Shown here: one piece after another, positions 1-50,416 of the stretch
Layout of the letters: every line of letters begins with the position of its first letter
Numbering within the stretch: the first letter of the stretch is position 1
NCBI RefSeq assembly: GCF_003003795.1
Contig: NZ_PVWK01000011.1
Location: forward strand, 1-50,416
Source: Stenomitos frigidus ULC18
Lineage (GTDB): Bacteria; Cyanobacteriota; Cyanobacteriia; Leptolyngbyales; Leptolyngbyaceae
DNA: 50,416 bases
Direction of reading: 5' to 3'
The notes under the pieces: generated by a model
Told to the model about the DNA's origin: nothing
Databases searched by the model: none
Seen by the model: the letters and a program-made list of their open reading frames with translations, nothing else
Program-made: the position numbers and the translations under genes

Positions 1-146
1 AACGCAATCCAGAATTACCAAAATGGGATATCCTTATTCAACCTGCTAGCGGGTAAATTCATTCCTAGAAATCTCCTTACAGAGAGGCTACGCCAACGCT
101 AAACCACTTGGGCAAGCAGAAAATATCGGTTGTTTGACCATGATAC

Positions 147-507
147 TGTCGAGTATCACAATAAATGTCGTTTGTGCCACGCTGTTTATCGCATACCTTT
201 GGGACTTATATCTCTTGTCTAGAAGTACTTTTAGCCGATTGAGTTCCTACAGATCCGCTAACCTCGCTGTACCACATTATTTGTCGTAGGTTTCTTCCAG
301 AAAATATCACGCTATTTGTCACAGATAACGAAAAGTTTACTGTGACGGCAATTTAGCCGCAGTGGTTCAGCAAGATAGACATGCTTTCAGACAACATTGG
401 CTGAACGTGCTTTGAATCAAACAATGCCTTAAAGCTAAAGCTCCCCAGCCTTTCAGAGCTTCGCGACAAATAGCGTAAGTCGGTGACATTAATTGTGATA
501 CTCGACA
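147..507. mobile_element. Miniature element with Tn7/Tn5053-like repeated ends
   Basis: The segment starts TGTCGAGTATCACAAT and ends with its reverse complement, so it has TGT...ACA ends. About 48 bp of each end align imperfectly as inverted repeats. Inside are further copies of the unit TATCAC-N3-TATTTGTC(A/G): near 171-192 (degenerate), 268-290 and 303-325, plus 465-507 on the other strand. Arrays of such roughly 20-bp sites are typical of ends bound by TnsB/TniA-type transposases, including the CRISPR-associated Tn7-like elements of cyanobacteria. There is no cargo gene, so it would be a non-autonomous or decayed element. The flanking pentamers (gatac and gctgc) do not match, so no target duplication is visible. 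Assignment to the Tn7-like group is inference from end structure only. Confidence 0.55.
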
Positions 508-613
508 GCTGCGAACCACGACTGCCAGTATGCAGGTGGGGCAAGACAAATTCCTCGAACTGCTCCAAGGTCAAATGCGTGGGAAGCCCTTGCCAGGGTT
601 TAGATGCAGCCAT
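508..613 (-). pseudogene. Transposase N-terminal stub
   Basis: From the ATG at 613 about 33 residues read MAASKPWQGLPTHLTLEQ..., ending HTGSRG. This resembles the start of a cyanobacterial IS transposase that begins the same way, recalled from memory rather than searched. The reading then runs into the terminal repeat of the element at 147-507 and continues only as read-through. The gene is therefore truncated and cannot encode an active transposase. The IS family is not certain. Confidence 0.5.
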
Positions 614-764
614 GATTCCTCCAATTCTTGTCAAGCTAAAAAGACTGGAGTCACTTTAGCTTAAGTCGATGGAAATTCAAGCAGATAGAGGCTTCCAGAC
701 AAATTCATCCAGAGAGCAAAACCCGCAACCAGTTGCTTGTGTAGCAGGTCCACATAGCGACAAT

Positions 765-1844
765 TCAGCAAATGCGTGGTAGTTGTTCACCGCTCAGCAT
801 ATCCACAATACGTTGGGCACCGATTTTACTCTTCATTTTCACAATGCCTGGTGCTTTGCCTGTGACAGTCCCAATGGCGCAAGGATGATTGGTCGGTTGG
901 TCTGAGGTTGCTTTCACAGAAGCATGAGAACGCATGATTGCTAGGGCACGTTTTGCATCCTTTTCTGGCACAAACGCAACGAATCGTCCTTCATTTGCCA
1001 CATACAGCGGATCAAACCCAAGGATTTCACAAGCACCCTGAACCTCTTCATGAACGGGAATTTGGGCTTCCGCGATCGCAATTTCCACACCTGCGGCTTC
1101 CGCAATTTCATTTAAAGCACTTGCCAAACCACCACGGGTTAAATCTCGCAAGCAGTGAAGCTCAATTCCAGCTTCCAGAAGTGTCAGAACTACCTCAGCA
1201 AGGGGAGCCGAATCACTTGCGATCGTGGTTTCAAACTCTAACCCCTCTCGAATGGCCATGATCGCCATGCCGTGTCGTCCAAGATCGCCATTCAAGAGCA
1301 CAACATCACCCGGCTGAACGCTTTGAGGTGCAATGCTTTGAGGATATTCAATCACGCCAATCCCAGCCGTATTAATAAAAATACCATCCCCTTTACCTCG
1401 GTCTACAACCTTCGTGTCTCCTGTGACGATCTGCACGTTTGCCGCTTGAGCCGCAGACTGCATGGATTGTACGACTTGCCACAGTGTTTCCATGGGCAGT
1501 CCTTCTTCCAGGATGAAGCCAGCACTCAGATAAAGGGGACGCGCTCCGGCCATGGCCAGATCGTTCACAGTACCGTTCACGGCGAGGGAACCAATGTCAC
1601 CACCAGGAAAAAAGAGGGGACGCACCACGTAGGAGTCTGTTGTGAATGCTAGGTTTTGACCATGTATTACAATGGCTGCTGCATCATGCCGGACATTTAG
1701 AGTTTGATTACTGAATGTTGGCACAAACATCTGCTCAATCAATTGATGCATCAGCTTGCCGCCGCCGCCATGCGCCATGAGAACATGAGGATATTGTTGA
1801 ATGGGAATCGGGCAAGACAGCCTAACGTTCTGATTCGTCTTCAT
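765..1844 (-). CDS. hypE: HypE, hydrogenase cyanide-ligand maturation protein
   Basis: HypE takes the carbamoyl group delivered by HypF onto its C-terminal cysteine and dehydrates it to a thiocyanate, the source of the CN ligands of the [NiFe] site. The 359 aa length is normal. It carries the AIR-synthase-like fold signature AHGGGGK near residue 24, a [16 protein letters not shown] segment mid-protein, and the diagnostic C-terminal PRIC with Cys as last residue. The start is supported by GGAAGG 5 nt upstream. It is the last gene of nifJ-DHOD-hypD-hypE and lies 12 bp after hypD. HypE is complete and should work with HypD on the HypCD scaffold. Confidence 0.97.
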
Positions 1845-1856
1845 GCAAACCTTCCA

Positions 1857-2942
1857 TTACTGTTGGCGGTAGCGATAATAAGCAGCACAAGTGCCTTCGG
1901 AAGAGACCATAGGTGCACCGAGCGGATGCTCGGGTGTGCAACGAGTCCCAAAGGCGGAACACTCATGGGGCTTTTTGACACCCTGTAGAATCAAGCCGCT
2001 GATGCACTCGGTGGCTTCTGTTGCGGTATGAGTGGGCAGGTTGAAGTGTTTCGTGGCGTCAAAGTTCGCATAGGCATCGCGGAGTCCTAAGCCGCTTTGA
2101 GCAATCTCACCGATGCCACGCCATTGACGGGGCACGATCGCAAACACTTCTCGCATCAGTTTTTGGGCAATGTGATTTCCCGACTGACGCACGGAACGCG
2201 CATATTGATTTTCGACTTCTGCCCGTCCTTCCTCTAGCTGCTTCACACAGAGATAGACGCCCTGTAGAATATCCACGGGTTCAAAGCCTGTGACGACGAT
2301 GGGAACATGATAGGTTTGGGCGATCGCGTCATACTCGGTATAGCCCATCACCGTGCAAACATGCCCCGCTGCTAAAAACCCCTGGACTTGGTTATGGGGT
2401 GCAGCCAGAATCGTCTCCATAGCAGGGGGAACGAGGACATGGGACACCAAGAGAGAGAGATTTTGGATGCCTTGTTGATGCGCTTGGTAGACCAGCATTG
2501 CTGTTGCCGGTGCAGTGGTTTCAAACCCAACGGCAAAGAAGACGATTTGTTTTGTGGGGTTCGTCTGAGCAATTTTAAGGACATCCAGGGGCGAATACAC
2601 GATGCGAATATCGCCGCCCTTTGCTTTCACGATGAGTAAATCGGTATGGCTACCGGGCACGCGCAGCATATCCCCAAAGGAACAGAAAATGACCTTGGGA
2701 AGGGGCGCGATCGCGATCGCCTGATCAATCAGCTCAATCGGCGTGACACACACTGGACAACCGGGGCCGTGAATCAACGTGATTTCTTTTGGCAACAATT
2801 CATCAATGCCAAATTTGACGATAGAATGGGTCTGTCCACCGCAGATTTCCATGATTGCCCAAGGGCGTGTGGTGATCTGTGCGATCGCCGTAGCATAGCG
2901 TTGTGCAGCGGTTGCATCCCGGTATTCATCGACGAACTTCAT
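1857..2942 (-). CDS. hypD: HypD, Fe(CN)2CO scaffold protein
   Basis: HypD with HypC assembles the Fe(CN)2CO unit of [NiFe] hydrogenase. Visible family motifs are [10 protein letters not shown] (catalytic Cys), [17 protein letters not shown], and a C-terminal cysteine set ([10 protein letters not shown]...EGTCAAYYR) that binds the [4Fe-4S] cluster. I start at the ATG at 2942 (MKFVDEYRD, about 361 aa), the usual beginning of the family. The frame is open further upstream to 2999, but there it only reads the end of the preceding DHOD gene in another frame. This start overlaps the DHOD gene by 17 bp, suggesting translational coupling. Confidence 0.95.
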
Positions 2943-3945
2943 AGTAGGATGCTTCAGGTTGGTAGGTTTGGAGCGATCGCACATATTGAACCCGTTCAAA
3001 TGCGCTTGGATTCGGACAATGCTGTTGGCTCATGCTCCCTTGAAGTTGCCGCACTGACTCGTATTCATGTTCCTCCATCCACTCGTGCATGGCTTGTTCA
3101 ATCACGCGAATCTGGTCAATGCCATGCCGCAATAGCACCGAACAAAGCATGGTGATATGAGTACCTGCCATAAGCATTTTCAGCACATCTTGTCCGGTGT
3201 GAATGCCGCTAGTAGCTGCTAAACTGGCGTTGACCTGACCGTAGAGAATAGCAATCCAACGCAATGGCAACCGCATTGCTTGCGGAGTGCTTAACAATAC
3301 ATTTGGTTCCACTTCCAACGTCTCCAGGTTAATATCTGGCTGATAGAAGCGGTTGAACAACACCAGTCCATCTGCTCCTGCCTGATCGAACCGCTGCGCC
3401 ATGTTTGCCATGTTGGTGAAGTAGGGACTGAGTTTGATCGCCACCGGAATGGTGACCACCGCTTTTACCGATTGCAGAATGTCGAGATAGGTTTGCTCAA
3501 TCGCGGCTCCGGTCAACGTGGCGTCCGTTGGGACGTCATACACATTCAGTTCCAGGGCATCGGCTCCCGCTTGCTGAATCTGCTTGGCGTAACGTGTCCA
3601 TCCGCCCACAGAGGAACCATTCAAGCTCGCGATGATTGGAATATTGACCTTCTCCTTGGCGCTTTGAATATGCTCCAGATAGGTTTCGGCATCCACCCGA
3701 AAGTTACTTAATGACGGGAAATAGGTCAGGGCTTCTGGAAAACTTTCGGTGCCGTAGGTCAAATGGTGGTGCAGTTCGTAGCGTTCTAGTCGTAACTGCT
3801 CTTCAAAGAGGGAGTGCATGACGACAGCGGCCGCACCTGCATCTTCCATGCGCTGAATATTGTCAATGTTTTCCGACAACGGTGAGGCGGAGGGCACCAG
3901 GGGCGATCGCAGCGCCAATCCCATATAGTTTGTGGTTAAATCCAT
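2926..3945 (-). CDS. Dihydroorotate dehydrogenase-like flavoprotein linked to nifJ
   Basis: This is a 339 aa TIM-barrel FMN protein of the dihydroorotate dehydrogenase superfamily. The N-terminus [20 protein letters not shown], the [10 protein letters not shown] strand, ALELNVYD, and the KLSPYFTN and TSGIHTG segments are typical of the PyrD-like group. A homologue next to PFOR is a familiar cyanobacterial arrangement (in Synechocystis the PFOR gene is close to such a gene). Its true substrate is not established and it is probably not the housekeeping PyrD. It lies 17 bp after nifJ, overlaps hypD, and belongs to the same transcription unit. A role in redox metabolism with PFOR is inference. 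Confidence 0.85.
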
Positions 3946-3962
3946 GGTAACGGTTCCCTTTC

Positions 3963-6900
3963 TTATGGAGATGGTTCGGTGGGTCGGGCTGCCAGATAGC
4001 GATACATCTGCCAGCGAGCATTGACATCCTGTTGGGCTTCCTCTAACAAGCGTTTTGCGGCTTCTGGTTTGGTCTTCGTCAACATTTTGAACCGATTTTC
4101 CAGATACATCGATCGCTCAAGGGGAATCTTGGGAGCATGGGAATCTAATTGCAGCGGGTTTTCTCCCTGCTGGCGGCGATCGGGATGATAGCGATAGAGT
4201 AACCACCGCCCAGAATCGACCGCTGCCTTTTGATTTTGCATGGCAGTACTCATGTCAATCCCGTGAGCAATGCAATGGCTATAGGCGATGATCAGTGATG
4301 GCCCGTCATACGCCTCGGCTTCCAGGAAGGCTTTGAGCGTATGCTCATCCCTGGCGCCCATGGCGACACTGGCAACGTAAACATTCCCGTAGGTCATGGC
4401 AATCAGACCCAGATCTTTCTTGGCAGCCGCTTTGCCGCCTGCTGCAAATTTGGCGACCGCTCCACGCGGCGTCGCTTTGGACATCTGCCCACCCGTGTTG
4501 GAATACACTTCGGTATCTAGCACCAACACATTGACGTTCCGACCGCTTGCCAAAACGTGATCCAAGCCGCCAAACCCAATGTCATACGCCCAGCCATCCC
4601 CACCAATGATCCAGACGCTCTTTTTCACAAACAGATCGGCGAGGGGGGTGAGATTTTGGATGATGGCTTTTAGCTTGTGATCAGATGTTTCCTCAAAGAG
4701 CTTTTGCATTCGTTCTTTGAGTAAGACAATGCGTTCACGTTGTTCGTAGATATCGGCTTCATCTTGCTGCATCGCACTGACAATCGCATCCACTAACGCT
4801 TCCCCCACTTGAGGCGCTAATTGCCGGAGCAGTTCGCTGGCAAATTCGCTTTGTTTATCAATGGAGACGCGAAAACCCAGCCCAAACTCGGCATTGTCTT
4901 CAAAGAGGGAATTTGACCAGGCGGGGCCGCGCCCGTCAGCGTTGTGAGTCCAGGGGGTGGTGGGCAAGTTGCCACCGTAGATGGAAGAACAGCCGGTAGC
5001 GTTGGCAATCAGGGCGCGATCGCCAAATAACTGACTCACCAATTTAAGATAGGGCGTCTCTCCACACCCCGCACAAGCACCCGAAAACTCAAACAGCGGC
5101 TCTTGCATCTGCTGCTGACTGATTTTGTGGAGATTCAGTGACGGGCGATCGGGATTGGGGAGATGCAAGAAAAAGTCCCAATTGCTTCGTTCTGCCTCCC
5201 GTAAGGGTGGCTGCGATGCCATGTTAATCGCCTTCAAACGCGGCTGTGATTTGTTCTTCGCAGGACAAACATCGACACAAATGCCACAACCTGTGCAATC
5301 TTCTGAAGCAACTTGAATCGTAAACTTCAACCCCTGCCAATCGTGATCTCTGGCATTCACATGCTTAAAGGTTTCTGGTGCATTCTCCAATGCTTGTGAG
5401 TCATAAACTTTGCTACGAATCACGCTGTGAGGACAGACCATCACGCACTTGCCACACTGAATGCAAACATCAGGATCCCACACTGGAATTTCCTGGGTAA
5501 TATTGCGTTTCTCATATTTGGCTGTGCCCGTGGGATAGGTGCCGTCTACTGGTAAAGCGCTAACCGGAATTTGGTCGCCACAGCCTGCGATCATTTTGCC
5601 TAATACGTCGCGGACAAATACTGGCGCGGTTGCAAGGGGTGATGGGGTGGGCTGATTTACTGCTGACTCCTGACTCCTGGCTCCTGACTGCTCCATTACT
5701 GCCACTTCATGGAGGTTTTCGAGGGTTTGATCAACGGCATTGAGGTTCATTTGAACGATTTCATTGCCTTTTTTACTGTAGGATTTTTGAATCGAACGCT
5801 TGATCTGGGCGATCGCCTCTTCTTTAGCCAGAACTCCAGATACGGCAAAGAAGCAAACCTGCATCACAGTATTGATGTGTCCACCCATACCGCAATCACG
5901 GGCAACCTTGGAGGCATTAATGATATAAACCTTTAGGTGTTTAGCAATGATCTGCTGCTGTATCGTTTGGGGGAGATGTTCCCAAATTTCTTCAGCGTTG
6001 TAGGGAGTATTCAGCAAAAAGGTTCCACCTGCAATGAGGTGTTGGAGCATATCAAACTTTTCGAGAAATCCCGGTTGATGGCAGGCGACGAAGTTCGCTT
6101 GGTGAATCAAATAGGGTGAGCGAATCGGCTGTGAGCCAAACCGCAAGTGAGAAATGGTGACAGAACCCGATTTCTTGGAGTCGTAAACAAAGTATCCCTG
6201 CGCGTAGTTTTGGGTTTCTTCTCCGATGATCTTGATTGAGTTTTTGTTGGCTCCAACGGTGCCATCTGAACCGAGACCATAAAAGATGGCGCGAACGACG
6301 TTGTCTGGCTCGATCGCAAATTCAGGGTCATACTCCAAACTCGTGTGGGTGACATCATCGTTGATTCCCACTGTGAAATCGTTTTTGGGTTCTGCTGTAG
6401 CAAGATTGTCGAAAACGCCTTTGATCATTGCGGGTGTGAATTCTTTAGAAGCTAGCCCGTAGCGCCCACCAATAATGAGTTTTGAATTTTGAATTTTGAA
6501 TTTTGAATTGGTTTCATGAATGGCATTGACAACATCCAGATATAACGGTTCGCCTGTGCTGCCGGGTTCTTTGGTGCGATCGAGGACGGCGATCGCTTTC
6601 ACACTCTCAGGTAACGCTTCAACAAATCGTTTGACATCAAAAGGACGATACAGCCGCACTTTGACCACGCCGACTTTTTCGCCATGAGTATTCAGGTAAT
6701 CGACGGTTTCATGCACTGCCTCGCAGCCTGAACCCATCAGCACAATCACCCGTTCGGCATCGGTCGCGCCGTGATAATCAAACAGACGGTAAGATCTGCC
6801 CGTTAACTGGCTCAACTGATCCATCACCGTTTGCACGATGTCTGGACAGGCTGCATAGTAGGAGTTGACGGTTTCCCTCGCCTGAAAATAGACATCGGGA

Positions 6901-7580
6901 TTTTGGGCTGAGCCCCGCAAGACGGGGTGATCCGGCGACAGTGCGCGTGCCCGGTGAGCGTGAATGAAATTTTCATCGATCAGTGCTTGTAAAGTGTCCT
7001 GATCGAGTAACTCAATTTTGGCAATTTCGTGGGACGTGCGGAACCCATCAAAAAAGTGTAGGAATGGGATTCTGGATTGCAGTGTGACGGCTTGGGCAAT
7101 CAGCGCAAAATCATGCGCTTCTTGTACAGAAGCAGAGCAAAGCATGGCAAAGCCCGTGGTACGAGCCGCCATCACATCACTGTGATCGCCAAAGATGGAA
7201 AGTGCCTGGGCTGCCAGCGATCGCGCCGCCACATGAAACACTGTCGGCGTCAGTTCACCCGCAATCTTATACATATTGGGGATCATCAGCAGCAATCCCT
7301 GGGATGCCGTGAAGGTCGTGGTCAACGCCCCCGTTTGCAAGGCCCCGTGGATGGTTCCAGCCACGCCGCCTTCACTCTGCATCTCCACAACCGCAGGAAT
7401 GGTGCCCCAAAGGTTGGGTTTCCCTTCGGAAGCCCAAGCATCTGCCCCTTCGCCCATGGGTGTGGAAGGCGTGATGGGATAGATGGCAATTACTTCATTC
7501 AGTTGATAGGAAACTTGAGCGACAGCTTCGTTCCCATCAATGGTTGCAAAGGTTCTCTCCCTAGAATTTGCCATACCCAT
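3963..7580 (-). CDS. nifJ: Pyruvate:ferredoxin (flavodoxin) oxidoreductase
   Basis: The enzyme oxidises pyruvate with CoA to acetyl-CoA and CO2 and reduces ferredoxin; in cyanobacteria it serves dark and anoxic metabolism. Domains in order are the pyruvate-binding domain (YPITPSTPMGE), a two-cluster ferredoxin domain (CIQCGKCVMVCP, CTGCGICVDVCP), the proximal-cluster cysteines (CAGCGETP, ATGCSSIYGG), and the TPP-binding domain (GGDGWAYDIGFGG, NTGGQMSK). I start at 7580 (MGMANSRE, about 1205 aa). The open frame runs to 7751, but that stretch contains the promoter and part of a MITE. Two in-frame low-complexity insertions lie at 6481-6510 and 5660-5697. It is the first gene of the nifJ-DHOD-hypD-hypE unit. 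Confidence 0.95.
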   Translation of the reverse strand: MGMANSRERTFATIDGNEAVAQVSYQLNEVIAIYPITPSTPMGEGADAWASEGKPNLWGTIPAVVEMQSEGGVAGTIHGALQTGALTTTFTASQGLLLMIPNMYKIAGELTPTVFHVAARSLAAQALSIFGDHSDVMAARTTGFAMLCSASVQEAHDFALIAQAVTLQSRIPFLHFFDGFRTSHEIAKIELLDQDTLQALIDENFIHAHRARALSPDHPVLRGSAQNPDVYFQARETVNSYYAACPDIVQTVMDQLSQLTGRSYRLFDYHGATDAERVIVLMGSGCEAVHETVDYLNTHGEKVGVVKVRLYRPFDVKRFVEALPESVKAIAVLDRTKEPGSTGEPLYLDVVNAIHETNSKFKIQNSKLIIGGRYGLASKEFTPAMIKGVFDNLATAEPKNDFTVGINDDVTHTSLEYDPEFAIEPDNVVRAIFYGLGSDGTVGANKNSIKIIGEETQNYAQGYFVYDSKKSGSVTISHLRFGSQPIRSPYLIHQANFVACHQPGFLEKFDMLQHLIAGGTFLLNTPYNAEEIWEHLPQTIQQQIIAKHLKVYIINASKVARDCGMGGHINTVMQVCFFAVSGVLAKEEAIAQIKRSIQKSYSKKGNEIVQMNLNAVDQTLENLHEVAVMEQSGARSQESAVNQPTPSPLATAPVFVRDVLGKMIAGCGDQIPVSALPVDGTYPTGTAKYEKRNITQEIPVWDPDVCIQCGKCVMVCPHSVIRSKVYDSQALENAPETFKHVNARDHDWQGLKFTIQVASEDCTGCGICVDVCPAKNKSQPRLKAINMASQPPLREAERSNWDFFLHLPNPDRPSLNLHKISQQQMQEPLFEFSGACAGCGETPYLKLVSQLFGDRALIANATGCSSIYGGNLPTTPWTHNADGRGPAWSNSLFEDNAEFGLGFRVSIDKQSEFASELLRQLAPQVGEALVDAIVSAMQQDEADIYEQRERIVLLKERMQKLFEETSDHKLKAIIQNLTPLADLFVKKSVWIIGGDGWAYDIGFGGLDHVLASGRNVNVLVLDTEVYSNTGGQMSKATPRGAVAKFAAGGKAAAKKDLGLIAMTYGNVYVASVAMGARDEHTLKAFLEAEAYDGPSLIIAYSHCIAHGIDMSTAMQNQKAAVDSGRWLLYRYHPDRRQQGENPLQLDSHAPKIPLERSMYLENRFKMLTKTKPEAAKRLLEEAQQDVNARWQMYRYLAARPTEPSP
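5660..5697 (-). repeat. In-frame TGACTCC heptad repeat inside nifJ
   Basis: About five copies of a TGACTCC-like heptamer (with TGGCTCC and TGACTGC variants) lie in the NifJ coding region, between the catalytic part and the ferredoxin domain. They encode a Ser/Gln/Glu-rich linker (EQSGARSQESAVNQ). The repeat type is common between genes in cyanobacteria. Here it keeps frame and probably sits in a surface loop. Confidence 0.7.
6481..6510 (-). repeat. In-frame TTTTGAA heptad repeat inside nifJ
   Basis: Four tandem TTTTGAA units within nifJ encode NSKFKIQNSKL. The AATTCAAAATTCAAAATT type of repeat is a known intergenic repeat in cyanobacteria. Its presence in frame in an essential-looking enzyme implies insertion into a tolerant loop. 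Confidence 0.7.
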
Positions 7581-7608
7581 AGAATCCCAATTATTTGCTC
7601 TCACCTTG

Positions 7609-7641
7609 AGGTTAGGCAAAAAGTTTGAGGAACTTGTGAGG
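7609..7641 (-). promoter_or_regulatory. Tandem-box promoter of nifJ operon (site 1)
   Basis: Read on the minus strand, the boxes are CCTCACA-AGTT-CCTCAAA (7641-7624). The -10 hexamer TAACCT (7614-7609) starts 12 bases after the second CCTCA. The start codon of nifJ is about 29 bases further. This is one of eleven matching sites in the window. The architecture equals a pho box (7+4+7 bp placed where the -35 would be), so an OmpR/PhoB-type activator is inferred. Confidence 0.75.
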
Positions 7642-7693
7642 GTAGCGCGATCGCTCCAAACCTTAAGGCGCAAGTCTCTGAATTCACTCATTA

Positions 7694-7829
7694 GAGTTGT
7701 TGGGATATAACGATAAAAATCGCTGAAATGCCCTTGCAGACTGAGTTTCAAGGATTTTGACTAAAAATCGCTGAAATGCTTATTGGGATTGGGTTTCAAG
7801 GATTTTTCGGCTTATTACCCAACAACTCT
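7694..7829. mobile_element. 136-bp MITE-like element
   Basis: Terminal inverted repeats AGAGTTGTTGGG...CCCAACAACTCT are perfect over 12 bp and continue imperfectly. Two internal direct copies of about 48 bp are each built on AAAAATCGCTGAAATGC and TTTCAAGGATTTT. ATT flanks both sides (7691-7693 and 7830-7832), a possible 3-bp target duplication. There is no coding capacity. It lies between the nifJ promoter and the 3' end of the upstream gene, whose stop codon includes its last bases. Confidence 0.65.
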
Positions 7830-8403
7830 ATTGATTTGAGGAAAGTTGCTGAGATTCTTTGCATGCTTTACCTTCCCACACAGCATGCAGTTCAGTGAAT
7901 TTACCTAAAGCTGTTAGACCCTGAGGAAACATTGACAACGTTTTCCTACTCAGACCATACTCCTGTATTTTTTGATAGAGTGGTCTTGTTGTTTCTACAA
8001 TATTTCCTACCTGTGTCATACATTGTGTAAATGCTGATTTCTGAGTGCTAATCTGAGTGCTAAGAGCCTTCGCAGTCTTATCGACAGATGTAAGCTTGTT
8101 TCTCAACTCTTGAGTTTCTTTGCTAGAGTTCTCTAGCCTAGTCTTTAAACTTTTAATCTCTTGGTTAGCACTCTCAATTTGGGCACTATCTTTACTGATT
8201 TGATTTTGGATATTTTGAAGACTATTCTTAGCTTTTGAAAGTTCCTCCTGAAGAGCTACTTTCTCTGTCTTCTCAGTTTGGTATCGATGCTCTTGGATGA
8301 AGTATATCGAGCCGATACCGATAGGTAATAAACATACAATAATCAAGATCCAAGGATTAACACTCAAACTTCTCTTTAAATTCGGATAAAAATTGCTATT
8401 CAT
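7828..8403 (-). CDS. Membrane-anchored coiled-coil protein, unknown function
   Basis: I do not recognise this 191 aa protein. It has one N-terminal membrane helix (about residues 18-36, NPWILIIVCLLPIGIGSIYF), then a long heptad-patterned coiled coil (about 40-125). A C-terminal domain of about 60 residues has two cysteines (near residues 128 and 181). It would face the periplasm if the helix is an uncleaved anchor. The stop codon TAG is formed across the edge of the MITE at 7694-7829, so the original C-terminus may have been cut. The ATG overlaps a 36-codon ORF upstream, and a site-2 promoter lies 158 bp upstream. Confidence 0.7.
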   Translation of the reverse strand: MNSNFYPNLKRSLSVNPWILIIVCLLPIGIGSIYFIQEHRYQTEKTEKVALQEELSKAKNSLQNIQNQISKDSAQIESANQEIKSLKTRLENSSKETQELRNKLTSVDKTAKALSTQISTQKSAFTQCMTQVGNIVETTRPLYQKIQEYGLSRKTLSMFPQGLTALGKFTELHAVWEGKACKESQQLSSNQ

Positions 8404-8506
8404 GAGACGAACCCTCTATTAAGTAATCATCTATTGCTACTAATTGATCAACTTTATTTTGTTTCTTGAGGAACTGTGTTTCACTCAGACCTTCATTCAC
8501 AGGCAT
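8396..8506 (-). CDS. Possible 36-aa leader ORF
   Basis: This short ORF begins MPVNEGLSETQFLKK and ends 3 bases into the start region of the coiled-coil gene, overlapping it by 8 bp. It is the only sizeable reading frame between the tandem-box promoter at 8561-8593 and that gene. The same frame is open some codons upstream without a start, so it may instead be the tail of a decayed gene. Nothing about function can be said. Confidence 0.35.
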   Translation of the reverse strand: MPVNEGLSETQFLKKQNKVDQLVAIDDYLIEGSSHE

Positions 8507-8560
8507 GAGCCAGTAATGGTCTAAGACAACGCCAATTCATAGGTCTGGAAGCTAGTTTTC

Positions 8561-8593
8561 AGTGTAGATCTGAATTGTGAGGAGTCTGTGAGG
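8561..8593 (-). promoter_or_regulatory. Tandem-box promoter (site 2)
   Basis: On the minus strand the boxes are CCTCACA-GACT-CCTCACA (8593-8576), and TACACT (8566-8561) sits at the common -10 position. This is the most perfect heptamer duplication of the set. It points to the 36-aa ORF and the coiled-coil gene at 8403. Confidence 0.65.
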
Positions 8594-8614
8594 AAGATTG
8601 ATTCTTTTTAAACC

Positions 8615-9253
8615 TCAAGGAGCTAACCTCTGAATCTCCCAATCGGTATCATCTTGGCGAATATATACAAAGCGATCGTGCAATCGGTTAGAACGCCCTT
8701 GCCAAAATTCAAAATTCTTGGGAACAACCCGATAGCCACCCCAAAGCGAGGGTAAGGGAATTTCGTGATTGAGGAACTTCTGCTTCATCTGCTCAAATTC
8801 CATCAATAGCATCTGACGGGATGAGATGATTGAACTCTGCGGCGAACACCAGGCTCCCAATTGGCTACCATGAGGGCGAGTGGCAAAATATTTGAGCGAT
8901 TCGGCGGTCGAGATTTTGGCAGCGGTGCCCGTGATTTGCACCTGGCGCTGTAGCGGGAGCCAAAGAAACAGCAGTGAAACCTGTGGATTTTCGCTGATAT
9001 GATGAGCCTTCCGGCTTTCATAATTTGTGAAAAACACAAAGCCATCGCTGTCAAAATATTTCAGAAGTACAGTACGAACCAAGGGTTCTCCTTGAGTAGA
9101 AGCTGTCGCCAAAACCATCGCGTTCGGTTCTTGCAACTCTGCATGACAAGCCTGCTGAAACCAGAGTTCAAACTGCTTAAAGGGATCGTCCTGTAAATCC
9201 TTTCGTCCTAGCGCGGCTTGAGTATAGTCTGTTCGTAAGGTATGGATATCCAT
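8615..9253 (-). CDS. pdxH: Pyridoxamine 5'-phosphate oxidase
   Basis: PdxH oxidises pyridoxamine or pyridoxine 5'-phosphate to pyridoxal phosphate using FMN and O2. The 212 aa length matches the family. Visible are the N-terminal FMN-binding region with RTVLLKYFDSDGFVFFTNY, SRKAHHISENP, the SQLGAWCSPQSS region and the C-terminal WQGRSNRLHDR substrate motif. It is the last gene of the DUF4342-hoxW-hypA-ACD-hypF-hypC unit, 11 bp after hypC. An O2-using enzyme in a hydrogenase maturation operon is odd. It may supply PLP or simply be co-transcribed. Confidence 0.92.
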   Translation of the reverse strand: MDIHTLRTDYTQAALGRKDLQDDPFKQFELWFQQACHAELQEPNAMVLATASTQGEPLVRTVLLKYFDSDGFVFFTNYESRKAHHISENPQVSLLFLWLPLQRQVQITGTAAKISTAESLKYFATRPHGSQLGAWCSPQSSIISSRQMLLMEFEQMKQKFLNHEIPLPSLWGGYRVVPKNFEFWQGRSNRLHDRFVYIRQDDTDWEIQRLAP

Positions 9254-9264
9254 CGTTGTAAGAT

Positions 9265-9495
9265 TCAGGTCTGAATTTGATGTAAATCGCTCAACGTTTG
9301 TTCTGCTGCTTGAGGGTCAAGAATACTGAGGGCAAAGCCAACATGGACGATCGCGTAATCGTTTACCTTTGCTTCAGGAACATAGGCGAGACTAACCTCT
9401 TTAATCACGCCACCAAAGCTCACTCTGCCAGTCCGCATCAAGGGATCGTCCTGGTCATTGATACTGATGATTTTTCCTGGAACTGCTAAACACAT
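9265..9495 (-). CDS. hypC: HypC/HupF chaperone
   Basis: This small chaperone binds HypD and the hydrogenase large-subunit precursor during Fe(CN)2CO delivery. At 76 aa it begins MCLAVPGKI with the essential Cys2 and contains the VSFGG...VSLAYVPEAKVNDYAIVHVGFAL core. The start codon lies inside the end of hypF (10-bp overlap), which implies translational coupling. The C-terminal stretch is short and variable, as usual. Confidence 0.97.
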   Translation of the reverse strand: MCLAVPGKIISINDQDDPLMRTGRVSFGGVIKEVSLAYVPEAKVNDYAIVHVGFALSILDPQAAEQTLSDLHQIQT

Positions 9496-11846
9496 GGCTC
9501 TTTTCCTCCTGAAAGTTCCCGTAACGCTGCCATGATTTGACCCAGCGCAATGCCGCCATCATTGGGTGGAATGCGTTGCTGCCAGTAAGGTCGAAATCCT
9601 TCTGCTCTGAGTCGTTGAATGGTGCGTTCGGTTAGATAGCGATTTTGAAAACAGCCGCCCGTGAGAACGATTGGTTCTTCGCCAACTCGCTTTGCCATTT
9701 CCACGATCATCTCCACGAGTGTATTGTGAAACTTCGCTGCAATACTGCTGCTCGATGCACCAGCGCTACTGTCCATTAAAATATTCCGTACCATGGGTTC
9801 CCAATCAATGATGACTGGCTCCAGATTTAAGATCTCCGACTTCTTTAAAGAAGTCGGAGATCTGGGCAACGAAAAGGGATAGGATTCATTGGTTTCTAAC
9901 GCCTCGATCGCAAACTCCAATGCCATTGCGGCTTGCCCTTCAAATTGAGTCTGGTGATGCAATCCGATGATTGAAGCGATCGCATCAAACAACCGTCCCA
10001 CACTGGAGGTCATGGGACAGTTGATTTGATTGCTCAACATTGTTTTGATCAGCTTCAGTTCTTGAGGCAAGAATGTTTGTAAAGGCCCAAGCGTTGGCAT
10101 CTCAAACATCGCATCGCCAAACAACTCATACAATACCCCCATGGCAGATCGCCTCGGTTCTCTCACAGCCTTGTCTCCTCCAGGCAGACGAAATGGTCGT
10201 AGGTGGGCGACCCGCTGAAAGTTCCTATCGGTAATATGCAAAAATTCGCCGCCCCAGATTGTGCCATCGGAGCCATAGCCAGTGCCATCCCAGGCAATGC
10301 CTAAAGCGGAACCCTCAAGCTGATGCTCCGCCATGCAGGAAAGCACATGGGCATAGTGATGTTGAACCGGTATCACTGGAATCTGTAATTGACAAGCCAG
10401 TTGATGGGCGAACTGAGTCGAGCGGTAATCGGGATGTAAATCACAGGCGATCGCAGTGGGTTGCAGGTCATAGATCTGTTGAAAGCTGGCGATCGCTTGC
10501 TGAAAGGCTTCAAAGGCTGGAACCGTGTCTAAATCACCAAGATGCTGACTGACGAAGACTTGCTGATCGATGGAGAACGCGATCGTATTTTTCAAATGCG
10601 CTCCAACGGCTAGGAGATGGGGGGTGGGGGAGTGAGGGGGTGGGGGGGTATGACTCCTGATCCGAATTGGCAATGGAGCGTAGCCCCGTGCTCGACGTAA
10701 CACGGTTTCTTGTCCCATGAGCACTCGGACAATGGAATCATCAACGGGACGGGCGATCTCGCGGTTATGAACGAGAAATCGATCGGCGATAGTTTCTAAA
10801 CGTTGAATCGCTTCGTGCTCATTGGTGCAAATGGGTTCATCAACACAATTGCCACTGGTTGTAACAACGGGAAATCCTAAGTCAGCCATCAGCAAGTGAT
10901 GCAAAGGCGTGTAGGGGAGCATGATGCCCAGAGAGGGATTGTTGGGGGCAACGGATGGAGTAACGGATGAAGCGGATAATTTGTGGAGCAGAACGATGGG
11001 GGCGGCGGGCGATCGCAACAATTGTGCTTCCAACTCAGAGACTTCACAGTGAGCCTTGATGGATGCCATTGAAGGGTACATCAGGGCAAAGGGTTTCGCT
11101 TCCCGGTGCTTTGCCTGACGCAAGCGCTGAACCGCTTTTTCGTTGCGGGCATCGACGCATAAATGAAAGCCCCCGATGCCTTTAATCGCCACAATCTTGC
11201 CCTGGCGAATGGCATCTGCTGCCATGTTCAATGCGTTGTCATCGGATGCCAGCAGTTCGCTGGTCTGGCTCCACAATTCTAGATGAGGCCCGCAGTGGGG
11301 GCAGGCATTTGGCTGGGCATGAAAGCGGCGATCGAGAGGGTTTTCATATTCTGTCTGACAATGCTGACAAAGCTTGAAGCGTTGCATCGTCGTGTTGGGG
11401 CGATCGTAGGGGAGCGCCTCAAGGATGCTGAAGCGGGGACCGCAGTTTGTGCAGTTCGTAAAGGGGTAGCGATAGCGGCGATTGGTGGGGTCAAAGATCT
11501 CCTGAAGGCAATCAGGGCAGGTCGAAAGGTCAGGTAAAACGATGGCTGTTTTCTCCCCGACAACACTGGCTCGAATTTCAAAGGCAGCATAGCCGACTGG
11601 ATTCAGACAGGAGGCTTCTAAACTTTGAATGTGCGATCGCGGTGGCTTTTCCTGGTCAAGTCGGAGCAGAAAGGTATCAAGTTGAGATCGCGATCCTTCT
11701 ACTTCAATCACAACGCCCTGAGCCGAATTGTTCACCCAACCCACCAGACCTAGCTCAGTTGCTAAGCGATAAATAAAAGGACGAAAACCGACCCCTTGAA
11801 CAGCTCCTTGAATCACAATCTGCAACCGTTGTTGAAAGGCCACGTT
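9486..11846 (-). CDS. hypF: HypF carbamoyltransferase
   Basis: HypF uses carbamoyl phosphate and ATP to make carbamoyl-AMP and passes the carbamoyl group to HypE. Domains in order are acylphosphatase-like (QGAVQGVGFRPF, residues 14-25), two zinc-finger motifs (CPDC...CTNC and CQHC...CPHC, about 115-185), YrdC-like (about 200-390) and the Kae1-like domain (WDGTGYGSDGTIWGGEF, LTGGCFQNRYL). Its ATG at 11849 overlaps the stop of the preceding synthetase as ATGA; coordinates here exclude that codon only by convention of the overlap. Two repeat insertions interrupt the coding region in frame, at 9830-9863 and 10612-10660. Length is about 787 aa, slightly long for that reason. Confidence 0.95.
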   Translation of the reverse strand, partial: NVAFQQRLQIVIQGAVQGVGFRPFIYRLATELGLVGWVNNSAQGVVIEVEGSRSQLDTFLLRLDQEKPPRSHIQSLEASCLNPVGYAAFEIRASVVGEKTAIVLPDLSTCPDCLQEIFDPTNRRYRYPFTNCTNCGPRFSILEALPYDRPNTTMQRFKLCQHCQTEYENPLDRRFHAQPNACPHCGPHLELWSQTSELLASDDNALNMAADAIRQGKIVAIKGIGGFHLCVDARNEKAVQRLRQAKHREAKPFALMYPSMASIKAHCEVSELEAQLLRSPAAPIVLLHKLSASSVTPSVAPNNPSLGIMLPYTPLHHLLMADLGFPVVTTSGNCVDEPICTNEHEAIQRLETIADRFLVHNREIARPVDDSIVRVLMGQETVLRRARGYAPLPIRIRSHTPPPPHSPTPHLLAVGAHLKNTIAFSIDQQVFVSQHLGDLDTVPAFEAFQQAIASFQQIYDLQPTAIACDLHPDYRSTQFAHQLACQLQIPVIPVQHHYAHVLSCMAEHQLEGSALGIAWDGTGYGSDGTIWGGEFLHITDRNFQRVAHLRPFRLPGGDKAVREPRRSAMGVLYELFGDAMFEMPTLGPLQTFLPQELKLIKTMLSNQINCPMTSSVGRLFDAIASIIGLHHQTQFEGQAAMALEFAIEALETNESYPFSLPRSPTSLKKSEILNLEPVIIDWEPMVRNILMDSSAGASSSSIAAKFHNTLVEMIVEMAKRVGEEPIVLTGGCFQNRYLTERTIQRLRAEGFRPYWQQRIPPNDGGIALGQIMAALRELSGGKEPCV
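9830..9863. repeat. Perfect 34-bp palindrome inside hypF
   Basis: AGATCTCCGACTTCTTT is followed directly by its exact reverse complement. It is a typical cyanobacterial interspersed palindrome that is normally intergenic, here translated in frame (SPTSLKKSEIL) in the Kae1-like domain of HypF. As mRNA it could form a strong hairpin within the coding sequence. Confidence 0.8.
10612..10660 (-). repeat. G-rich repeat insertion inside hypF
   Basis: A purine-rich tract of the GGGGGTGGGGGAGTGAGG type, coding on the minus strand for a Pro/His-rich linker (SHTPPPPHSPTPH), separates the YrdC-like and Kae1-like domains. It resembles the CCCCACTCCCC repeats seen between cyanobacterial genes. Confidence 0.6.
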
Positions 11847-14656
11847 CATTGGTTTACTTCTATCGTTGCTTTCATGATGTCTGCTTCGATCAATTGCAGG
11901 CTAAAACCTAACTTTTCACAAACTCGCTGCATCGCAGAATTATCAGCCAAAATTTCGGCATGAATATACTCTAGCTGCTCGTCTCGACCCACTTGCAGCA
12001 AGCGTTTCAGCAACTCTGTCCCTAACCCCTGGCATTGGTAGCGATCGCTCACTAACAGCGCAAATTCGGCTTCGCGGGTGCCATGCAATTGACTGAGCCG
12101 CGCCACGGCGAGCATTTCATGGGCTCCTGTATCGGGATGTTTGTAGTCGGCTACCAGTGCCATCTCGCGATCGTAATCAATGAAGCAGAGGCGGGTCAGG
12201 CGATCGTGAGCCGTGCGTTGACTCAGCTTGATTAAGTGAAAGTAGCGGAAATAAACACTTTGCTCCGACAGCGTTTTGTGAAGCTGAACCATGAGTGGCT
12301 CATCTTCGGGACGGATGGGACGAATGGTGATGGAGGTTCCATTCTTCAGCGTCCAGGCGGAAAGGTATTGCGATGGATAAGGACGGATAGCCAGCTTGGG
12401 TAACTCGTTTAGGTGAACATCCGGCTCATGTAAAACGATTCGCGCATCTAGCGCAAGGAAGGGAGACGACTCCTGGCTTCTGGCTAACAAGGGATTCAGG
12501 TCAATCTCTTTGATCCAACGTTGTTCCACCACCAGTTGACTGAAGCGCACGAGCAATTGCTCTAAGGCTGCTAAATCGATCGGGGGGCGTCCGCGCACAC
12601 CTTTGAGTGCACGGTAGATGTGGGTTTGTGCCATCATTCGTCGTGCCAGTGTAGTGTTTAAGGGAGGCAGGGCGATCGCCCGGTCTTCAAAGACTTCTAC
12701 GAGTTGTCCACCGGAGCCAAACAACACCACGGGGCCAAACTGGCTATCCAAACTGCTACCGATGATCAGTTCATAGCCGTCGAGTTTGATCATGGGTTGG
12801 ACGGTGACGCCGAGGAAGGGAGTGGGAGGGTCGGGGAGAAAGGGAGGGTGGGGAGAAAGGGCAGCAACGGAGGCGGCGATGGTGCGGTAGGCTTTTTTGA
12901 CGGCAGCGGCATCGACTAGGTTTAGCTGCACGCCACCGACATCGGATTTATGGGTAATGGTTTGGGAGAGCAGTTTCAGGACAACGGGATAGCCGATCGC
13001 GCCTGCACACTGTACGGCATCCTCTTCGGTCTTGGCGACACCGGTTTCAACGACTGGCAGGCCATAGGCTTTGAGAATTTGTTTGGATTCGACCTCGGTC
13101 AAAAGGGTGCGACCAGCTTGACGGGCGGTTTGGATGATGGTTTCGACCAAGGGGCGATCGATGCTCTCGGTATCAGCATTTTCAGCGAGCGTTGGCGTTT
13201 CGTAGAGTCCGCGCAGGTTGTAGCTATAGCGCCACATGTAGCTGAATACCCGCGCTGCGGTGTCGGGATAGGCATAGGTGGGAATGCCAGCTTGATTGAG
13301 CATGGCTTCCCCGGCTGCAACATCGGCTCCGCCCATCCAACTGGCCAAGATGGGTTTGGGTTTTGAAGACGCGGTCTGCGTCGCTTCTGAACGATCTTCC
13401 ACGTACGCTTTCAATTGTTCAGCCGTTTGCGTTGGGTCGGTCATGGCTTGAGGCGTGAGAATCATCAACAAGCCATCGCTGTTGGGATCTTGAGCGGCAA
13501 TGTCCAATGCGCTGGCATAGCGCTGGGGATCGGCGTCACCGAGAATATCGATCGGGTTGCCATGGCTCCAATGCGCGGGCAGAAGTTGATTCAGGTTCGC
13601 GATCGCCCTCTCCGATAATTCCGCCAGTTCACCACCAGTGGCGATCAGCGCATCGGTGGCCAGCACACCGGGGCCACCCGCGTTGGTCAGAATGGTCAGG
13701 CAGGGACCTTGGGGGCGGCGTTGTTTGGCCAACACTTCTGCCATATCAAACAAGTCAGAAATGGTATCGACTCGCAGCACCCCACAGCGATTAAAGGCCG
13801 CATCCAGCACCACATCGCTGCCTGCCAGAGCGCCCGTATGGGAGGTTGCCGCTTTTGCTGCTGCTGCCGTGCGACCGGCCTTGATCACAATAATTGGTTT
13901 GGTGAGCGCCACTTCCCTTGCTGCGGAGAGAAACGATCGCGCATCGGCGATCGCCTCCATGTAAAGCACAATGCTGTGCGTGTGCGGGTCGTCTCCCAAA
14001 TAGTCAATCAAATCGCCCCAGCCCACATCCAGCATGGAACCCACGGACACAAACGCACTAAAGCCCACATTTTCTTGTAGACTCCAGTCCAGGATAGCCG
14101 TACACAGCGCCCCACTTTGGCTAATAAACCCCACATTTCCAGGACGCGCCATGGCTCCGGCAAAGGTGGCATTCAGACCCGTGAGCGGATTCATCACGCC
14201 CAAACAATTCGGACCAATGATGCGCAGGTTGCCGCGACGTGCCCGCTCCAGGATTTGCGCTTCTAAGGCGGCACCCGCCTGCCCTGATTCCTTAAAGCCA
14301 GCCGAGATAATAATGGCACCTTTGACTCCAGCCTCTACACATTCATCAATGACATCGGGAACGCTGGGCGCAGGTAAGACGACGATCACCAGGTCAACGG
14401 GTTCTGGCACAGTGGCGATCGTCGGATACGCCTTAATTCCCAGCACACTATGCCGTTTTGGATTGACTGGAAATACGGTGCCACCAAAGGAGTGGCTGAT
14501 CAAGTTCCACAGAACCGTTCGCCCCACGCTTCCCACTCGATCGGTGGCACCAATCACCGCAACGCTTTTGGGCGTAAAGATGGCTTTCAGGGGTTGATGC
14601 TCAGTCCGTAAGACATCATAGGCTTTGTCTGTCGCTGACCTAAACGCTTCTGGCAT
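11846..14656 (-). CDS. ADP-forming acetyl-CoA synthetase fused to a GNAT domain
   Basis: This is a protein of about 936 aa. Residues about 25-160 form a CoA-binding Rossmann domain ([15 protein letters not shown]). About 160-480 are a succinyl-CoA-ligase-like part with [10 protein letters not shown]; the His (residue 274) is the phosphorylated residue of ADP-forming synthetases. About 510-740 are an ATP-grasp subunit. About 765-937 are a GNAT acetyltransferase ([15 protein letters not shown]). The intact His argues for acetyl-CoA + ADP + Pi giving acetate + ATP, unlike Pat/YfiQ lysine acetyltransferases that have lost it. GAGGAG precedes ATG 14656, with GTG at 14659 as the alternative. It overlaps hypF by ATGA and follows hypA. 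In context it is likely the acetate-forming fermentation step. Confidence 0.88.
12463..12490 (-). repeat. TGACTCC-type repeat inside the synthetase gene
   Basis: GACTCCTGGCTTCTGGCT, the same heptad family as in nifJ, codes in frame for ARSQESSP in the ATP-grasp part of the protein. It is short, but its resemblance to the insertion at 5660 is clear. Confidence 0.45.
12815..12862 (-). repeat. G-rich repeat insertion inside the synthetase gene
   Basis: Repeated GGGAG/GGGAGAAAGGG units code on the minus strand for a Pro-rich loop ([14 protein letters not shown]) in the ATP-grasp domain. It is another in-frame low-complexity insertion. Confidence 0.55.
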
Positions 14657-14665
14657 CACGTCTCC

Positions 14666-15007
14666 TCACGACACATCTAGAAAAGCCAATTCAAATTCTT
14701 GCCCTTGTTTGACCTCACAATTGGGCTGGTGACACTCAGGACACTCATAGAGTAAATCCGTGGGTTGGAACTCAAGATTGCAATTGGCACAGTAACACAC
14801 CACGGGAACAAGTTCTGTTTGGAGTCGAGCATCCTCTGCGATCGTGCCTTTCTTCGCAACTTCAAACGCAAATTCCAAAGAGTCGGGTACAACTCCAGAA
14901 CTAGCCCCCACCCGCATATGCACTCCGTCAATATGGTGAGCGCCTTCCTGTTTAGCACGCTCTACAGCCCGCTCTAAAATACTTTGCATCATCCCAACTT
15001 CATGCAT
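14666..15007 (-). CDS. hypA: HypA nickel-insertion metallochaperone
   Basis: HypA delivers nickel, normally with HypB, to the hydrogenase large subunit. At 113 aa it starts MHEVGMM, where Met-His-Glu is the nickel site, and carries a structural zinc site CANC...CPEC plus nearby cysteines (residues about 70-95). The gene overlaps the end of hoxW by 19 bp and precedes the synthetase by 9 bp. No hypB is present in this window, so it must be elsewhere. Confidence 0.95.
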   Translation of the reverse strand: MHEVGMMQSILERAVERAKQEGAHHIDGVHMRVGASSGVVPDSLEFAFEVAKKGTIAEDARLQTELVPVVCYCANCNLEFQPTDLLYECPECHQPNCEVKQGQEFELAFLDVS

Positions 15008-15492
15008 AATTCTGTCCTCGCTGATTTTATTAACTGTTCAACTTCCTGCAATGCTGCTTCTATGCCCTGGTTTGCAACCGCAGAAAAGCAATCTCCCAAC
15101 TCAAAATTTACCCCCGGCACCATCATCCACCACGCTTGGGGATGTTTGCTATAGAGCGCCTGCGTCATTGCCAGCAACACCTGCGGTTCACACCAATGTC
15201 CTGATGTGATGCCAGACTCAGCAGGCTCCAGTGGGCGAACTTGGATCTCCTGGTCTGCGGTGGCAGGATAGGCATCAATAAAAATGGCGATATCAACCTT
15301 TGCCAGAAATTCAACCAATTCGGGGGTCAGTTGGTGAACAGCGATCGCCTTCACATTGGGCATTCCCCAAGCTGCGATCGCTTTGGCAATCTGCTGTCCA
15401 ACACCATCATCACTGCGTAACGGACTGCCGTAACCAATCACTAGGATCGATCGGCGCAGGCTTTTGAGTGTAGCGGCTAAGTGGCAATCCAT
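14989..15492 (-). CDS. hoxW: HoxW, hydrogenase maturation endopeptidase
   Basis: This endopeptidase removes the C-terminal peptide of HoxH after nickel insertion. At 167 aa it carries the family signature GYGSPLRSDDGVG (about residues 20-32), a metal-binding Asp in FIDAYPA, and GHWCEPQ. Assignment to HoxW rather than a HupW-type protease rests on context: the only large subunit in the window is HoxH, with an uncleaved C-terminus. It lies 7 bp after the DUF4342 gene. Confidence 0.9.
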   Translation of the reverse strand: MDCHLAATLKSLRRSILVIGYGSPLRSDDGVGQQIAKAIAAWGMPNVKAIAVHQLTPELVEFLAKVDIAIFIDAYPATADQEIQVRPLEPAESGITSGHWCEPQVLLAMTQALYSKHPQAWWMMVPGVNFELGDCFSAVANQGIEAALQEVEQLIKSARTELCMKLG

Positions 15493-15499
15493 TAGATAG

Positions 15500-15865
15500 T
15501 TACTCTCGCTTCTCGATTGCTAAGGTGAGGTGTGCCACCACAGCCCCGATCGCACCCACCGCTGCCAACACTGGGAACAACGCTGCACTCAAAACACTCC
15601 CCACAACGCCCACGGTCAAGGGGATCTCAATCAAGGTATGACCTGTCTCATTTTTCAGAATAATTCGGCGAATATTCCCTTCATGAATCAAGGTTTTGAC
15701 CTTGGCGACGAGTTCATCGCCCTGAATCCGAAATTCTTCAGTTTTGACGTTCTCATCGGCTGCTGTCTTCTCTCTTGGTTCAGCAGCGACCGCATTGGTA
15801 TTGACATCCACCACACGATCTGGCTCGATCGTGGCTTCTGGCTTCGCCTCGGTATCCTGACTCAT
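15500..15865 (-). CDS. DUF4342 domain protein
   Basis: At 121 aa it has an acidic, low-complexity N-terminus (about 1-45). A DUF4342 domain follows (FRIQGDELVAKVKTLIHEGN, then RRIILKNETGHTLIEIPL), and a glycine/alanine-rich hydrophobic stretch (about 85-115) that may insert in a membrane. The domain's function is not known to me. It is the first gene of the hoxW-hypA-ACD-hypF-hypC-pdxH unit, 33 bp from the -10 of the site-3 promoter, so it is probably part of the same stress/anoxia response. Confidence 0.8.
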   Translation of the reverse strand: MSQDTEAKPEATIEPDRVVDVNTNAVAAEPREKTAADENVKTEEFRIQGDELVAKVKTLIHEGNIRRIILKNETGHTLIEIPLTVGVVGSVLSAALFPVLAAVGAIGAVVAHLTLAIEKRE

Positions 15866-15897
15866 ATGCTGTACCTCTTCAGACTGTAGATATCCTG

Positions 15898-15930
15898 ACG
15901 ATAGAACTAAACTGTGAGGAACTTATGAGG
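15898..15930 (-). promoter_or_regulatory. Tandem-box promoter of the hoxW-hyp operon (site 3)
   Basis: On the minus strand the boxes are CCTCATA-AGTT-CCTCACA (15930-15913), and TATCGT (15903-15898) starts 12 bases after the second CCTCA. The first gene starts at 15865. It is the third operon of the hydrogenase system with the same promoter type. Confidence 0.75.
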
Positions 15931-16097
15931 ACAGGTTGGGGTTGCTACTCTGGAGTGTTGGGGAAGGGCGATCAACCGCGCGATGAAATGCGAGCGTGCT
16001 AATACTTCAGAAATATCACTTCAGCCTGCGATTGAATGTTTCATAAAATCAGTACATCTTTTGCAAGCTGAGCGATTAAAGGCTCTATTATCCTATT

Positions 16098-19000
16098 ATG
16101 CCACGAGTAAAGAATAAGGCTATGAACGAAAACCCAGAGCCAAAGCTACTAGAACTAGCTTGTGAAAAGTTTGGTGAGTTGAATGGTGCTGAGAAAAAGC
16201 TGTTCACTTTGGCACAGGAAGCATTTAGTGAGCTAGCTGATTCTGAGTACACGCTCTTTCGTGCCATTGCAAAGGGTAGACCTGCTGACTACCGCACGTC
16301 ATCTGAGGAGCACAACAATCTTGATCAGGCTTTGAATTGGGGGGTGGATCGGACTCTAAGAGCCGATCGCATTCGTTGGCTCTGTATCGAGCCAGAAGTC
16401 TGGAAACTCTGTCTTCCCCGAGGTATAGACATTTCAGGGGCAAAGATTGAAGGCTCATTGAACCTTAGTTTTTCAGAGGTTAATGTGCCGCTGTGCTGCT
16501 TCCAGTGCTACTTTACTGAGGTGCTTCAGCTTCAACAAACCAAGCTCAGAAACCTTGATTTAAGTGGTACACGCATTGCCTCGAGTAAACTGCTCGTCTC
16601 TCCTGCTAAACCACCAATTTCCACTTCAATCAACGCCAGAGAGATCAGTGTAACAGGCCCTGTCAGCCTTAGTGATGGCTTTCAGGCAGTGGGAATGGTT
16701 ATTTTACGCGGTGCCACCATTGGGGGTCACCTTGACTGCTCCCAGGGCAAATTCATAAATGAAGGAAACGATGCACTGTTTGCACAGAGCGCCAAGATTA
16801 CGGGTTCTGTTTGGCTTAGCGACGGCTTTGAAGCCGTGGGGATGGTCAGTTTAGTCAATGCAACAATTGGGGGTGTCCTCGATTGCTCCCAGGGCAAATT
16901 CACCAATGAAGGAAACGATGCGCTGGTTGCACAGAGCGCCAAGGTTACGGTTGATGTCTACCTGTGCAATGGCTTTGAGGCAATCGGGAGCGTGATCTTA
17001 CTCAGTGCCACGATTGGGGGTGACCTCAACTGCTCTGGGGGGAAATTCACTAATGAAGGAAACGATGCGCTGGTTGCACAGAGCGCCAAGGTTACGGGTG
17101 ACGTCTCCTTAAATGATAACTTTCAGGCAGTGGGGGAGGTCAATTTACGCGGTGCCACGATTGGGGGTGACCTCAACTGCTCCAAGGGAAAATTCACCAA
17201 TCAGGACAAGAGTGCACTGGTTTTACTGGGCACCAAGATTATGGGTGCTGTCTGGTTGAGCAAAGGCTTTCAGGCAGTTGGGATGGTCAGTTTAGTCGAT
17301 GCCACAATGGGGAGAGATCTCAACTGCTCCCAGGGCAAATTCACCAATGAAGGAAACGATGCACTGGTTGCACAGAATGCTAAGGTTACAGGTGACGTCT
17401 CCTTAAATGATAACTTTCAGGCAATCGGGAGAGTCAGCTTATTCGGTGCCAACATTGGGGGTGATCTCAACTGCTCTGGAGGGAAATTCACTAATGAAGA
17501 CGAAGACAAGTTTGCACTGGTTGCAATAGACGCCAACATTAAAGGCTATATCTACCTGGACAAAGGCTTTCAGGCAATTGGGAAAGTCAACTTATTCGGT
17601 GCCACGATTGGGGGTGACCTCGACTGCTCTGGAGGGAAATTCACTAATGAAGGCAAAGCTGCTTTGGTTGCACAAAATGCCAAGGTTACGGGTGGTGTCT
17701 TCTTAAGTGATAACTTTCAGGCAATTGGGAGAGTCAGCTTATTCGGTGCCACGATTGGGGGTGACCTCGACTGCTCTGGAGGGAAATTCACTAATGAAGG
17801 CAAAGCTGCTTTGGTTGCACAAAATGCCAAGGTTACGGGTGGTGTCTTCTTAAGTGATAACTTTCAGGCAATTGGGAGAGTCAGCTTATTCGGTGCCACG
17901 ATTGGGGGTGACCTCGACTGCTCTGGAGGGAAATTCACTAATGAAGGCAAAGCTGCTTTGGTTGCACAAAATGCCAAGGTTACGGGTGGTGTCTTCTTAA
18001 GTGATAACTTTCAGGCAATCGGGAAAGTCAGCTTATTCGGTGCCACGATCGGGGGTGACCTCAATTGCTCTGGCAGAATACTTGAAGACGAGCAAGTGAC
18101 TGCGATTCTATGCCTTTGCCTAAAAATAGATCGGGTACTACAAAATAAGTTATCTAGAAAAGCTGTAAAGTTTTGGCTGAACCTACTTCCGGTAAAGCAA
18201 AATAAGGCACCCGAAGAAGCTGTAAAGCCTTCATTAGGGGTTTTTCTTATTTTGGTTTTGAAGCACCTTATGACAGCCAGGGCTAAAAGCGTCTCTGCAT
18301 TAGAGTTCTTTGTTGTCCAGGATCTTAATCGTTTCATGGTAAAAAGGGCGGAAAGCATCGTTGCATTACTGGCTGATGCCATAGATGTTAAAGGAAATGT
18401 TTCTCTGAAGGATTTCAAGGTAGAGGGGCTAATTAGCTTGTACGGAGCAAGGGTTGGTAAAACCTTGGAGATCGCTAGGATAAGAGCACCCCAAGGCATG
18501 GCTCTCGATCTTCGATTCGCTCAAGTTCAGACCTTTGAACACGCTGAAAACAGCTTGCCTCTTTCAGGAAATCTGGCACTGAATGGTCTTGCGTATGAGG
18601 TGCTTGGAACAAAACCATTGCAAAACTGTGAACGGCATCTCACGTGGTTACGGCTTCAGCCCAAAGCACTCTTTTCATCCCAACCTTACGAACAGCTTGC
18701 CAAAGTCCTCCGCTCGGTTGGCGAGGGGGATGAAGCCGTTAAGGTACTAATCGGGAGAGAAAATGACTTGCTCCAACGTGGCAACCTGCACTGGTTTAGC
18801 AAGGGGTGGAAGCGATTCCTGGGTTACACGATCGCCTACGGGTATCATCCTGAGTGGGCATTGATTTGGGGCTTAGTTGTAGTTGTTGCTGGTTCTTTTC
18901 TGTTTAACGTGGGATACCAGCATGGACTAATTTCTGCCACCGATAAAGACTGCAAACCGCCTACCCTTCAGCAAGTTGATCAAGCCTGTCCTAACCATCC

Positions 19001-19232
19001 AAAATTCAACCCAATCATCTATTCCCTTGATGTCTTTCTGCCAATAGTTGATCTACGGCTCAAAACTTACTGGCTACCGAATGCGACCAAAGGAGTTGAA
19101 AATCCATTCTTTCACATCAAATGGGGAGCGTTACTGCGATATTATTTCTGGTTGCACATTATCTCAGGTTGGGTGCTAACGACACTTTGGGTTGCCGGTT
19201 TCTCTGGTTTAGTCCGCAACAGCAATAAATGA
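16098..19232 (+). CDS. Large beta-helix-like repeat protein with C-terminal membrane helices
   Basis: At 1044 aa it has an N-terminal region (1-110) with no assignment. About twelve degenerate repeats of near 45-49 residues follow (GATIGGDLDCSGGKFTNEG and NFQAIGRVSLF motifs), probably a right-handed beta-helix. A linker follows, and two membrane helices lie near 918-940 and 1013-1036. Similar proteins are annotated in cyanobacteria and actinobacteria as membrane-associated proteins of unknown function. The C-terminal LPIVDL and WVLTTLWVAGFSGLVR motifs are shared among them. Three repeats (about 17600-18060) are nearly identical over 147 bp, so copy number changed recently. The opposite strand and absence of the shared promoter suggest it is unrelated to the flanking hydrogenase operons. 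Confidence 0.75.
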   Translation: MPRVKNKAMNENPEPKLLELACEKFGELNGAEKKLFTLAQEAFSELADSEYTLFRAIAKGRPADYRTSSEEHNNLDQALNWGVDRTLRADRIRWLCIEPEVWKLCLPRGIDISGAKIEGSLNLSFSEVNVPLCCFQCYFTEVLQLQQTKLRNLDLSGTRIASSKLLVSPAKPPISTSINAREISVTGPVSLSDGFQAVGMVILRGATIGGHLDCSQGKFINEGNDALFAQSAKITGSVWLSDGFEAVGMVSLVNATIGGVLDCSQGKFTNEGNDALVAQSAKVTVDVYLCNGFEAIGSVILLSATIGGDLNCSGGKFTNEGNDALVAQSAKVTGDVSLNDNFQAVGEVNLRGATIGGDLNCSKGKFTNQDKSALVLLGTKIMGAVWLSKGFQAVGMVSLVDATMGRDLNCSQGKFTNEGNDALVAQNAKVTGDVSLNDNFQAIGRVSLFGANIGGDLNCSGGKFTNEDEDKFALVAIDANIKGYIYLDKGFQAIGKVNLFGATIGGDLDCSGGKFTNEGKAALVAQNAKVTGGVFLSDNFQAIGRVSLFGATIGGDLDCSGGKFTNEGKAALVAQNAKVTGGVFLSDNFQAIGRVSLFGATIGGDLDCSGGKFTNEGKAALVAQNAKVTGGVFLSDNFQAIGKVSLFGATIGGDLNCSGRILEDEQVTAILCLCLKIDRVLQNKLSRKAVKFWLNLLPVKQNKAPEEAVKPSLGVFLILVLKHLMTARAKSVSALEFFVVQDLNRFMVKRAESIVALLADAIDVKGNVSLKDFKVEGLISLYGARVGKTLEIARIRAPQGMALDLRFAQVQTFEHAENSLPLSGNLALNGLAYEVLGTKPLQNCERHLTWLRLQPKALFSSQPYEQLAKVLRSVGEGDEAVKVLIGRENDLLQRGNLHWFSKGWKRFLGYTIAYGYHPEWALIWGLVVVVAGSFLFNVGYQHGLISATDKDCKPPTLQQVDQACPNHPKFNPIIYSLDVFLPIVDLRLKTYWLPNATKGVENPFFHIKWGALLRYYFWLHIISGWVLTTLWVAGFSGLVRNSNK
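17600..18060 (+). repeat. 147-bp tandem repeat, three near-identical copies
   Basis: The segment starting GGTGGTGTCT recurs at 17691, 17838 and 17985, an exact period of 147 bp (49 codons), with almost no base differences, including silent positions. The other repeats in the same gene are diverged. This indicates very recent tandem duplication and possible copy-number variation. Confidence 0.9.
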
Positions 19233-19299
19233 TCGGTCATACAATAACCCAGCAACGACCGTACAAACAGAATATTTTCCAAAGGATAGCGATCGATCG

Positions 19300-20751
19300 C
19301 TAATCCCGCCAAGTTTCGTTGAGCAGAGTACCATCTGCGCCAACGAGTTGAACATGGAGCGGCATTTGCCCCGCAGCGTGGGTGGAACAGCTTAGGCAAG
19401 GGTCAAAGGCCCGAATGCCAGCTTCCACGCGATTCAGCATCCCTTCTGGAATATCGGCACCGTGGATGAAGTGACGCGCAATTTGAGCGACCGTGCGGTT
19501 CATGGCCAGATTGTTTTGCCCGGTGGCGATGATTAAATTCACCTTTTTCATTAACCCGTTTTCGTCTACTTGATAGTGATGAAATAAAGTACCGCGTGGG
19601 GCTTCGCTGACTCCAACGCCTGACCGTTGATTGATACCTGCATCGGCTCTTAGGTGAGTCGAGAATAGGTCTGGATCATCCATTGTTTGTTCAATTTTCT
19701 CGATCGCCCCCAAAATCTCAATCAAGCGGGCGTAGTGGTAAAAGAAGGATGCGGTGACGGTGCCATTGCCGCGATCGCGAAATTCTCGCAATTCCTGATC
19801 AGCGAGGGGTGTACCAATCTGGGTACAGACATTCAGCCGTGCCAGGGGGCCAACGCGATAGATACCGCTGTCTAATCGGCAATGATCATTCTGGTCGGGA
19901 TAGCCCAACGGTTTGTAATAAGGGGATTTTAAGTAGGAATCAGGTTCAACCGCTTCGCCAATGAATTCCTGATAGCGGCTAGGGTCGAGGCGATCGGCCA
20001 CAATATTCCCAGCACTATCAACAAAGCGCAGGTAGCCGTCGTAATGCTCCCACAGTCCGTCAGGGGTCACCAAGCCCATAAACAGGGAAGGAAAGTTGCC
20101 AAAGGTCTGGGCTTCCCGTTCGTGGGTCTGGAGCACTTGCTTAAATTGACCCAGCGCATTCAGGGCAGTGGTGCGGGCTTCAGGAAGGCGATCGCGGATG
20201 TGATTGCGTCCCTCCTCAGACAAGGGCGATCGCACCCCGCCGGGAACTGCCCAAGAGGGATGAATTTTGCGTCCGCCCAATTGTTCAATGATTTCCTGTC
20301 CAAATTGACGCAGACGGATGCCGCCCCGTGCGAGTTCGGGCGCTGCCGCCATCAGTCCAAAGACATTGCGTGTTTGCGGATCGCTATCCATGCCCAGCAA
20401 TAGATCGGGGGCACTGAGATGGAAAAAACTGAGGGCATGGGACTGGATGATCTGCGCCAGGTTCATTAAGCGCCGTAACTTGACGGCTGCGGGGGGAATG
20501 GTGACCGCCAGAATGAGATCGCCTGCTTTTGCCGATGCCAGTAAGTGACTCACCGGACAAATGCCGCAAATCCGGGCTGTAATTCCCGGCATTTCCCACA
20601 GCGGTCGCCCCTCGCAAAATTTCTCAAACCCGCGAAATTCTGTGACATGGAAGCGGGCATCCGTCACCTGGCCAGAATCATCCAGGTAAATCGTAATTTT
20701 GGCGTGTCCTTCAATCCGTGTTACCGGATCAATCACAATTCGCTGAGACAT
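19300..20751 (-). CDS. hoxH: HoxH, large subunit of bidirectional [NiFe] hydrogenase
   Basis: HoxH carries the Ni-Fe active site. At 483 aa it has the L1 motif [10 protein letters not shown] (C62, C65) and the L2 motif DPCLSCSTH (C452, C455, H458). A 25-residue C-terminal tail after H458 is expected to be removed by HoxW, so it is a precursor. It is the last gene of the hox operon. Downstream, the convergent repeat-protein gene ends at 19232. Expected partners are HoxY as hydrogenase small subunit and HoxEFU as diaphorase. All four Ni-binding cysteines are present, so the enzyme looks functional. Confidence 0.97.
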
Positions 20752-20757
20752 CGTTTT

Positions 20758-20832
20758 GGGGGTGATTGGTCGTTAATCATTGGTCGTTAGTCATTGGTCG
20801 TTGCTCATTGGTCGTTAGTCATTAGTCGTTGC
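20758..20832. repeat. Tandem ATTGGTCGTTAGTC-type repeat in the hox operon
   Basis: About six imperfect copies of a 12-14 bp unit (CATTGGTCGTTAGT and variants with GCTC) fill the gap between the CBS-CP12 gene and hoxH. This is the long-tandem-repeat type common in cyanobacterial intergenic DNA. It places hoxH about 80 bp from its upstream neighbour and might affect its expression relative to hoxY. Confidence 0.8.
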
Positions 20833-21459
20833 TCATCCACTGCAAAAGTTATCAAGCATTCGCGATCGCATTGTTTCAGGAAATTCCTCACAGTATTCTT
20901 CAAACGCAGTCTTTAGCAGCTTTTTTGCTTGCTGATGGGCTGCCTCAGATTGTATTTCATCGACCGCATTCCAGGCCGCTAAACATGCCTGTGACGTGAC
21001 TCCAGCTTCCGCGCAGATCGATCGGGCTTGCCGTGTAGCGGTCTGGATATCTTGTTCCCAGACAACGGACTGAGGTTGTTCGATCAAGGTGCGCTGGGCC
21101 AGAATGTCAGCGAGCGAAATAATGCCCAGCAATGTGCCCTGAATCACGGGTGCTCTCACCAGACCATGATCGGCAAACAAGCGTGCAATGTATTCCAGAC
21201 CCAGGTCGGGATTAACGGTGATGCAAGGTTTGGTCATGATTTCATGGACTCGCATTTGGTTTGGATCTTTGCCAAAGGCAATCACTTTGTAGACAATATC
21301 GGTTTCGGTAATGATGCCGTAAGCATCCTGCTCGTGGCGTCGGTCTACGATCAACCCCCGCCAACCCCGTTCTTGCATCAGTTTGATTGCCTCAGCTACC
21401 GTTGCCGAGCTACGAATCGTGGCAACGTCTTTGGTCATAATGTCAGATGCTTTGATCAT
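20833..21459 (-). CDS. CBS-domain protein fused to a CP12-like domain
   Basis: At 208 aa from ATG 21459, preceded by TAGGAGG 6 nt upstream; the frame opens earlier (21483), but that would contain this ribosome site. Two CBS motifs lie at about residues 5-60 and 70-125 (SDIMTKDV, HEIMTKPCITV). From about 137 there is a CP12-like tail with AWNAVDEIQSEAAH and a cysteine pair ICAEAGVTSQAC. The C-terminal CP12 cysteine pair is altered (EEYC... and a Cys near the end). CP12 bridges GAPDH and PRK under oxidising conditions, while CBS pairs bind adenylates. Within the hox operon it may link energy charge to hydrogenase or carbon metabolism (inference). Confidence 0.85.
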   Translation of the reverse strand: MIKASDIMTKDVATIRSSATVAEAIKLMQERGWRGLIVDRRHEQDAYGIITETDIVYKVIAFGKDPNQMRVHEIMTKPCITVNPDLGLEYIARLFADHGLVRAPVIQGTLLGIISLADILAQRTLIEQPQSVVWEQDIQTATRQARSICAEAGVTSQACLAAWNAVDEIQSEAAHQQAKKLLKTAFEEYCEEFPETMRSRMLDNFCSG

Positions 21460-21479
21460 CGGGAGCCTCCTAGGGATTA

Positions 21480-22178
21480 TCAATTACGTCGCAATAAACG
21501 CGGTTTCAACAACCAAATGAGAGCAACGCCTGTAATTGCACCAACGACAGCCCCCGTTGTCAGCCCGGTTGCGGCTCCAAGCAATACAGTCTCAAGGTTG
21601 AATTGATCGGTATGCGTCATCCCGACCATCATGAATGCAACCACTAGACCCAACGCCCAAGCCAAAGCATTTGCCACAATCCACAAAAAAGCTCGGTGGA
21701 TGTGAGCCTTAAGCACAGTCCATTGGGCAAATCCTAATACTCCTCCCACCCAGACACCCAGGAAAAATACACCCTGGAGCAAGGCTCTTGTTTTCATCGC
21801 GGTCGTCAGCGTTGGATCGAGTCCAATCGAAAATATCATCAGCGCACTGACTTTTAAGCCAATCAGCCAAGCGACCATGACGGCGATCGCCGTGACGATA
21901 ACCCAGGCATTGATACGTTTCACATAACGGCGCAGAACTAGCCATTGAGCCACGCCCAATACAATTCCTTCCAACAGCCCAACGAGATGGAAAACGGTCG
22001 CTGCGTGCTCTATTCCGATCGAATTCGTGATGGCACTCGCGACGAAGCCAATCCCTAAACCGATGAGTTGGGCGATCGCCATAATCCCCACCCACCATTC
22101 CCATAACGTCCAGCTTTTTTTCAGGCTTAACGACTGGCTCGATGGGTGGGGTTGCTTTTCAGTCGATTGTCTGGGCAT
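21480..22178 (-). CDS. Polytopic membrane protein of the hox operon
   Basis: At 232 aa from ATG 22178, preceded by TAAGGAG 6 nt upstream; an earlier ATG at 22196 lies inside hoxY and lacks a site. There are about six membrane helices after a 30-residue polar N-terminus. AQW-VLR/VLK motifs occur twice (GVAQWLVLRR, GFAQWTVLKA), indicating an internal duplication as in a common cyanobacterial family of unknown function. It lies between hoxY and the CBS-CP12 gene in one operon. A membrane tether or regulator for the hydrogenase is possible but not shown. Confidence 0.75.
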   Translation of the reverse strand: MPRQSTEKQPHPSSQSLSLKKSWTLWEWWVGIMAIAQLIGLGIGFVASAITNSIGIEHAATVFHLVGLLEGIVLGVAQWLVLRRYVKRINAWVIVTAIAVMVAWLIGLKVSALMIFSIGLDPTLTTAMKTRALLQGVFFLGVWVGGVLGFAQWTVLKAHIHRAFLWIVANALAWALGLVVAFMMVGMTHTDQFNLETVLLGAATGLTTGAVVGAITGVALIWLLKPRLLRRN

Positions 22179-22188
22179 CGTTTTCTCC

Positions 22189-22731
22189 TTAACCAAATTT
22201 GATTTGCTGCCCTTCTAAATGGGGCATTTCACCCCTGAGGAGGGGTTCTAGAGCCGCCCGAATGCGATCGGCGGGTGGCGGGCAACCGGGTAAATAAACA
22301 TCCACTGGGACTACTGCATGAACGGGTGTAACTTGCTTTAGCAAAGGGGGAACAATCCCCGGCTCCCTGGGAATTTGACCGTGAATATCAACGGCTTCGA
22401 TATAGCATCGTTGCAGCACAGGTTCGGCACTGCCTAAGGGGTTGCGAAGAGCGGTCACGTTGCCCGTCACCGCACAATCGCCAAAGGAAATTAAAATCCG
22501 CGATCGCGCCCGCACGTTGTAAATCATCTCCAGGTGATCTTCGTTGGCGATCGCCCCTTCCACCAACACCACATCCACACCTTCTGGATACGCTTTCACA
22601 TCCATAAAGGGACTGTAGACGAAATCGACCTGGGCTGCCAAATCAAACAGCCATTCGTCCAAATCCAGAAAGGACATATGGCAACCAGAACAGCCACCCA
22701 GCCAGACCGTTGCTAATTTCACACGCGCCAT
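22189..22731 (-). CDS. hoxY: HoxY, hydrogenase small subunit
   Basis: HoxY carries the proximal [4Fe-4S] cluster and forms the hydrogenase module with HoxH. At 180 aa it has WLGGCSGCHMSF (C14, C17), FGDCAVTGN and LPGCPPPADRI as cluster ligands. As in all Hox enzymes it lacks the additional C-terminal cluster region of uptake hydrogenases. The start is supported by GGAGG 7 nt upstream. Upstream is a 190-bp gap with a palindromic element, so hoxY is separated from hoxU by the 60-aa gene. Confidence 0.96.
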   Translation of the reverse strand: MARVKLATVWLGGCSGCHMSFLDLDEWLFDLAAQVDFVYSPFMDVKAYPEGVDVVLVEGAIANEDHLEMIYNVRARSRILISFGDCAVTGNVTALRNPLGSAEPVLQRCYIEAVDIHGQIPREPGIVPPLLKQVTPVHAVVPVDVYLPGCPPPADRIRAALEPLLRGEMPHLEGQQIKFG

Positions 22732-22804
22732 CGTTTCCTCCAGCGAACCTTGCTCAACGAATGTTCAGACCAATTTGAAGAGTCCTCAGTTGAAATCGGT
22801 TAGA

Positions 22805-22912
22805 ACTTACGCACTGAAAGCCGCAAAACCCGATCCCCCCTAGCCCTCCTTAAAAAGGGAGGAACTTTGAAAGCCCCCTTTTTAAGGGCGTTGGGGGATC
22901 TTCTGCGTAAGT
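22805..22912. repeat. Palindromic MITE-like repeat between hoxY and the 60-aa gene
   Basis: The ends ACTTACGCA and TGCGTAAGT are inverted repeats. The interior is a long hairpin around CTTAAAAAGGGAGG and CCCCCTTTTTAAGGG, flanked by GATCCCCCC and GGGGGATC. This is a familiar cyanobacterial intergenic element. In the hox transcript it could fold and affect processing or polarity. Confidence 0.7.
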
Positions 22913-22919
22913 CCCACCA

Positions 22920-23102
22920 CTATCCCCACCAAGGAAATCGAGAAACCTGAAGAAAAAATGTATCCAAAACTTCCTTCGTTTGACCCATGATTGCAATCGC
23001 TGGTTGCGTCAACAAAGCACCTTCTGCGACCAAGAGCAGTAATGCTAGAACAAACCACAAAAGAATCCACAGATAGGTTTCAGGAACATGAGGGCGTAAC
23101 AT
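22920..23102 (-). CDS. 60-aa single-helix membrane protein in the hox operon
   Basis: It is read from ATG 23102 (MLRPHVPETYLW), preceded by an excellent AAAGGAGGT 6 nt upstream. One hydrophobic helix (about residues 9-30) is followed by a short amphipathic tail ending FPWWG. It lies 13 bp after hoxU in the same direction. I recognise no family. HoxEFUYH itself has no membrane anchor, so a small anchor or assembly factor encoded here would be informative, but that is inference. The frame is open upstream to 23219 only by overlapping hoxU in another frame. Confidence 0.7.
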   Translation of the reverse strand: MLRPHVPETYLWILLWFVLALLLLVAEGALLTQPAIAIMGQTKEVLDTFFLQVSRFPWWG

Positions 23103-23115
23103 AAAAATACCTCCT

Positions 23116-23832
23116 TTAAAGTTGCCATTGTTGCTTCTGACGAGCCGTCGCAATAAATTCGATGCGGGCGCGATCGTGAACCATTTCGCCAACGCTTGAA
23201 CCTTGATGAAAAATCGCACCCGTGGGACACGCTTCGACGCATTTGCCGCAGGATGTGCAGGTTTGAGAGGTGCCCCAGGGTTGGTTCAGGTCAGTGATCA
23301 CATGAGATTGAGACCCTCGACCCGCCATATCCCAGGTATGTGCCCCTTCCAGTTCATCACAGACGCGAATACAGCGGGTGCAGAGCACACAGCGATTATG
23401 ATCCATGCCAAAGCGATCGTGGGACAGATCGACTTTGCGATCGGGAAATTGATACTCTAACCGGACATGATCCATGCCTACGGCGATCGCCAGATTTTGC
23501 AATTCACAATGCCCGTTAGAAACACAAACAGAACAAACATGATTGCCTTCCGCGAACAGCATTTCAACAATGGTGCGGCGATACTTCTGTAACCGCTCTG
23601 TGTTGGTTTTAATGTCCATGCCCTCTGCCACTTTGGTCACACAGGCTGGTTGCAGTTTACTACTTCCAGCGATTTCCACCAGACAAAGCCGACAGGCTCC
23701 CACGTCCGAAACGCCTTCCAGAGCGCACAATGTTGGGATATGGATACCCGCTTCCTGCGCCGCCTCTAGAACCGTTTCGTCTTCGCGGGCGCTCACCGGT
23801 TGATCATTGATCGTTAACGTTTTGACTCCCAT
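23116..23832 (-). CDS. hoxU: HoxU, diaphorase iron-sulfur subunit
   Basis: HoxU passes electrons between HoxF and HoxY. At 238 aa it has an N-terminal [2Fe-2S] domain ([15 protein letters not shown] with a later Cys), a Cys/His [4Fe-4S] site ([12 protein letters not shown]), and ferredoxin-type motifs [11 protein letters not shown] and [18 protein letters not shown] lies 5 nt before the ATG. It lies 24 bp after the radical SAM gene and 13 bp before the 60-aa gene. Confidence 0.96.
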
Positions 23833-23856
23833 AAAGGCTCCCCAAGCATTCGTCGG

Positions 23857-24483
23857 CTATTCACTCAAACTCATCTGGCCACGATAGCCCGTCACAATTC
23901 GCCCTCCATCTTTGAGAATATGAATTTCCATCTGATCGCTCGCCCAGGTGATGCTGTCTTTGAAAGCAGGATTGAATACATGCACCCGCTGATTGCGAGA
24001 AGAGACAGGCGAATCGGGCTCATGAATGGCGAGTGACTCGATATAAGGCCCATCAATCAGGATATCGAGTTCTTTCAATAGCGCTTGAGCACCAGCAGGG
24101 GCATACTCTGCCTGTAACTGCTCCAACGTAAATCCGGTAAAAGACAGCACATTTAACCCAGCAGCTTTGACCTTGCGAGCCAAAGTTGCCAGTGCGGGAG
24201 CTTGCCAAAAGGGTTCGCCACCAGAGAATGTGACTCCCGTGTTATGAGGATTGCTCAGAATTTTTTGTACCAGAGTATCGACTGCCATCAGTTGATTCAT
24301 TTCAAACGTCCAAGATGCCGGATTGAAGCATCCTGGACACTCCCGCAGACAGCCTTGTACCCAGATCACGGCGCGACAACCAGGCCCATTCACCTCAGAT
24401 TCATCCACATAGCCCATGATATTGAGGTATCCAGGCGGAATTTCCAGGAGTGACAAGTATGGGTTATTTGCAGGATGAATCAT
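23857..24483 (-). CDS. Radical SAM protein, NrdG/activase-like
   Basis: At 208 aa it has the radical SAM motif GCLRECPGC (CxxxCxxC, about residues 44-52) and the SAM-binding TFSGGEPFWQ. It is of the short single-cluster type related to anaerobic ribonucleotide reductase and formate-lyase activases. There is no glycyl-radical enzyme in the window. AAAGGAG lies 7 nt upstream of the ATG. The position inside the hox operon, between hoxF and hoxU, points to an anaerobic job. Activating an NrdD encoded elsewhere is one option, a hydrogenase-related modification another; neither can be decided here. Confidence 0.85.
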   Translation of the reverse strand: MIHPANNPYLSLLEIPPGYLNIMGYVDESEVNGPGCRAVIWVQGCLRECPGCFNPASWTFEMNQLMAVDTLVQKILSNPHNTGVTFSGGEPFWQAPALATLARKVKAAGLNVLSFTGFTLEQLQAEYAPAGAQALLKELDILIDGPYIESLAIHEPDSPVSSRNQRVHVFNPAFKDSITWASDQMEIHILKDGGRIVTGYRGQMSLSE

Positions 24484-24574
24484 TTTTCTTCTCCTTTAGG
24501 CTTGTGTAAGGTGGTGTCAGCTAATCTCAACCTTTCAGCTTAGCGAGCATTGCTATTACTCTGTTTTTGATCTC

Positions 24575-25072
24575 TCATCTCGTCCTTTGCTTCATCATGG
24601 CTGGCATACCTTCTGTGACGAATTTGCTGACTTCACGAGCATGTTCACGGATCACAGCGGTGATCTTGGGATCTTGGGATGTTTCAGTCACAGCAATGCC
24701 TTTCGATGTGAGTTGAAATTGCCGTTGATAAGAGCCTGCATTGCGAATCAGAGGCGATAAACTCGGAGCCATCTGAACCATTGGAATGACTTGCTTTTTA
24801 TTCATTCGTTGATACATTGAAGGAACATGAGACTGAATCAATGCAGTCACCTTAGGATTATCAGATTCTGTAGTCGCCCGGATGCCGCCTGGAATGTCTT
24901 GAACAGTCCGATGAATCTGCTGATGATTCGCGAACAGTTGATGAATGGTACCCATGCCATTACCACCCATCATGCCGCCATCCATCATGGGATTCCTGGC
25001 GAAGGATGGAGTTACGACTAAACCCCCAATTACAAGGAAAAACAAGAAAATCCACATGGCTTTATATCGCAT
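24575..25072 (-). CDS. Secreted Met/His-rich protein of the hox operon, unknown function
   Basis: At 165 aa it has a clear signal peptide (about residues 1-25, ending SFA-RN) and then a methionine/glycine-rich stretch (MMDGGMMGGNGMG). Two copies of a related module follow (DIPGGIRATTESDNPKVTALIQSH and a C-terminal TETSQDPKITAVIREH version), each with conserved His. Similar two-module secreted proteins occur in other bacteria as hypothetical proteins, in my memory. The His/Met content suggests metal (copper or heme) binding, which is inference. GGGAG lies upstream of the ATG. It sits between hoxF and the radical SAM gene. Confidence 0.7.
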   Translation of the reverse strand: MRYKAMWIFLFFLVIGGLVVTPSFARNPMMDGGMMGGNGMGTIHQLFANHQQIHRTVQDIPGGIRATTESDNPKVTALIQSHVPSMYQRMNKKQVIPMVQMAPSLSPLIRNAGSYQRQFQLTSKGIAVTETSQDPKITAVIREHAREVSKFVTEGMPAMMKQRTR

Positions 25073-25201
25073 ATCAAACTCCCTAGCACTTCAACTCTAC
25101 CGACATTGCTTTACGGATTGATTCATTGAGGATGTATCGATCATCGCTAAAATTTTGTGAACCATACATATCCTGCCCTTAGAAAGATTCTTAAACAGTT
25201 T

Positions 25202-26836
25202 TTAAACTGTCGCGTGAGCATTGATTAACTCTAAATATTCCTCTCGAAAATATTGCAGTGTACTTAAAACTGGATTGGGTGCAGATTGACCCAAGCCACA
25301 CAGACTGGTGTGTTTGACCATATCGCAGAGTTCTTCCAGCAACTCCAAATCCGCAGAGGTTGCTTTACGGTCACGAATTTTTGTCAGCAGTTGATGGAGT
25401 TGCACAGTGCCAACTCGGCAAGGAATGCATTTGCCGCACGATTCATCTCGGCAAAACTCCATAAAGTAATGCGCTACATCCACCATGCTGGTGTTCTGAT
25501 CCATCACAATCATGCCGCCAGACCCCATCATGGAACCAAGTTGAGTCAGCGATTCATAGTCTACAGGCGTATCAAAGGCTGAGGCGGGAATGCAGCCGCC
25601 AGAGGGGCCACCGGTTTGCACCGCTTTCGCTGACCCGCCATCGGGTACACCTCCACCCATCACCTCCACAATTTGTCGCAATGATGTTCCCATCGGCACT
25701 TCAATGAGTCCCGTATTGCAAATTTTGCCTGCTAAGGCGAAAACTTTCGTGCCTTTACTTTTCTCAGTGCCAATGCTGGCAAACCAGTCGGCTCCGTTAC
25801 GAAGAATGGGTGCAATGTTAGCAAAGGTTTCGACATTGTTGATCAGCGTTGGAAATCCCCACAAGCCGCGTTCTGCGGGATAGGGAGGACGCGGACTCGG
25901 CACGCCTCGTTTGCCCTCGATCGATGCCATCAAGGCTGTTTCTTCACCACAGACATAGGCTCCGGCCCCAATGCGAATATCAATGCGAAAGTCAAAGGGG
26001 GAATCAAAAATTTGACTCCCCAACAAGCCCAACCGCTGGGCTTGCCGAATTGCCAATTGTAAACGGCTAATCGCGAGGGGATATTCTGCTCGTACATAGA
26101 TGTATCCCTGCGTGGCACCAATCGCGTAGGCAGCGATCGCCATGCCTTCCAGCACCCGATGAGGATCGCTTTCCAGCACACTGCGATCCATAAAGGCACC
26201 TGGATCGCCCTCGTCGGCATTGCAAACGACAAATTTACGTTCTGCAGTTGCCTTTGCCACCGTTGCCCATTTCAATCCGGTGGGATACCCCGCTCCACCC
26301 CGTCCTCGCAAACCACTGCGGGTCACTGCGTGAATGACTTCGGTTGGACTCATTTCACGCAAAACGTGACCAAGTGCCTGATAGCCACTTGCAGCGATGT
26401 AGGCTTCAATTCGTTCCGGATCAATTTTGCCGCTGTTTTCTAACACGATCGCCTGTTGCTGGGTAAAAAACGGCTGGGTGAGATTGCCTTTCTGGAGTGG
26501 CGTTAGTGTATTGACAGATGGTTTCGATTGAAGAGATGCTGCTATCGCAGAGGACTGATCGGGAGTGACTTTTTCATAAAGGATTCCAGGATTATCTGGC
26601 TCTACTAGATCATCTACTTGAACCAGCGGACCCTGGCAGCAAAGACGCAAACACCCTACACCAGAGACCTCTACGGTGTCTGCCAACCCTGCTTCTGTGA
26701 CTGCCTTTTCCAACCCTTCTTTAATGGCTAGAGCATTGGAAGAGAGGCAACCCGCTGCGACACAACAGCGAATCCGCAACGCTTTTTGGGATTGGCGTTC
26801 CTTTTCAGCAATTTCCAGTAATTCAGATAAATCCAT
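25202..26836 (-). CDS. hoxF: HoxF, NAD(P)H-binding diaphorase subunit
   Basis: HoxF holds FMN, the NAD(H) site and a [4Fe-4S] cluster. From ATG 26836 ([14 protein letters not shown]) it is 544 aa; the frame extends to 26908 only inside hoxE. It has an N-terminal thioredoxin-like [2Fe-2S] domain (CCVAAGC...CLRLCC), the NAD site [13 protein letters not shown], the FMN site with DEGDPGAF and [14 protein letters not shown], and the cluster motif [10 protein letters not shown] with a later Cys. It lies 5 bp after the hoxE stop. Confidence 0.96.
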
Positions 26837-26841
26837 ACTCC

Positions 26842-27369
26842 CTACTCCCCTTTTTCCAAGTACTCTTTCAAGCGATCGCACACCAACTCTGGCGTTTGAT
26901 GACCACATACCGTACCGTCAAACACAACCGCAGGGGCAATCCCACAAGCACCCAGGCAGCGGGCGGTGGAGAGGGAGAGTTGATTGTCGGATGTGGTTTC
27001 ACCCGAATGGATATGGGTCGATTGCTCAACCGCTGCCAGTAATGCTGCTGAACCTTTGACATAGCAGGCGGTTCCGGTACACACGACACAGCGATGCAAC
27101 CCTTTCGGTGCCAGCGAAAACAGATGATAGAACGTTGCGACTCCATAGACCCTACTGGGCGGCAGTTTCAGGCTATGGGCAATGTAAAGTAACAGATCGG
27201 TTTCTAGATAGCCGAATAGTTCTTGTGCCTTATGCAGAATTTCAATCAGTGCGTCTTGCTGATACTGATGACGCTTGATTGTGGCATCAAGCATCTTAAA
27301 GCGCTTATCGCCACTGGGATGCTCTGGCACAGCGCCCCTAACATATTTGTTTTGCTGATTGATCACCAT
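26842..27369 (-). CDS. hoxE: HoxE, diaphorase [2Fe-2S] subunit
   Basis: HoxE is NuoE-like and forms the diaphorase with HoxF and HoxU. At 175 aa it has [10 protein letters not shown] and [11 protein letters not shown] as the four-cysteine [2Fe-2S] site. It lies 16 bp after the universal stress protein gene without a strong ribosome site of its own, so the two are very probably co-transcribed from the promoter upstream of usp. Confidence 0.96.
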
Positions 27370-27384
27370 AAGGATGCGGGGGTT

Positions 27385-27918
27385 CTAGGATGCCATTGCG
27401 ACTTGCTTTGCTTCAGCGCGATCGCCTGCGTTCTGATCTTGTCGATGAATCGTCAGTACAGAGCAGGGTGCATGATGCAGCACGTAATTGCTGACGCTGC
27501 CTAAGATCAGCTCATTCAAACCAGAACGACCGTGACGACCCAGCATGATTAAGTCCACGTCCAGTTCACAGGCCAGTTCACAGATGATTCGACCAGGGTT
27601 ACCAAAACTTTGACGAAATGTTGCGTCTACGCCTGCGGTGGTGGCTGCATCAGTGAGCGATTGCAGCAGCTCCGATTCTCTGTCAGCATAGCTTTGCCAA
27701 AGCTCCTGATAGATCTCAACGATGCTTTTGCTGAGTTTGCTTGGATAAGCTTCATAGCCGATCAAGACCGGACTACTTGGACTCGCTTCATCCTCTGGTG
27801 ACAGCACATTGAGCAGCACTAGGCTAGCTGGGATGGGTTTGGCAAGGATCAGTGCCTCATCAAAAACATGCTGCCCCAGTTCAGAGTGATCAATGGCAAC
27901 TAGAATTTTGTGAAACAT
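27385..27918 (-). CDS. Universal stress protein (UspA family), first gene of the hox operon
   Basis: At 177 aa it has the UspA fold start MFHKILVAIDHSELG and the ATP-binding loop GRHGRSGLNELILGSVSNYV, which matches G-2x-G-9x-G-S. It is likely a nucleotide-binding stress protein. GAGGGAG lies upstream of the ATG. The site-4 promoter lies about 30 bp upstream, and the gene is followed after 16 bp by hoxE. Usp genes are classic members of hypoxia and stationary-phase regulons, consistent with the rest of this set. Confidence 0.9.
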   Translation of the reverse strand: MFHKILVAIDHSELGQHVFDEALILAKPIPASLVLLNVLSPEDEASPSSPVLIGYEAYPSKLSKSIVEIYQELWQSYADRESELLQSLTDAATTAGVDATFRQSFGNPGRIICELACELDVDLIMLGRHGRSGLNELILGSVSNYVLHHAPCSVLTIHRQDQNAGDRAEAKQVAMAS

Positions 27919-27949
27919 AGCGCTCCCTCTTCACAATTGCTCTACCTTA

Positions 27950-27982
27950 AAGTTAAAAGAAAAAAATGAGGAACTTGTGAGG
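27950..27982 (-). promoter_or_regulatory. Tandem-box promoter of the usp-hox operon (site 4)
   Basis: On the minus strand the boxes are CCTCACA-AGTT-CCTCATT (27982-27965), with -10 TAACTT (27955-27950). After the boxes the bases TTAACTTTAAGGTAGAGCAA closely match those of the nifJ promoter at the same spacing. It is divergent from site 5, with 32 bp between the two box pairs. Confidence 0.8.
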
Positions 27983-28014
27983 CTATTCAACTCGACTTAT
28001 TAAGAGAGGCTCAC

Positions 28015-28047
28015 CCTCACAAGTTCCTCAACTTCTTTCTCTATGTT
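28015..28047 (+). promoter_or_regulatory. Tandem-box promoter of the DUF4327 gene (site 5)
   Basis: Boxes CCTCACA-AGTT-CCTCAAC (28015-28032) are followed by TATGTT (28042-28047) at the common -10 position. The ATG within this hexamer is therefore promoter, not a start codon. It faces away from site 4. Confidence 0.75.
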
Positions 28048-28111
28048 GAAGATGGGATGGTGCAGCGATCGCCTGTCTGTTCATTCTGCATCTAGAGGAG
28101 AGGAGAGGGTC

Positions 28112-28333
28112 ATGCTAAAACCGATTCAGTATTCCTTAGATGTCATCCGGGAAGAGGCACGCCAGCTAGTCTGTAAGGGTGTCCTCGACCGGAGACAACC
28201 GATTTATGCGCTTTGCAAATACTTGCCAGCGCGGGAGTGGGGCGATATTGAACGCGAACTTGAAAGGAATGATTTCTTATTAAGAGATTCAATTCTGGAT
28301 TTGCTTGGTCATGAAGACTGGTGTGAGGATTGA
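28112..28333 (+). CDS. DUF4327 family protein
   Basis: This is a 73 aa cyanobacteria-specific small protein with the family pattern YSLDVIREEARQLV, RQPIYALCKYLPAREW and a final LLGHEDWCED. The function is unknown to me. ATG 28112 is chosen because GGAGAGG precedes it and an earlier in-frame ATG (28043) lies in the -10 of site 5. It is divergently transcribed from usp-hox under the same promoter type, so it is a likely member of the same stress regulon. Confidence 0.85.
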   Translation: MLKPIQYSLDVIREEARQLVCKGVLDRRQPIYALCKYLPAREWGDIERELERNDFLLRDSILDLLGHEDWCED

Positions 28334-28351
28334 TGCCATTGGGGTGAGGCG

Positions 28352-28710
28352 ATGTGGAATCGACCCAGAACGATAAAACCCTATCCGGATGCTGTTGCTC
28401 CGTCTGGTGTTAGCTTTCATGTGCAAGCACTGACCAAGATTTACCGCATGGGTGACGTGGAGGTTCATGCACTACAGTCTGTTGACCTAGATCTGTACGA
28501 GGGCGAGTTTGTCGTCATTCTGGGACCATCTGGCAGTGGCAAATCAACGCTGCTCAACATTCTGGGTGGACTGGATACACCAACCAGTGGGCAGGTGTTT
28601 TTTCACGCTCGTGATCTCGCCCATGCCAATGATGACGAATTAACTCGTTTTCGCTGTGATTGTGTCGGCTTTATTTTCCAGTTCGAGTAGCGATTGCCCG
28701 TGCCATTGCC
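28352..28710 (+). pseudogene. Broken ABC transporter ATPase (MacB/DevA-like)
   Basis: The N-terminal 110 residues are normal for an exporter ATPase: [14 protein letters not shown], the Walker A motif GPSGSGKST, and the start of the Q-loop CVGFIFQF, after which a stop follows at 28690. In the next frame the sequence goes directly into RVAIARAIA, the segment just after the ABC signature. Everything between Q-loop and signature has been deleted with a frameshift, and Walker B is missing. A relic of a matching FtsX-type permease is found at 37065-37350, so the transporter was probably lost as a unit. Confidence 0.8.
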
Positions 28711-28932
28711 CCAATGAGACGGAAATGAAACGATGACCAGAAGGCAGGTTGTTCAAGATAGAGGTCCATTCCCAGAAACGGCGAGGGCATGGCTAGAACT
28801 CCCAAAGGGCAAAGGATTAATCTTAAAATTATCGCTTTGCGGCTGCCGCATTGTTCACGGCACCGAATGCCTATTGAGACTGGCGAACGACTAGCATGTT
28901 TCATATAAGGTGCTTGTTGGAAAGAACAAGAT

Positions 28933-30189
28933 ATGGACACAACAGTGACACTGCGGCTGGTAATTGCCCTGGCAATTGGGTTGATCATCGGCATGGAACG
29001 AGGTTGGGAGAGCCGCGAAAGCCCCGAAGGTCTTCGGAGTGCAGGCATTAGAAGTTTTGGGTTTGTTGGTCTTTTGGGAGGGATAGCAGCCCTGCTGACA
29101 GCACAACTTGGGGTAGGTATACTTGCCGTTGCCTTCCTGGGGCTTGCTCTGATTGTTGCGATATCCTATGGACTGATCACCCAACGAACTCAGGACTTTG
29201 GCATTACCACTGAACTGGCGCTGTTCATCACCTTCATGTTGGGAGCGTTGACAGGTAAAGGCTTGATTGCTGAGGCGGTGGCGATTGCAGTGGTGACGGC
29301 AGTTCTGCTGGGCTTTAAACAAGAATTGCACCAATCATTGAAGCACATCGATCGCCGTGAACTAATAGCCACCCTCCAACTGTTGCTGATTGCGGCAGTT
29401 GTGCTGCCTCTGTTGCCCGATCGCAACCTCGGACCCTGGTCTGCCCTGAATCCGCATGCAATTGGTTTGCTAGTGGCATTGATCGCAGGCATCTCCTACC
29501 TGGGATACTTTGCCATGCGTCTATGGGGTACCCGTGTCGGTATCTTGGCAACAGCCGTACTTGGGGCGCTGGTTTCGTCTACAGCCGTGACCGTTTCTTT
29601 CGGGCGAATCGCACGACGCGAGCAAAGAAATTTTGCCCTACTAGGAGCCGGGATTTCCCTGGCATCTGGAACGATGGCACTCCGCATTTTGATAGAAGTT
29701 TCCATCGTGAACCCATTGCTACTACCTTCGCTCGTACCGCCTGTTGCTTGTTTAGCCATGGTTCCACTCATTGCGGCTGGGGCGATCGCCATCCGAACAA
29801 GGGCGACTGAAGCATCAACCAAGGTTGAACTCAAAAATCCCATCGAACTAGCAACAGCCCTGGGATATGGTGCAGTTTTTACGATTTTATTTGTTCTAAT
29901 TCGGGCAATGGAAGCCTGGTTTGGCAATGCTGGCATCTACGCTCTTTCTGCCATTTCTGGCGTGACCGATGTCGATGCCGTTAGTCTTTCCCTGGCTCAA
30001 GCAACCAAAGGAGATCTGCCTCTCCTGGTGGGTACTAATGGAATTTTGATTGCCGCGATGGTGAACACAATCGTAAAAGCCCTACTCGCCACAATCATTG
30101 GTGGCTGGGAACTGGCTCGATGGTGTGCACCAATTTTGCTGCTGGCATTGGGGTTGAGTCTAACAACAGCGTTTTTCACCAGTTTTTGA
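28933..30189 (+). CDS. MgtC/SapB plus DUF4010 membrane protein
   Basis: At 418 aa it has about twelve hydrophobic helices. The N-terminal third has the MgtC/SapB signature (ALAIGLIIGMERGWESR, GIRSFGFVGLLGG). The remainder is the DUF4010 domain (SGTMALRILIEV, VDAVSLSLAQ and GTNGILIAAMVNT near the end). It is probably an inner-membrane transporter-like protein with unknown substrate. No tandem-box promoter is upstream; the broken ABC ATPase precedes it. Confidence 0.85.
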   Translation: MDTTVTLRLVIALAIGLIIGMERGWESRESPEGLRSAGIRSFGFVGLLGGIAALLTAQLGVGILAVAFLGLALIVAISYGLITQRTQDFGITTELALFITFMLGALTGKGLIAEAVAIAVVTAVLLGFKQELHQSLKHIDRRELIATLQLLLIAAVVLPLLPDRNLGPWSALNPHAIGLLVALIAGISYLGYFAMRLWGTRVGILATAVLGALVSSTAVTVSFGRIARREQRNFALLGAGISLASGTMALRILIEVSIVNPLLLPSLVPPVACLAMVPLIAAGAIAIRTRATEASTKVELKNPIELATALGYGAVFTILFVLIRAMEAWFGNAGIYALSAISGVTDVDAVSLSLAQATKGDLPLLVGTNGILIAAMVNTIVKALLATIIGGWELARWCAPILLLALGLSLTTAFFTSF

Positions 30190-30302
30190 AGTGAACCCAG
30201 TCATCTCAGTTTCATTCTTCTAACCAAACAGATAGTCACTCTGGGCATTTACCTTCAATCCGTTGCAACCCATTCGTCAATGATGTACAGGATAAGAAAA
30301 AG

Positions 30303-31694
30303 ATGATTAATAATCCATTGAACCCGGCAGCACAAACGCGTACTCGCCTTGTAATTATGGGAGCCGCGGGTCGTGATTTTCATAACTTCAATCTGGTTTA
30401 TCGGGACAATCCTCAAACGGAGGTTGTGGCCTTTACCGCGACTCAAATTTCGGGGATTGCCGATCGCCGTTACCCTCCGATGCTGTCAGGGGCGCTCTAT
30501 CCCAACGGCATTCCGATCGTGGATGAATCAGAGCTAGACACGCTTTGCAAAGAACAACGAATTGATCACGTGGTGTTCGCCTACAGCGACGTGCCCCACG
30601 CCCAGGTGATGCATCTGGCGTCCCGCGCCCTGGCAACCGGAGCCGACTTTAGCCTGCTGGGTCCCAATCGCACGATGCTGAAAGCTAAAGTGCCTGTGAT
30701 TGCCGTTTCTGCTGTGCGAACGGGCTGCGGCAAATCTCAAACAACCCGTTGGCTAGCCAAACTATTACGGCAATGGGGCTTCCGGGTGGGCGTGATTCGC
30801 CATCCCATGCCTTACGGTGATTTGGAGCGACAGATTGCCCAAAGGTTTGCTGACCGGGCCGATTTAGCCGCCGCAGACTGCACGATCGAGGAGCGGGAAG
30901 AATACGAACCCCATCTTGAAGCAGGCACCATTGTTTACGCTGGAGTCGATTATGCAAAGGTGCTCAACCTGGCAGAGCAGGAATCTGACCTGATTTTGTG
31001 GGATGGGGGCAACAACGATTTCCCCTTTATTCGTCCGGATTTACATATTGTCCTGGTTGATCCCTTGCGTCCGGGACATGAAACGACGCATCATCCCGGT
31101 GAAGTCGTGCTGCGAATGGCAGACATTATCGTAGTAGCAAAGGTAGATTCAGCCGCCACTGCTGACATTCAGCGTGTGACCGAGGCAGCCCGATCGATAA
31201 ATTCAACCGCTACGATTGTGCGGGCAACGTCTCCTATTCGGCTTGCCAATCCGGAGGCAGTGCGGGGTCGATCAGTGCTGGTGGTGGAAGATGGTCCCAC
31301 AACGACCCACGGTGGGATGCCCTACGGAGCAGGGTATGTGGCTGCCACCCGTGCCCATGCCCTGGAGATTGTGAATCCACGTTCCTTTGCGGTGCCTGCG
31401 ATCGCTGAGGTCTATGCGAAATATCCCCACCTGCACTCAATTTTGCCAGCGCTGGGTTACTCTGCCGAACAGCTAAAGGCGCTTCAGGAAACGATTAATC
31501 ATACCCCCGCTGATGTGGTTGTTTCGGCGACACCCATCGATCTGGAATCGTTAATTAAGGTGAATAAGCCGATCGTGCGGGCTTACTATGAGTTTGCGGA
31601 AGCCAGTGAACCTGGACTGGCGGCACTGGTTGAAGAATTTCTCATGCGAGCTGGAATCAGCTGTGATGGGTACCCTGCCCAACCTGGGGCCTAA
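30303..31694 (+). CDS. Cyclic 2,3-diphosphoglycerate synthetase-like P-loop protein
   Basis: At 463 aa it is similar to the archaeal cyclic 2,3-diphosphoglycerate synthetase family. It has an N-terminal Rossmann-like domain (VIMGAAGRDFHNFN), the P-loop TGCGKSQTTRW near 140-150, and the LILWDGGNNDFPF and HHPGEVVLRMAD segments. In bacteria the activity is not established, and many are annotated simply as GTPases. It lies 37 bp before carbamate kinase in the same direction. This pairing recurs in bacteria and suggests a joint role in carbamoyl-phosphate or amino-acid fermentation (inference). Confidence 0.85.
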   Translation: MINNPLNPAAQTRTRLVIMGAAGRDFHNFNLVYRDNPQTEVVAFTATQISGIADRRYPPMLSGALYPNGIPIVDESELDTLCKEQRIDHVVFAYSDVPHAQVMHLASRALATGADFSLLGPNRTMLKAKVPVIAVSAVRTGCGKSQTTRWLAKLLRQWGFRVGVIRHPMPYGDLERQIAQRFADRADLAAADCTIEEREEYEPHLEAGTIVYAGVDYAKVLNLAEQESDLILWDGGNNDFPFIRPDLHIVLVDPLRPGHETTHHPGEVVLRMADIIVVAKVDSAATADIQRVTEAARSINSTATIVRATSPIRLANPEAVRGRSVLVVEDGPTTTHGGMPYGAGYVAATRAHALEIVNPRSFAVPAIAEVYAKYPHLHSILPALGYSAEQLKALQETINHTPADVVVSATPIDLESLIKVNKPIVRAYYEFAEASEPGLAALVEEFLMRAGISCDGYPAQPGA

Positions 31695-31731
31695 TCGCAG
31701 TGGTAAGTATGGACGATCTGGGAGGTTTTCA

Positions 31732-32631
31732 ATGCGGATTGTGGTAGCACTGGGGGGCAATGCCCTCCTGCGTCGGGGAGAACCGATGGCCGCTGAAAAC
31801 CAGCAGGCAAATATCCGGCTGGCGGCTCAGGCGATAGCCATTCTGGCACAGGAACATGACTTAATCATCACCCACGGCAACGGTCCTCAGGTGGGATTGC
31901 TGGCGCTTCAGGCAGAAGCCTACAAGGGGGTGCAGCCCTATCCCCTGGATGTGTTGAATGCCGAAACCGAAGGGATGATCGGCTACCTAATTGAACAAGA
32001 GCTACACAATCAATTGCCCGATCGCTTGGTGGTTACGCTGTTAACCCAGGTGGAAGTCAATGCAAATGATCCGGCTTTTGCTCACTCGACCAAGCCGATC
32101 GGCTCCATTTACACCCAGGCTGAAGCAGAACAGCTTGCGGCAGAACGGGGATGGGCGATCGCTCCCGATGGCAATGCCTACCGTCGGGTAGTGCCTTCCC
32201 CAGAGCCGCAGCGGATTATTGAACTGGCTGCGATTCAACTCCTGGTTCAAGCAGGGGCACTAGTGATCTGTGTTGGGGGAGGTGGGATTCCAGTCGTGGT
32301 GACACCCACCGGTGGCATTCGAGGGGTGGAAGCGGTGATTGATAAAGATCTGTCAGCGGCACTGCTCGCTACATCACTAGGAGCGGAGGCACTGCTGTTA
32401 CTCACTGATGTCGATGCGGTTTATACCCACTGGGGCACGACCGCCGCCCAGTCACTCCATCACGTCTCTCCAGCACAATTGCGTCGCTACTCATTTGCAT
32501 CGGGTTCAATGGCTCCGAAAGTAGAGGCCGCCTGCCGCTTTGTGGAACAAACTGGTGGGATTGCGGGAATTGGTCGGATGGAGGACGCCACAGCTATTCT
32601 GGCAGGTCAGGCTGGAACACGAGTGCGGTGA
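31732..32631 (+). CDS. arcC: Carbamate kinase
   Basis: The enzyme makes ATP from carbamoyl phosphate and ADP at the end of arginine/citrulline fermentation, or runs in reverse. At 299 aa from ATG 31732, preceded by GGGAGG; a longer frame to 31588 only overlaps the previous gene. Motifs are MRIVVALGGNALL, THGNGPQVG, VCVGGGGIPVV, and the C-terminal FASGSMAPKVEAACRF. No arginine deiminase gene is in the window. Carbamoyl phosphate is also the substrate of HypF, so an indirect link to hydrogenase maturation is possible. Confidence 0.93.
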   Translation: MRIVVALGGNALLRRGEPMAAENQQANIRLAAQAIAILAQEHDLIITHGNGPQVGLLALQAEAYKGVQPYPLDVLNAETEGMIGYLIEQELHNQLPDRLVVTLLTQVEVNANDPAFAHSTKPIGSIYTQAEAEQLAAERGWAIAPDGNAYRRVVPSPEPQRIIELAAIQLLVQAGALVICVGGGGIPVVVTPTGGIRGVEAVIDKDLSAALLATSLGAEALLLLTDVDAVYTHWGTTAAQSLHHVSPAQLRRYSFASGSMAPKVEAACRFVEQTGGIAGIGRMEDATAILAGQAGTRVR

Positions 32632-32815
32632 GTCCCTTCCAACAAAGCCCCTCTTCTGAAGCCTCACTCAAGACGTTTCGTCAGTATGTTCAATTTAATT
32701 ACACCCATTTGAATTGAAAAGGCGACACATCCTTTAGGGACAAGGCAATGCCTTGACTCTACCCAGCGATTGATCTGTAGCCGTCATGCTTTTAATTGGT
32801 ATTACACCCATTTAC

Positions 32816-35563
32816 TTATTCATTTGACGGCGACAACTGCTGTAAAGTTTTTTCCAATTCCTTCTGATAGCGCCCATATTCAGACCAGTTTCCTTGGCGC
32901 AATGCTTCTTGGGACTGACGATAGCTTTCGAGCGCCGATCGCACCAGGGCTGACGTTTTGCTACTGACGATCGCTGTCCCTTTCTGCCCAGCCTGTTCGC
33001 CGCCAAAAACAGCATTGAGCGCTTGTTCTAACGAATTTTCCATCACCACCGATTGATCGTAGGCGACAATCACTCGCTTGAGTTGGGGTAACTCGCCTTG
33101 TTCGGCACGCAGATAAATCGGTTCCACATACAGCAACGATTGGTCAATGGGAATCACCAGCAAATCGCCTCGGATCACCTTGGAGCCAGCCTGACTCCAG
33201 AGCGTAAACTGCTGCGAAATTTCCGGATCTTGGTCAATCCGTGCTTCAATCTGGCGAGGCCCGTAGACCAACATTTTTTTCGGAAATTCATAGAGCAACA
33301 GTTTGCCGTAGTCCTTGGTGTTCGATCGGGCTGCCATCCAGGCAATCATGTTGTCTTTATTCGATGGGGTAAAGGGCTGGATCAGCATAAATCCGGCTTT
33401 TTCTTCCCCCGGTAGGCGCATGATCACATAGTACGGCTCCATCACCACCTCACTGCCCTCGTAGGTTTGCCTGGGCAATTGCCAGAGGTCTTCCCGGTTG
33501 TAAAACAGTTCCGGGTCGCTCATGTGGTAGGTCTGGTACATCCGCGCCTGAATTTTGAACAGGTCTTCGGGATAGCGGAAATGGGCTTTGACAGCGGGCG
33601 GAATGGCATCCGTTGGTTCAAACAGGTGCGGAAAGATCTTGCGATAGGTCATCAGCACCGGATCGGTTTCATCTACCACGAAAAACCGCAGGGAACCATC
33701 GTAGGCATCCACCAGGACTTTCACCGAATTGCGGATGTAGTTGGTGTTGTCTCGCACGATCGCGGCACCGTTGCCTGCCTTGAGCACCTGATTATCCCCT
33801 TGCATCTGGGCAACAGGTTTGGCATAGGGGTAGCGATCGCTGACGGTGTACGCATCCAGCAACCATTGCACCTTGCCATCAATCACCACCAGATAGGGGT
33901 CATGGTCAAACTGTAGGAACGGAGCCACATGGTTGACTCGTTCCTGAATTTGGCGGTAATAGTGAATGTGAGACTGCTTGGTAAAGTAGTTGGAAATCAA
34001 AACCTGGATACTGCCCAGGTCATAGGCATAGGCGAGTCTGTGCCAAAGAGAAGGGATGGGGACACCACCCGTACCGTTGTAGCGAGTAAAGGCATTCGTA
34101 TCGCCGGAGGGATAGTCAAATTCATCCGTTGAGGTGCCGGTAAAGATATAGTTTTTTGTCTCTTCACCGTAGTAAATAGCGGGTTGCTGAATCGGCAGAT
34201 TGAGACTGGAGACAGGCGGAATATCTTTGATGTAGAGTTCTGGTAAACCATCCGAGGCAATCCGATTCACCGGACTCATGACCAAACCGTACCCGTGGGT
34301 GTATTTCAACCGCTGATTGACCCAGGTCTGGGCTTCCTGGGGCAGTTGAGCATAGGCTAATTCCCGCGCCGACAACATCACCTGCTGATAGTCGTTGTTC
34401 AAGGTGTAGCGATCGACATCTACATCTGTGAATTTGTAGTAGAGCCGTATTTCCTGAAGCTGCTTGTAGGTACTGAGTAGGGGGCGGTAGTCCCAGAGCC
34501 GAATGTTGCGAACGGTGGGCTGGTTAGCTTGTAGGGATTGACGGTTGAGTTTGGCGATCGCTGCATAGCGTTCTTTTTGCACATCATTGAGATGATAGGC
34601 CGCCTGGGTGAACTGGATATTGTGTTCAATGTAGGGCTTTTCTTTGGACAATTCATTGGGATTGACAATGAACTGTTGCATGAACCAGGGATAAATGCCG
34701 TTAAAAACAATAAACGTCACCACAAAGAGCATCAATCCTTGCAGCGGCAGGGTAAAACTACGGCGACGCAGCGACAGGAAAAACAGAAAGGCGACAGCAA
34801 GCGATATCACACCCATCACCAAACATGCCAATACTCTGGCATGGACATCGGTATAGCTAGCACCAAAGACGACCTTCCCAGAAGAGGCGAGCAGGCCATA
34901 TCGATTTAACCAGAAGCCCCAGGCAACCAGGAGAAAGATCGCCCCTAACAGTAGGCTTAAATGAGCCTTGGCATGATCCATCACCTGAAGCCCTGACCGA
35001 TCGCCCGGTACAATCATGCCCCTCAGCAGATAAACCGCTAAAGCCAGGGCGATCGCCACCAAAATCAGTCCCATCAGCCACAGGCGAATCCCTTCATAAA
35101 GTGGTAGTTGAAAGAGATAGAAACTAATGTCTTGGTGAAAGATGGGGTCTTGCTTGCCGAACGGTGTGGGATGTAAAGCTTTCAGCACGGTTTCCCAGGC
35201 TGACAGGCTGGAAGCTGCCGCTATCAGGGCAATGAACAGAATCAGCGCGATCGCAACCAGATTAAAAAAACGATCAACGCCCGCTTTCAGTGCCAACTCA
35301 TTCGTTTGCAATACAGCCCACCCACGGGTGTGCGAGTTTCGCATTGCCAGCCGATAGTTACCCCAGAGAAAGGCGCTGTAGGCAACAAACGAAACACACC
35401 AAAGCAGCACCTGCCAGGTTAATCTTGTCCAGAAGACACTGGTAAGATCGATCGCATGAAACCACCAGGCTTCGGTCAATAGATGTACCAGAGTCTTGGA
35501 AAGGGCGATCGCTAAAATCAGAATGAGGACGATGGTTCCGAACGCCCTCTGACAGTATTTCAT
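32816..35563 (-). CDS. UPF0182 family membrane protein
   Basis: At 915 aa it has about seven membrane helices in the first 320 residues. A long soluble region follows with the family's typical motifs (YTHGYGLVMSPVNRI, IYYGEETKNYIFTGT, LRLPGEEKAG-like VIMRLPGEEKAGFML), and an acidic/Gln-rich C-terminus. The length is normal for this widely distributed family of unknown function. It stands alone with no visible operon partner. Confidence 0.92.
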   Translation of the reverse strand: MKYCQRAFGTIVLILILAIALSKTLVHLLTEAWWFHAIDLTSVFWTRLTWQVLLWCVSFVAYSAFLWGNYRLAMRNSHTRGWAVLQTNELALKAGVDRFFNLVAIALILFIALIAAASSLSAWETVLKALHPTPFGKQDPIFHQDISFYLFQLPLYEGIRLWLMGLILVAIALALAVYLLRGMIVPGDRSGLQVMDHAKAHLSLLLGAIFLLVAWGFWLNRYGLLASSGKVVFGASYTDVHARVLACLVMGVISLAVAFLFFLSLRRRSFTLPLQGLMLFVVTFIVFNGIYPWFMQQFIVNPNELSKEKPYIEHNIQFTQAAYHLNDVQKERYAAIAKLNRQSLQANQPTVRNIRLWDYRPLLSTYKQLQEIRLYYKFTDVDVDRYTLNNDYQQVMLSARELAYAQLPQEAQTWVNQRLKYTHGYGLVMSPVNRIASDGLPELYIKDIPPVSSLNLPIQQPAIYYGEETKNYIFTGTSTDEFDYPSGDTNAFTRYNGTGGVPIPSLWHRLAYAYDLGSIQVLISNYFTKQSHIHYYRQIQERVNHVAPFLQFDHDPYLVVIDGKVQWLLDAYTVSDRYPYAKPVAQMQGDNQVLKAGNGAAIVRDNTNYIRNSVKVLVDAYDGSLRFFVVDETDPVLMTYRKIFPHLFEPTDAIPPAVKAHFRYPEDLFKIQARMYQTYHMSDPELFYNREDLWQLPRQTYEGSEVVMEPYYVIMRLPGEEKAGFMLIQPFTPSNKDNMIAWMAARSNTKDYGKLLLYEFPKKMLVYGPRQIEARIDQDPEISQQFTLWSQAGSKVIRGDLLVIPIDQSLLYVEPIYLRAEQGELPQLKRVIVAYDQSVVMENSLEQALNAVFGGEQAGQKGTAIVSSKTSALVRSALESYRQSQEALRQGNWSEYGRYQKELEKTLQQLSPSNE

Positions 35564-35686
35564 GCTAAACCTACTCCAGGGTTCCTTGAATCGTCATCAT
35601 CGACCTCCATTTAATCAGGGTTCGTTTAATCAGGGTTATAGTGGCGATCGCACCAGAATCACTGACGATCAAAGCGCTCTAAAACG

Positions 35687-36298
35687 CTAACCGTAAACCT
35701 CACCTTTGGGCATCGTTGTGCCGGTTAGGCTGGTCTCGCTCATATCCACTGCATCCAAATTGGCTCCGCACAAGTTTGCCTCACATAGGTTGACATCACA
35801 TAGATCGGCACCATGCAAATTTGCCTCACACAGATTTGCCTTCCACATCTTCGCTCCACACAGCCTGGCTCCAGTTAAATTGGCTCCAGTTAAATCGGCT
35901 TCAGCGAAGCAAGTCAAATGCAGGAGCGCATCACTTAAATCAGCCCTTACAAGCGATGCACCACTGAGATCGGCTTCAGTTAAATTGGCTGCCCTGAGCA
36001 TGGTTTGACTCAGATTTGCACCGCTTAAGAACGCGCCAAACAAATTAGCTTGAGATAGATCCGCTCCAGCCAAGTTTGCCTCACTAAGATTTACGGTGCT
36101 TAAGATGGCGTTTGCCAGGTTTGCACCGTTTAGTTGAGATCTAGAAAAGTCTGCGCCGCCCAAAGACACTCCGCTAAGGTCAGTTCCGGTTAAAAGAGCA
36201 CCGCTAAAGTCTCTTTCCCCAGCAGCATACCGTTTTAGCAGTTCACGAGCATCAATTGCGTGTATTTCAGTTTGGTTCACGGGCTGAGAGCGATTCAT
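35687..36298 (-). CDS. Pentapeptide-repeat protein
   Basis: At 203 aa, residues about 28-195 are about 33 repeats of A(D/N)LxX, with a run of cysteine-containing units near the end (LCEANLCGANL). It forms a right-handed quadrilateral beta-helix. The function is unknown; such proteins are numerous in cyanobacteria. There is a short unique N-terminus of about 25 residues and no signal peptide. Confidence 0.9.
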   Translation of the reverse strand: MNRSQPVNQTEIHAIDARELLKRYAAGERDFSGALLTGTDLSGVSLGGADFSRSQLNGANLANAILSTVNLSEANLAGADLSQANLFGAFLSGANLSQTMLRAANLTEADLSGASLVRADLSDALLHLTCFAEADLTGANLTGARLCGAKMWKANLCEANLHGADLCDVNLCEANLCGANLDAVDMSETSLTGTTMPKGEVYG

Positions 36299-36599
36299 GA
36301 TTCAGTTTCCTATGATGAGATTCGATCGCCTCTGATGACGGGATGTCTCGAAAGGTAATTTATGGTGTACGTTGCCTAAGCGCTCCTGATTTATAGCCAT
36401 AGCCATGTTGGTTAGGACGGGGTGCAGGGGTGGGACCCCTGGCTGGGGGCAACGCCCCCACACCCCCTTTGATCCCATGTCCTAAACTATCTGGCGACAG
36501 CTACAGATGGGTTTATTCAGGATGAATTTTCCCAAAGCAGCCGTAACTCCCGAAGAACCTCAGCTTGAGATCTTAATACCAAATCCATTAGCAAAGGCT

Positions 36600-36905
36600 A
36601 CAGATCTTGCCCTCACCCCAGCCCTTCTCCCAAAGGGAGAAGAGAGCCGGATTAAAGTCCCTCTCCTGTGGGAGCTACCGTGTACACACAAGTCGAGTCA
36701 GACTTCGTTTGACTTCTTTTCGCCCCCTTTTCTTGTATGCCCGAAGGGCTTTAAGCCCCCAAGTTTGGGGGACTTTAAGCGGTTTGATTCCCCCAAACTT
36801 GGGGGCTAGGGGGCGGTTCAGTAGCCGTTTGACTGGATTCAATGACTTGTGTGTACACCTTAGCCTGTGGGAGAGGGATTAGGGTGAGGGCGCATCTGTA
36901 GCGTT
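36600..36905. repeat. Nested repeats: palindromic element interrupted by a MITE
   Basis: The outer element has arms around TACAGATCTTGCCCTCACCCC and GGGTGAGGGCGCATCTGTAG and internal TCTCCCAAAGGGAGA. Near its GTGGGAG loop it is split by an inner element with terminal inverted repeats GTGTACACACAAGTC (36680-36694) and GACTTGTGTGTACAC (36844-36858). A TA lies just outside each end, as for IS630/Tc1-type MITEs. The inner element itself holds a hairpin of CCCCCAAGTTTGGGGG and CCCCCAAACTTGGGGG. Before it, 36405-36475 has a GC-rich hairpin. No gene is seen in 36299-36900. Confidence 0.65.
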
Positions 36906-36997
36906 TATTTTGCGAGATTTGGTATAAAACAGTTTGACTGTCTTTGCTTTTTGGGCTTAACAGTTTGTTGCTGGTGCCTAGCTTTAACAGCAGCCAT
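36905..36997 (-). CDS. Possible 30-aa basic peptide
   Basis: A short ORF starts MAAVKARHQQQTVKPKK, preceded by AAGGAG and by tandem-box promoter site 6 only 21 bp upstream of the ATG. The last residues run into a repeat, so the original protein may have been longer and cut. I do not recognise it. Support comes only from the promoter and ribosome site. Confidence 0.35.
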   Translation of the reverse strand: MAAVKARHQQQTVKPKKQRQSNCFIPNLAK

Positions 36998-37017
36998 TGG
37001 ACTCATCTCCTTCTTTA

Positions 37018-37050
37018 ACCCTAGGGAGAAGTTTTGAGGATCTTGTGAAG
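37018..37050 (-). promoter_or_regulatory. Tandem-box promoter (site 6)
   Basis: On the minus strand the boxes are CTTCACA-AGAT-CCTCAAA (37050-37033), with TAGGGT (37023-37018) at the common -10 position. It points to the small ORF at 36997. Confidence 0.6.
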
Positions 37051-37064
37051 ACACCCCAACTCAA

Positions 37065-37350
37065 TGGCAAATCTTCAAAGCTTTTGGTTACGGCAACTGG
37101 GATATTGGCGCACATTTCCTCAAACTCGTTTTAGTGATTGTGTTCCTTAGTGCCGTCATCGGCACAGGTGTAGGGGTTTGGTTGTGGTCTGAAGTGACAA
37201 AAATCTACACGGCATTTTACAAATTTCCGCTCTTGCGCTACGCGGTCATTAAATCCGATCGCCTTACCGCTGGATGGAGTGCTGCTGACCACCAAATTAG
37301 GTGAGCTTTTAGGCGTCGATCGGGGCGATAAGGGACTAGCACAAAAATAA
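37065..37350 (+). pseudogene. Remnant of an FtsX-type ABC permease
   Basis: One frame gives WQIFKAFGYGNWDIGAHFLK and a membrane helix (VIVFLSAVIGTGVGVWLW), then TKIYTAFYKFPLLRYAV, typical of the first FtsX domain. After a frame change near 37264 it continues LPLDGVLLTTKLGELLGVDRGD, which in intact proteins lies far downstream. There is no start codon and a large internal deletion. It probably belonged with the broken ATPase at 28352. Confidence 0.65.
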
Positions 37351-37354
37351 ACTA

Positions 37355-37412
37355 CCAGTTTCGACTGCGCTCAACTTGCCGCCGTCGAAGGTTGAGCGTA
37401 GTCGAAACCTGG
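37355..37412. repeat. Inverted repeat CCAGTTTCGACTGCGCTCAAC
   Basis: A 21-bp arm and its near-perfect complement (GTTGAGCGTAGTCGAAACCTGG) are separated by 15 bases. It is a well-known cyanobacterial interspersed hairpin with no gene content. Between here and 37550 I see nothing else except short repeats. Confidence 0.75.
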
Positions 37413-37550
37413 CTGATTGGTAGATTATGAGTCCGCAGATCCCTTAGTGCGTCGTCAGTGCGATCGCCTAGATTTAATTGCGGTGCTCAAAACGAGAGAG
37501 TGAGCCGAGGCTCTCACACTCAAGACCTCACACCCCAGACCTTACGCCCC

Positions 37551-37583
37551 AGACTGCCGAGGTTTTGAAAACCTCGGCAGTCT
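37551..37583 (-). terminator. Perfect 16-bp hairpin after the NB-ARC gene
   Basis: AGACTGCCGAGGTTTT and its exact complement flank a single base, 17 bp beyond the stop of the NB-ARC gene. It could end the caspase/NB-ARC transcript, but no clear U-tract follows and the sequence is also of a common interspersed-repeat type. Confidence 0.45.
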
Positions 37584-37599
37584 AAACCTGACCACAGAT

Positions 37600-39837
37600 C
37601 TAGGTTAATTTGGACTGCAACCGCGCCACGAGCGACCGCGAAAACCCCACGCCCTGATCGCCCAGACGCTCCTGGATCTGGAGCGCCCGCCGTGCCAGAT
37701 CCAGTGCCTCCGCATCGCGCCCCTCCGCCTCCAGCACCTGCGCCACCCCTGCCTGGGCGTCAGCCACCAGATCCTGCCGTGCCACTTCCTGGGCCAGGGC
37801 AAGTTCTCGCTCGTACCAGGGGCGGGCATCGTGGGGGCGATCGCGATTGAGGGCTAGCAAACCCAGGTTGCCGCAATATGCTGTCTGCATTTCTTTATTT
37901 CCTATCTTTTCGGCAATCGCCAGTGCCTGCTGATAGTAGGTCTCAGCCCGATCGTACTGCCGCTGCTGACGGGCAACTGTTCCCAGATCGTTGAGGGCGA
38001 TCGCCTCATCTTCCTTTTCTCCTAACTCCCGGTACGCTGCCACTGCCTCCTGATAGCACCGCTCTGCCACTGCCCAGTCCCCGCGTTGTCTAGCAACCAG
38101 TCCCTGAAGCTGAATTGCGACGGCGCGATCGCGCCGATTGCCGCCCCGCTCCATCGCTGCCGCCATCTGTTTTGCCCAGGTTGCGGCGCGATCGGTCTCT
38201 GCCCGAAAGTAGTAAATCGAGGCAACATGGTACGCCCCCCACCCGGCATCGCTACCCTGTCCCAATGCCTGCCCTGCCTGGTAGCGCCATTCCCCCAGGC
38301 GAATCGCCTCGTCCCAGTAGCCCCGGAACAGGAGAAACTGGTAGAGTCCGCTTTCCAGGTCAATCAGCATCTGGGCGGCTTCTCGATCCTGGAGGGTGCC
38401 GGGGATGCCGGACAGATCCCACACGGTGTTGGCAATGCCCTCCAGGGTTTGCCACTCCGCCTCCAGCTTGTCGTAAGTTTTGTAGTTTTCAGAGCGACCG
38501 CCGTACTTGCGGGCATAGTCCACCCAGTAGCGCAAGGCTTTGCGCTGGGCTTTCGGGCTGAGTTGCACCTCTCCCGCTTGCGCCTTCAGCCCAACAAACT
38601 GTTGAAACGCTGTCCATGCGCCTTCCCTGCTAGCTCTCAATGCCGTCTCTACATAGGTGCGAGTCAGAGGATGAATGCCATAGGTTCCCCCTTCCATCTG
38701 ACTGACCAGAGACAGGATCAGTAAGCGTGATAGAGATGCTTCGACCACTAGCCGGGTCAGTTCCGTCACCTCCGTCAGGGAAATCAGGGTTGCAGGGGTC
38801 TGAAACACCGTTAACACCGACAACACCGCCCGGTCATTGGGCTGCAAATCGCGCGCCACATCGGTAAAGAGAAAGCCATAGAGATCCTCAGAACCGGCTG
38901 CATCCCGCAATCGCTCCAGCGCGGCAGTCAGGGAGTAGCCCTTTTGTGCCACCAGTCCCAGCGTCCAGTCCAGTGCCAGGGGGTTGCCGCCTGCCAGATC
39001 ATAGAGTTGCTGCTTGACTGCATCATTGGTGGCTTTCAGTTCCTGAGCTAAAGCAGGAGCCAAGCGTCCTTTGTCCTGCATCAACTGATAGGCTTCCGGC
39101 AGCGAAAGCTTATCCAACCGAATCGTCACGGCGCTTTCTCCGGTGCGGCGACGGCTGGTGATGATGGCTTTGCTGGCACCGGGCAACTTGCGCAGAAACT
39201 CGGCGATTTGGTCCCGTTCCTCAGCGGTGAGGGTTTCCAGATTGTCCCAGATCAGCAGCACCCGTCGTCCTCGCAGGGCATCCAGCAGGGCGCGGCGACG
39301 CTCGGTGGCCTCGGTGATTTTCACAATCTCGTCCTGCCCCAAGATCCGGGCAAACTCCCGACAAAAGGCATCCAGGGAGGAGAGCGCCAGGGTTTCCTGC
39401 CGCACGCCGTCTGGACTGAGCCAGGTGGTCTTGGCGGAGGCAAACAGGTAGGCATCAAACAGGGCATCCTTGCGGGCACAGTGCGCCACCTCCAGTGCCA
39501 GCGCCGTCTTGCCCATGCCGCCAATGCCATCAATGGCAACGCCCCAACCCCGCTCCTCCGGTGCCAGTGCTTCCAGGCATTGGGCCATCTCGGTTTTGCG
39601 CCCAACAAACACACTGCCATAGCGGGGCAAATTATCCGGTACGGTAGCATTGCCGCCCCCCTGCAACTGCGCTAACCGCGCCTTCAGGCTATCCACTTCC
39701 TGACGTTTCCCATCCAGTTGCACCTGTAAGTGGGCTGGAATCGTCAGATTGGTAAAGCCAGCGGCTTGGGTTTCTAAAACAGTCAGCACCATTTGAGCCG
39801 TGGTCAGCATTTGCTCTAATTCAGCCCGATCACTCAT
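37600..39837 (-). CDS. NB-ARC/STAND ATPase with TPR repeats
   Basis: At 745 aa, residues 4-58 are a helical module (LETQAAGF, PAHL, KRQEV) repeated at the C-terminus of the neighbouring caspase. The NB-ARC ATPase follows, with P-loop GIGGMGKT (104-111), Walker B RVLLIWDNLE (192-201), sensor ITSRRR (226-231) and GNPLAL. A winged-helix region leads to TPR repeats over about 560-740 (DRAETYYQQALAIAEKIGN). STAND proteins oligomerise when their sensor domain meets a ligand. It overlaps the caspase gene by 8 bp. I infer a sensor/hub that recruits the caspase through the shared module. Confidence 0.9.
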   Translation of the reverse strand: MSDRAELEQMLTTAQMVLTVLETQAAGFTNLTIPAHLQVQLDGKRQEVDSLKARLAQLQGGGNATVPDNLPRYGSVFVGRKTEMAQCLEALAPEERGWGVAIDGIGGMGKTALALEVAHCARKDALFDAYLFASAKTTWLSPDGVRQETLALSSLDAFCREFARILGQDEIVKITEATERRRALLDALRGRRVLLIWDNLETLTAEERDQIAEFLRKLPGASKAIITSRRRTGESAVTIRLDKLSLPEAYQLMQDKGRLAPALAQELKATNDAVKQQLYDLAGGNPLALDWTLGLVAQKGYSLTAALERLRDAAGSEDLYGFLFTDVARDLQPNDRAVLSVLTVFQTPATLISLTEVTELTRLVVEASLSRLLILSLVSQMEGGTYGIHPLTRTYVETALRASREGAWTAFQQFVGLKAQAGEVQLSPKAQRKALRYWVDYARKYGGRSENYKTYDKLEAEWQTLEGIANTVWDLSGIPGTLQDREAAQMLIDLESGLYQFLLFRGYWDEAIRLGEWRYQAGQALGQGSDAGWGAYHVASIYYFRAETDRAATWAKQMAAAMERGGNRRDRAVAIQLQGLVARQRGDWAVAERCYQEAVAAYRELGEKEDEAIALNDLGTVARQQRQYDRAETYYQQALAIAEKIGNKEMQTAYCGNLGLLALNRDRPHDARPWYERELALAQEVARQDLVADAQAGVAQVLEAEGRDAEALDLARRALQIQERLGDQGVGFSRSLVARLQSKLT

Positions 39838-40861
39838 TGGCGTTCCCTTCCTGCAATCTTGCTTCCAATTCTGCCACCTGTTGCCGTTTTTCCTCTAGCT
39901 CAATGCGTAAATGGGCGGGCATTTGCAATTTGCCAAACCCAGCGGCTTGCTCCTCCAAAATTGCCAGGGAACGCCGCGCCATTGCCAGTGCTGGGGTCAC
40001 CACCTCCTGATTTGTCATCACCCTGGGCAATGCCGAACTCTGCGGTTGACTAGGCAACCCCTTCCCTCCCCGCAACAACGCCACCGGGAAATCCTCCGTT
40101 GCCGTATCAAAAAACGGTGTTTGCTCTGCCTGACGCATTGTGCGGGCGCTCTCTGTCACCGTTTTGCCCAGGTGGGTCATGACGTTAGAGAGGTTGACTA
40201 GGCGATCTCCCGGTTGGTTCGCGGCTCCTTTCAGCGCCTCCAGCAGATGGTAGGTGTACAGGCTCAAGGTTTGATCGGGACGCACCCAGGAGCTTTGATT
40301 GCCCCGCGACGAGGTGAAGACTGCCCGTCCGTCTCCCTGCTTCAACGCATCCACTACCCCCTTGGGCAGCGCCGTTGGCAACCAGTCAGCAGGCAAGTCA
40401 TCCTTGGCGCTTGCCATGCCCTCGGCATGACAACTATCGATAATCACCCACAACCGTTTGGCCGTCATCTGGCGTAACTTCTCGGTCAGCGTATCGGCAG
40501 CCAGGGCAGTTTGGGCAATGGACTGGCGATCGAAATCATGCTGGAGCAGGTAATAGGTATGGCTGGCAAGGTCAAACATCCCATGCCCGGAGTAGTAGAG
40601 CACGATGGTGGCGTCCGAGTCTGCGGCGGCTTTCCCTTGCAACCAGTCCAGTCCAGCCAAAATGGCGCTGCGGGTCGCGCCCTCATCATGCAATAACCGG
40701 ATATGGTCGGGTGTGGAGGGATAAGCACAAAGGTTAGGGTCGATCAAAACCGCTTTCAGTGCCTGAGCATCTTTGACCGTCACCGGCAGTGACCAGCGAG
40801 CATCGACCGTTTTGCCCACGCCAATCAGCAACGCGTAACCATGGGTAAATTGTTCAGGCAT
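39830..40861 (-). CDS. Caspase-like protease (peptidase C14) paired with NB-ARC protein
   Basis: At 343 aa from ATG 40861 (MPEQFTHGYALLIGVGK); an ATG 8 codons earlier is possible. The p20-like caspase domain has the catalytic His in LYYSGHGM (residue 93) and Cys in IIDSCHAEG (residue 144), so it looks active. The C-terminal 55 residues (about 289-343) hold LEEQAAGF, MPAHL and EEKRQQV, closely matching the NB-ARC protein's N-terminus. This fits a homotypic effector-associated domain. The pair resembles sensor/protease death or anti-phage modules of bacteria. The biological trigger is unknown. Confidence 0.9.
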   Translation of the reverse strand: MPEQFTHGYALLIGVGKTVDARWSLPVTVKDAQALKAVLIDPNLCAYPSTPDHIRLLHDEGATRSAILAGLDWLQGKAAADSDATIVLYYSGHGMFDLASHTYYLLQHDFDRQSIAQTALAADTLTEKLRQMTAKRLWVIIDSCHAEGMASAKDDLPADWLPTALPKGVVDALKQGDGRAVFTSSRGNQSSWVRPDQTLSLYTYHLLEALKGAANQPGDRLVNLSNVMTHLGKTVTESARTMRQAEQTPFFDTATEDFPVALLRGGKGLPSQPQSSALPRVMTNQEVVTPALAMARRSLAILEEQAAGFGKLQMPAHLRIELEEKRQQVAELEARLQEGNANE

Positions 40862-41066
40862 TTGAGAGCAGTTCCAGCATGGCAATGGTTACATATTACC
40901 GAAACCGCAGAGCCTTGAGACTGACCGATCGCGATGATGGATTGCCCTGCAACTTTAAGGCACAGGTCTGCAATCCTGGTTGACTGACCGATCTTTTTTG
41001 TCGGTTGGGTTGAACCTAGTGAAACCCAACGCTGGTCTCTTGATCGGAAATGATTACCTGAAATAG

Positions 41067-41744
41067 CTAACACCAGGATTGCTCTCCGGGCGGATTGTGC
41101 AACAACTCCTGGATATTCGCTTCGATGACCCGGTAACCCACGTTGCCATTCAGCCGTTGCCGTCCCTCATTAAAAATCAGAGTAGGGCTGACAGACACCG
41201 TATGTTCTTTTACCAGGTCAAAATCTTTGGAGAGTTGGGCATAAGCCTCACCGCTATCGATCTGCTTCTGAATCATAGAAACTGGAAGTCCTAGCGCCTC
41301 TGCAATGGCAAATTGTACGTTGCGATCGGAGACATTTGCCAATTTGGTAAAAAATGCCTCCCGCAACGCCCAGGTTGCTTTTTCAAAACCCTTCTCTGAG
41401 GGTTGGATAATGCCTTTTACTTCCAGTAATTGAATCGCATGGAGAAACAAATGACAGGACATGGATGATGGGGGAACAATCTCCGTCCAAAGATCAGGAT
41501 GAACGGTGATGTGATCAAACTTTTTTACAACTTCGTGAACATGGTCGCTATAACCTTTTAAGCCGCCCTTATCGCGCCAGCGATGCTCTAATTTTTCACG
41601 GGCATTACCAAAAACTGGAACGAAGTGATAGACGATCGCAATCTTGTCTCCAAAGGTTATTTGAAGCTCATTCAGGCGAATTTGCGCAATGTATGCCCAA
41701 ACACAAAGGACATCAGAAAAGTAGGAGATATGAATAGGGTTCAT
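41067..41744 (-). CDS. DsbA-family oxidoreductase-like protein
   Basis: At 225 aa it has a thioredoxin fold with the DsbA-type helical insert. The active-site region is SDVLCVWAY with a single Cys rather than CxxC, as in 2-hydroxychromene-2-carboxylate isomerase/FrnE-like and glutathione transferase kappa-like proteins. The cis-Pro segment is VSVSPTLIFN. There is no signal peptide, so it is cytoplasmic. The substrate is unknown. No operon partners: about 180 bp lie between it and the caspase gene, with nothing recognisable in them. Confidence 0.85.
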   Translation of the reverse strand: MNPIHISYFSDVLCVWAYIAQIRLNELQITFGDKIAIVYHFVPVFGNAREKLEHRWRDKGGLKGYSDHVHEVVKKFDHITVHPDLWTEIVPPSSMSCHLFLHAIQLLEVKGIIQPSEKGFEKATWALREAFFTKLANVSDRNVQFAIAEALGLPVSMIQKQIDSGEAYAQLSKDFDLVKEHTVSVSPTLIFNEGRQRLNGNVGYRVIEANIQELLHNPPGEQSWC

Positions 41745-42127
41745 TGGGTTTTGAGGAGAAGAAGGGAATCGCTGCCGTGATTACGATCGGAAAATCATAT
41801 TTTAATTCAGCAATGCCAGAAGCTTGTCTTTACTGCTATCCACTCCTTATCCTGTCATCCTTCCGTTCTCAGAACCCGATAATACAACCATGATGGTTTG
41901 TCCATTTATCTAGGGAGGGTTTGGCGATCGCGTTGGCAAAGGCATTCGAGGAGCGCCTCGCGATGCCCTGGTTGCCGACTCGACTAATCCATGCGATCGC
42001 GTTCACTAGCCAAGCTGCGACAAGTTGGAACGATGCATCGTTGCATACAAATGGTGAGGTTGAAGGAAACACCGACGATCGCTATTACCTCTGTGGTTAG
42101 ATTGGCAAAGCATTGGGGACGATTGCT

Positions 42128-42352
42128 TCAGGTTTTGTTTAAACGAGTTGGCTTCGTTGCGTGTGCAATTTCTTGCAGACACACTGCCCGCATATTCTTC
42201 CAGACCACATTGCGAATATGTGTTGGGTTGTTCACCACTGGAGGCGTTAGATGCGCAAGATCGCCTGTGCAGTGCTTTCCAGTGGCTGCAACAACCGGAA
42301 TTGATAGGCTGACTGCCAGCAGTAATATCGCCGTATACATTAACTTTTTCAT
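42128..42352 (-). CDS. Small secreted protein, hypothetical
   Basis: This 74 aa ORF has a convincing signal peptide (MKKLMYTAILLLAVSLSIPVV, cleavage near AAT-GK) and two cysteines in the mature part. AGAGAGG lies about 10 nt before the ATG. I do not recognise it. The surrounding 41745-42660 has no other credible gene; 41890-42000 holds a common cyanobacterial repeat (GGAGCGCCTCGCGATGCC). Confidence 0.45.
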   Translation of the reverse strand: MKKLMYTAILLLAVSLSIPVVAATGKHCTGDLAHLTPPVVNNPTHIRNVVWKNMRAVCLQEIAHATKPTRLNKT

Positions 42353-42666
42353 TGAAATTGAACCTCTCTTAACGTGCTATAAGTTCAACGCTGTACCAAA
42401 GCCACAGTCGGTCTTCTGCCTCTACAAAGCATATAGTTATAAAGCTATGTGTTTTGGAATTATCGAAATTGTCTATCCACATCTTGAAGGCTATCCAAAC
42501 GCCTTCAAGGCTTATATCGCAGCAGTTTTTTAAGTGCAGGTTGTTGCTCTGGTTGTTGCTCTACAAGCGCTTGCGCCTTATCAAGCGGAACAACTGGCAA
42601 TGGTAGGAGCATCCTTTTGGCAAGCGTTAAAAAGCGATTCCAACTACATTGAGAAGTCACAAAATA

Positions 42667-43110
42667 TTACAGAGATACTTCACGTTCCCGCAATAGATTG
42701 CCATAGCTTCGTGCTTGCATCCATTGAAAAGAAACGAGATTAAGCAACAGCCCGATCGCAAATAACAGAACCATTAAAGCGATTTGGTGCCATGCGATCG
42801 GCTGTACCAGTGAATCAGCAATCACATGAGCTAAATTCATCACTGAATAGAAAATTGTTACCCCAAAGTGCAGCTTTCGATAGCGTTTTGAATCAGTGAA
42901 GAGCGTTGCAATTATTGCCATCATGGGGACTGTAAAAAAGCCCAACATGAGCCATAGAATCCAGGCAATAGACCCTCCTCCGTGGGCTTCCGAAATCGCC
43001 ACGCTTTGGTTGTGGAACAGTGGCATCAAGCCAAGTTGGGTATGAAAGAGTGTGCCTAAGAGAAAGACTGCCCACAACGTAATAATTTTCTCTCGATGAT
43101 TCACGGTCAT
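42667..43110 (-). CDS. Four-helix membrane protein
   Basis: From ATG 43110, overlapping the stop of the flavoprotein gene as ATGA, it is 147 aa with four predicted membrane helices and a conserved-looking LMPLFHNQSVAISEAHGGG loop with His. The function is unknown. Translational coupling to the carotenoid-isomerase-like flavoprotein suggests a shared task. The frame is open 48 bases earlier only inside the preceding gene. Confidence 0.75.
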   Translation of the reverse strand: MTVNHREKIITLWAVFLLGTLFHTQLGLMPLFHNQSVAISEAHGGGSIAWILWLMLGFFTVPMMAIIATLFTDSKRYRKLHFGVTIFYSVMNLAHVIADSLVQPIAWHQIALMVLLFAIGLLLNLVSFQWMQARSYGNLLREREVSL

Positions 43111-44678
43111 AGTCGTTTGCTCCCTACCAGTTGTTGCGAGCCTTCCTGCTGCTTCCACACCGATCGCCCCGTGATCAGTTCCACCACATCCATGCCGTTA
43201 CCAATCACACCGGGCACGCTGGGATAGCCTGCACTGGCTCCAACAAAGAAGAGATTGGGCAATTCGGTCGTATAGCCCAACCGATTCAGCCCTACCTGTT
43301 GCGGAATCAACTTGGCACCATAAATATTGCCTTGGGGTTGCCCCAGGTAATATTCACTGGTGGTTGGTGTACCGAAAACTTTCATGCGAATATAAGCATC
43401 CACGTCGGGAATTAAATCGCGAACACTGGTCATGATTTGTTGGTAGAATTCCCGCTTTTTGGCTTTGTAGGCTTTGAGATCGGTTTTGTGGAGCTGTTCA
43501 AATGGTTCATAGGGGCAGACGGTGGCAATCTCCAGAACGTGATGCCCTGGGGGAGCCATACCCGGTTCGTGGGATTTCATCGTGGGGCAAGAGAGAAAAA
43601 TCCACGGATGACTGAGATCGCCCTGCAACTGTTTTTGATATTCCTGGTTGAGATTGCCCGTTGGATAGTACCAGAGATTCCAGTTGCCGATGCCATAGCG
43701 TTCAGGCTCAAAGCGACGATCTAAGCCCAGGTAAATGTTGAATGCGCTGGCTGAATATTGATAGTCGGTCAGGCGATGATGTTCACGCGGACTTAAGGCA
43801 TCAGAGGGATGCATCAGACCCACGGTGAGCTTAGGATCGAGGTCGCTAATGTAGGCTTTTTTCGCGTGATAAAGATCGCCCTCGGCTGTGATGACATGTT
43901 GCACCTGGAGATCGCACACTTCAATCTGCTCCACTGGTGTTGAAAGCTGCACCACACCACCGCTGGCGGTAATTGCCTCCACAAGAGTGTCCACCAGATG
44001 TTTGAAGTGATGTTTGGGGTAGTATGCGCCTTCGGAATAGTCCCAAACGAGAGACGTGTGGGTCAGGAGGGCGATTTCATTGGGGGGTAGAGCATAATCA
44101 CCGCTTTGCCCCGCCAACAGGTTTTGCAGCTTGGGTGAGAGTCCAACATGGTCATACAGATCTTGCAGTGTCCAATCTCGCTTGGAGAAAAGGTTCCAAT
44201 ACTTAGGTAGCTTCAACCAATCGAACCATTTTTGGTCGTACCAGTGAACGTCCTGTACCAAATGATGCATGCTTTGATGGAGTGCTCGAATCTCATCGCA
44301 GTAGCGATTGATGGCGACATGCTCTTCTGGGAACGTTGCCAGTAAGCGAGTACGCAAGGTTTCCCATCCCAGTGGAATTTTGAAGTCAACCTCAGGCGTA
44401 ATCACGCGATCGATACAATCTGGATCAAGCGAGTTGAATGGAACATTACATTCAAGATAGTTGAGCAATTGATTGATCGTTTGACCAGAACCACATTGCG
44501 AAATGTAATGCACATCGGCACAAAAGCGATACTCGCCGTAATCGAAGGTGTGGCAGCAGCCACCGGGTAAATAGTGTTTTTCTAAAACGGCGACCTCATG
44601 ACCCTGGCGAGCAAGACAGGCAGCGGCAGAAAGTCCGCCTAGCCCTGCGCCCAGAATGACATAATCAAAACTTTTCAT
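43107..44678 (-). CDS. Carotenoid isomerase/retinol saturase-like FAD protein
   Basis: At 523 aa from ATG 44678 (MKSFDYVILGAGLGG), preceded by GGGAG 7 nt upstream. It has an N-terminal FAD-binding GAGLGGLSAAACLARQGHEV (the dinucleotide motif) and a C-terminal NLFFVGASAGYPSVPGVIGNGMD. It belongs to the phytoene-desaturase/CrtISO/RetSat superfamily. The exact substrate (a carotenoid or other polyene) is uncertain. Site 7 lies about 115 bp upstream, so it may be induced with the anaerobic set. A reductive, O2-independent flavin reaction would fit (inference). Confidence 0.85.
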   Translation of the reverse strand: MKSFDYVILGAGLGGLSAAACLARQGHEVAVLEKHYLPGGCCHTFDYGEYRFCADVHYISQCGSGQTINQLLNYLECNVPFNSLDPDCIDRVITPEVDFKIPLGWETLRTRLLATFPEEHVAINRYCDEIRALHQSMHHLVQDVHWYDQKWFDWLKLPKYWNLFSKRDWTLQDLYDHVGLSPKLQNLLAGQSGDYALPPNEIALLTHTSLVWDYSEGAYYPKHHFKHLVDTLVEAITASGGVVQLSTPVEQIEVCDLQVQHVITAEGDLYHAKKAYISDLDPKLTVGLMHPSDALSPREHHRLTDYQYSASAFNIYLGLDRRFEPERYGIGNWNLWYYPTGNLNQEYQKQLQGDLSHPWIFLSCPTMKSHEPGMAPPGHHVLEIATVCPYEPFEQLHKTDLKAYKAKKREFYQQIMTSVRDLIPDVDAYIRMKVFGTPTTSEYYLGQPQGNIYGAKLIPQQVGLNRLGYTTELPNLFFVGASAGYPSVPGVIGNGMDVVELITGRSVWKQQEGSQQLVGSKRL

Positions 44679-44792
44679 TTTGTCTCCCATCGCGATCGGG
44701 TTTCGACGTTGCTAAATCAAGGGATGAATTTGAGGTGGGATGAACGGCATCTTTCCATACTTGCTGCTGTTCAGCACCACCCGCGTTTCTTT

Positions 44793-44825
44793 AGATTAGG
44801 TCAACAAATTGAGGAAGTTGTGAGG
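44793..44825 (-). promoter_or_regulatory. Tandem-box promoter of the flavoprotein gene (site 7)
   Basis: On the minus strand the boxes are CCTCACA-ACTT-CCTCAAT (44825-44808), with TAATCT (44798-44793) at the common -10 position. The leader to ATG 44678 is about 108 nt. It lies just beyond the end of the pyruvate kinase remnant. Confidence 0.7.
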
Positions 44826-44885
44826 ATAAATTGGCTAAATCCACTTTTACAAAGGGTTTATGGCTTTGCAGTCTCTAACCACGGT

Positions 44886-45725
44886 TCACCAAGAGTGCAG
44901 CGCCCGGAGTTGCGGTGTTTTCTTCAATTGATGCGCCTGCATCCGAGTCAAAACATCATCCAGAATCGTGACAGCTTCGGCAACAAAGGCACGTTTGTTG
45001 AGCATGACGCACTCAGCCCGCTCTGCCATTGCCGCATCCGTCATTTCTGCCCGCGAGGGAATGCCTTTTTTGACCAGACTCTCTAGCACCTGAGTCGCCC
45101 AAATCACGGGAATATGAGCGGCTTCGCAGAGCCAGAGAATTTCTTCCTGCATTTCGACCAACCGTTGATACCCAATCTCGATCGCCAAATCGCCTCTGTC
45201 AATCATCACCGCAAACGGTTGCTGAACCGCCGCTTGCACAATCAACTCTGGTAAATGATTCACAGCCTGAGGCGTTTCAATCTTCGCCATAATGGCAATC
45301 TGGCGGCGTTGATGCATCCGAGCGGCTAACTCCTGCTGGAGTTGTTTCATGTCCTCGGCAGATTGCACAAAGGAATAGCCCACAATATCGGCATGGATAG
45401 CGACAAAATCTAAATCCTGTCAATCCTTGTCCGTCAGTGGGCTGAGTTTCAAATCGGCATCACTCGCGCTTCCAATCGACCCAAAGAAGACAATCCGCAG
45501 GGCATTAAGGCCGCTTGTAAAGGGCGTAAATCCTGTCGTCGGAGCGCCAGGTAATAGGCAAGATTGAGACCACTGAGAAACTCATGGCGCTGGATCTGCG
45601 ATGTTGCTCCGCAACGCTGACGCGATCGCCACTAGTCAAAAATATCCTGCCCTTCCTGAACGATCACCTGCCGCAGTTGTTGTAGGGTATTTAACAACGT
45701 ACAAGGATAGAGAGATCGGACGTGG
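44886..45725 (-). pseudogene. pyk: Decayed pyruvate kinase gene
   Basis: The open 165-codon part (44886-45383) keeps the second half of the barrel: AKIETPQ (Lys, Glu), MIDRGDLAIEIG (Asp), IWATQVLE (Thr) and MLNKRAFV, ending naturally at LHSW as in the long pyruvate-kinase-like family without a C-terminal domain. Upstream, the frame is interrupted by TGA just before QDLDFVAIHADIVG. Beyond it are pieces matching the family's N-terminus (NLAYYLALRRQDLRPLQ, TLLNTLQQLRQ) in shifted frames, with a TAG and a HIP1-type repeat insertion. It is thus inactivated. It is preceded by a divergent tandem-box promoter shared with pfkA. Confidence 0.8.
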
Positions 45726-46010
45726 AGTAGTCAAACATCGCGCCTGCTTGAGGCTGTTCTAGAGTAGAAATCACCCACCATTTGGGAGACCAAACGTCTT
45801 TTACAGCGGTTCTCAATCGATTAAGCCACAAGTCTTTGGCTTTGATCATTGGTCATTGGTCAACTACAAGTGACGAATGACCAATGACGCTTAATTGATC
45901 TGTGGTGCACCCAACTGAAAACGGCTGTAACTGAAGGCGGGATCGATAATCCTTTGCAGGATGGGCACACCATGGACTGTCAGGACAAACGGCTGTTTGT
46001 CCCAAACGAT
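45691..46010 (-). other. Remnant ORFs between the pyk-side promoter and the pyk relic
   Basis: Two short frames are seen on the minus strand. One (45891-46010, 39 codons) has GAGGAG at the right distance before ATC, where ATG would be expected, and reads IVWDKQPFVLTVHGVPILQ onward. The other (45691-45849) starts MIKAKDLWLNRLRTAV and is tryptophan-rich. Neither is recognised. A TCATTGGTCA inverted repeat (about 45845-45888) separates them. Probably debris, or one small gene with a lost or rare start codon. Confidence 0.35.
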
Positions 46011-46029
46011 ACTGACTCCTCTGAGGCTA

Positions 46030-46062
46030 ACTGTAGGTCAAGAATCTGAGGGACTTGTGAAG
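46030..46062 (-). promoter_or_regulatory. Tandem-box promoter towards the pyk relic (site 8)
   Basis: On the minus strand the boxes are CTTCACA-AGTC-CCTCAGA (46062-46045), with TACAGT (46035-46030) at the common -10 position. It is back to back with site 9, 8 bp apart, forming a divergent control region. Confidence 0.65.
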
Positions 46063-46070
46063 AAAACAAA

Positions 46071-46103
46071 GCTCACAATTTCCTCAGATTTATCGTCTAC
46101 CCT
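46071..46103 (+). promoter_or_regulatory. Tandem-box promoter of DUF2949-pfkA (site 9)
   Basis: Boxes GCTCACA-ATTT-CCTCAGA (46071-46088) are followed by TACCCT (46098-46103). The bases CTACCCTCAAAG align with CTAACCTCAAGG of the nifJ promoter. The start codon is at 46132, behind GGAGGAG. Confidence 0.7.
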
Positions 46104-46131
46104 CAAAGCAACGGTATTCGGAGGAGCAACG

Positions 46132-46341
46132 ATGAAAACTGGAGAGCTTGCCCAATTCATACGTTTTTTGCAGGATGATTTGATGATTCCTGATGCCGGT
46201 CTTCAGCTTGCTTTACGGCATCCTGAGCAAAGTCCTAGCTTGTTGCCCATGATCCTTTGGCAGTATGGGCTGGTGACCCTAGCGCAGTTAAATCAGATTT
46301 TTGATTGGCTGGAACAGGCATTTCAGGTAGAACTGCGATGA
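46132..46341 (+). CDS. DUF2949 family protein
   Basis: This is a 69 aa cyanobacterial small protein with the family pattern IRFLQDDLMIPDAGLQLALR, LLPMILWQYGLVTL and IFDWLE. The start at 46132 has GGAGGAG upstream; a longer frame to 45961 would cross the promoter. Its stop overlaps the start of pfkA (ATGA), so the two are translationally coupled. The function is unknown; a regulator or partner of phosphofructokinase is suggested only by this coupling. Confidence 0.85.
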   Translation: MKTGELAQFIRFLQDDLMIPDAGLQLALRHPEQSPSLLPMILWQYGLVTLAQLNQIFDWLEQAFQVELR

Positions 46342-47399
46342 ACACACAAAAACGACTGGGGATTCTTACGAGTGGTGGCGACTGCCCTGGACTCAATGCC
46401 GTGATTCGAGCCGTGGTGAGCCATGCCACCCTTTCCTATGATTGGCAGGTCTTAGGGATTCCGTATGCCACTCAAGGGCTGCTGGAACGTCAGGTGATTC
46501 CGCTCCACATGCATAGTTTCGATCTACGCGGCATTGATCCACTCCTCAGCATGGGTGGAACGATCTTAGGCACCATCAACAAAGGAAATACCCTGGCTTG
46601 TATGGATGAAATCATTGCTAGCTATCAGGCATTGAAACTAGATGCATTGATTGGCATTGGCGGTGATGGCAGTATCGCCATTTTGAATCAATTGGCATTC
46701 CAGGGTCATTGGCAGTTCATTGCCATTCCAAAAACAATTGATCATGATGTGGCGCTCACAGAGCGATCGATCGGCTTCGATACGGCGGTGAATACCATTA
46801 CCGATGCGCTGAATCGGCTGACGTTTACAGCGTCGAGTCACGATCGCGTGATGGTGGTAGAAGTCATGGGGCGCGAGGCGGGGCATCTGGCGTTGCACTC
46901 TGGCATTGCAGGTGGAGCCGATGTGATTTTGATTCCCGAAATCCCCTATTCTATTCAAGAGTTGTGTAGCCATTTAGCCGAACTGCGCAATCGCTGGCAA
47001 CGTAAATTTGCGATCGTGGTCGTGGCAGAAGGCATTCATCCTGCCCATGACGCAACCTGTCAACCCAATCAGAAGCCATCCTGCGGTAGAGGGCAATATA
47101 TTGCGGATTGTATTGCCAAAGTCAGCGACTATCCGATCGATACAAAAGTTTCTGTTTTAGGACATATTCAGCGAGGCGGTATTCCTTTGGCGCTCGATCG
47201 CTTGACGGCTGCTGCTTTTGGTAGAGCTGCGGTTGATCTGATTGCAAAAGGTCAATTCAATCAAATGGTGGCTTGGCAGAATGGACAGGTGGTTGCTGTT
47301 CCAATTAACCAGGTTTGCGATCACAGCCCGCTCGCAGTTGCCCCCTGTAGCGAGTTAGTCCAAACAGCACGCGCACTAGGCATTTATGTGGGTCAGTAA
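46338..47399 (+). CDS. pfkA: 6-phosphofructokinase
   Basis: The enzyme phosphorylates fructose 6-phosphate in glycolysis. At 353 aa from ATG 46338 it has LTSGGDCPGLNAVIRA, GIGGDGSIAIL, PKTIDHDVALTERSIGFDTA, VMGREAGHLAL and LGHIQRGG. The residue pair usually used to judge phosphoryl donor is mixed (Gly in GGDG, Lys in PKTIDHD). This is found in ATP-using cyanobacterial-type enzymes but differs from E. coli PfkA. His replaces the usual Asn in TIDND. It is coupled to DUF2949 and under site 9, consistent with glycolysis being raised in dark anoxia. Confidence 0.94.
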   Translation: MNTQKRLGILTSGGDCPGLNAVIRAVVSHATLSYDWQVLGIPYATQGLLERQVIPLHMHSFDLRGIDPLLSMGGTILGTINKGNTLACMDEIIASYQALKLDALIGIGGDGSIAILNQLAFQGHWQFIAIPKTIDHDVALTERSIGFDTAVNTITDALNRLTFTASSHDRVMVVEVMGREAGHLALHSGIAGGADVILIPEIPYSIQELCSHLAELRNRWQRKFAIVVVAEGIHPAHDATCQPNQKPSCGRGQYIADCIAKVSDYPIDTKVSVLGHIQRGGIPLALDRLTAAAFGRAAVDLIAKGQFNQMVAWQNGQVVAVPINQVCDHSPLAVAPCSELVQTARALGIYVGQ

Positions 47400-47455
47400 A
47401 ATCCTTTAGATTACAGCAATTTAAAATCTATTCATGCTTCTTTAGTCTGTGAGGG

Positions 47456-47488
47456 CTTCACAAATTCCTCATCTTTGGATGAGATGCT
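47456..47488 (+). promoter_or_regulatory. Tandem-box promoter of the zinc-ribbon gene (site 10)
   Basis: Boxes CTTCACA-AATT-CCTCATC (47456-47473) are followed by GATGCT (47483-47488) at the common -10 position, the only one of eleven without TAnnnT. A partial inverted TGTGAGG lies just upstream. The leader to the ATG at 47564 is about 70 nt. Confidence 0.55.
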
Positions 47489-47563
47489 TGTGACAACCAG
47501 GTAGCGAACACGATATCAGCCATCTCGCTAAAGAAGTGATTACAAATAGGTGCGAAAACTTTT

Positions 47564-47773
47564 ATGAGAGACTGTCCTTGCTGTGGTTATCCGATGGTGC
47601 GCTGTTTTCGCCATCATCAAACTGCTTTTTTCTGCCGCCATTGCTGGCAAGAGATGCCAGATTTAATGCCACAGAATACCAGCGCCTTGCTAAAACAGCG
47701 ATCGCTTGAGCGGTTATTCAACACCGGCTGCTCAAAATTGCCTGTTAACTTCCTGGTAGAGCAAATATTTTAA
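47564..47773 (+). CDS. Small zinc-ribbon protein
   Basis: At 69 aa, CPCC near the start (Cys4, Cys7) and CRHC (Cys24, Cys27) form a four-cysteine zinc ribbon, followed by WQEMPDL. Similar small proteins with CxxC...CPHCRQEMPDL occur in cyanobacteria, in my memory. The role is unknown, possibly nucleic-acid or protein binding. It is separated from pfkA by 164 bp with its own tandem-box promoter. Confidence 0.7.
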   Translation: MRDCPCCGYPMVRCFRHHQTAFFCRHCWQEMPDLMPQNTSALLKQRSLERLFNTGCSKLPVNFLVEQIF

Positions 47774-47834
47774 GAGCCTATCCAAAAACGACGCTTACTT
47801 TCAGCATGACTGCATCCTCTCTTGCGATCAATCA

Positions 47835-47945
47835 CTGAGTAAGTCTAGGTTTTCAACCCTCTGGAAGGCATCTTCTGCTTTCATTCCTTGTTCGATAGCG
47901 ATTTGCAGCAGCGCCACAATGGATGCACGCCTCCCGTTGTCACTA
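47835..47945 (-). pseudogene. Tail fragment of an unidentified protein
   Basis: On the minus strand a frame reads RASIVALLQIAIEQGMKAED and on to LLSD before a stop, coding-like in composition, but with no start codon upstream. It is probably the C-terminal relic of a gene. The rest of 47774-47973 shows nothing else. Confidence 0.3.
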
Positions 47946-47973
47946 GGAGTATGAGGAGTATGGGCGAGCAGGA

Positions 47974-48675
47974 TTAGGAAAGGGAGAAATCTTTCGCAAA
48001 TTGTTGTCGTGTGAGGGGTTGTCTCAAGATCAGCCCTTCGCCACCCAAGGGATGTTTTTCATTCAAAAATTGTCCTTCAACTGAGAGATATACGTTTGCG
48101 GTTGGATCAAGACTAGTGACGGTGTAGAGGATCTGAGCCACTCGATAAATCATTGAGCTACTACCGCCGCCCTGACTAAATTCACGGGACAGGTTAACGT
48201 AGATCCCTTCTGGAGCCATGCGCAAACTCAGTAAGCGAGTGCCTACTGGAATGGCACTACTGCGATCGCCTCCCGTGGGATTGGCAAGAAGATTGATGAT
48301 TCCTTCCATGAGTGCCTGCTCAGAAGACACCGCTGCATTGAGTGCAATCCGGTGAGGCACCAGGCTAATCCGTTGTCCATCGACCTTCAACCAATAACTT
48401 TCTGGTTGCAGATCCCTGGTTTGGGGTCTGTTCAAAGATGCTGATGGCTTTGTGAGTTGAGGACTCACTGCTGCTTGCGATTGTGAAGGAGCTGGCTGTG
48501 GATGTGAAGCCGCAGGCATTTTATCTGTTCTTGTTGGAGCAGCTTGCTGATTTGAAGCGGTTGGCGTTGATGCTTGCCAAGTCCACCAAACGCCTCCTCC
48601 TGCCGCTATTAACAGGAGCAGCTCAACACCAACGATCGCGCTTCGGTGAGTTGAATAAGCATCATGGGTTTTCAT
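47974..48675 (-). CDS. GerMN-domain protein
   Basis: At 233 aa from ATG 48675, with AGGAG 7 nt upstream. One N-terminal membrane helix (about 14-35) is followed by a Pro/Ser/Gln-rich linker (about 38-90). A GerMN domain (about 95-230) follows, with SSEQALMEGIINLLANP, YVNLSREF and LYTVTSLDPTANVYLSVEG. GerMN domains occur in cell-envelope proteins, including cyanobacterial ones unrelated to sporulation. The exact role is unknown. Confidence 0.85.
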   Translation of the reverse strand: MKTHDAYSTHRSAIVGVELLLLIAAGGGVWWTWQASTPTASNQQAAPTRTDKMPAASHPQPAPSQSQAAVSPQLTKPSASLNRPQTRDLQPESYWLKVDGQRISLVPHRIALNAAVSSEQALMEGIINLLANPTGGDRSSAIPVGTRLLSLRMAPEGIYVNLSREFSQGGGSSSMIYRVAQILYTVTSLDPTANVYLSVEGQFLNEKHPLGGEGLILRQPLTRQQFAKDFSLS

Positions 48676-48764
48676 AGACAACTCCTGTTAAGCTGCAGCA
48701 GTTCTCAAACGGCTATAAACAATCTTCAATCTTCGCAATCTTCTTCAGGTAGACGACGTGAATT

Positions 48765-49331
48765 TTAGTGAGCAACTGCTGAACCCATCTCCTCGGCTGC
48801 GCGCTCATGCATCGTTTCTTGCAGGTGTTCATCATGTTGACGTTGCTGCACAACCGTTTCCCGTGCTTTTTGTTGTGCTGTTAGATCGATTTTGGTCACA
48901 TTCCGATGGGATAATTCAGCTTTGGGAAGTGTCAGTGTCAGCACGCCATCTTTAAATTCAGATTGAACCTGGTCATGTTTGACAGAGACTGGCAGGGGCA
49001 CTGTGCGTTGAAACTGACCATACTGCAATTCCGAACGGAAGTAGCCCTTCTCTTCGGTGCATTTCTCTTCCCGATGTTCTCCGGTAATGGAAACGGCGTT
49101 TTCGCTGACCTGAACATCCAGCTCTTTCGCTTCAATGCCAGGTACTACGGCTTTCAAAATCACGTCTTTGTCCGTTTCTTTGAGTTCGATCGCTGGTGCC
49201 CAGAGTGCGTTCTCAAGTTGGGGAAATTGATCGAACTCGCGATCACTATGTATCATTTCATCAAACAGGTGATTCATCTGGCGACGCAGCGTGTCCAGTT
49301 CTTTAAGGGGTTGCCAACGAATGAGCGACAT
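48765..49331 (-). CDS. Small heat-shock protein, Hsp20 family
   Basis: At 188 aa it has an N-terminal region MSLIRWQPLKELDTLRRQM, an alpha-crystallin domain (about 45-140) with VPGIEAKELDVQV, GYFRSELQYGQFQRTVPLP and FKDGVLTLTLPK, and a Gln/Glu-rich tail longer than usual. It is an ATP-independent holdase chaperone. GGGAGG lies upstream of the ATG. Site 11 lies about 70 bp upstream, whereas no CIRCE-like inverted repeat (TTAGCACTC-N9-GAGTGCTAA) is seen. Control by the anaerobic motif rather than heat is therefore suggested. Confidence 0.95.
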   Translation of the reverse strand: MSLIRWQPLKELDTLRRQMNHLFDEMIHSDREFDQFPQLENALWAPAIELKETDKDVILKAVVPGIEAKELDVQVSENAVSITGEHREEKCTEEKGYFRSELQYGQFQRTVPLPVSVKHDQVQSEFKDGVLTLTLPKAELSHRNVTKIDLTAQQKARETVVQQRQHDEHLQETMHERAAEEMGSAVAH

Positions 49332-49399
49332 ACTGTTTTCCTCCCTGAATGCTTGTAAGGTTGTAAATTGATCAGGGCAACCTGTTTGCCCACACTCAT

Positions 49400-49432
49400 A
49401 CGGTAGACAAACAATTTGAGGAACTTGTGAGG
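49400..49432 (-). promoter_or_regulatory. Tandem-box promoter of hsp20 (site 11)
   Basis: On the minus strand the boxes are CCTCACA-AGTT-CCTCAAA (49432-49415), identical to those of nifJ, with TACCGT (49405-49400) at the common -10 position. The leader to ATG 49331 is about 62 nt. The stretch 49433-49679 contains no other feature I can support. Confidence 0.75.
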
Positions 49433-49679
49433 GATTAAAAGGGGTTGAGCCGACATAACCCTAAAAAGTGCAAGATGACGCCACAAGTCTTTCTACATCG
49501 GGCTTCTGGATCAAGTCTCAGACAAGGAAAACAGTGTTGATTCTTTACGACAGAATCAGGTTTCCAGCCCACTCGGTACGATCGCATTGTCTGGTAGCGA
49601 TCGCGGGTCAGGTGTCGCTTGCAACAGACAATGTAATCGAGTGGTGAGACAGTGAGACTAAAGCTTGAGGCGACATGAC

Positions 49680-49880
49680 ATGGACAATCTTCAAGACGTT
49701 TTGACCCTTGCCGCTACCGTAGTGGAATATTTTCTCTTTGCTTACGTGGCTGTCGCCTTTCTGGTCTACTCGCTGAAGTCACCCAGCGTTGTGAAACCGT
49801 TGCGTGTGGTCTCTGTTCCCCAGAAGACCTGGGAGCGATCGCTTAGCCCAACGGCATCGTTTGCAAGCATGGCTAGTTAG
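49680..49880 (+). CDS. Small single-helix membrane protein
   Basis: At 66 aa from ATG 49680 (MDNLQDVLTLAATVVEYFLF), GAGG lies 9 nt upstream. One membrane helix (about 8-32) is followed by a basic/Ser-rich tail. Not recognised. No tandem-box promoter is near it. Confidence 0.5.
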   Translation: MDNLQDVLTLAATVVEYFLFAYVAVAFLVYSLKSPSVVKPLRVVSVPQKTWERSLSPTASFASMAS

Positions 49881-49971
49881 CGCTGAGCTGGGCGACACAC
49901 TAATAGCGCGACATGAGCCTGAATGAAACGATCGTATGAGTCGAAAGCCGCTCATCTTTCTGCCCGTCAGG

Positions 49972-50280
49972 TCATGTTTTTGCGATCGGCAGTTCGTCCC
50001 ATTGCGTGGTGTATCGTTGCGAGGGATAGCCGAGTCGTGTCTGCCAGTCTTGCTTGAGCCCCACAGCGCCATATTTAATGGCTCCAGATCCCAACTGGCG
50101 ATTGATCTGGTCGAATGGCTACATGAGTTGCTGACTCTTAGCTGAGGATGGCTCATCAAAGAGGCTCGTTTGAACCAACGCTGCTTCCACGAGTTCTGGT
50201 GCCACGATCGCCGCTTTGTAGTAAGCAAACCCTGGTTTAAAGATAGCTGTCGGTGCTTTCAGTGCAGGAGGCAGTAATAC
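49972..50280 (-). pseudogene. umuC: umuC C-terminal remnant
   Basis: The minus strand reads KPGFAYYKAAIVAPEL and QTSLFDEP, then an in-frame TAG, then PFDQINRQLGSGAIKYGAVG and RYTTQWDELPIA. This is the C-terminal part of UmuC-type Y-family DNA polymerase. The 5' part is missing; the reading ends near 50280, where the IS630-type sequence begins, so an insertion probably truncated it. Confidence 0.75.
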
Positions 50281-50340
50281 CAATTCCTCAAGGTTAGGCT
50301 ACAGATGGTATAAAGTAGCTATGGCGTTCAAGCAGCAGCT

Positions 50341-50416
50341 ATGGCAGGCGTTTACAAGCTCGCTATCACCGAAACGGAAACAGACCTCAAGCACCGGCTC
50401 AGAAGCCAGAAGACCG
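50341..50416 (+). CDS. IS630-type transposase, N-terminal part (runs off the window)
   Basis: The first 25 codons read MAGVYKLAITETETDLKHRL and continue to the window edge. This resembles the start of the helix-turn-helix domain of cyanobacterial IS630-family transposases, recalled from memory. The element's left end probably lies between 50278 and 50330. Whether it is intact cannot be seen. Confidence 0.6.
   Translation, partial: MAGVYKLAITETETDLKHRLRSQKT

Follow-up and report, generated by a model that had tools for sequence, protein, structure and literature searches.

A direct-repeat promoter box shared by many cyanobacteria and its likely RcaC-like regulator, a predicted switch for fermentation and anoxia genes

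Eleven direct-repeat promoter boxes were found in a 50,416-nucleotide stretch of the Stenomitos frigidus ULC18 genome (hereafter the window), and box promoters of this kind, together with the gene set behind them, are common to many cyanobacteria. We consider it probable that the boxes are activator promoters read by an RcaC-like regulator of the OmpR/PhoB fold that drives fermentation and anoxia genes, and the regulator that travels with these promoters is likely their master switch. Such a pairing, an RcaC-like regulator that has a box of its own and a predicted anaerobic regulon, would be a variation on a known theme. In the accessible parts of PMC11368403 and PMC13421787, the cyanobacterial fermentation and hydrogen switch is explained mostly through CyAbrB2 and SigE, global factors of Synechocystis; a widely shared box with a named candidate regulator makes this question directly testable.

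All eleven boxes of the original prediction were found at their positions (Table 1), ten of them scoring 14–16/16 against the 16-mer CCTCACAAGTTCCTCA. The 16-mer is exact at four of the eleven sites, the poorest site (8593, minus strand) reaches 13/16, and the sequence flanks vary from site to site. At 14/16 or better we observed 10 boxes in the window, against a mean of 0.04 and a largest count of 2 in 100 dinucleotide shuffles. Loosening the pattern to a pair of CCTCA at 2 mismatches gave no enrichment in the window (42 vs 47.45 expected), and the two-CCTCA pattern with the spacing one base longer gave nothing notable (56 vs 48.33 expected); because the loose pattern was unenriched, the full 16-mer was used for the counts. 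The signal in the window resides in the full 16-mer, not in the loose two-CCTCA pattern.

The claimed fixed spacing to a -10 element was also recovered: TAnnnT starts 11 bases past the second CCTCA in 10 of the 11 window sites, and the eleventh (47456, plus strand) does carry GATGCT in its place. As an independent check in other cyanobacteria, 122 of 135 non-redundant exact sites have TA at +11 and 86 have TAnnnT there, and TA at any other offset (0–22) is found in at most 40 of them; among 10 non-cyanobacterial exact matches, 2 have TA at +11 and 1 has TAnnnT. The listed ATG of the DUF4327 gene (28043) overlaps the -10 element, so the true start probably lies further downstream.

The genes said to face the boxes were matched by Pfam in the case of NifJ, DUF4342, Usp, DUF4327, the flavoprotein, DUF2949 followed by PfkA, and Hsp20. 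The box at 8593 (minus strand) does face a gene, yet all coiled-coil matches of that gene were below threshold. The pyruvate kinase relic gave a partial PK match, and the fragment begins about 680 bp from its box (46062, minus strand). A reading of 30 aa (ATG 36997) is present behind the box at 37050 (minus strand), as is a 69-aa ORF with CPCC...FCRHCWQEMP behind the box at 47456, which resembles the motif-linked zinc ribbons of other genomes when compared by eye.

Table 1. Boxes and associated genes in the window. Scores are matches to the 16-mer, followed by the hexamer at the -10 position.
Feature	Position	Strand	Details
nifJ-facing box	7609..7641	-	CCTCACAAGTTCCTCA 16/16 + TAACCT; nifJ ATG at 7580
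Coiled-coil-gene-facing box	8561..8593	-	13/16 + TACACT; gene 7828-8403
DUF4342-facing box	15898..15930	-	15/16 + TATCGT; gene 15500-15865
usp-facing box	27950..27982	-	16/16 + TAACTT; usp 27385-27918, hydrogenase-type genes behind
DUF4327-facing box	28015..28047	+	16/16 + TATGTT
Box before small reading, 30 or 33 aa	37018..37050	-	14/16 + TAGGGT; ATG 36997 or 37006
Flavoprotein-facing box	44793..44825	-	15/16 + TAATCT; amine-oxidase-like gene 43107-44690
Pyruvate-kinase-fragment-facing box	46030..46062	-	14/16 + TACAGT; fragment 44886-45383
DUF2949/pfkA-facing box	46071..46103	+	14/16 + TACCCT; DUF2949 ends 46341, pfkA ends 47399
Box before zinc-ribbon-like ORF	47456..47488	+	14/16, GATGCT replaces TAnnnT; ORF 47564-47773
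hsp20-facing box	49400..49432	-	16/16 + TACCGT; hsp20 48765-49331
nifJ, pyruvate:ferredoxin oxidoreductase	3963..7580	-	Pfam
usp + hydrogenase-type gene run	19300..27918	-	
NuoF-like gene of hydrogenase-type run	25202-26908		
Small-subunit-like gene of hydrogenase-type run	22189-22731		
NiFe large-subunit-like gene of hydrogenase-type run	19300-20751		
Hydrogenase maturation protease behind DUF4342 gene	14989-15492		

The ULC18 genome has 11 exact copies of the 16-mer and none of its reversed control. The motif (16-mer plus TT plus TA, at most 2 mismatches) was detected in 124 of the 378 genomes of the class, with 680 sites in total and at least three sites in 77 of these genomes; the reversed motif gave one match each in six genomes in the same scan. 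By title, 10 of the 116 stretches holding the exact 16-mer are non-cyanobacterial. Only 1 of 101 exact sites lies inside an ORF of at least 100 aa (71% for random positions), and for 66 of the 101 such an ORF begins no more than 300 bp downstream in the same orientation (11% random), as counted over loci L051-L166 for non-duplicate sites at least 400 bp from a locus end. Exact sites in other genomes are thus placed nonrandomly relative to gene starts, so the refuting outcome named in the original prediction did not arise as far as computation can show; reversed controls are almost absent.

Behind 195 non-redundant sites, with a fixed rule selecting one ORF for each site and proteins below 40 aa ignored, the genes were Usp (25), zinc ribbon (13, the representative scoring below the Pfam cut-off), NifJ (10), phosphatase-like (9), hydrogenase-protease-like (8, the representative without a Pfam match and named by eye), PflA (8), PpsA (8), Hsp20 (6), PflB (4), HoxE, PfkA, FeoB and divergent D1 (3 each) and ADP-forming acetyl-CoA ligase (2). 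Names were checked on one representative each for PflA, PflB, PpsA, HoxE, FeoB, phosphatase and zinc ribbon. This content (usp, nifJ, pfl, hox, ppsA and hsp20 behind boxes) agrees with the fermentation/anoxia regulon that had been proposed. Pyruvate formate-lyase, its activase, PFOR and hydrogenase are known to be sensitive to oxygen. A general dark or stress signal would account for Usp, Hsp20 and a P-type ATPase as well. A role is predicted for genes of unknown function as well, namely DUF4327, DUF4342, DUF2949 and the small zinc ribbon.

The candidate regulator of ULC18 (G000:C49:16857-19658, minus strand, 934 aa) lies on a different contig than the window, has the domain order REC, OmpR-type DNA-binding domain (winged helix), HPt, REC, and includes a PAS histidine kinase. 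A box 66 bp upstream of its gene points away from it and has no clear gene behind. Regulators similar to C49 adjoin the motif in 11 other loci, and these group with C49, apart from the other OmpR-type genes of the genome (the weakest of 23 matches, L189, was left out of the grouping and C64 was not validly read). PF00072 (REC) and PF00486 (Trans_reg_C) are present in both C49 and the split regulators, and the REC-DBD-HPt-REC core is followed by a PAS-kinase, a further REC, GGDEF or nothing, depending on the protein. A second family has a split version, found in islands of G070, G512 and G605, in which the kinase is encoded by its own gene next to the regulator and carries CBS, PAS and GAF; the kinases scanned by Pfam showed PAS, GAF and CBS and no oxygen-specific domain. 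The island stretches retrieved from G593 and G072 contain no such regulator, G593 having one on another contig. The recognition helix reads AVRTHIK[GC]LR in 27/27 parsed type-A loci (30 looked at) and AVRTHIKG[LV]R in 17/19 parsed type-B loci (20 looked at), and is near-constant between fused and split versions although the receiver parts differ.

The motif was present in 69 of the 70 genomes with the regulator (search A1, E<=1e-105) vs 55 of 308 others, where A1, like a second search A2, was built from proteins near the motif, thresholds were set after the scores were seen, E-value exponents were truncated, the genomes are non-independent and at least five of the 70 contributed rows to A1. 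In the 70th genome, G467, a 15/16 site lies about 1 kb from the regulator gene. Other A1 thresholds gave 77/87 (1e-100), 71/74 (1e-103) and 65/66 (1e-108) genomes with the motif, and among the top 30 A1 loci (~3.2 kb each) a box was found in 11, including 6 of the 25 not used for A1. Within genus g1, the motif occurs 17 and 18 times in the two regulator-bearing genomes and not once in the five that lack the regulator; within family f23, 16 of 19 genomes with a strong A2 match have sites vs 6 of 36 without one (p 1.5e-6). A2 was run on 62 genomes, of which 55 belong to f23 (56 were sampled there, and the exception, G616, already had a strong A1 match) and 7 are others chosen for having sites. 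For the control paralogue C129b, the motif was present in 12 of 23 genomes with it vs 112 of 355 others (p 0.06). By three routes (A1 1e-105, A2 1e-130, exact helix), 34 of the 124 motif genomes lacked the regulator; 27 of them have one or two sites, and the seven with at least three are G450, G072, G127, G455, G564, G118 and G596, with variant helices in G118, G596 and G450. Conversely, a strong split-type match goes with no site within two mismatches in G613, G424 and G408, and G424 even carries the exact recognition helix. Some genomes thus stay unexplained, but co-occurrence, adjacency and the shared recognition helix back the predicted OmpR/PhoB-type regulator that tracks the motif.

The regulator-linked box is a direct repeat with an 11-bp period that the OmpR-type candidate would bind. 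In the mechanism we propose, two 11-bp direct repeats (CCTCACAAGTT / CCTCAAATTnT) would replace the -35 element, with the TAnnnT -10 at a fixed distance; the phosphorylated regulator would bind both repeats as a tandem dimer and recruit RNA polymerase to the fermentation and anoxia genes. The fused protein of ULC18 would unite signal input, phosphorelay and DNA binding in one chain, and the signal may be low oxygen or a reduced redox state in the dark. What we observed directly is the motif with its spacing and its position in front of genes, the gene content, the co-occurrence and adjacency of the regulator and the common recognition helix; DNA binding, activation, phosphorelay and the low-oxygen or redox signal are inferred.

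Chance or a mobile repeat as the origin of the motif can practically be dismissed: the non-cyanobacterial exact-16-mer stretches would suit such an origin, and shuffles, reversed controls, placement, -10 spacing and differing flanks speak strongly against it. An 11-bp-period direct repeat is what tandem OmpR-type dimers bind, and the motif tracks one response regulator and its recognition helix, so we find it very unlikely that an alternative sigma factor (SigE-like, group 3 or ECF) instead recognises the 16-mer as its -35 region, even though a fixed distance to the -10 is also typical of sigma-factor promoters. In favour of that rival, SigE of Synechocystis is reported, in the accessible part of PMC11368403, to drive hox and nifJ. 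The RcaC-like protein could also be an island passenger, the box being read by another conserved factor. Transfer or loss of whole islands can produce co-occurrence, and a clear regulator is lacking in the 34 motif genomes mentioned above (7 of the 77 with at least three sites); we nevertheless judge this unlikely, given the separate contigs of regulator and window in ULC18, a helix that stays near-constant in fused and split versions with differing receiver parts, and a nearest paralogue that tracks the motif weakly at most.

A reading we take seriously without favouring it keeps the regulator on the box and changes only the signal, which would be darkness, quinone redox state, energy depletion or another stress; it is compatible with the activator reading in all other respects. 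The Usp, Hsp20, pfkA and ppsA targets, the CBS domains of the split kinases and the domains of the scanned kinases, none oxygen-specific by Pfam, suit such a signal, and the oxygen-sensitive enzymes named above argue for oxygen.

Compared with known systems, PhoB/SphR likewise combine an OmpR-type DNA-binding domain with 11-bp direct repeats that replace the -35 about 10 bp before the -10, but the targets here are mostly not phosphate genes. Membership in the Pho regulon was rejected, the consensus differing from the CTTAACCT-type repeats of the cyanobacterial pho box, and so was the NtcA regulon, the consensus being a direct repeat without the GTA-N8-TAC palindrome. One motif target of ULC18 is an ABC ATPase, PstB-like by eye. 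The likeness to the mycobacterial DosR regulon, which brings Usp, Hsp20 and redox genes together when oxygen is low, stands for function only: DosR belongs to the NarL/LuxR type and its box is palindromic, whereas here an OmpR-type regulator goes with a direct repeat, and membership in that regulon was rejected. The domain order of the candidate is that of RcaC from Fremyella/Tolypothrix chromatic acclimation (REC-DBD-HPt-REC). The L box of RcaC is TTGCACA-N4-TTGCACA, so each of the two boxes pairs direct 7-mers that stand four bases apart. In contrast to RcaC, the sequence here is CCTCACA-N4-CCTCAnn, the targets are fermentation genes and not phycobiliprotein genes, and the candidate is often fused to a histidine kinase or GGDEF domain. 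Phosphorylated RcaC bound to the L box activates, according to the accessible part of PMC8256508. The accessible parts of PMC11368403 and PMC13421787 list CyAbrB2, SigE, ChlR and Rre34 of Synechocystis among the regulators of hox, nifJ or low-oxygen genes and link none of them to the CCTCACA box. Neither the box nor an RcaC-type fermentation regulator was described in the titles and abstract openings searched, mostly outside subscription journals.

More broadly, and with about even confidence for and against, a dedicated anaerobic regulon of many cyanobacteria may be governed by a single RcaC-like master regulator, which in some lines, including ULC18, would have absorbed its own sensor kinase as a one-protein phosphorelay, and in some species would also switch photosystem II to a D1 variant from which manganese ligands have been lost. 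Box and regulator offer a handle on hydrogen production and on this D1 variant. The divergent D1 gene was not supported as a general target, with a box upstream in 4 of the 8 best-scoring loci vs 0 of 22 further D1 loci; the variant signature was read in 3 of the 8 and the ordinary signature in 21 of the 22. Two of the four D1 boxes are exact, one is 15/16 at 520 bp and one is 13/16.

All eleven sites of the original prediction were present in the window, which is contig C36 of a 6.98 Mb genome (G000) in 167 contigs. Ten sites matched CCTCACAAGTTCCTCA at 14–16 of 16 positions and one at 13, and the window's ten sites with at least 14 matches compare with a mean of 0.04 and a maximum of 2 in 100 dinucleotide shuffles. 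The fixed -10 spacing claimed for ten sites also held: TAnnnT began 11 bases past the second CCTCA in 10 out of 11. The exact 16-mer had 11 copies in the whole genome, 4 of them inside the window, and the reversed 16-mer had none in an exact search. In a phylum sample of 386 genomes, 34 carried the exact 16-mer and none the reversed one. A class-wide pattern (16-mer, TT and TA, up to 2 mismatches) gave 680 sites in 124 out of 378 genomes, and its reverse a single match apiece in six. A scan of named genomes for the 16-mer recovered at least 116 stretches; among the matches listed, 10 were non-cyanobacterial by title and the others belonged to Nostoc, Calothrix, Leptolyngbya, Phormidesmis, Acaryochloris, Pleurocapsa, Chamaesiphon and other cyanobacteria.

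The promoter anatomy was examined in other cyanobacteria, on a non-redundant sample of 135 exact sites assembled without use of the -10 distance. TA stood at +11 in 122 sites and TAnnnT was complete in 86, while the 10 non-cyanobacterial exact matches had TA at +11 in 2 cases and TAnnnT in 1. TT occupied positions 3 and 4 past the second CCTCA in 113 of the 135 sites, and the repeat period is therefore 11 bp, the period of PhoB-type sites. Exact sites were non-random with respect to gene starts: only 1 out of 101 fell within an ORF of at least 100 aa (random expectation 71%), and 66 faced gene starts (random expectation 11%).

The original prediction had also called for an OmpR/PhoB-type regulator that tracks the motif, and a candidate was found. 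Among 23 Trans_reg_C matches in G000, the candidate regulator C49 lies on a contig with three boxes, one of them 66 bp ahead of the regulator start. In other cyanobacteria, 11 motif loci encode relatives of C49, which cluster together with it, apart from the other OmpR-type proteins of G000. We built a profile (A1) from the first 228 residues of C49 and these relatives less one partial sequence (11 rows) and ran it on the 378 genomes. The motif was present in 69 out of 70 genomes with a match at E ≤1e-105 vs 55 out of 308 others; at least 5 of the 70 supplied profile rows and were therefore chosen by motif. In the remaining genome, G467, a 15/16 site lies about 1 kb away from the regulator gene. 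A box stood no more than about 1.5 kb from the match at 11 of the 30 top loci, and at 6 of the 25 top loci not used to build the profile; about 0.1 would be expected by chance, given about 8 sites in 6 Mb. In genus g1, sites number 17 and 18 in the two genomes that encode the regulator, and none occurs in the five that lack it. At four loci (L025, L030, L043, L047) the box lies between divergently placed regulator and usp genes.

As a control, we searched these 378 genomes for the nearest paralogue of C49 in G000 (C129b), with a cut-off of 1e-96. The motif was present in 12 out of 23 genomes with a match vs 112 out of 355 others (p 0.06). Ten of those 12 also have a type-A (C49-like) or type-B (split, with a separate kinase) regulator by the chosen thresholds; of the other two, G539 has an A1 match at 1e-102 and G517 neither regulator type. 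The 11 C129b genomes without the motif had no A1 match better than 1e-102.

A strong A1 match was absent from most many-site genomes of family f23 and from G070 (family f16), and present in G616. We fetched island stretches from five genomes: in those of G070, G512 and G605, a protein of about 607–616 aa with the order REC-DBD-HPt-REC adjoins a histidine kinase with CBS, PAS and GAF domains, and no such REC-DBD-HPt-REC protein was found in the islands of G593, which has one elsewhere, and G072. The N-terminal CBS domains of these kinases are a hint that they may sense nucleotides or energy. We also built a profile (A2, 3 rows) from the split regulators of G070, G512 and G605; run on 62 genomes, it matched at ≤1e-130 in 20, of which 17 have at least 2 sites and 3 have none (G613, 75% complete; G424; G408); a site occurred in 12 of the 42 genomes without such a match. 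Within f23 (55 genomes), sites were present in 16 out of 19 genomes with a strong A2 match vs 6 out of 36 without (p 1.5e-6).

All 27 type-A loci that were parsed have the recognition helix AVRTHIK[GC]LR, and AVRTHIKG[LV]R occurs in 17 of the 19 type-B loci that were parsed. Five of the ten next-best A2 loci were parsed, with RTHIKR in four and AIRTHVKGLR in one; paralogues in G000 have RTHIKR (C129b), KAHIKG (C6), RSHIRR (C147) and SSHIKA (C52). A DBD profile run on 20 leftover genomes recovered the exact helix in G551, G541, G418 and G387 and variants in G118, G596, G584, G450 and G536; parsed matches of G072, G127, G564, G215, G517, G452 and G400 had no such helix, and G455 matches were left out of parsing. 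G424 has the exact helix and no box site. Altogether, a regulator was found in 70 out of 77 genomes with at least 3 sites (56 via A1, 13 via A2, G551 via the helix) and by none of the three routes in 34 of the 124 motif genomes, 27 of which have one or two sites.

Features with coordinates
Feature	Location	Strand	Description
C49 candidate regulator	C49:16857-19658	-	934 aa; REC, Trans_reg_C, HPt, REC, PAS, HisKA, HATPase
C49-type regulators	L309:2159-4450; L307:3122-5557		C-terminal GGDEF domain instead of histidine kinase
Kinases beside split regulator	L282:8160-12524; L288:1989-5900; L296:1912-5823		N-terminal CBS domains
Exact box, L013	G000:C65:3375		no TA at expected place; upstream of gene pdxH-like by eye
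Box, L015	G000:C156		box and leader resemble those of window's nifJ; before second nifJ-like start, frame only 57 aa
NB-ARC/TPR and caspase-fold (Peptidase_C14) proteins	window 37600-40885		adjoining; pair resembles cell-death or defence module

We propose that in darkness, low oxygen or a reduced state the kinase part would donate phosphate, which would reach the N-terminal REC by way of REC and HPt. With one regulator molecule bound per repeat, the pair could then engage RNA polymerase as a substitute for a -35 element and activate the fermentation genes. RcaC has the domain order REC-DBD-HPt-REC and its L box a 7-4-7 geometry, and our regulator and box equal both. The box and regulon are without earlier description in the literature searched, most subscription journals lying outside its coverage. 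One paper describes the role of the L box in RcaC-dependent activation (PMC8256508). A July 2026 review of cyanobacterial redox signalling names CyAbrB2 and SigE in connection with nifJ and hox, and its main text does not contain the word RcaC (PMC13421787).

Putative target proteins were taken from downstream of 195 non-redundant sites, 146 of them exact; the sites of the window and G000 are included. They comprised Usp (25), zinc ribbon (13), NifJ (10), phosphatase-like (9), hydrogenase-protease-like (8), PflA (8), PpsA (8), Hsp20 (6), PflB (4) and an unnamed 118-aa protein (4); triples and pairs include PfkA, HoxE, FeoB, ADP-forming acetyl-CoA ligase and divergent D1, and many sites face singletons. 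Representatives of PflA, PflB, PpsA, HoxE, FeoB and the phosphatase were checked against profiles, several falling below the full-length cut-off because most were trimmed to 120–200 aa. The zinc ribbon scored under its cut-off, and the hydrogenase protease, named by eye, had no Pfam match. Outside the window, G000 sites face a second Usp, an ABC ATPase, a second DUF4327 protein, a cation P-type ATPase and a small protein, phosphatase-like by eye, without Pfam match. A pdxH-like gene in the window adjoins its weakest box.

The box also precedes divergent psbA (D1) genes that lack conserved manganese-ligand residues (L034, L064, L086; L374, L375). Of the 8 loci that scored best for the divergent-D1 query, just 4 have it, and it was absent from 22 out of 22 further D1 loci. 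In L034, L064 and L086, QGDH replaces QAEH and MHAPNVHNFPLV replaces MHERNAHNFPLD; the altered residues are E189, E333 and D342, and these proteins resemble what the literature terms rogue or sentinel D1.
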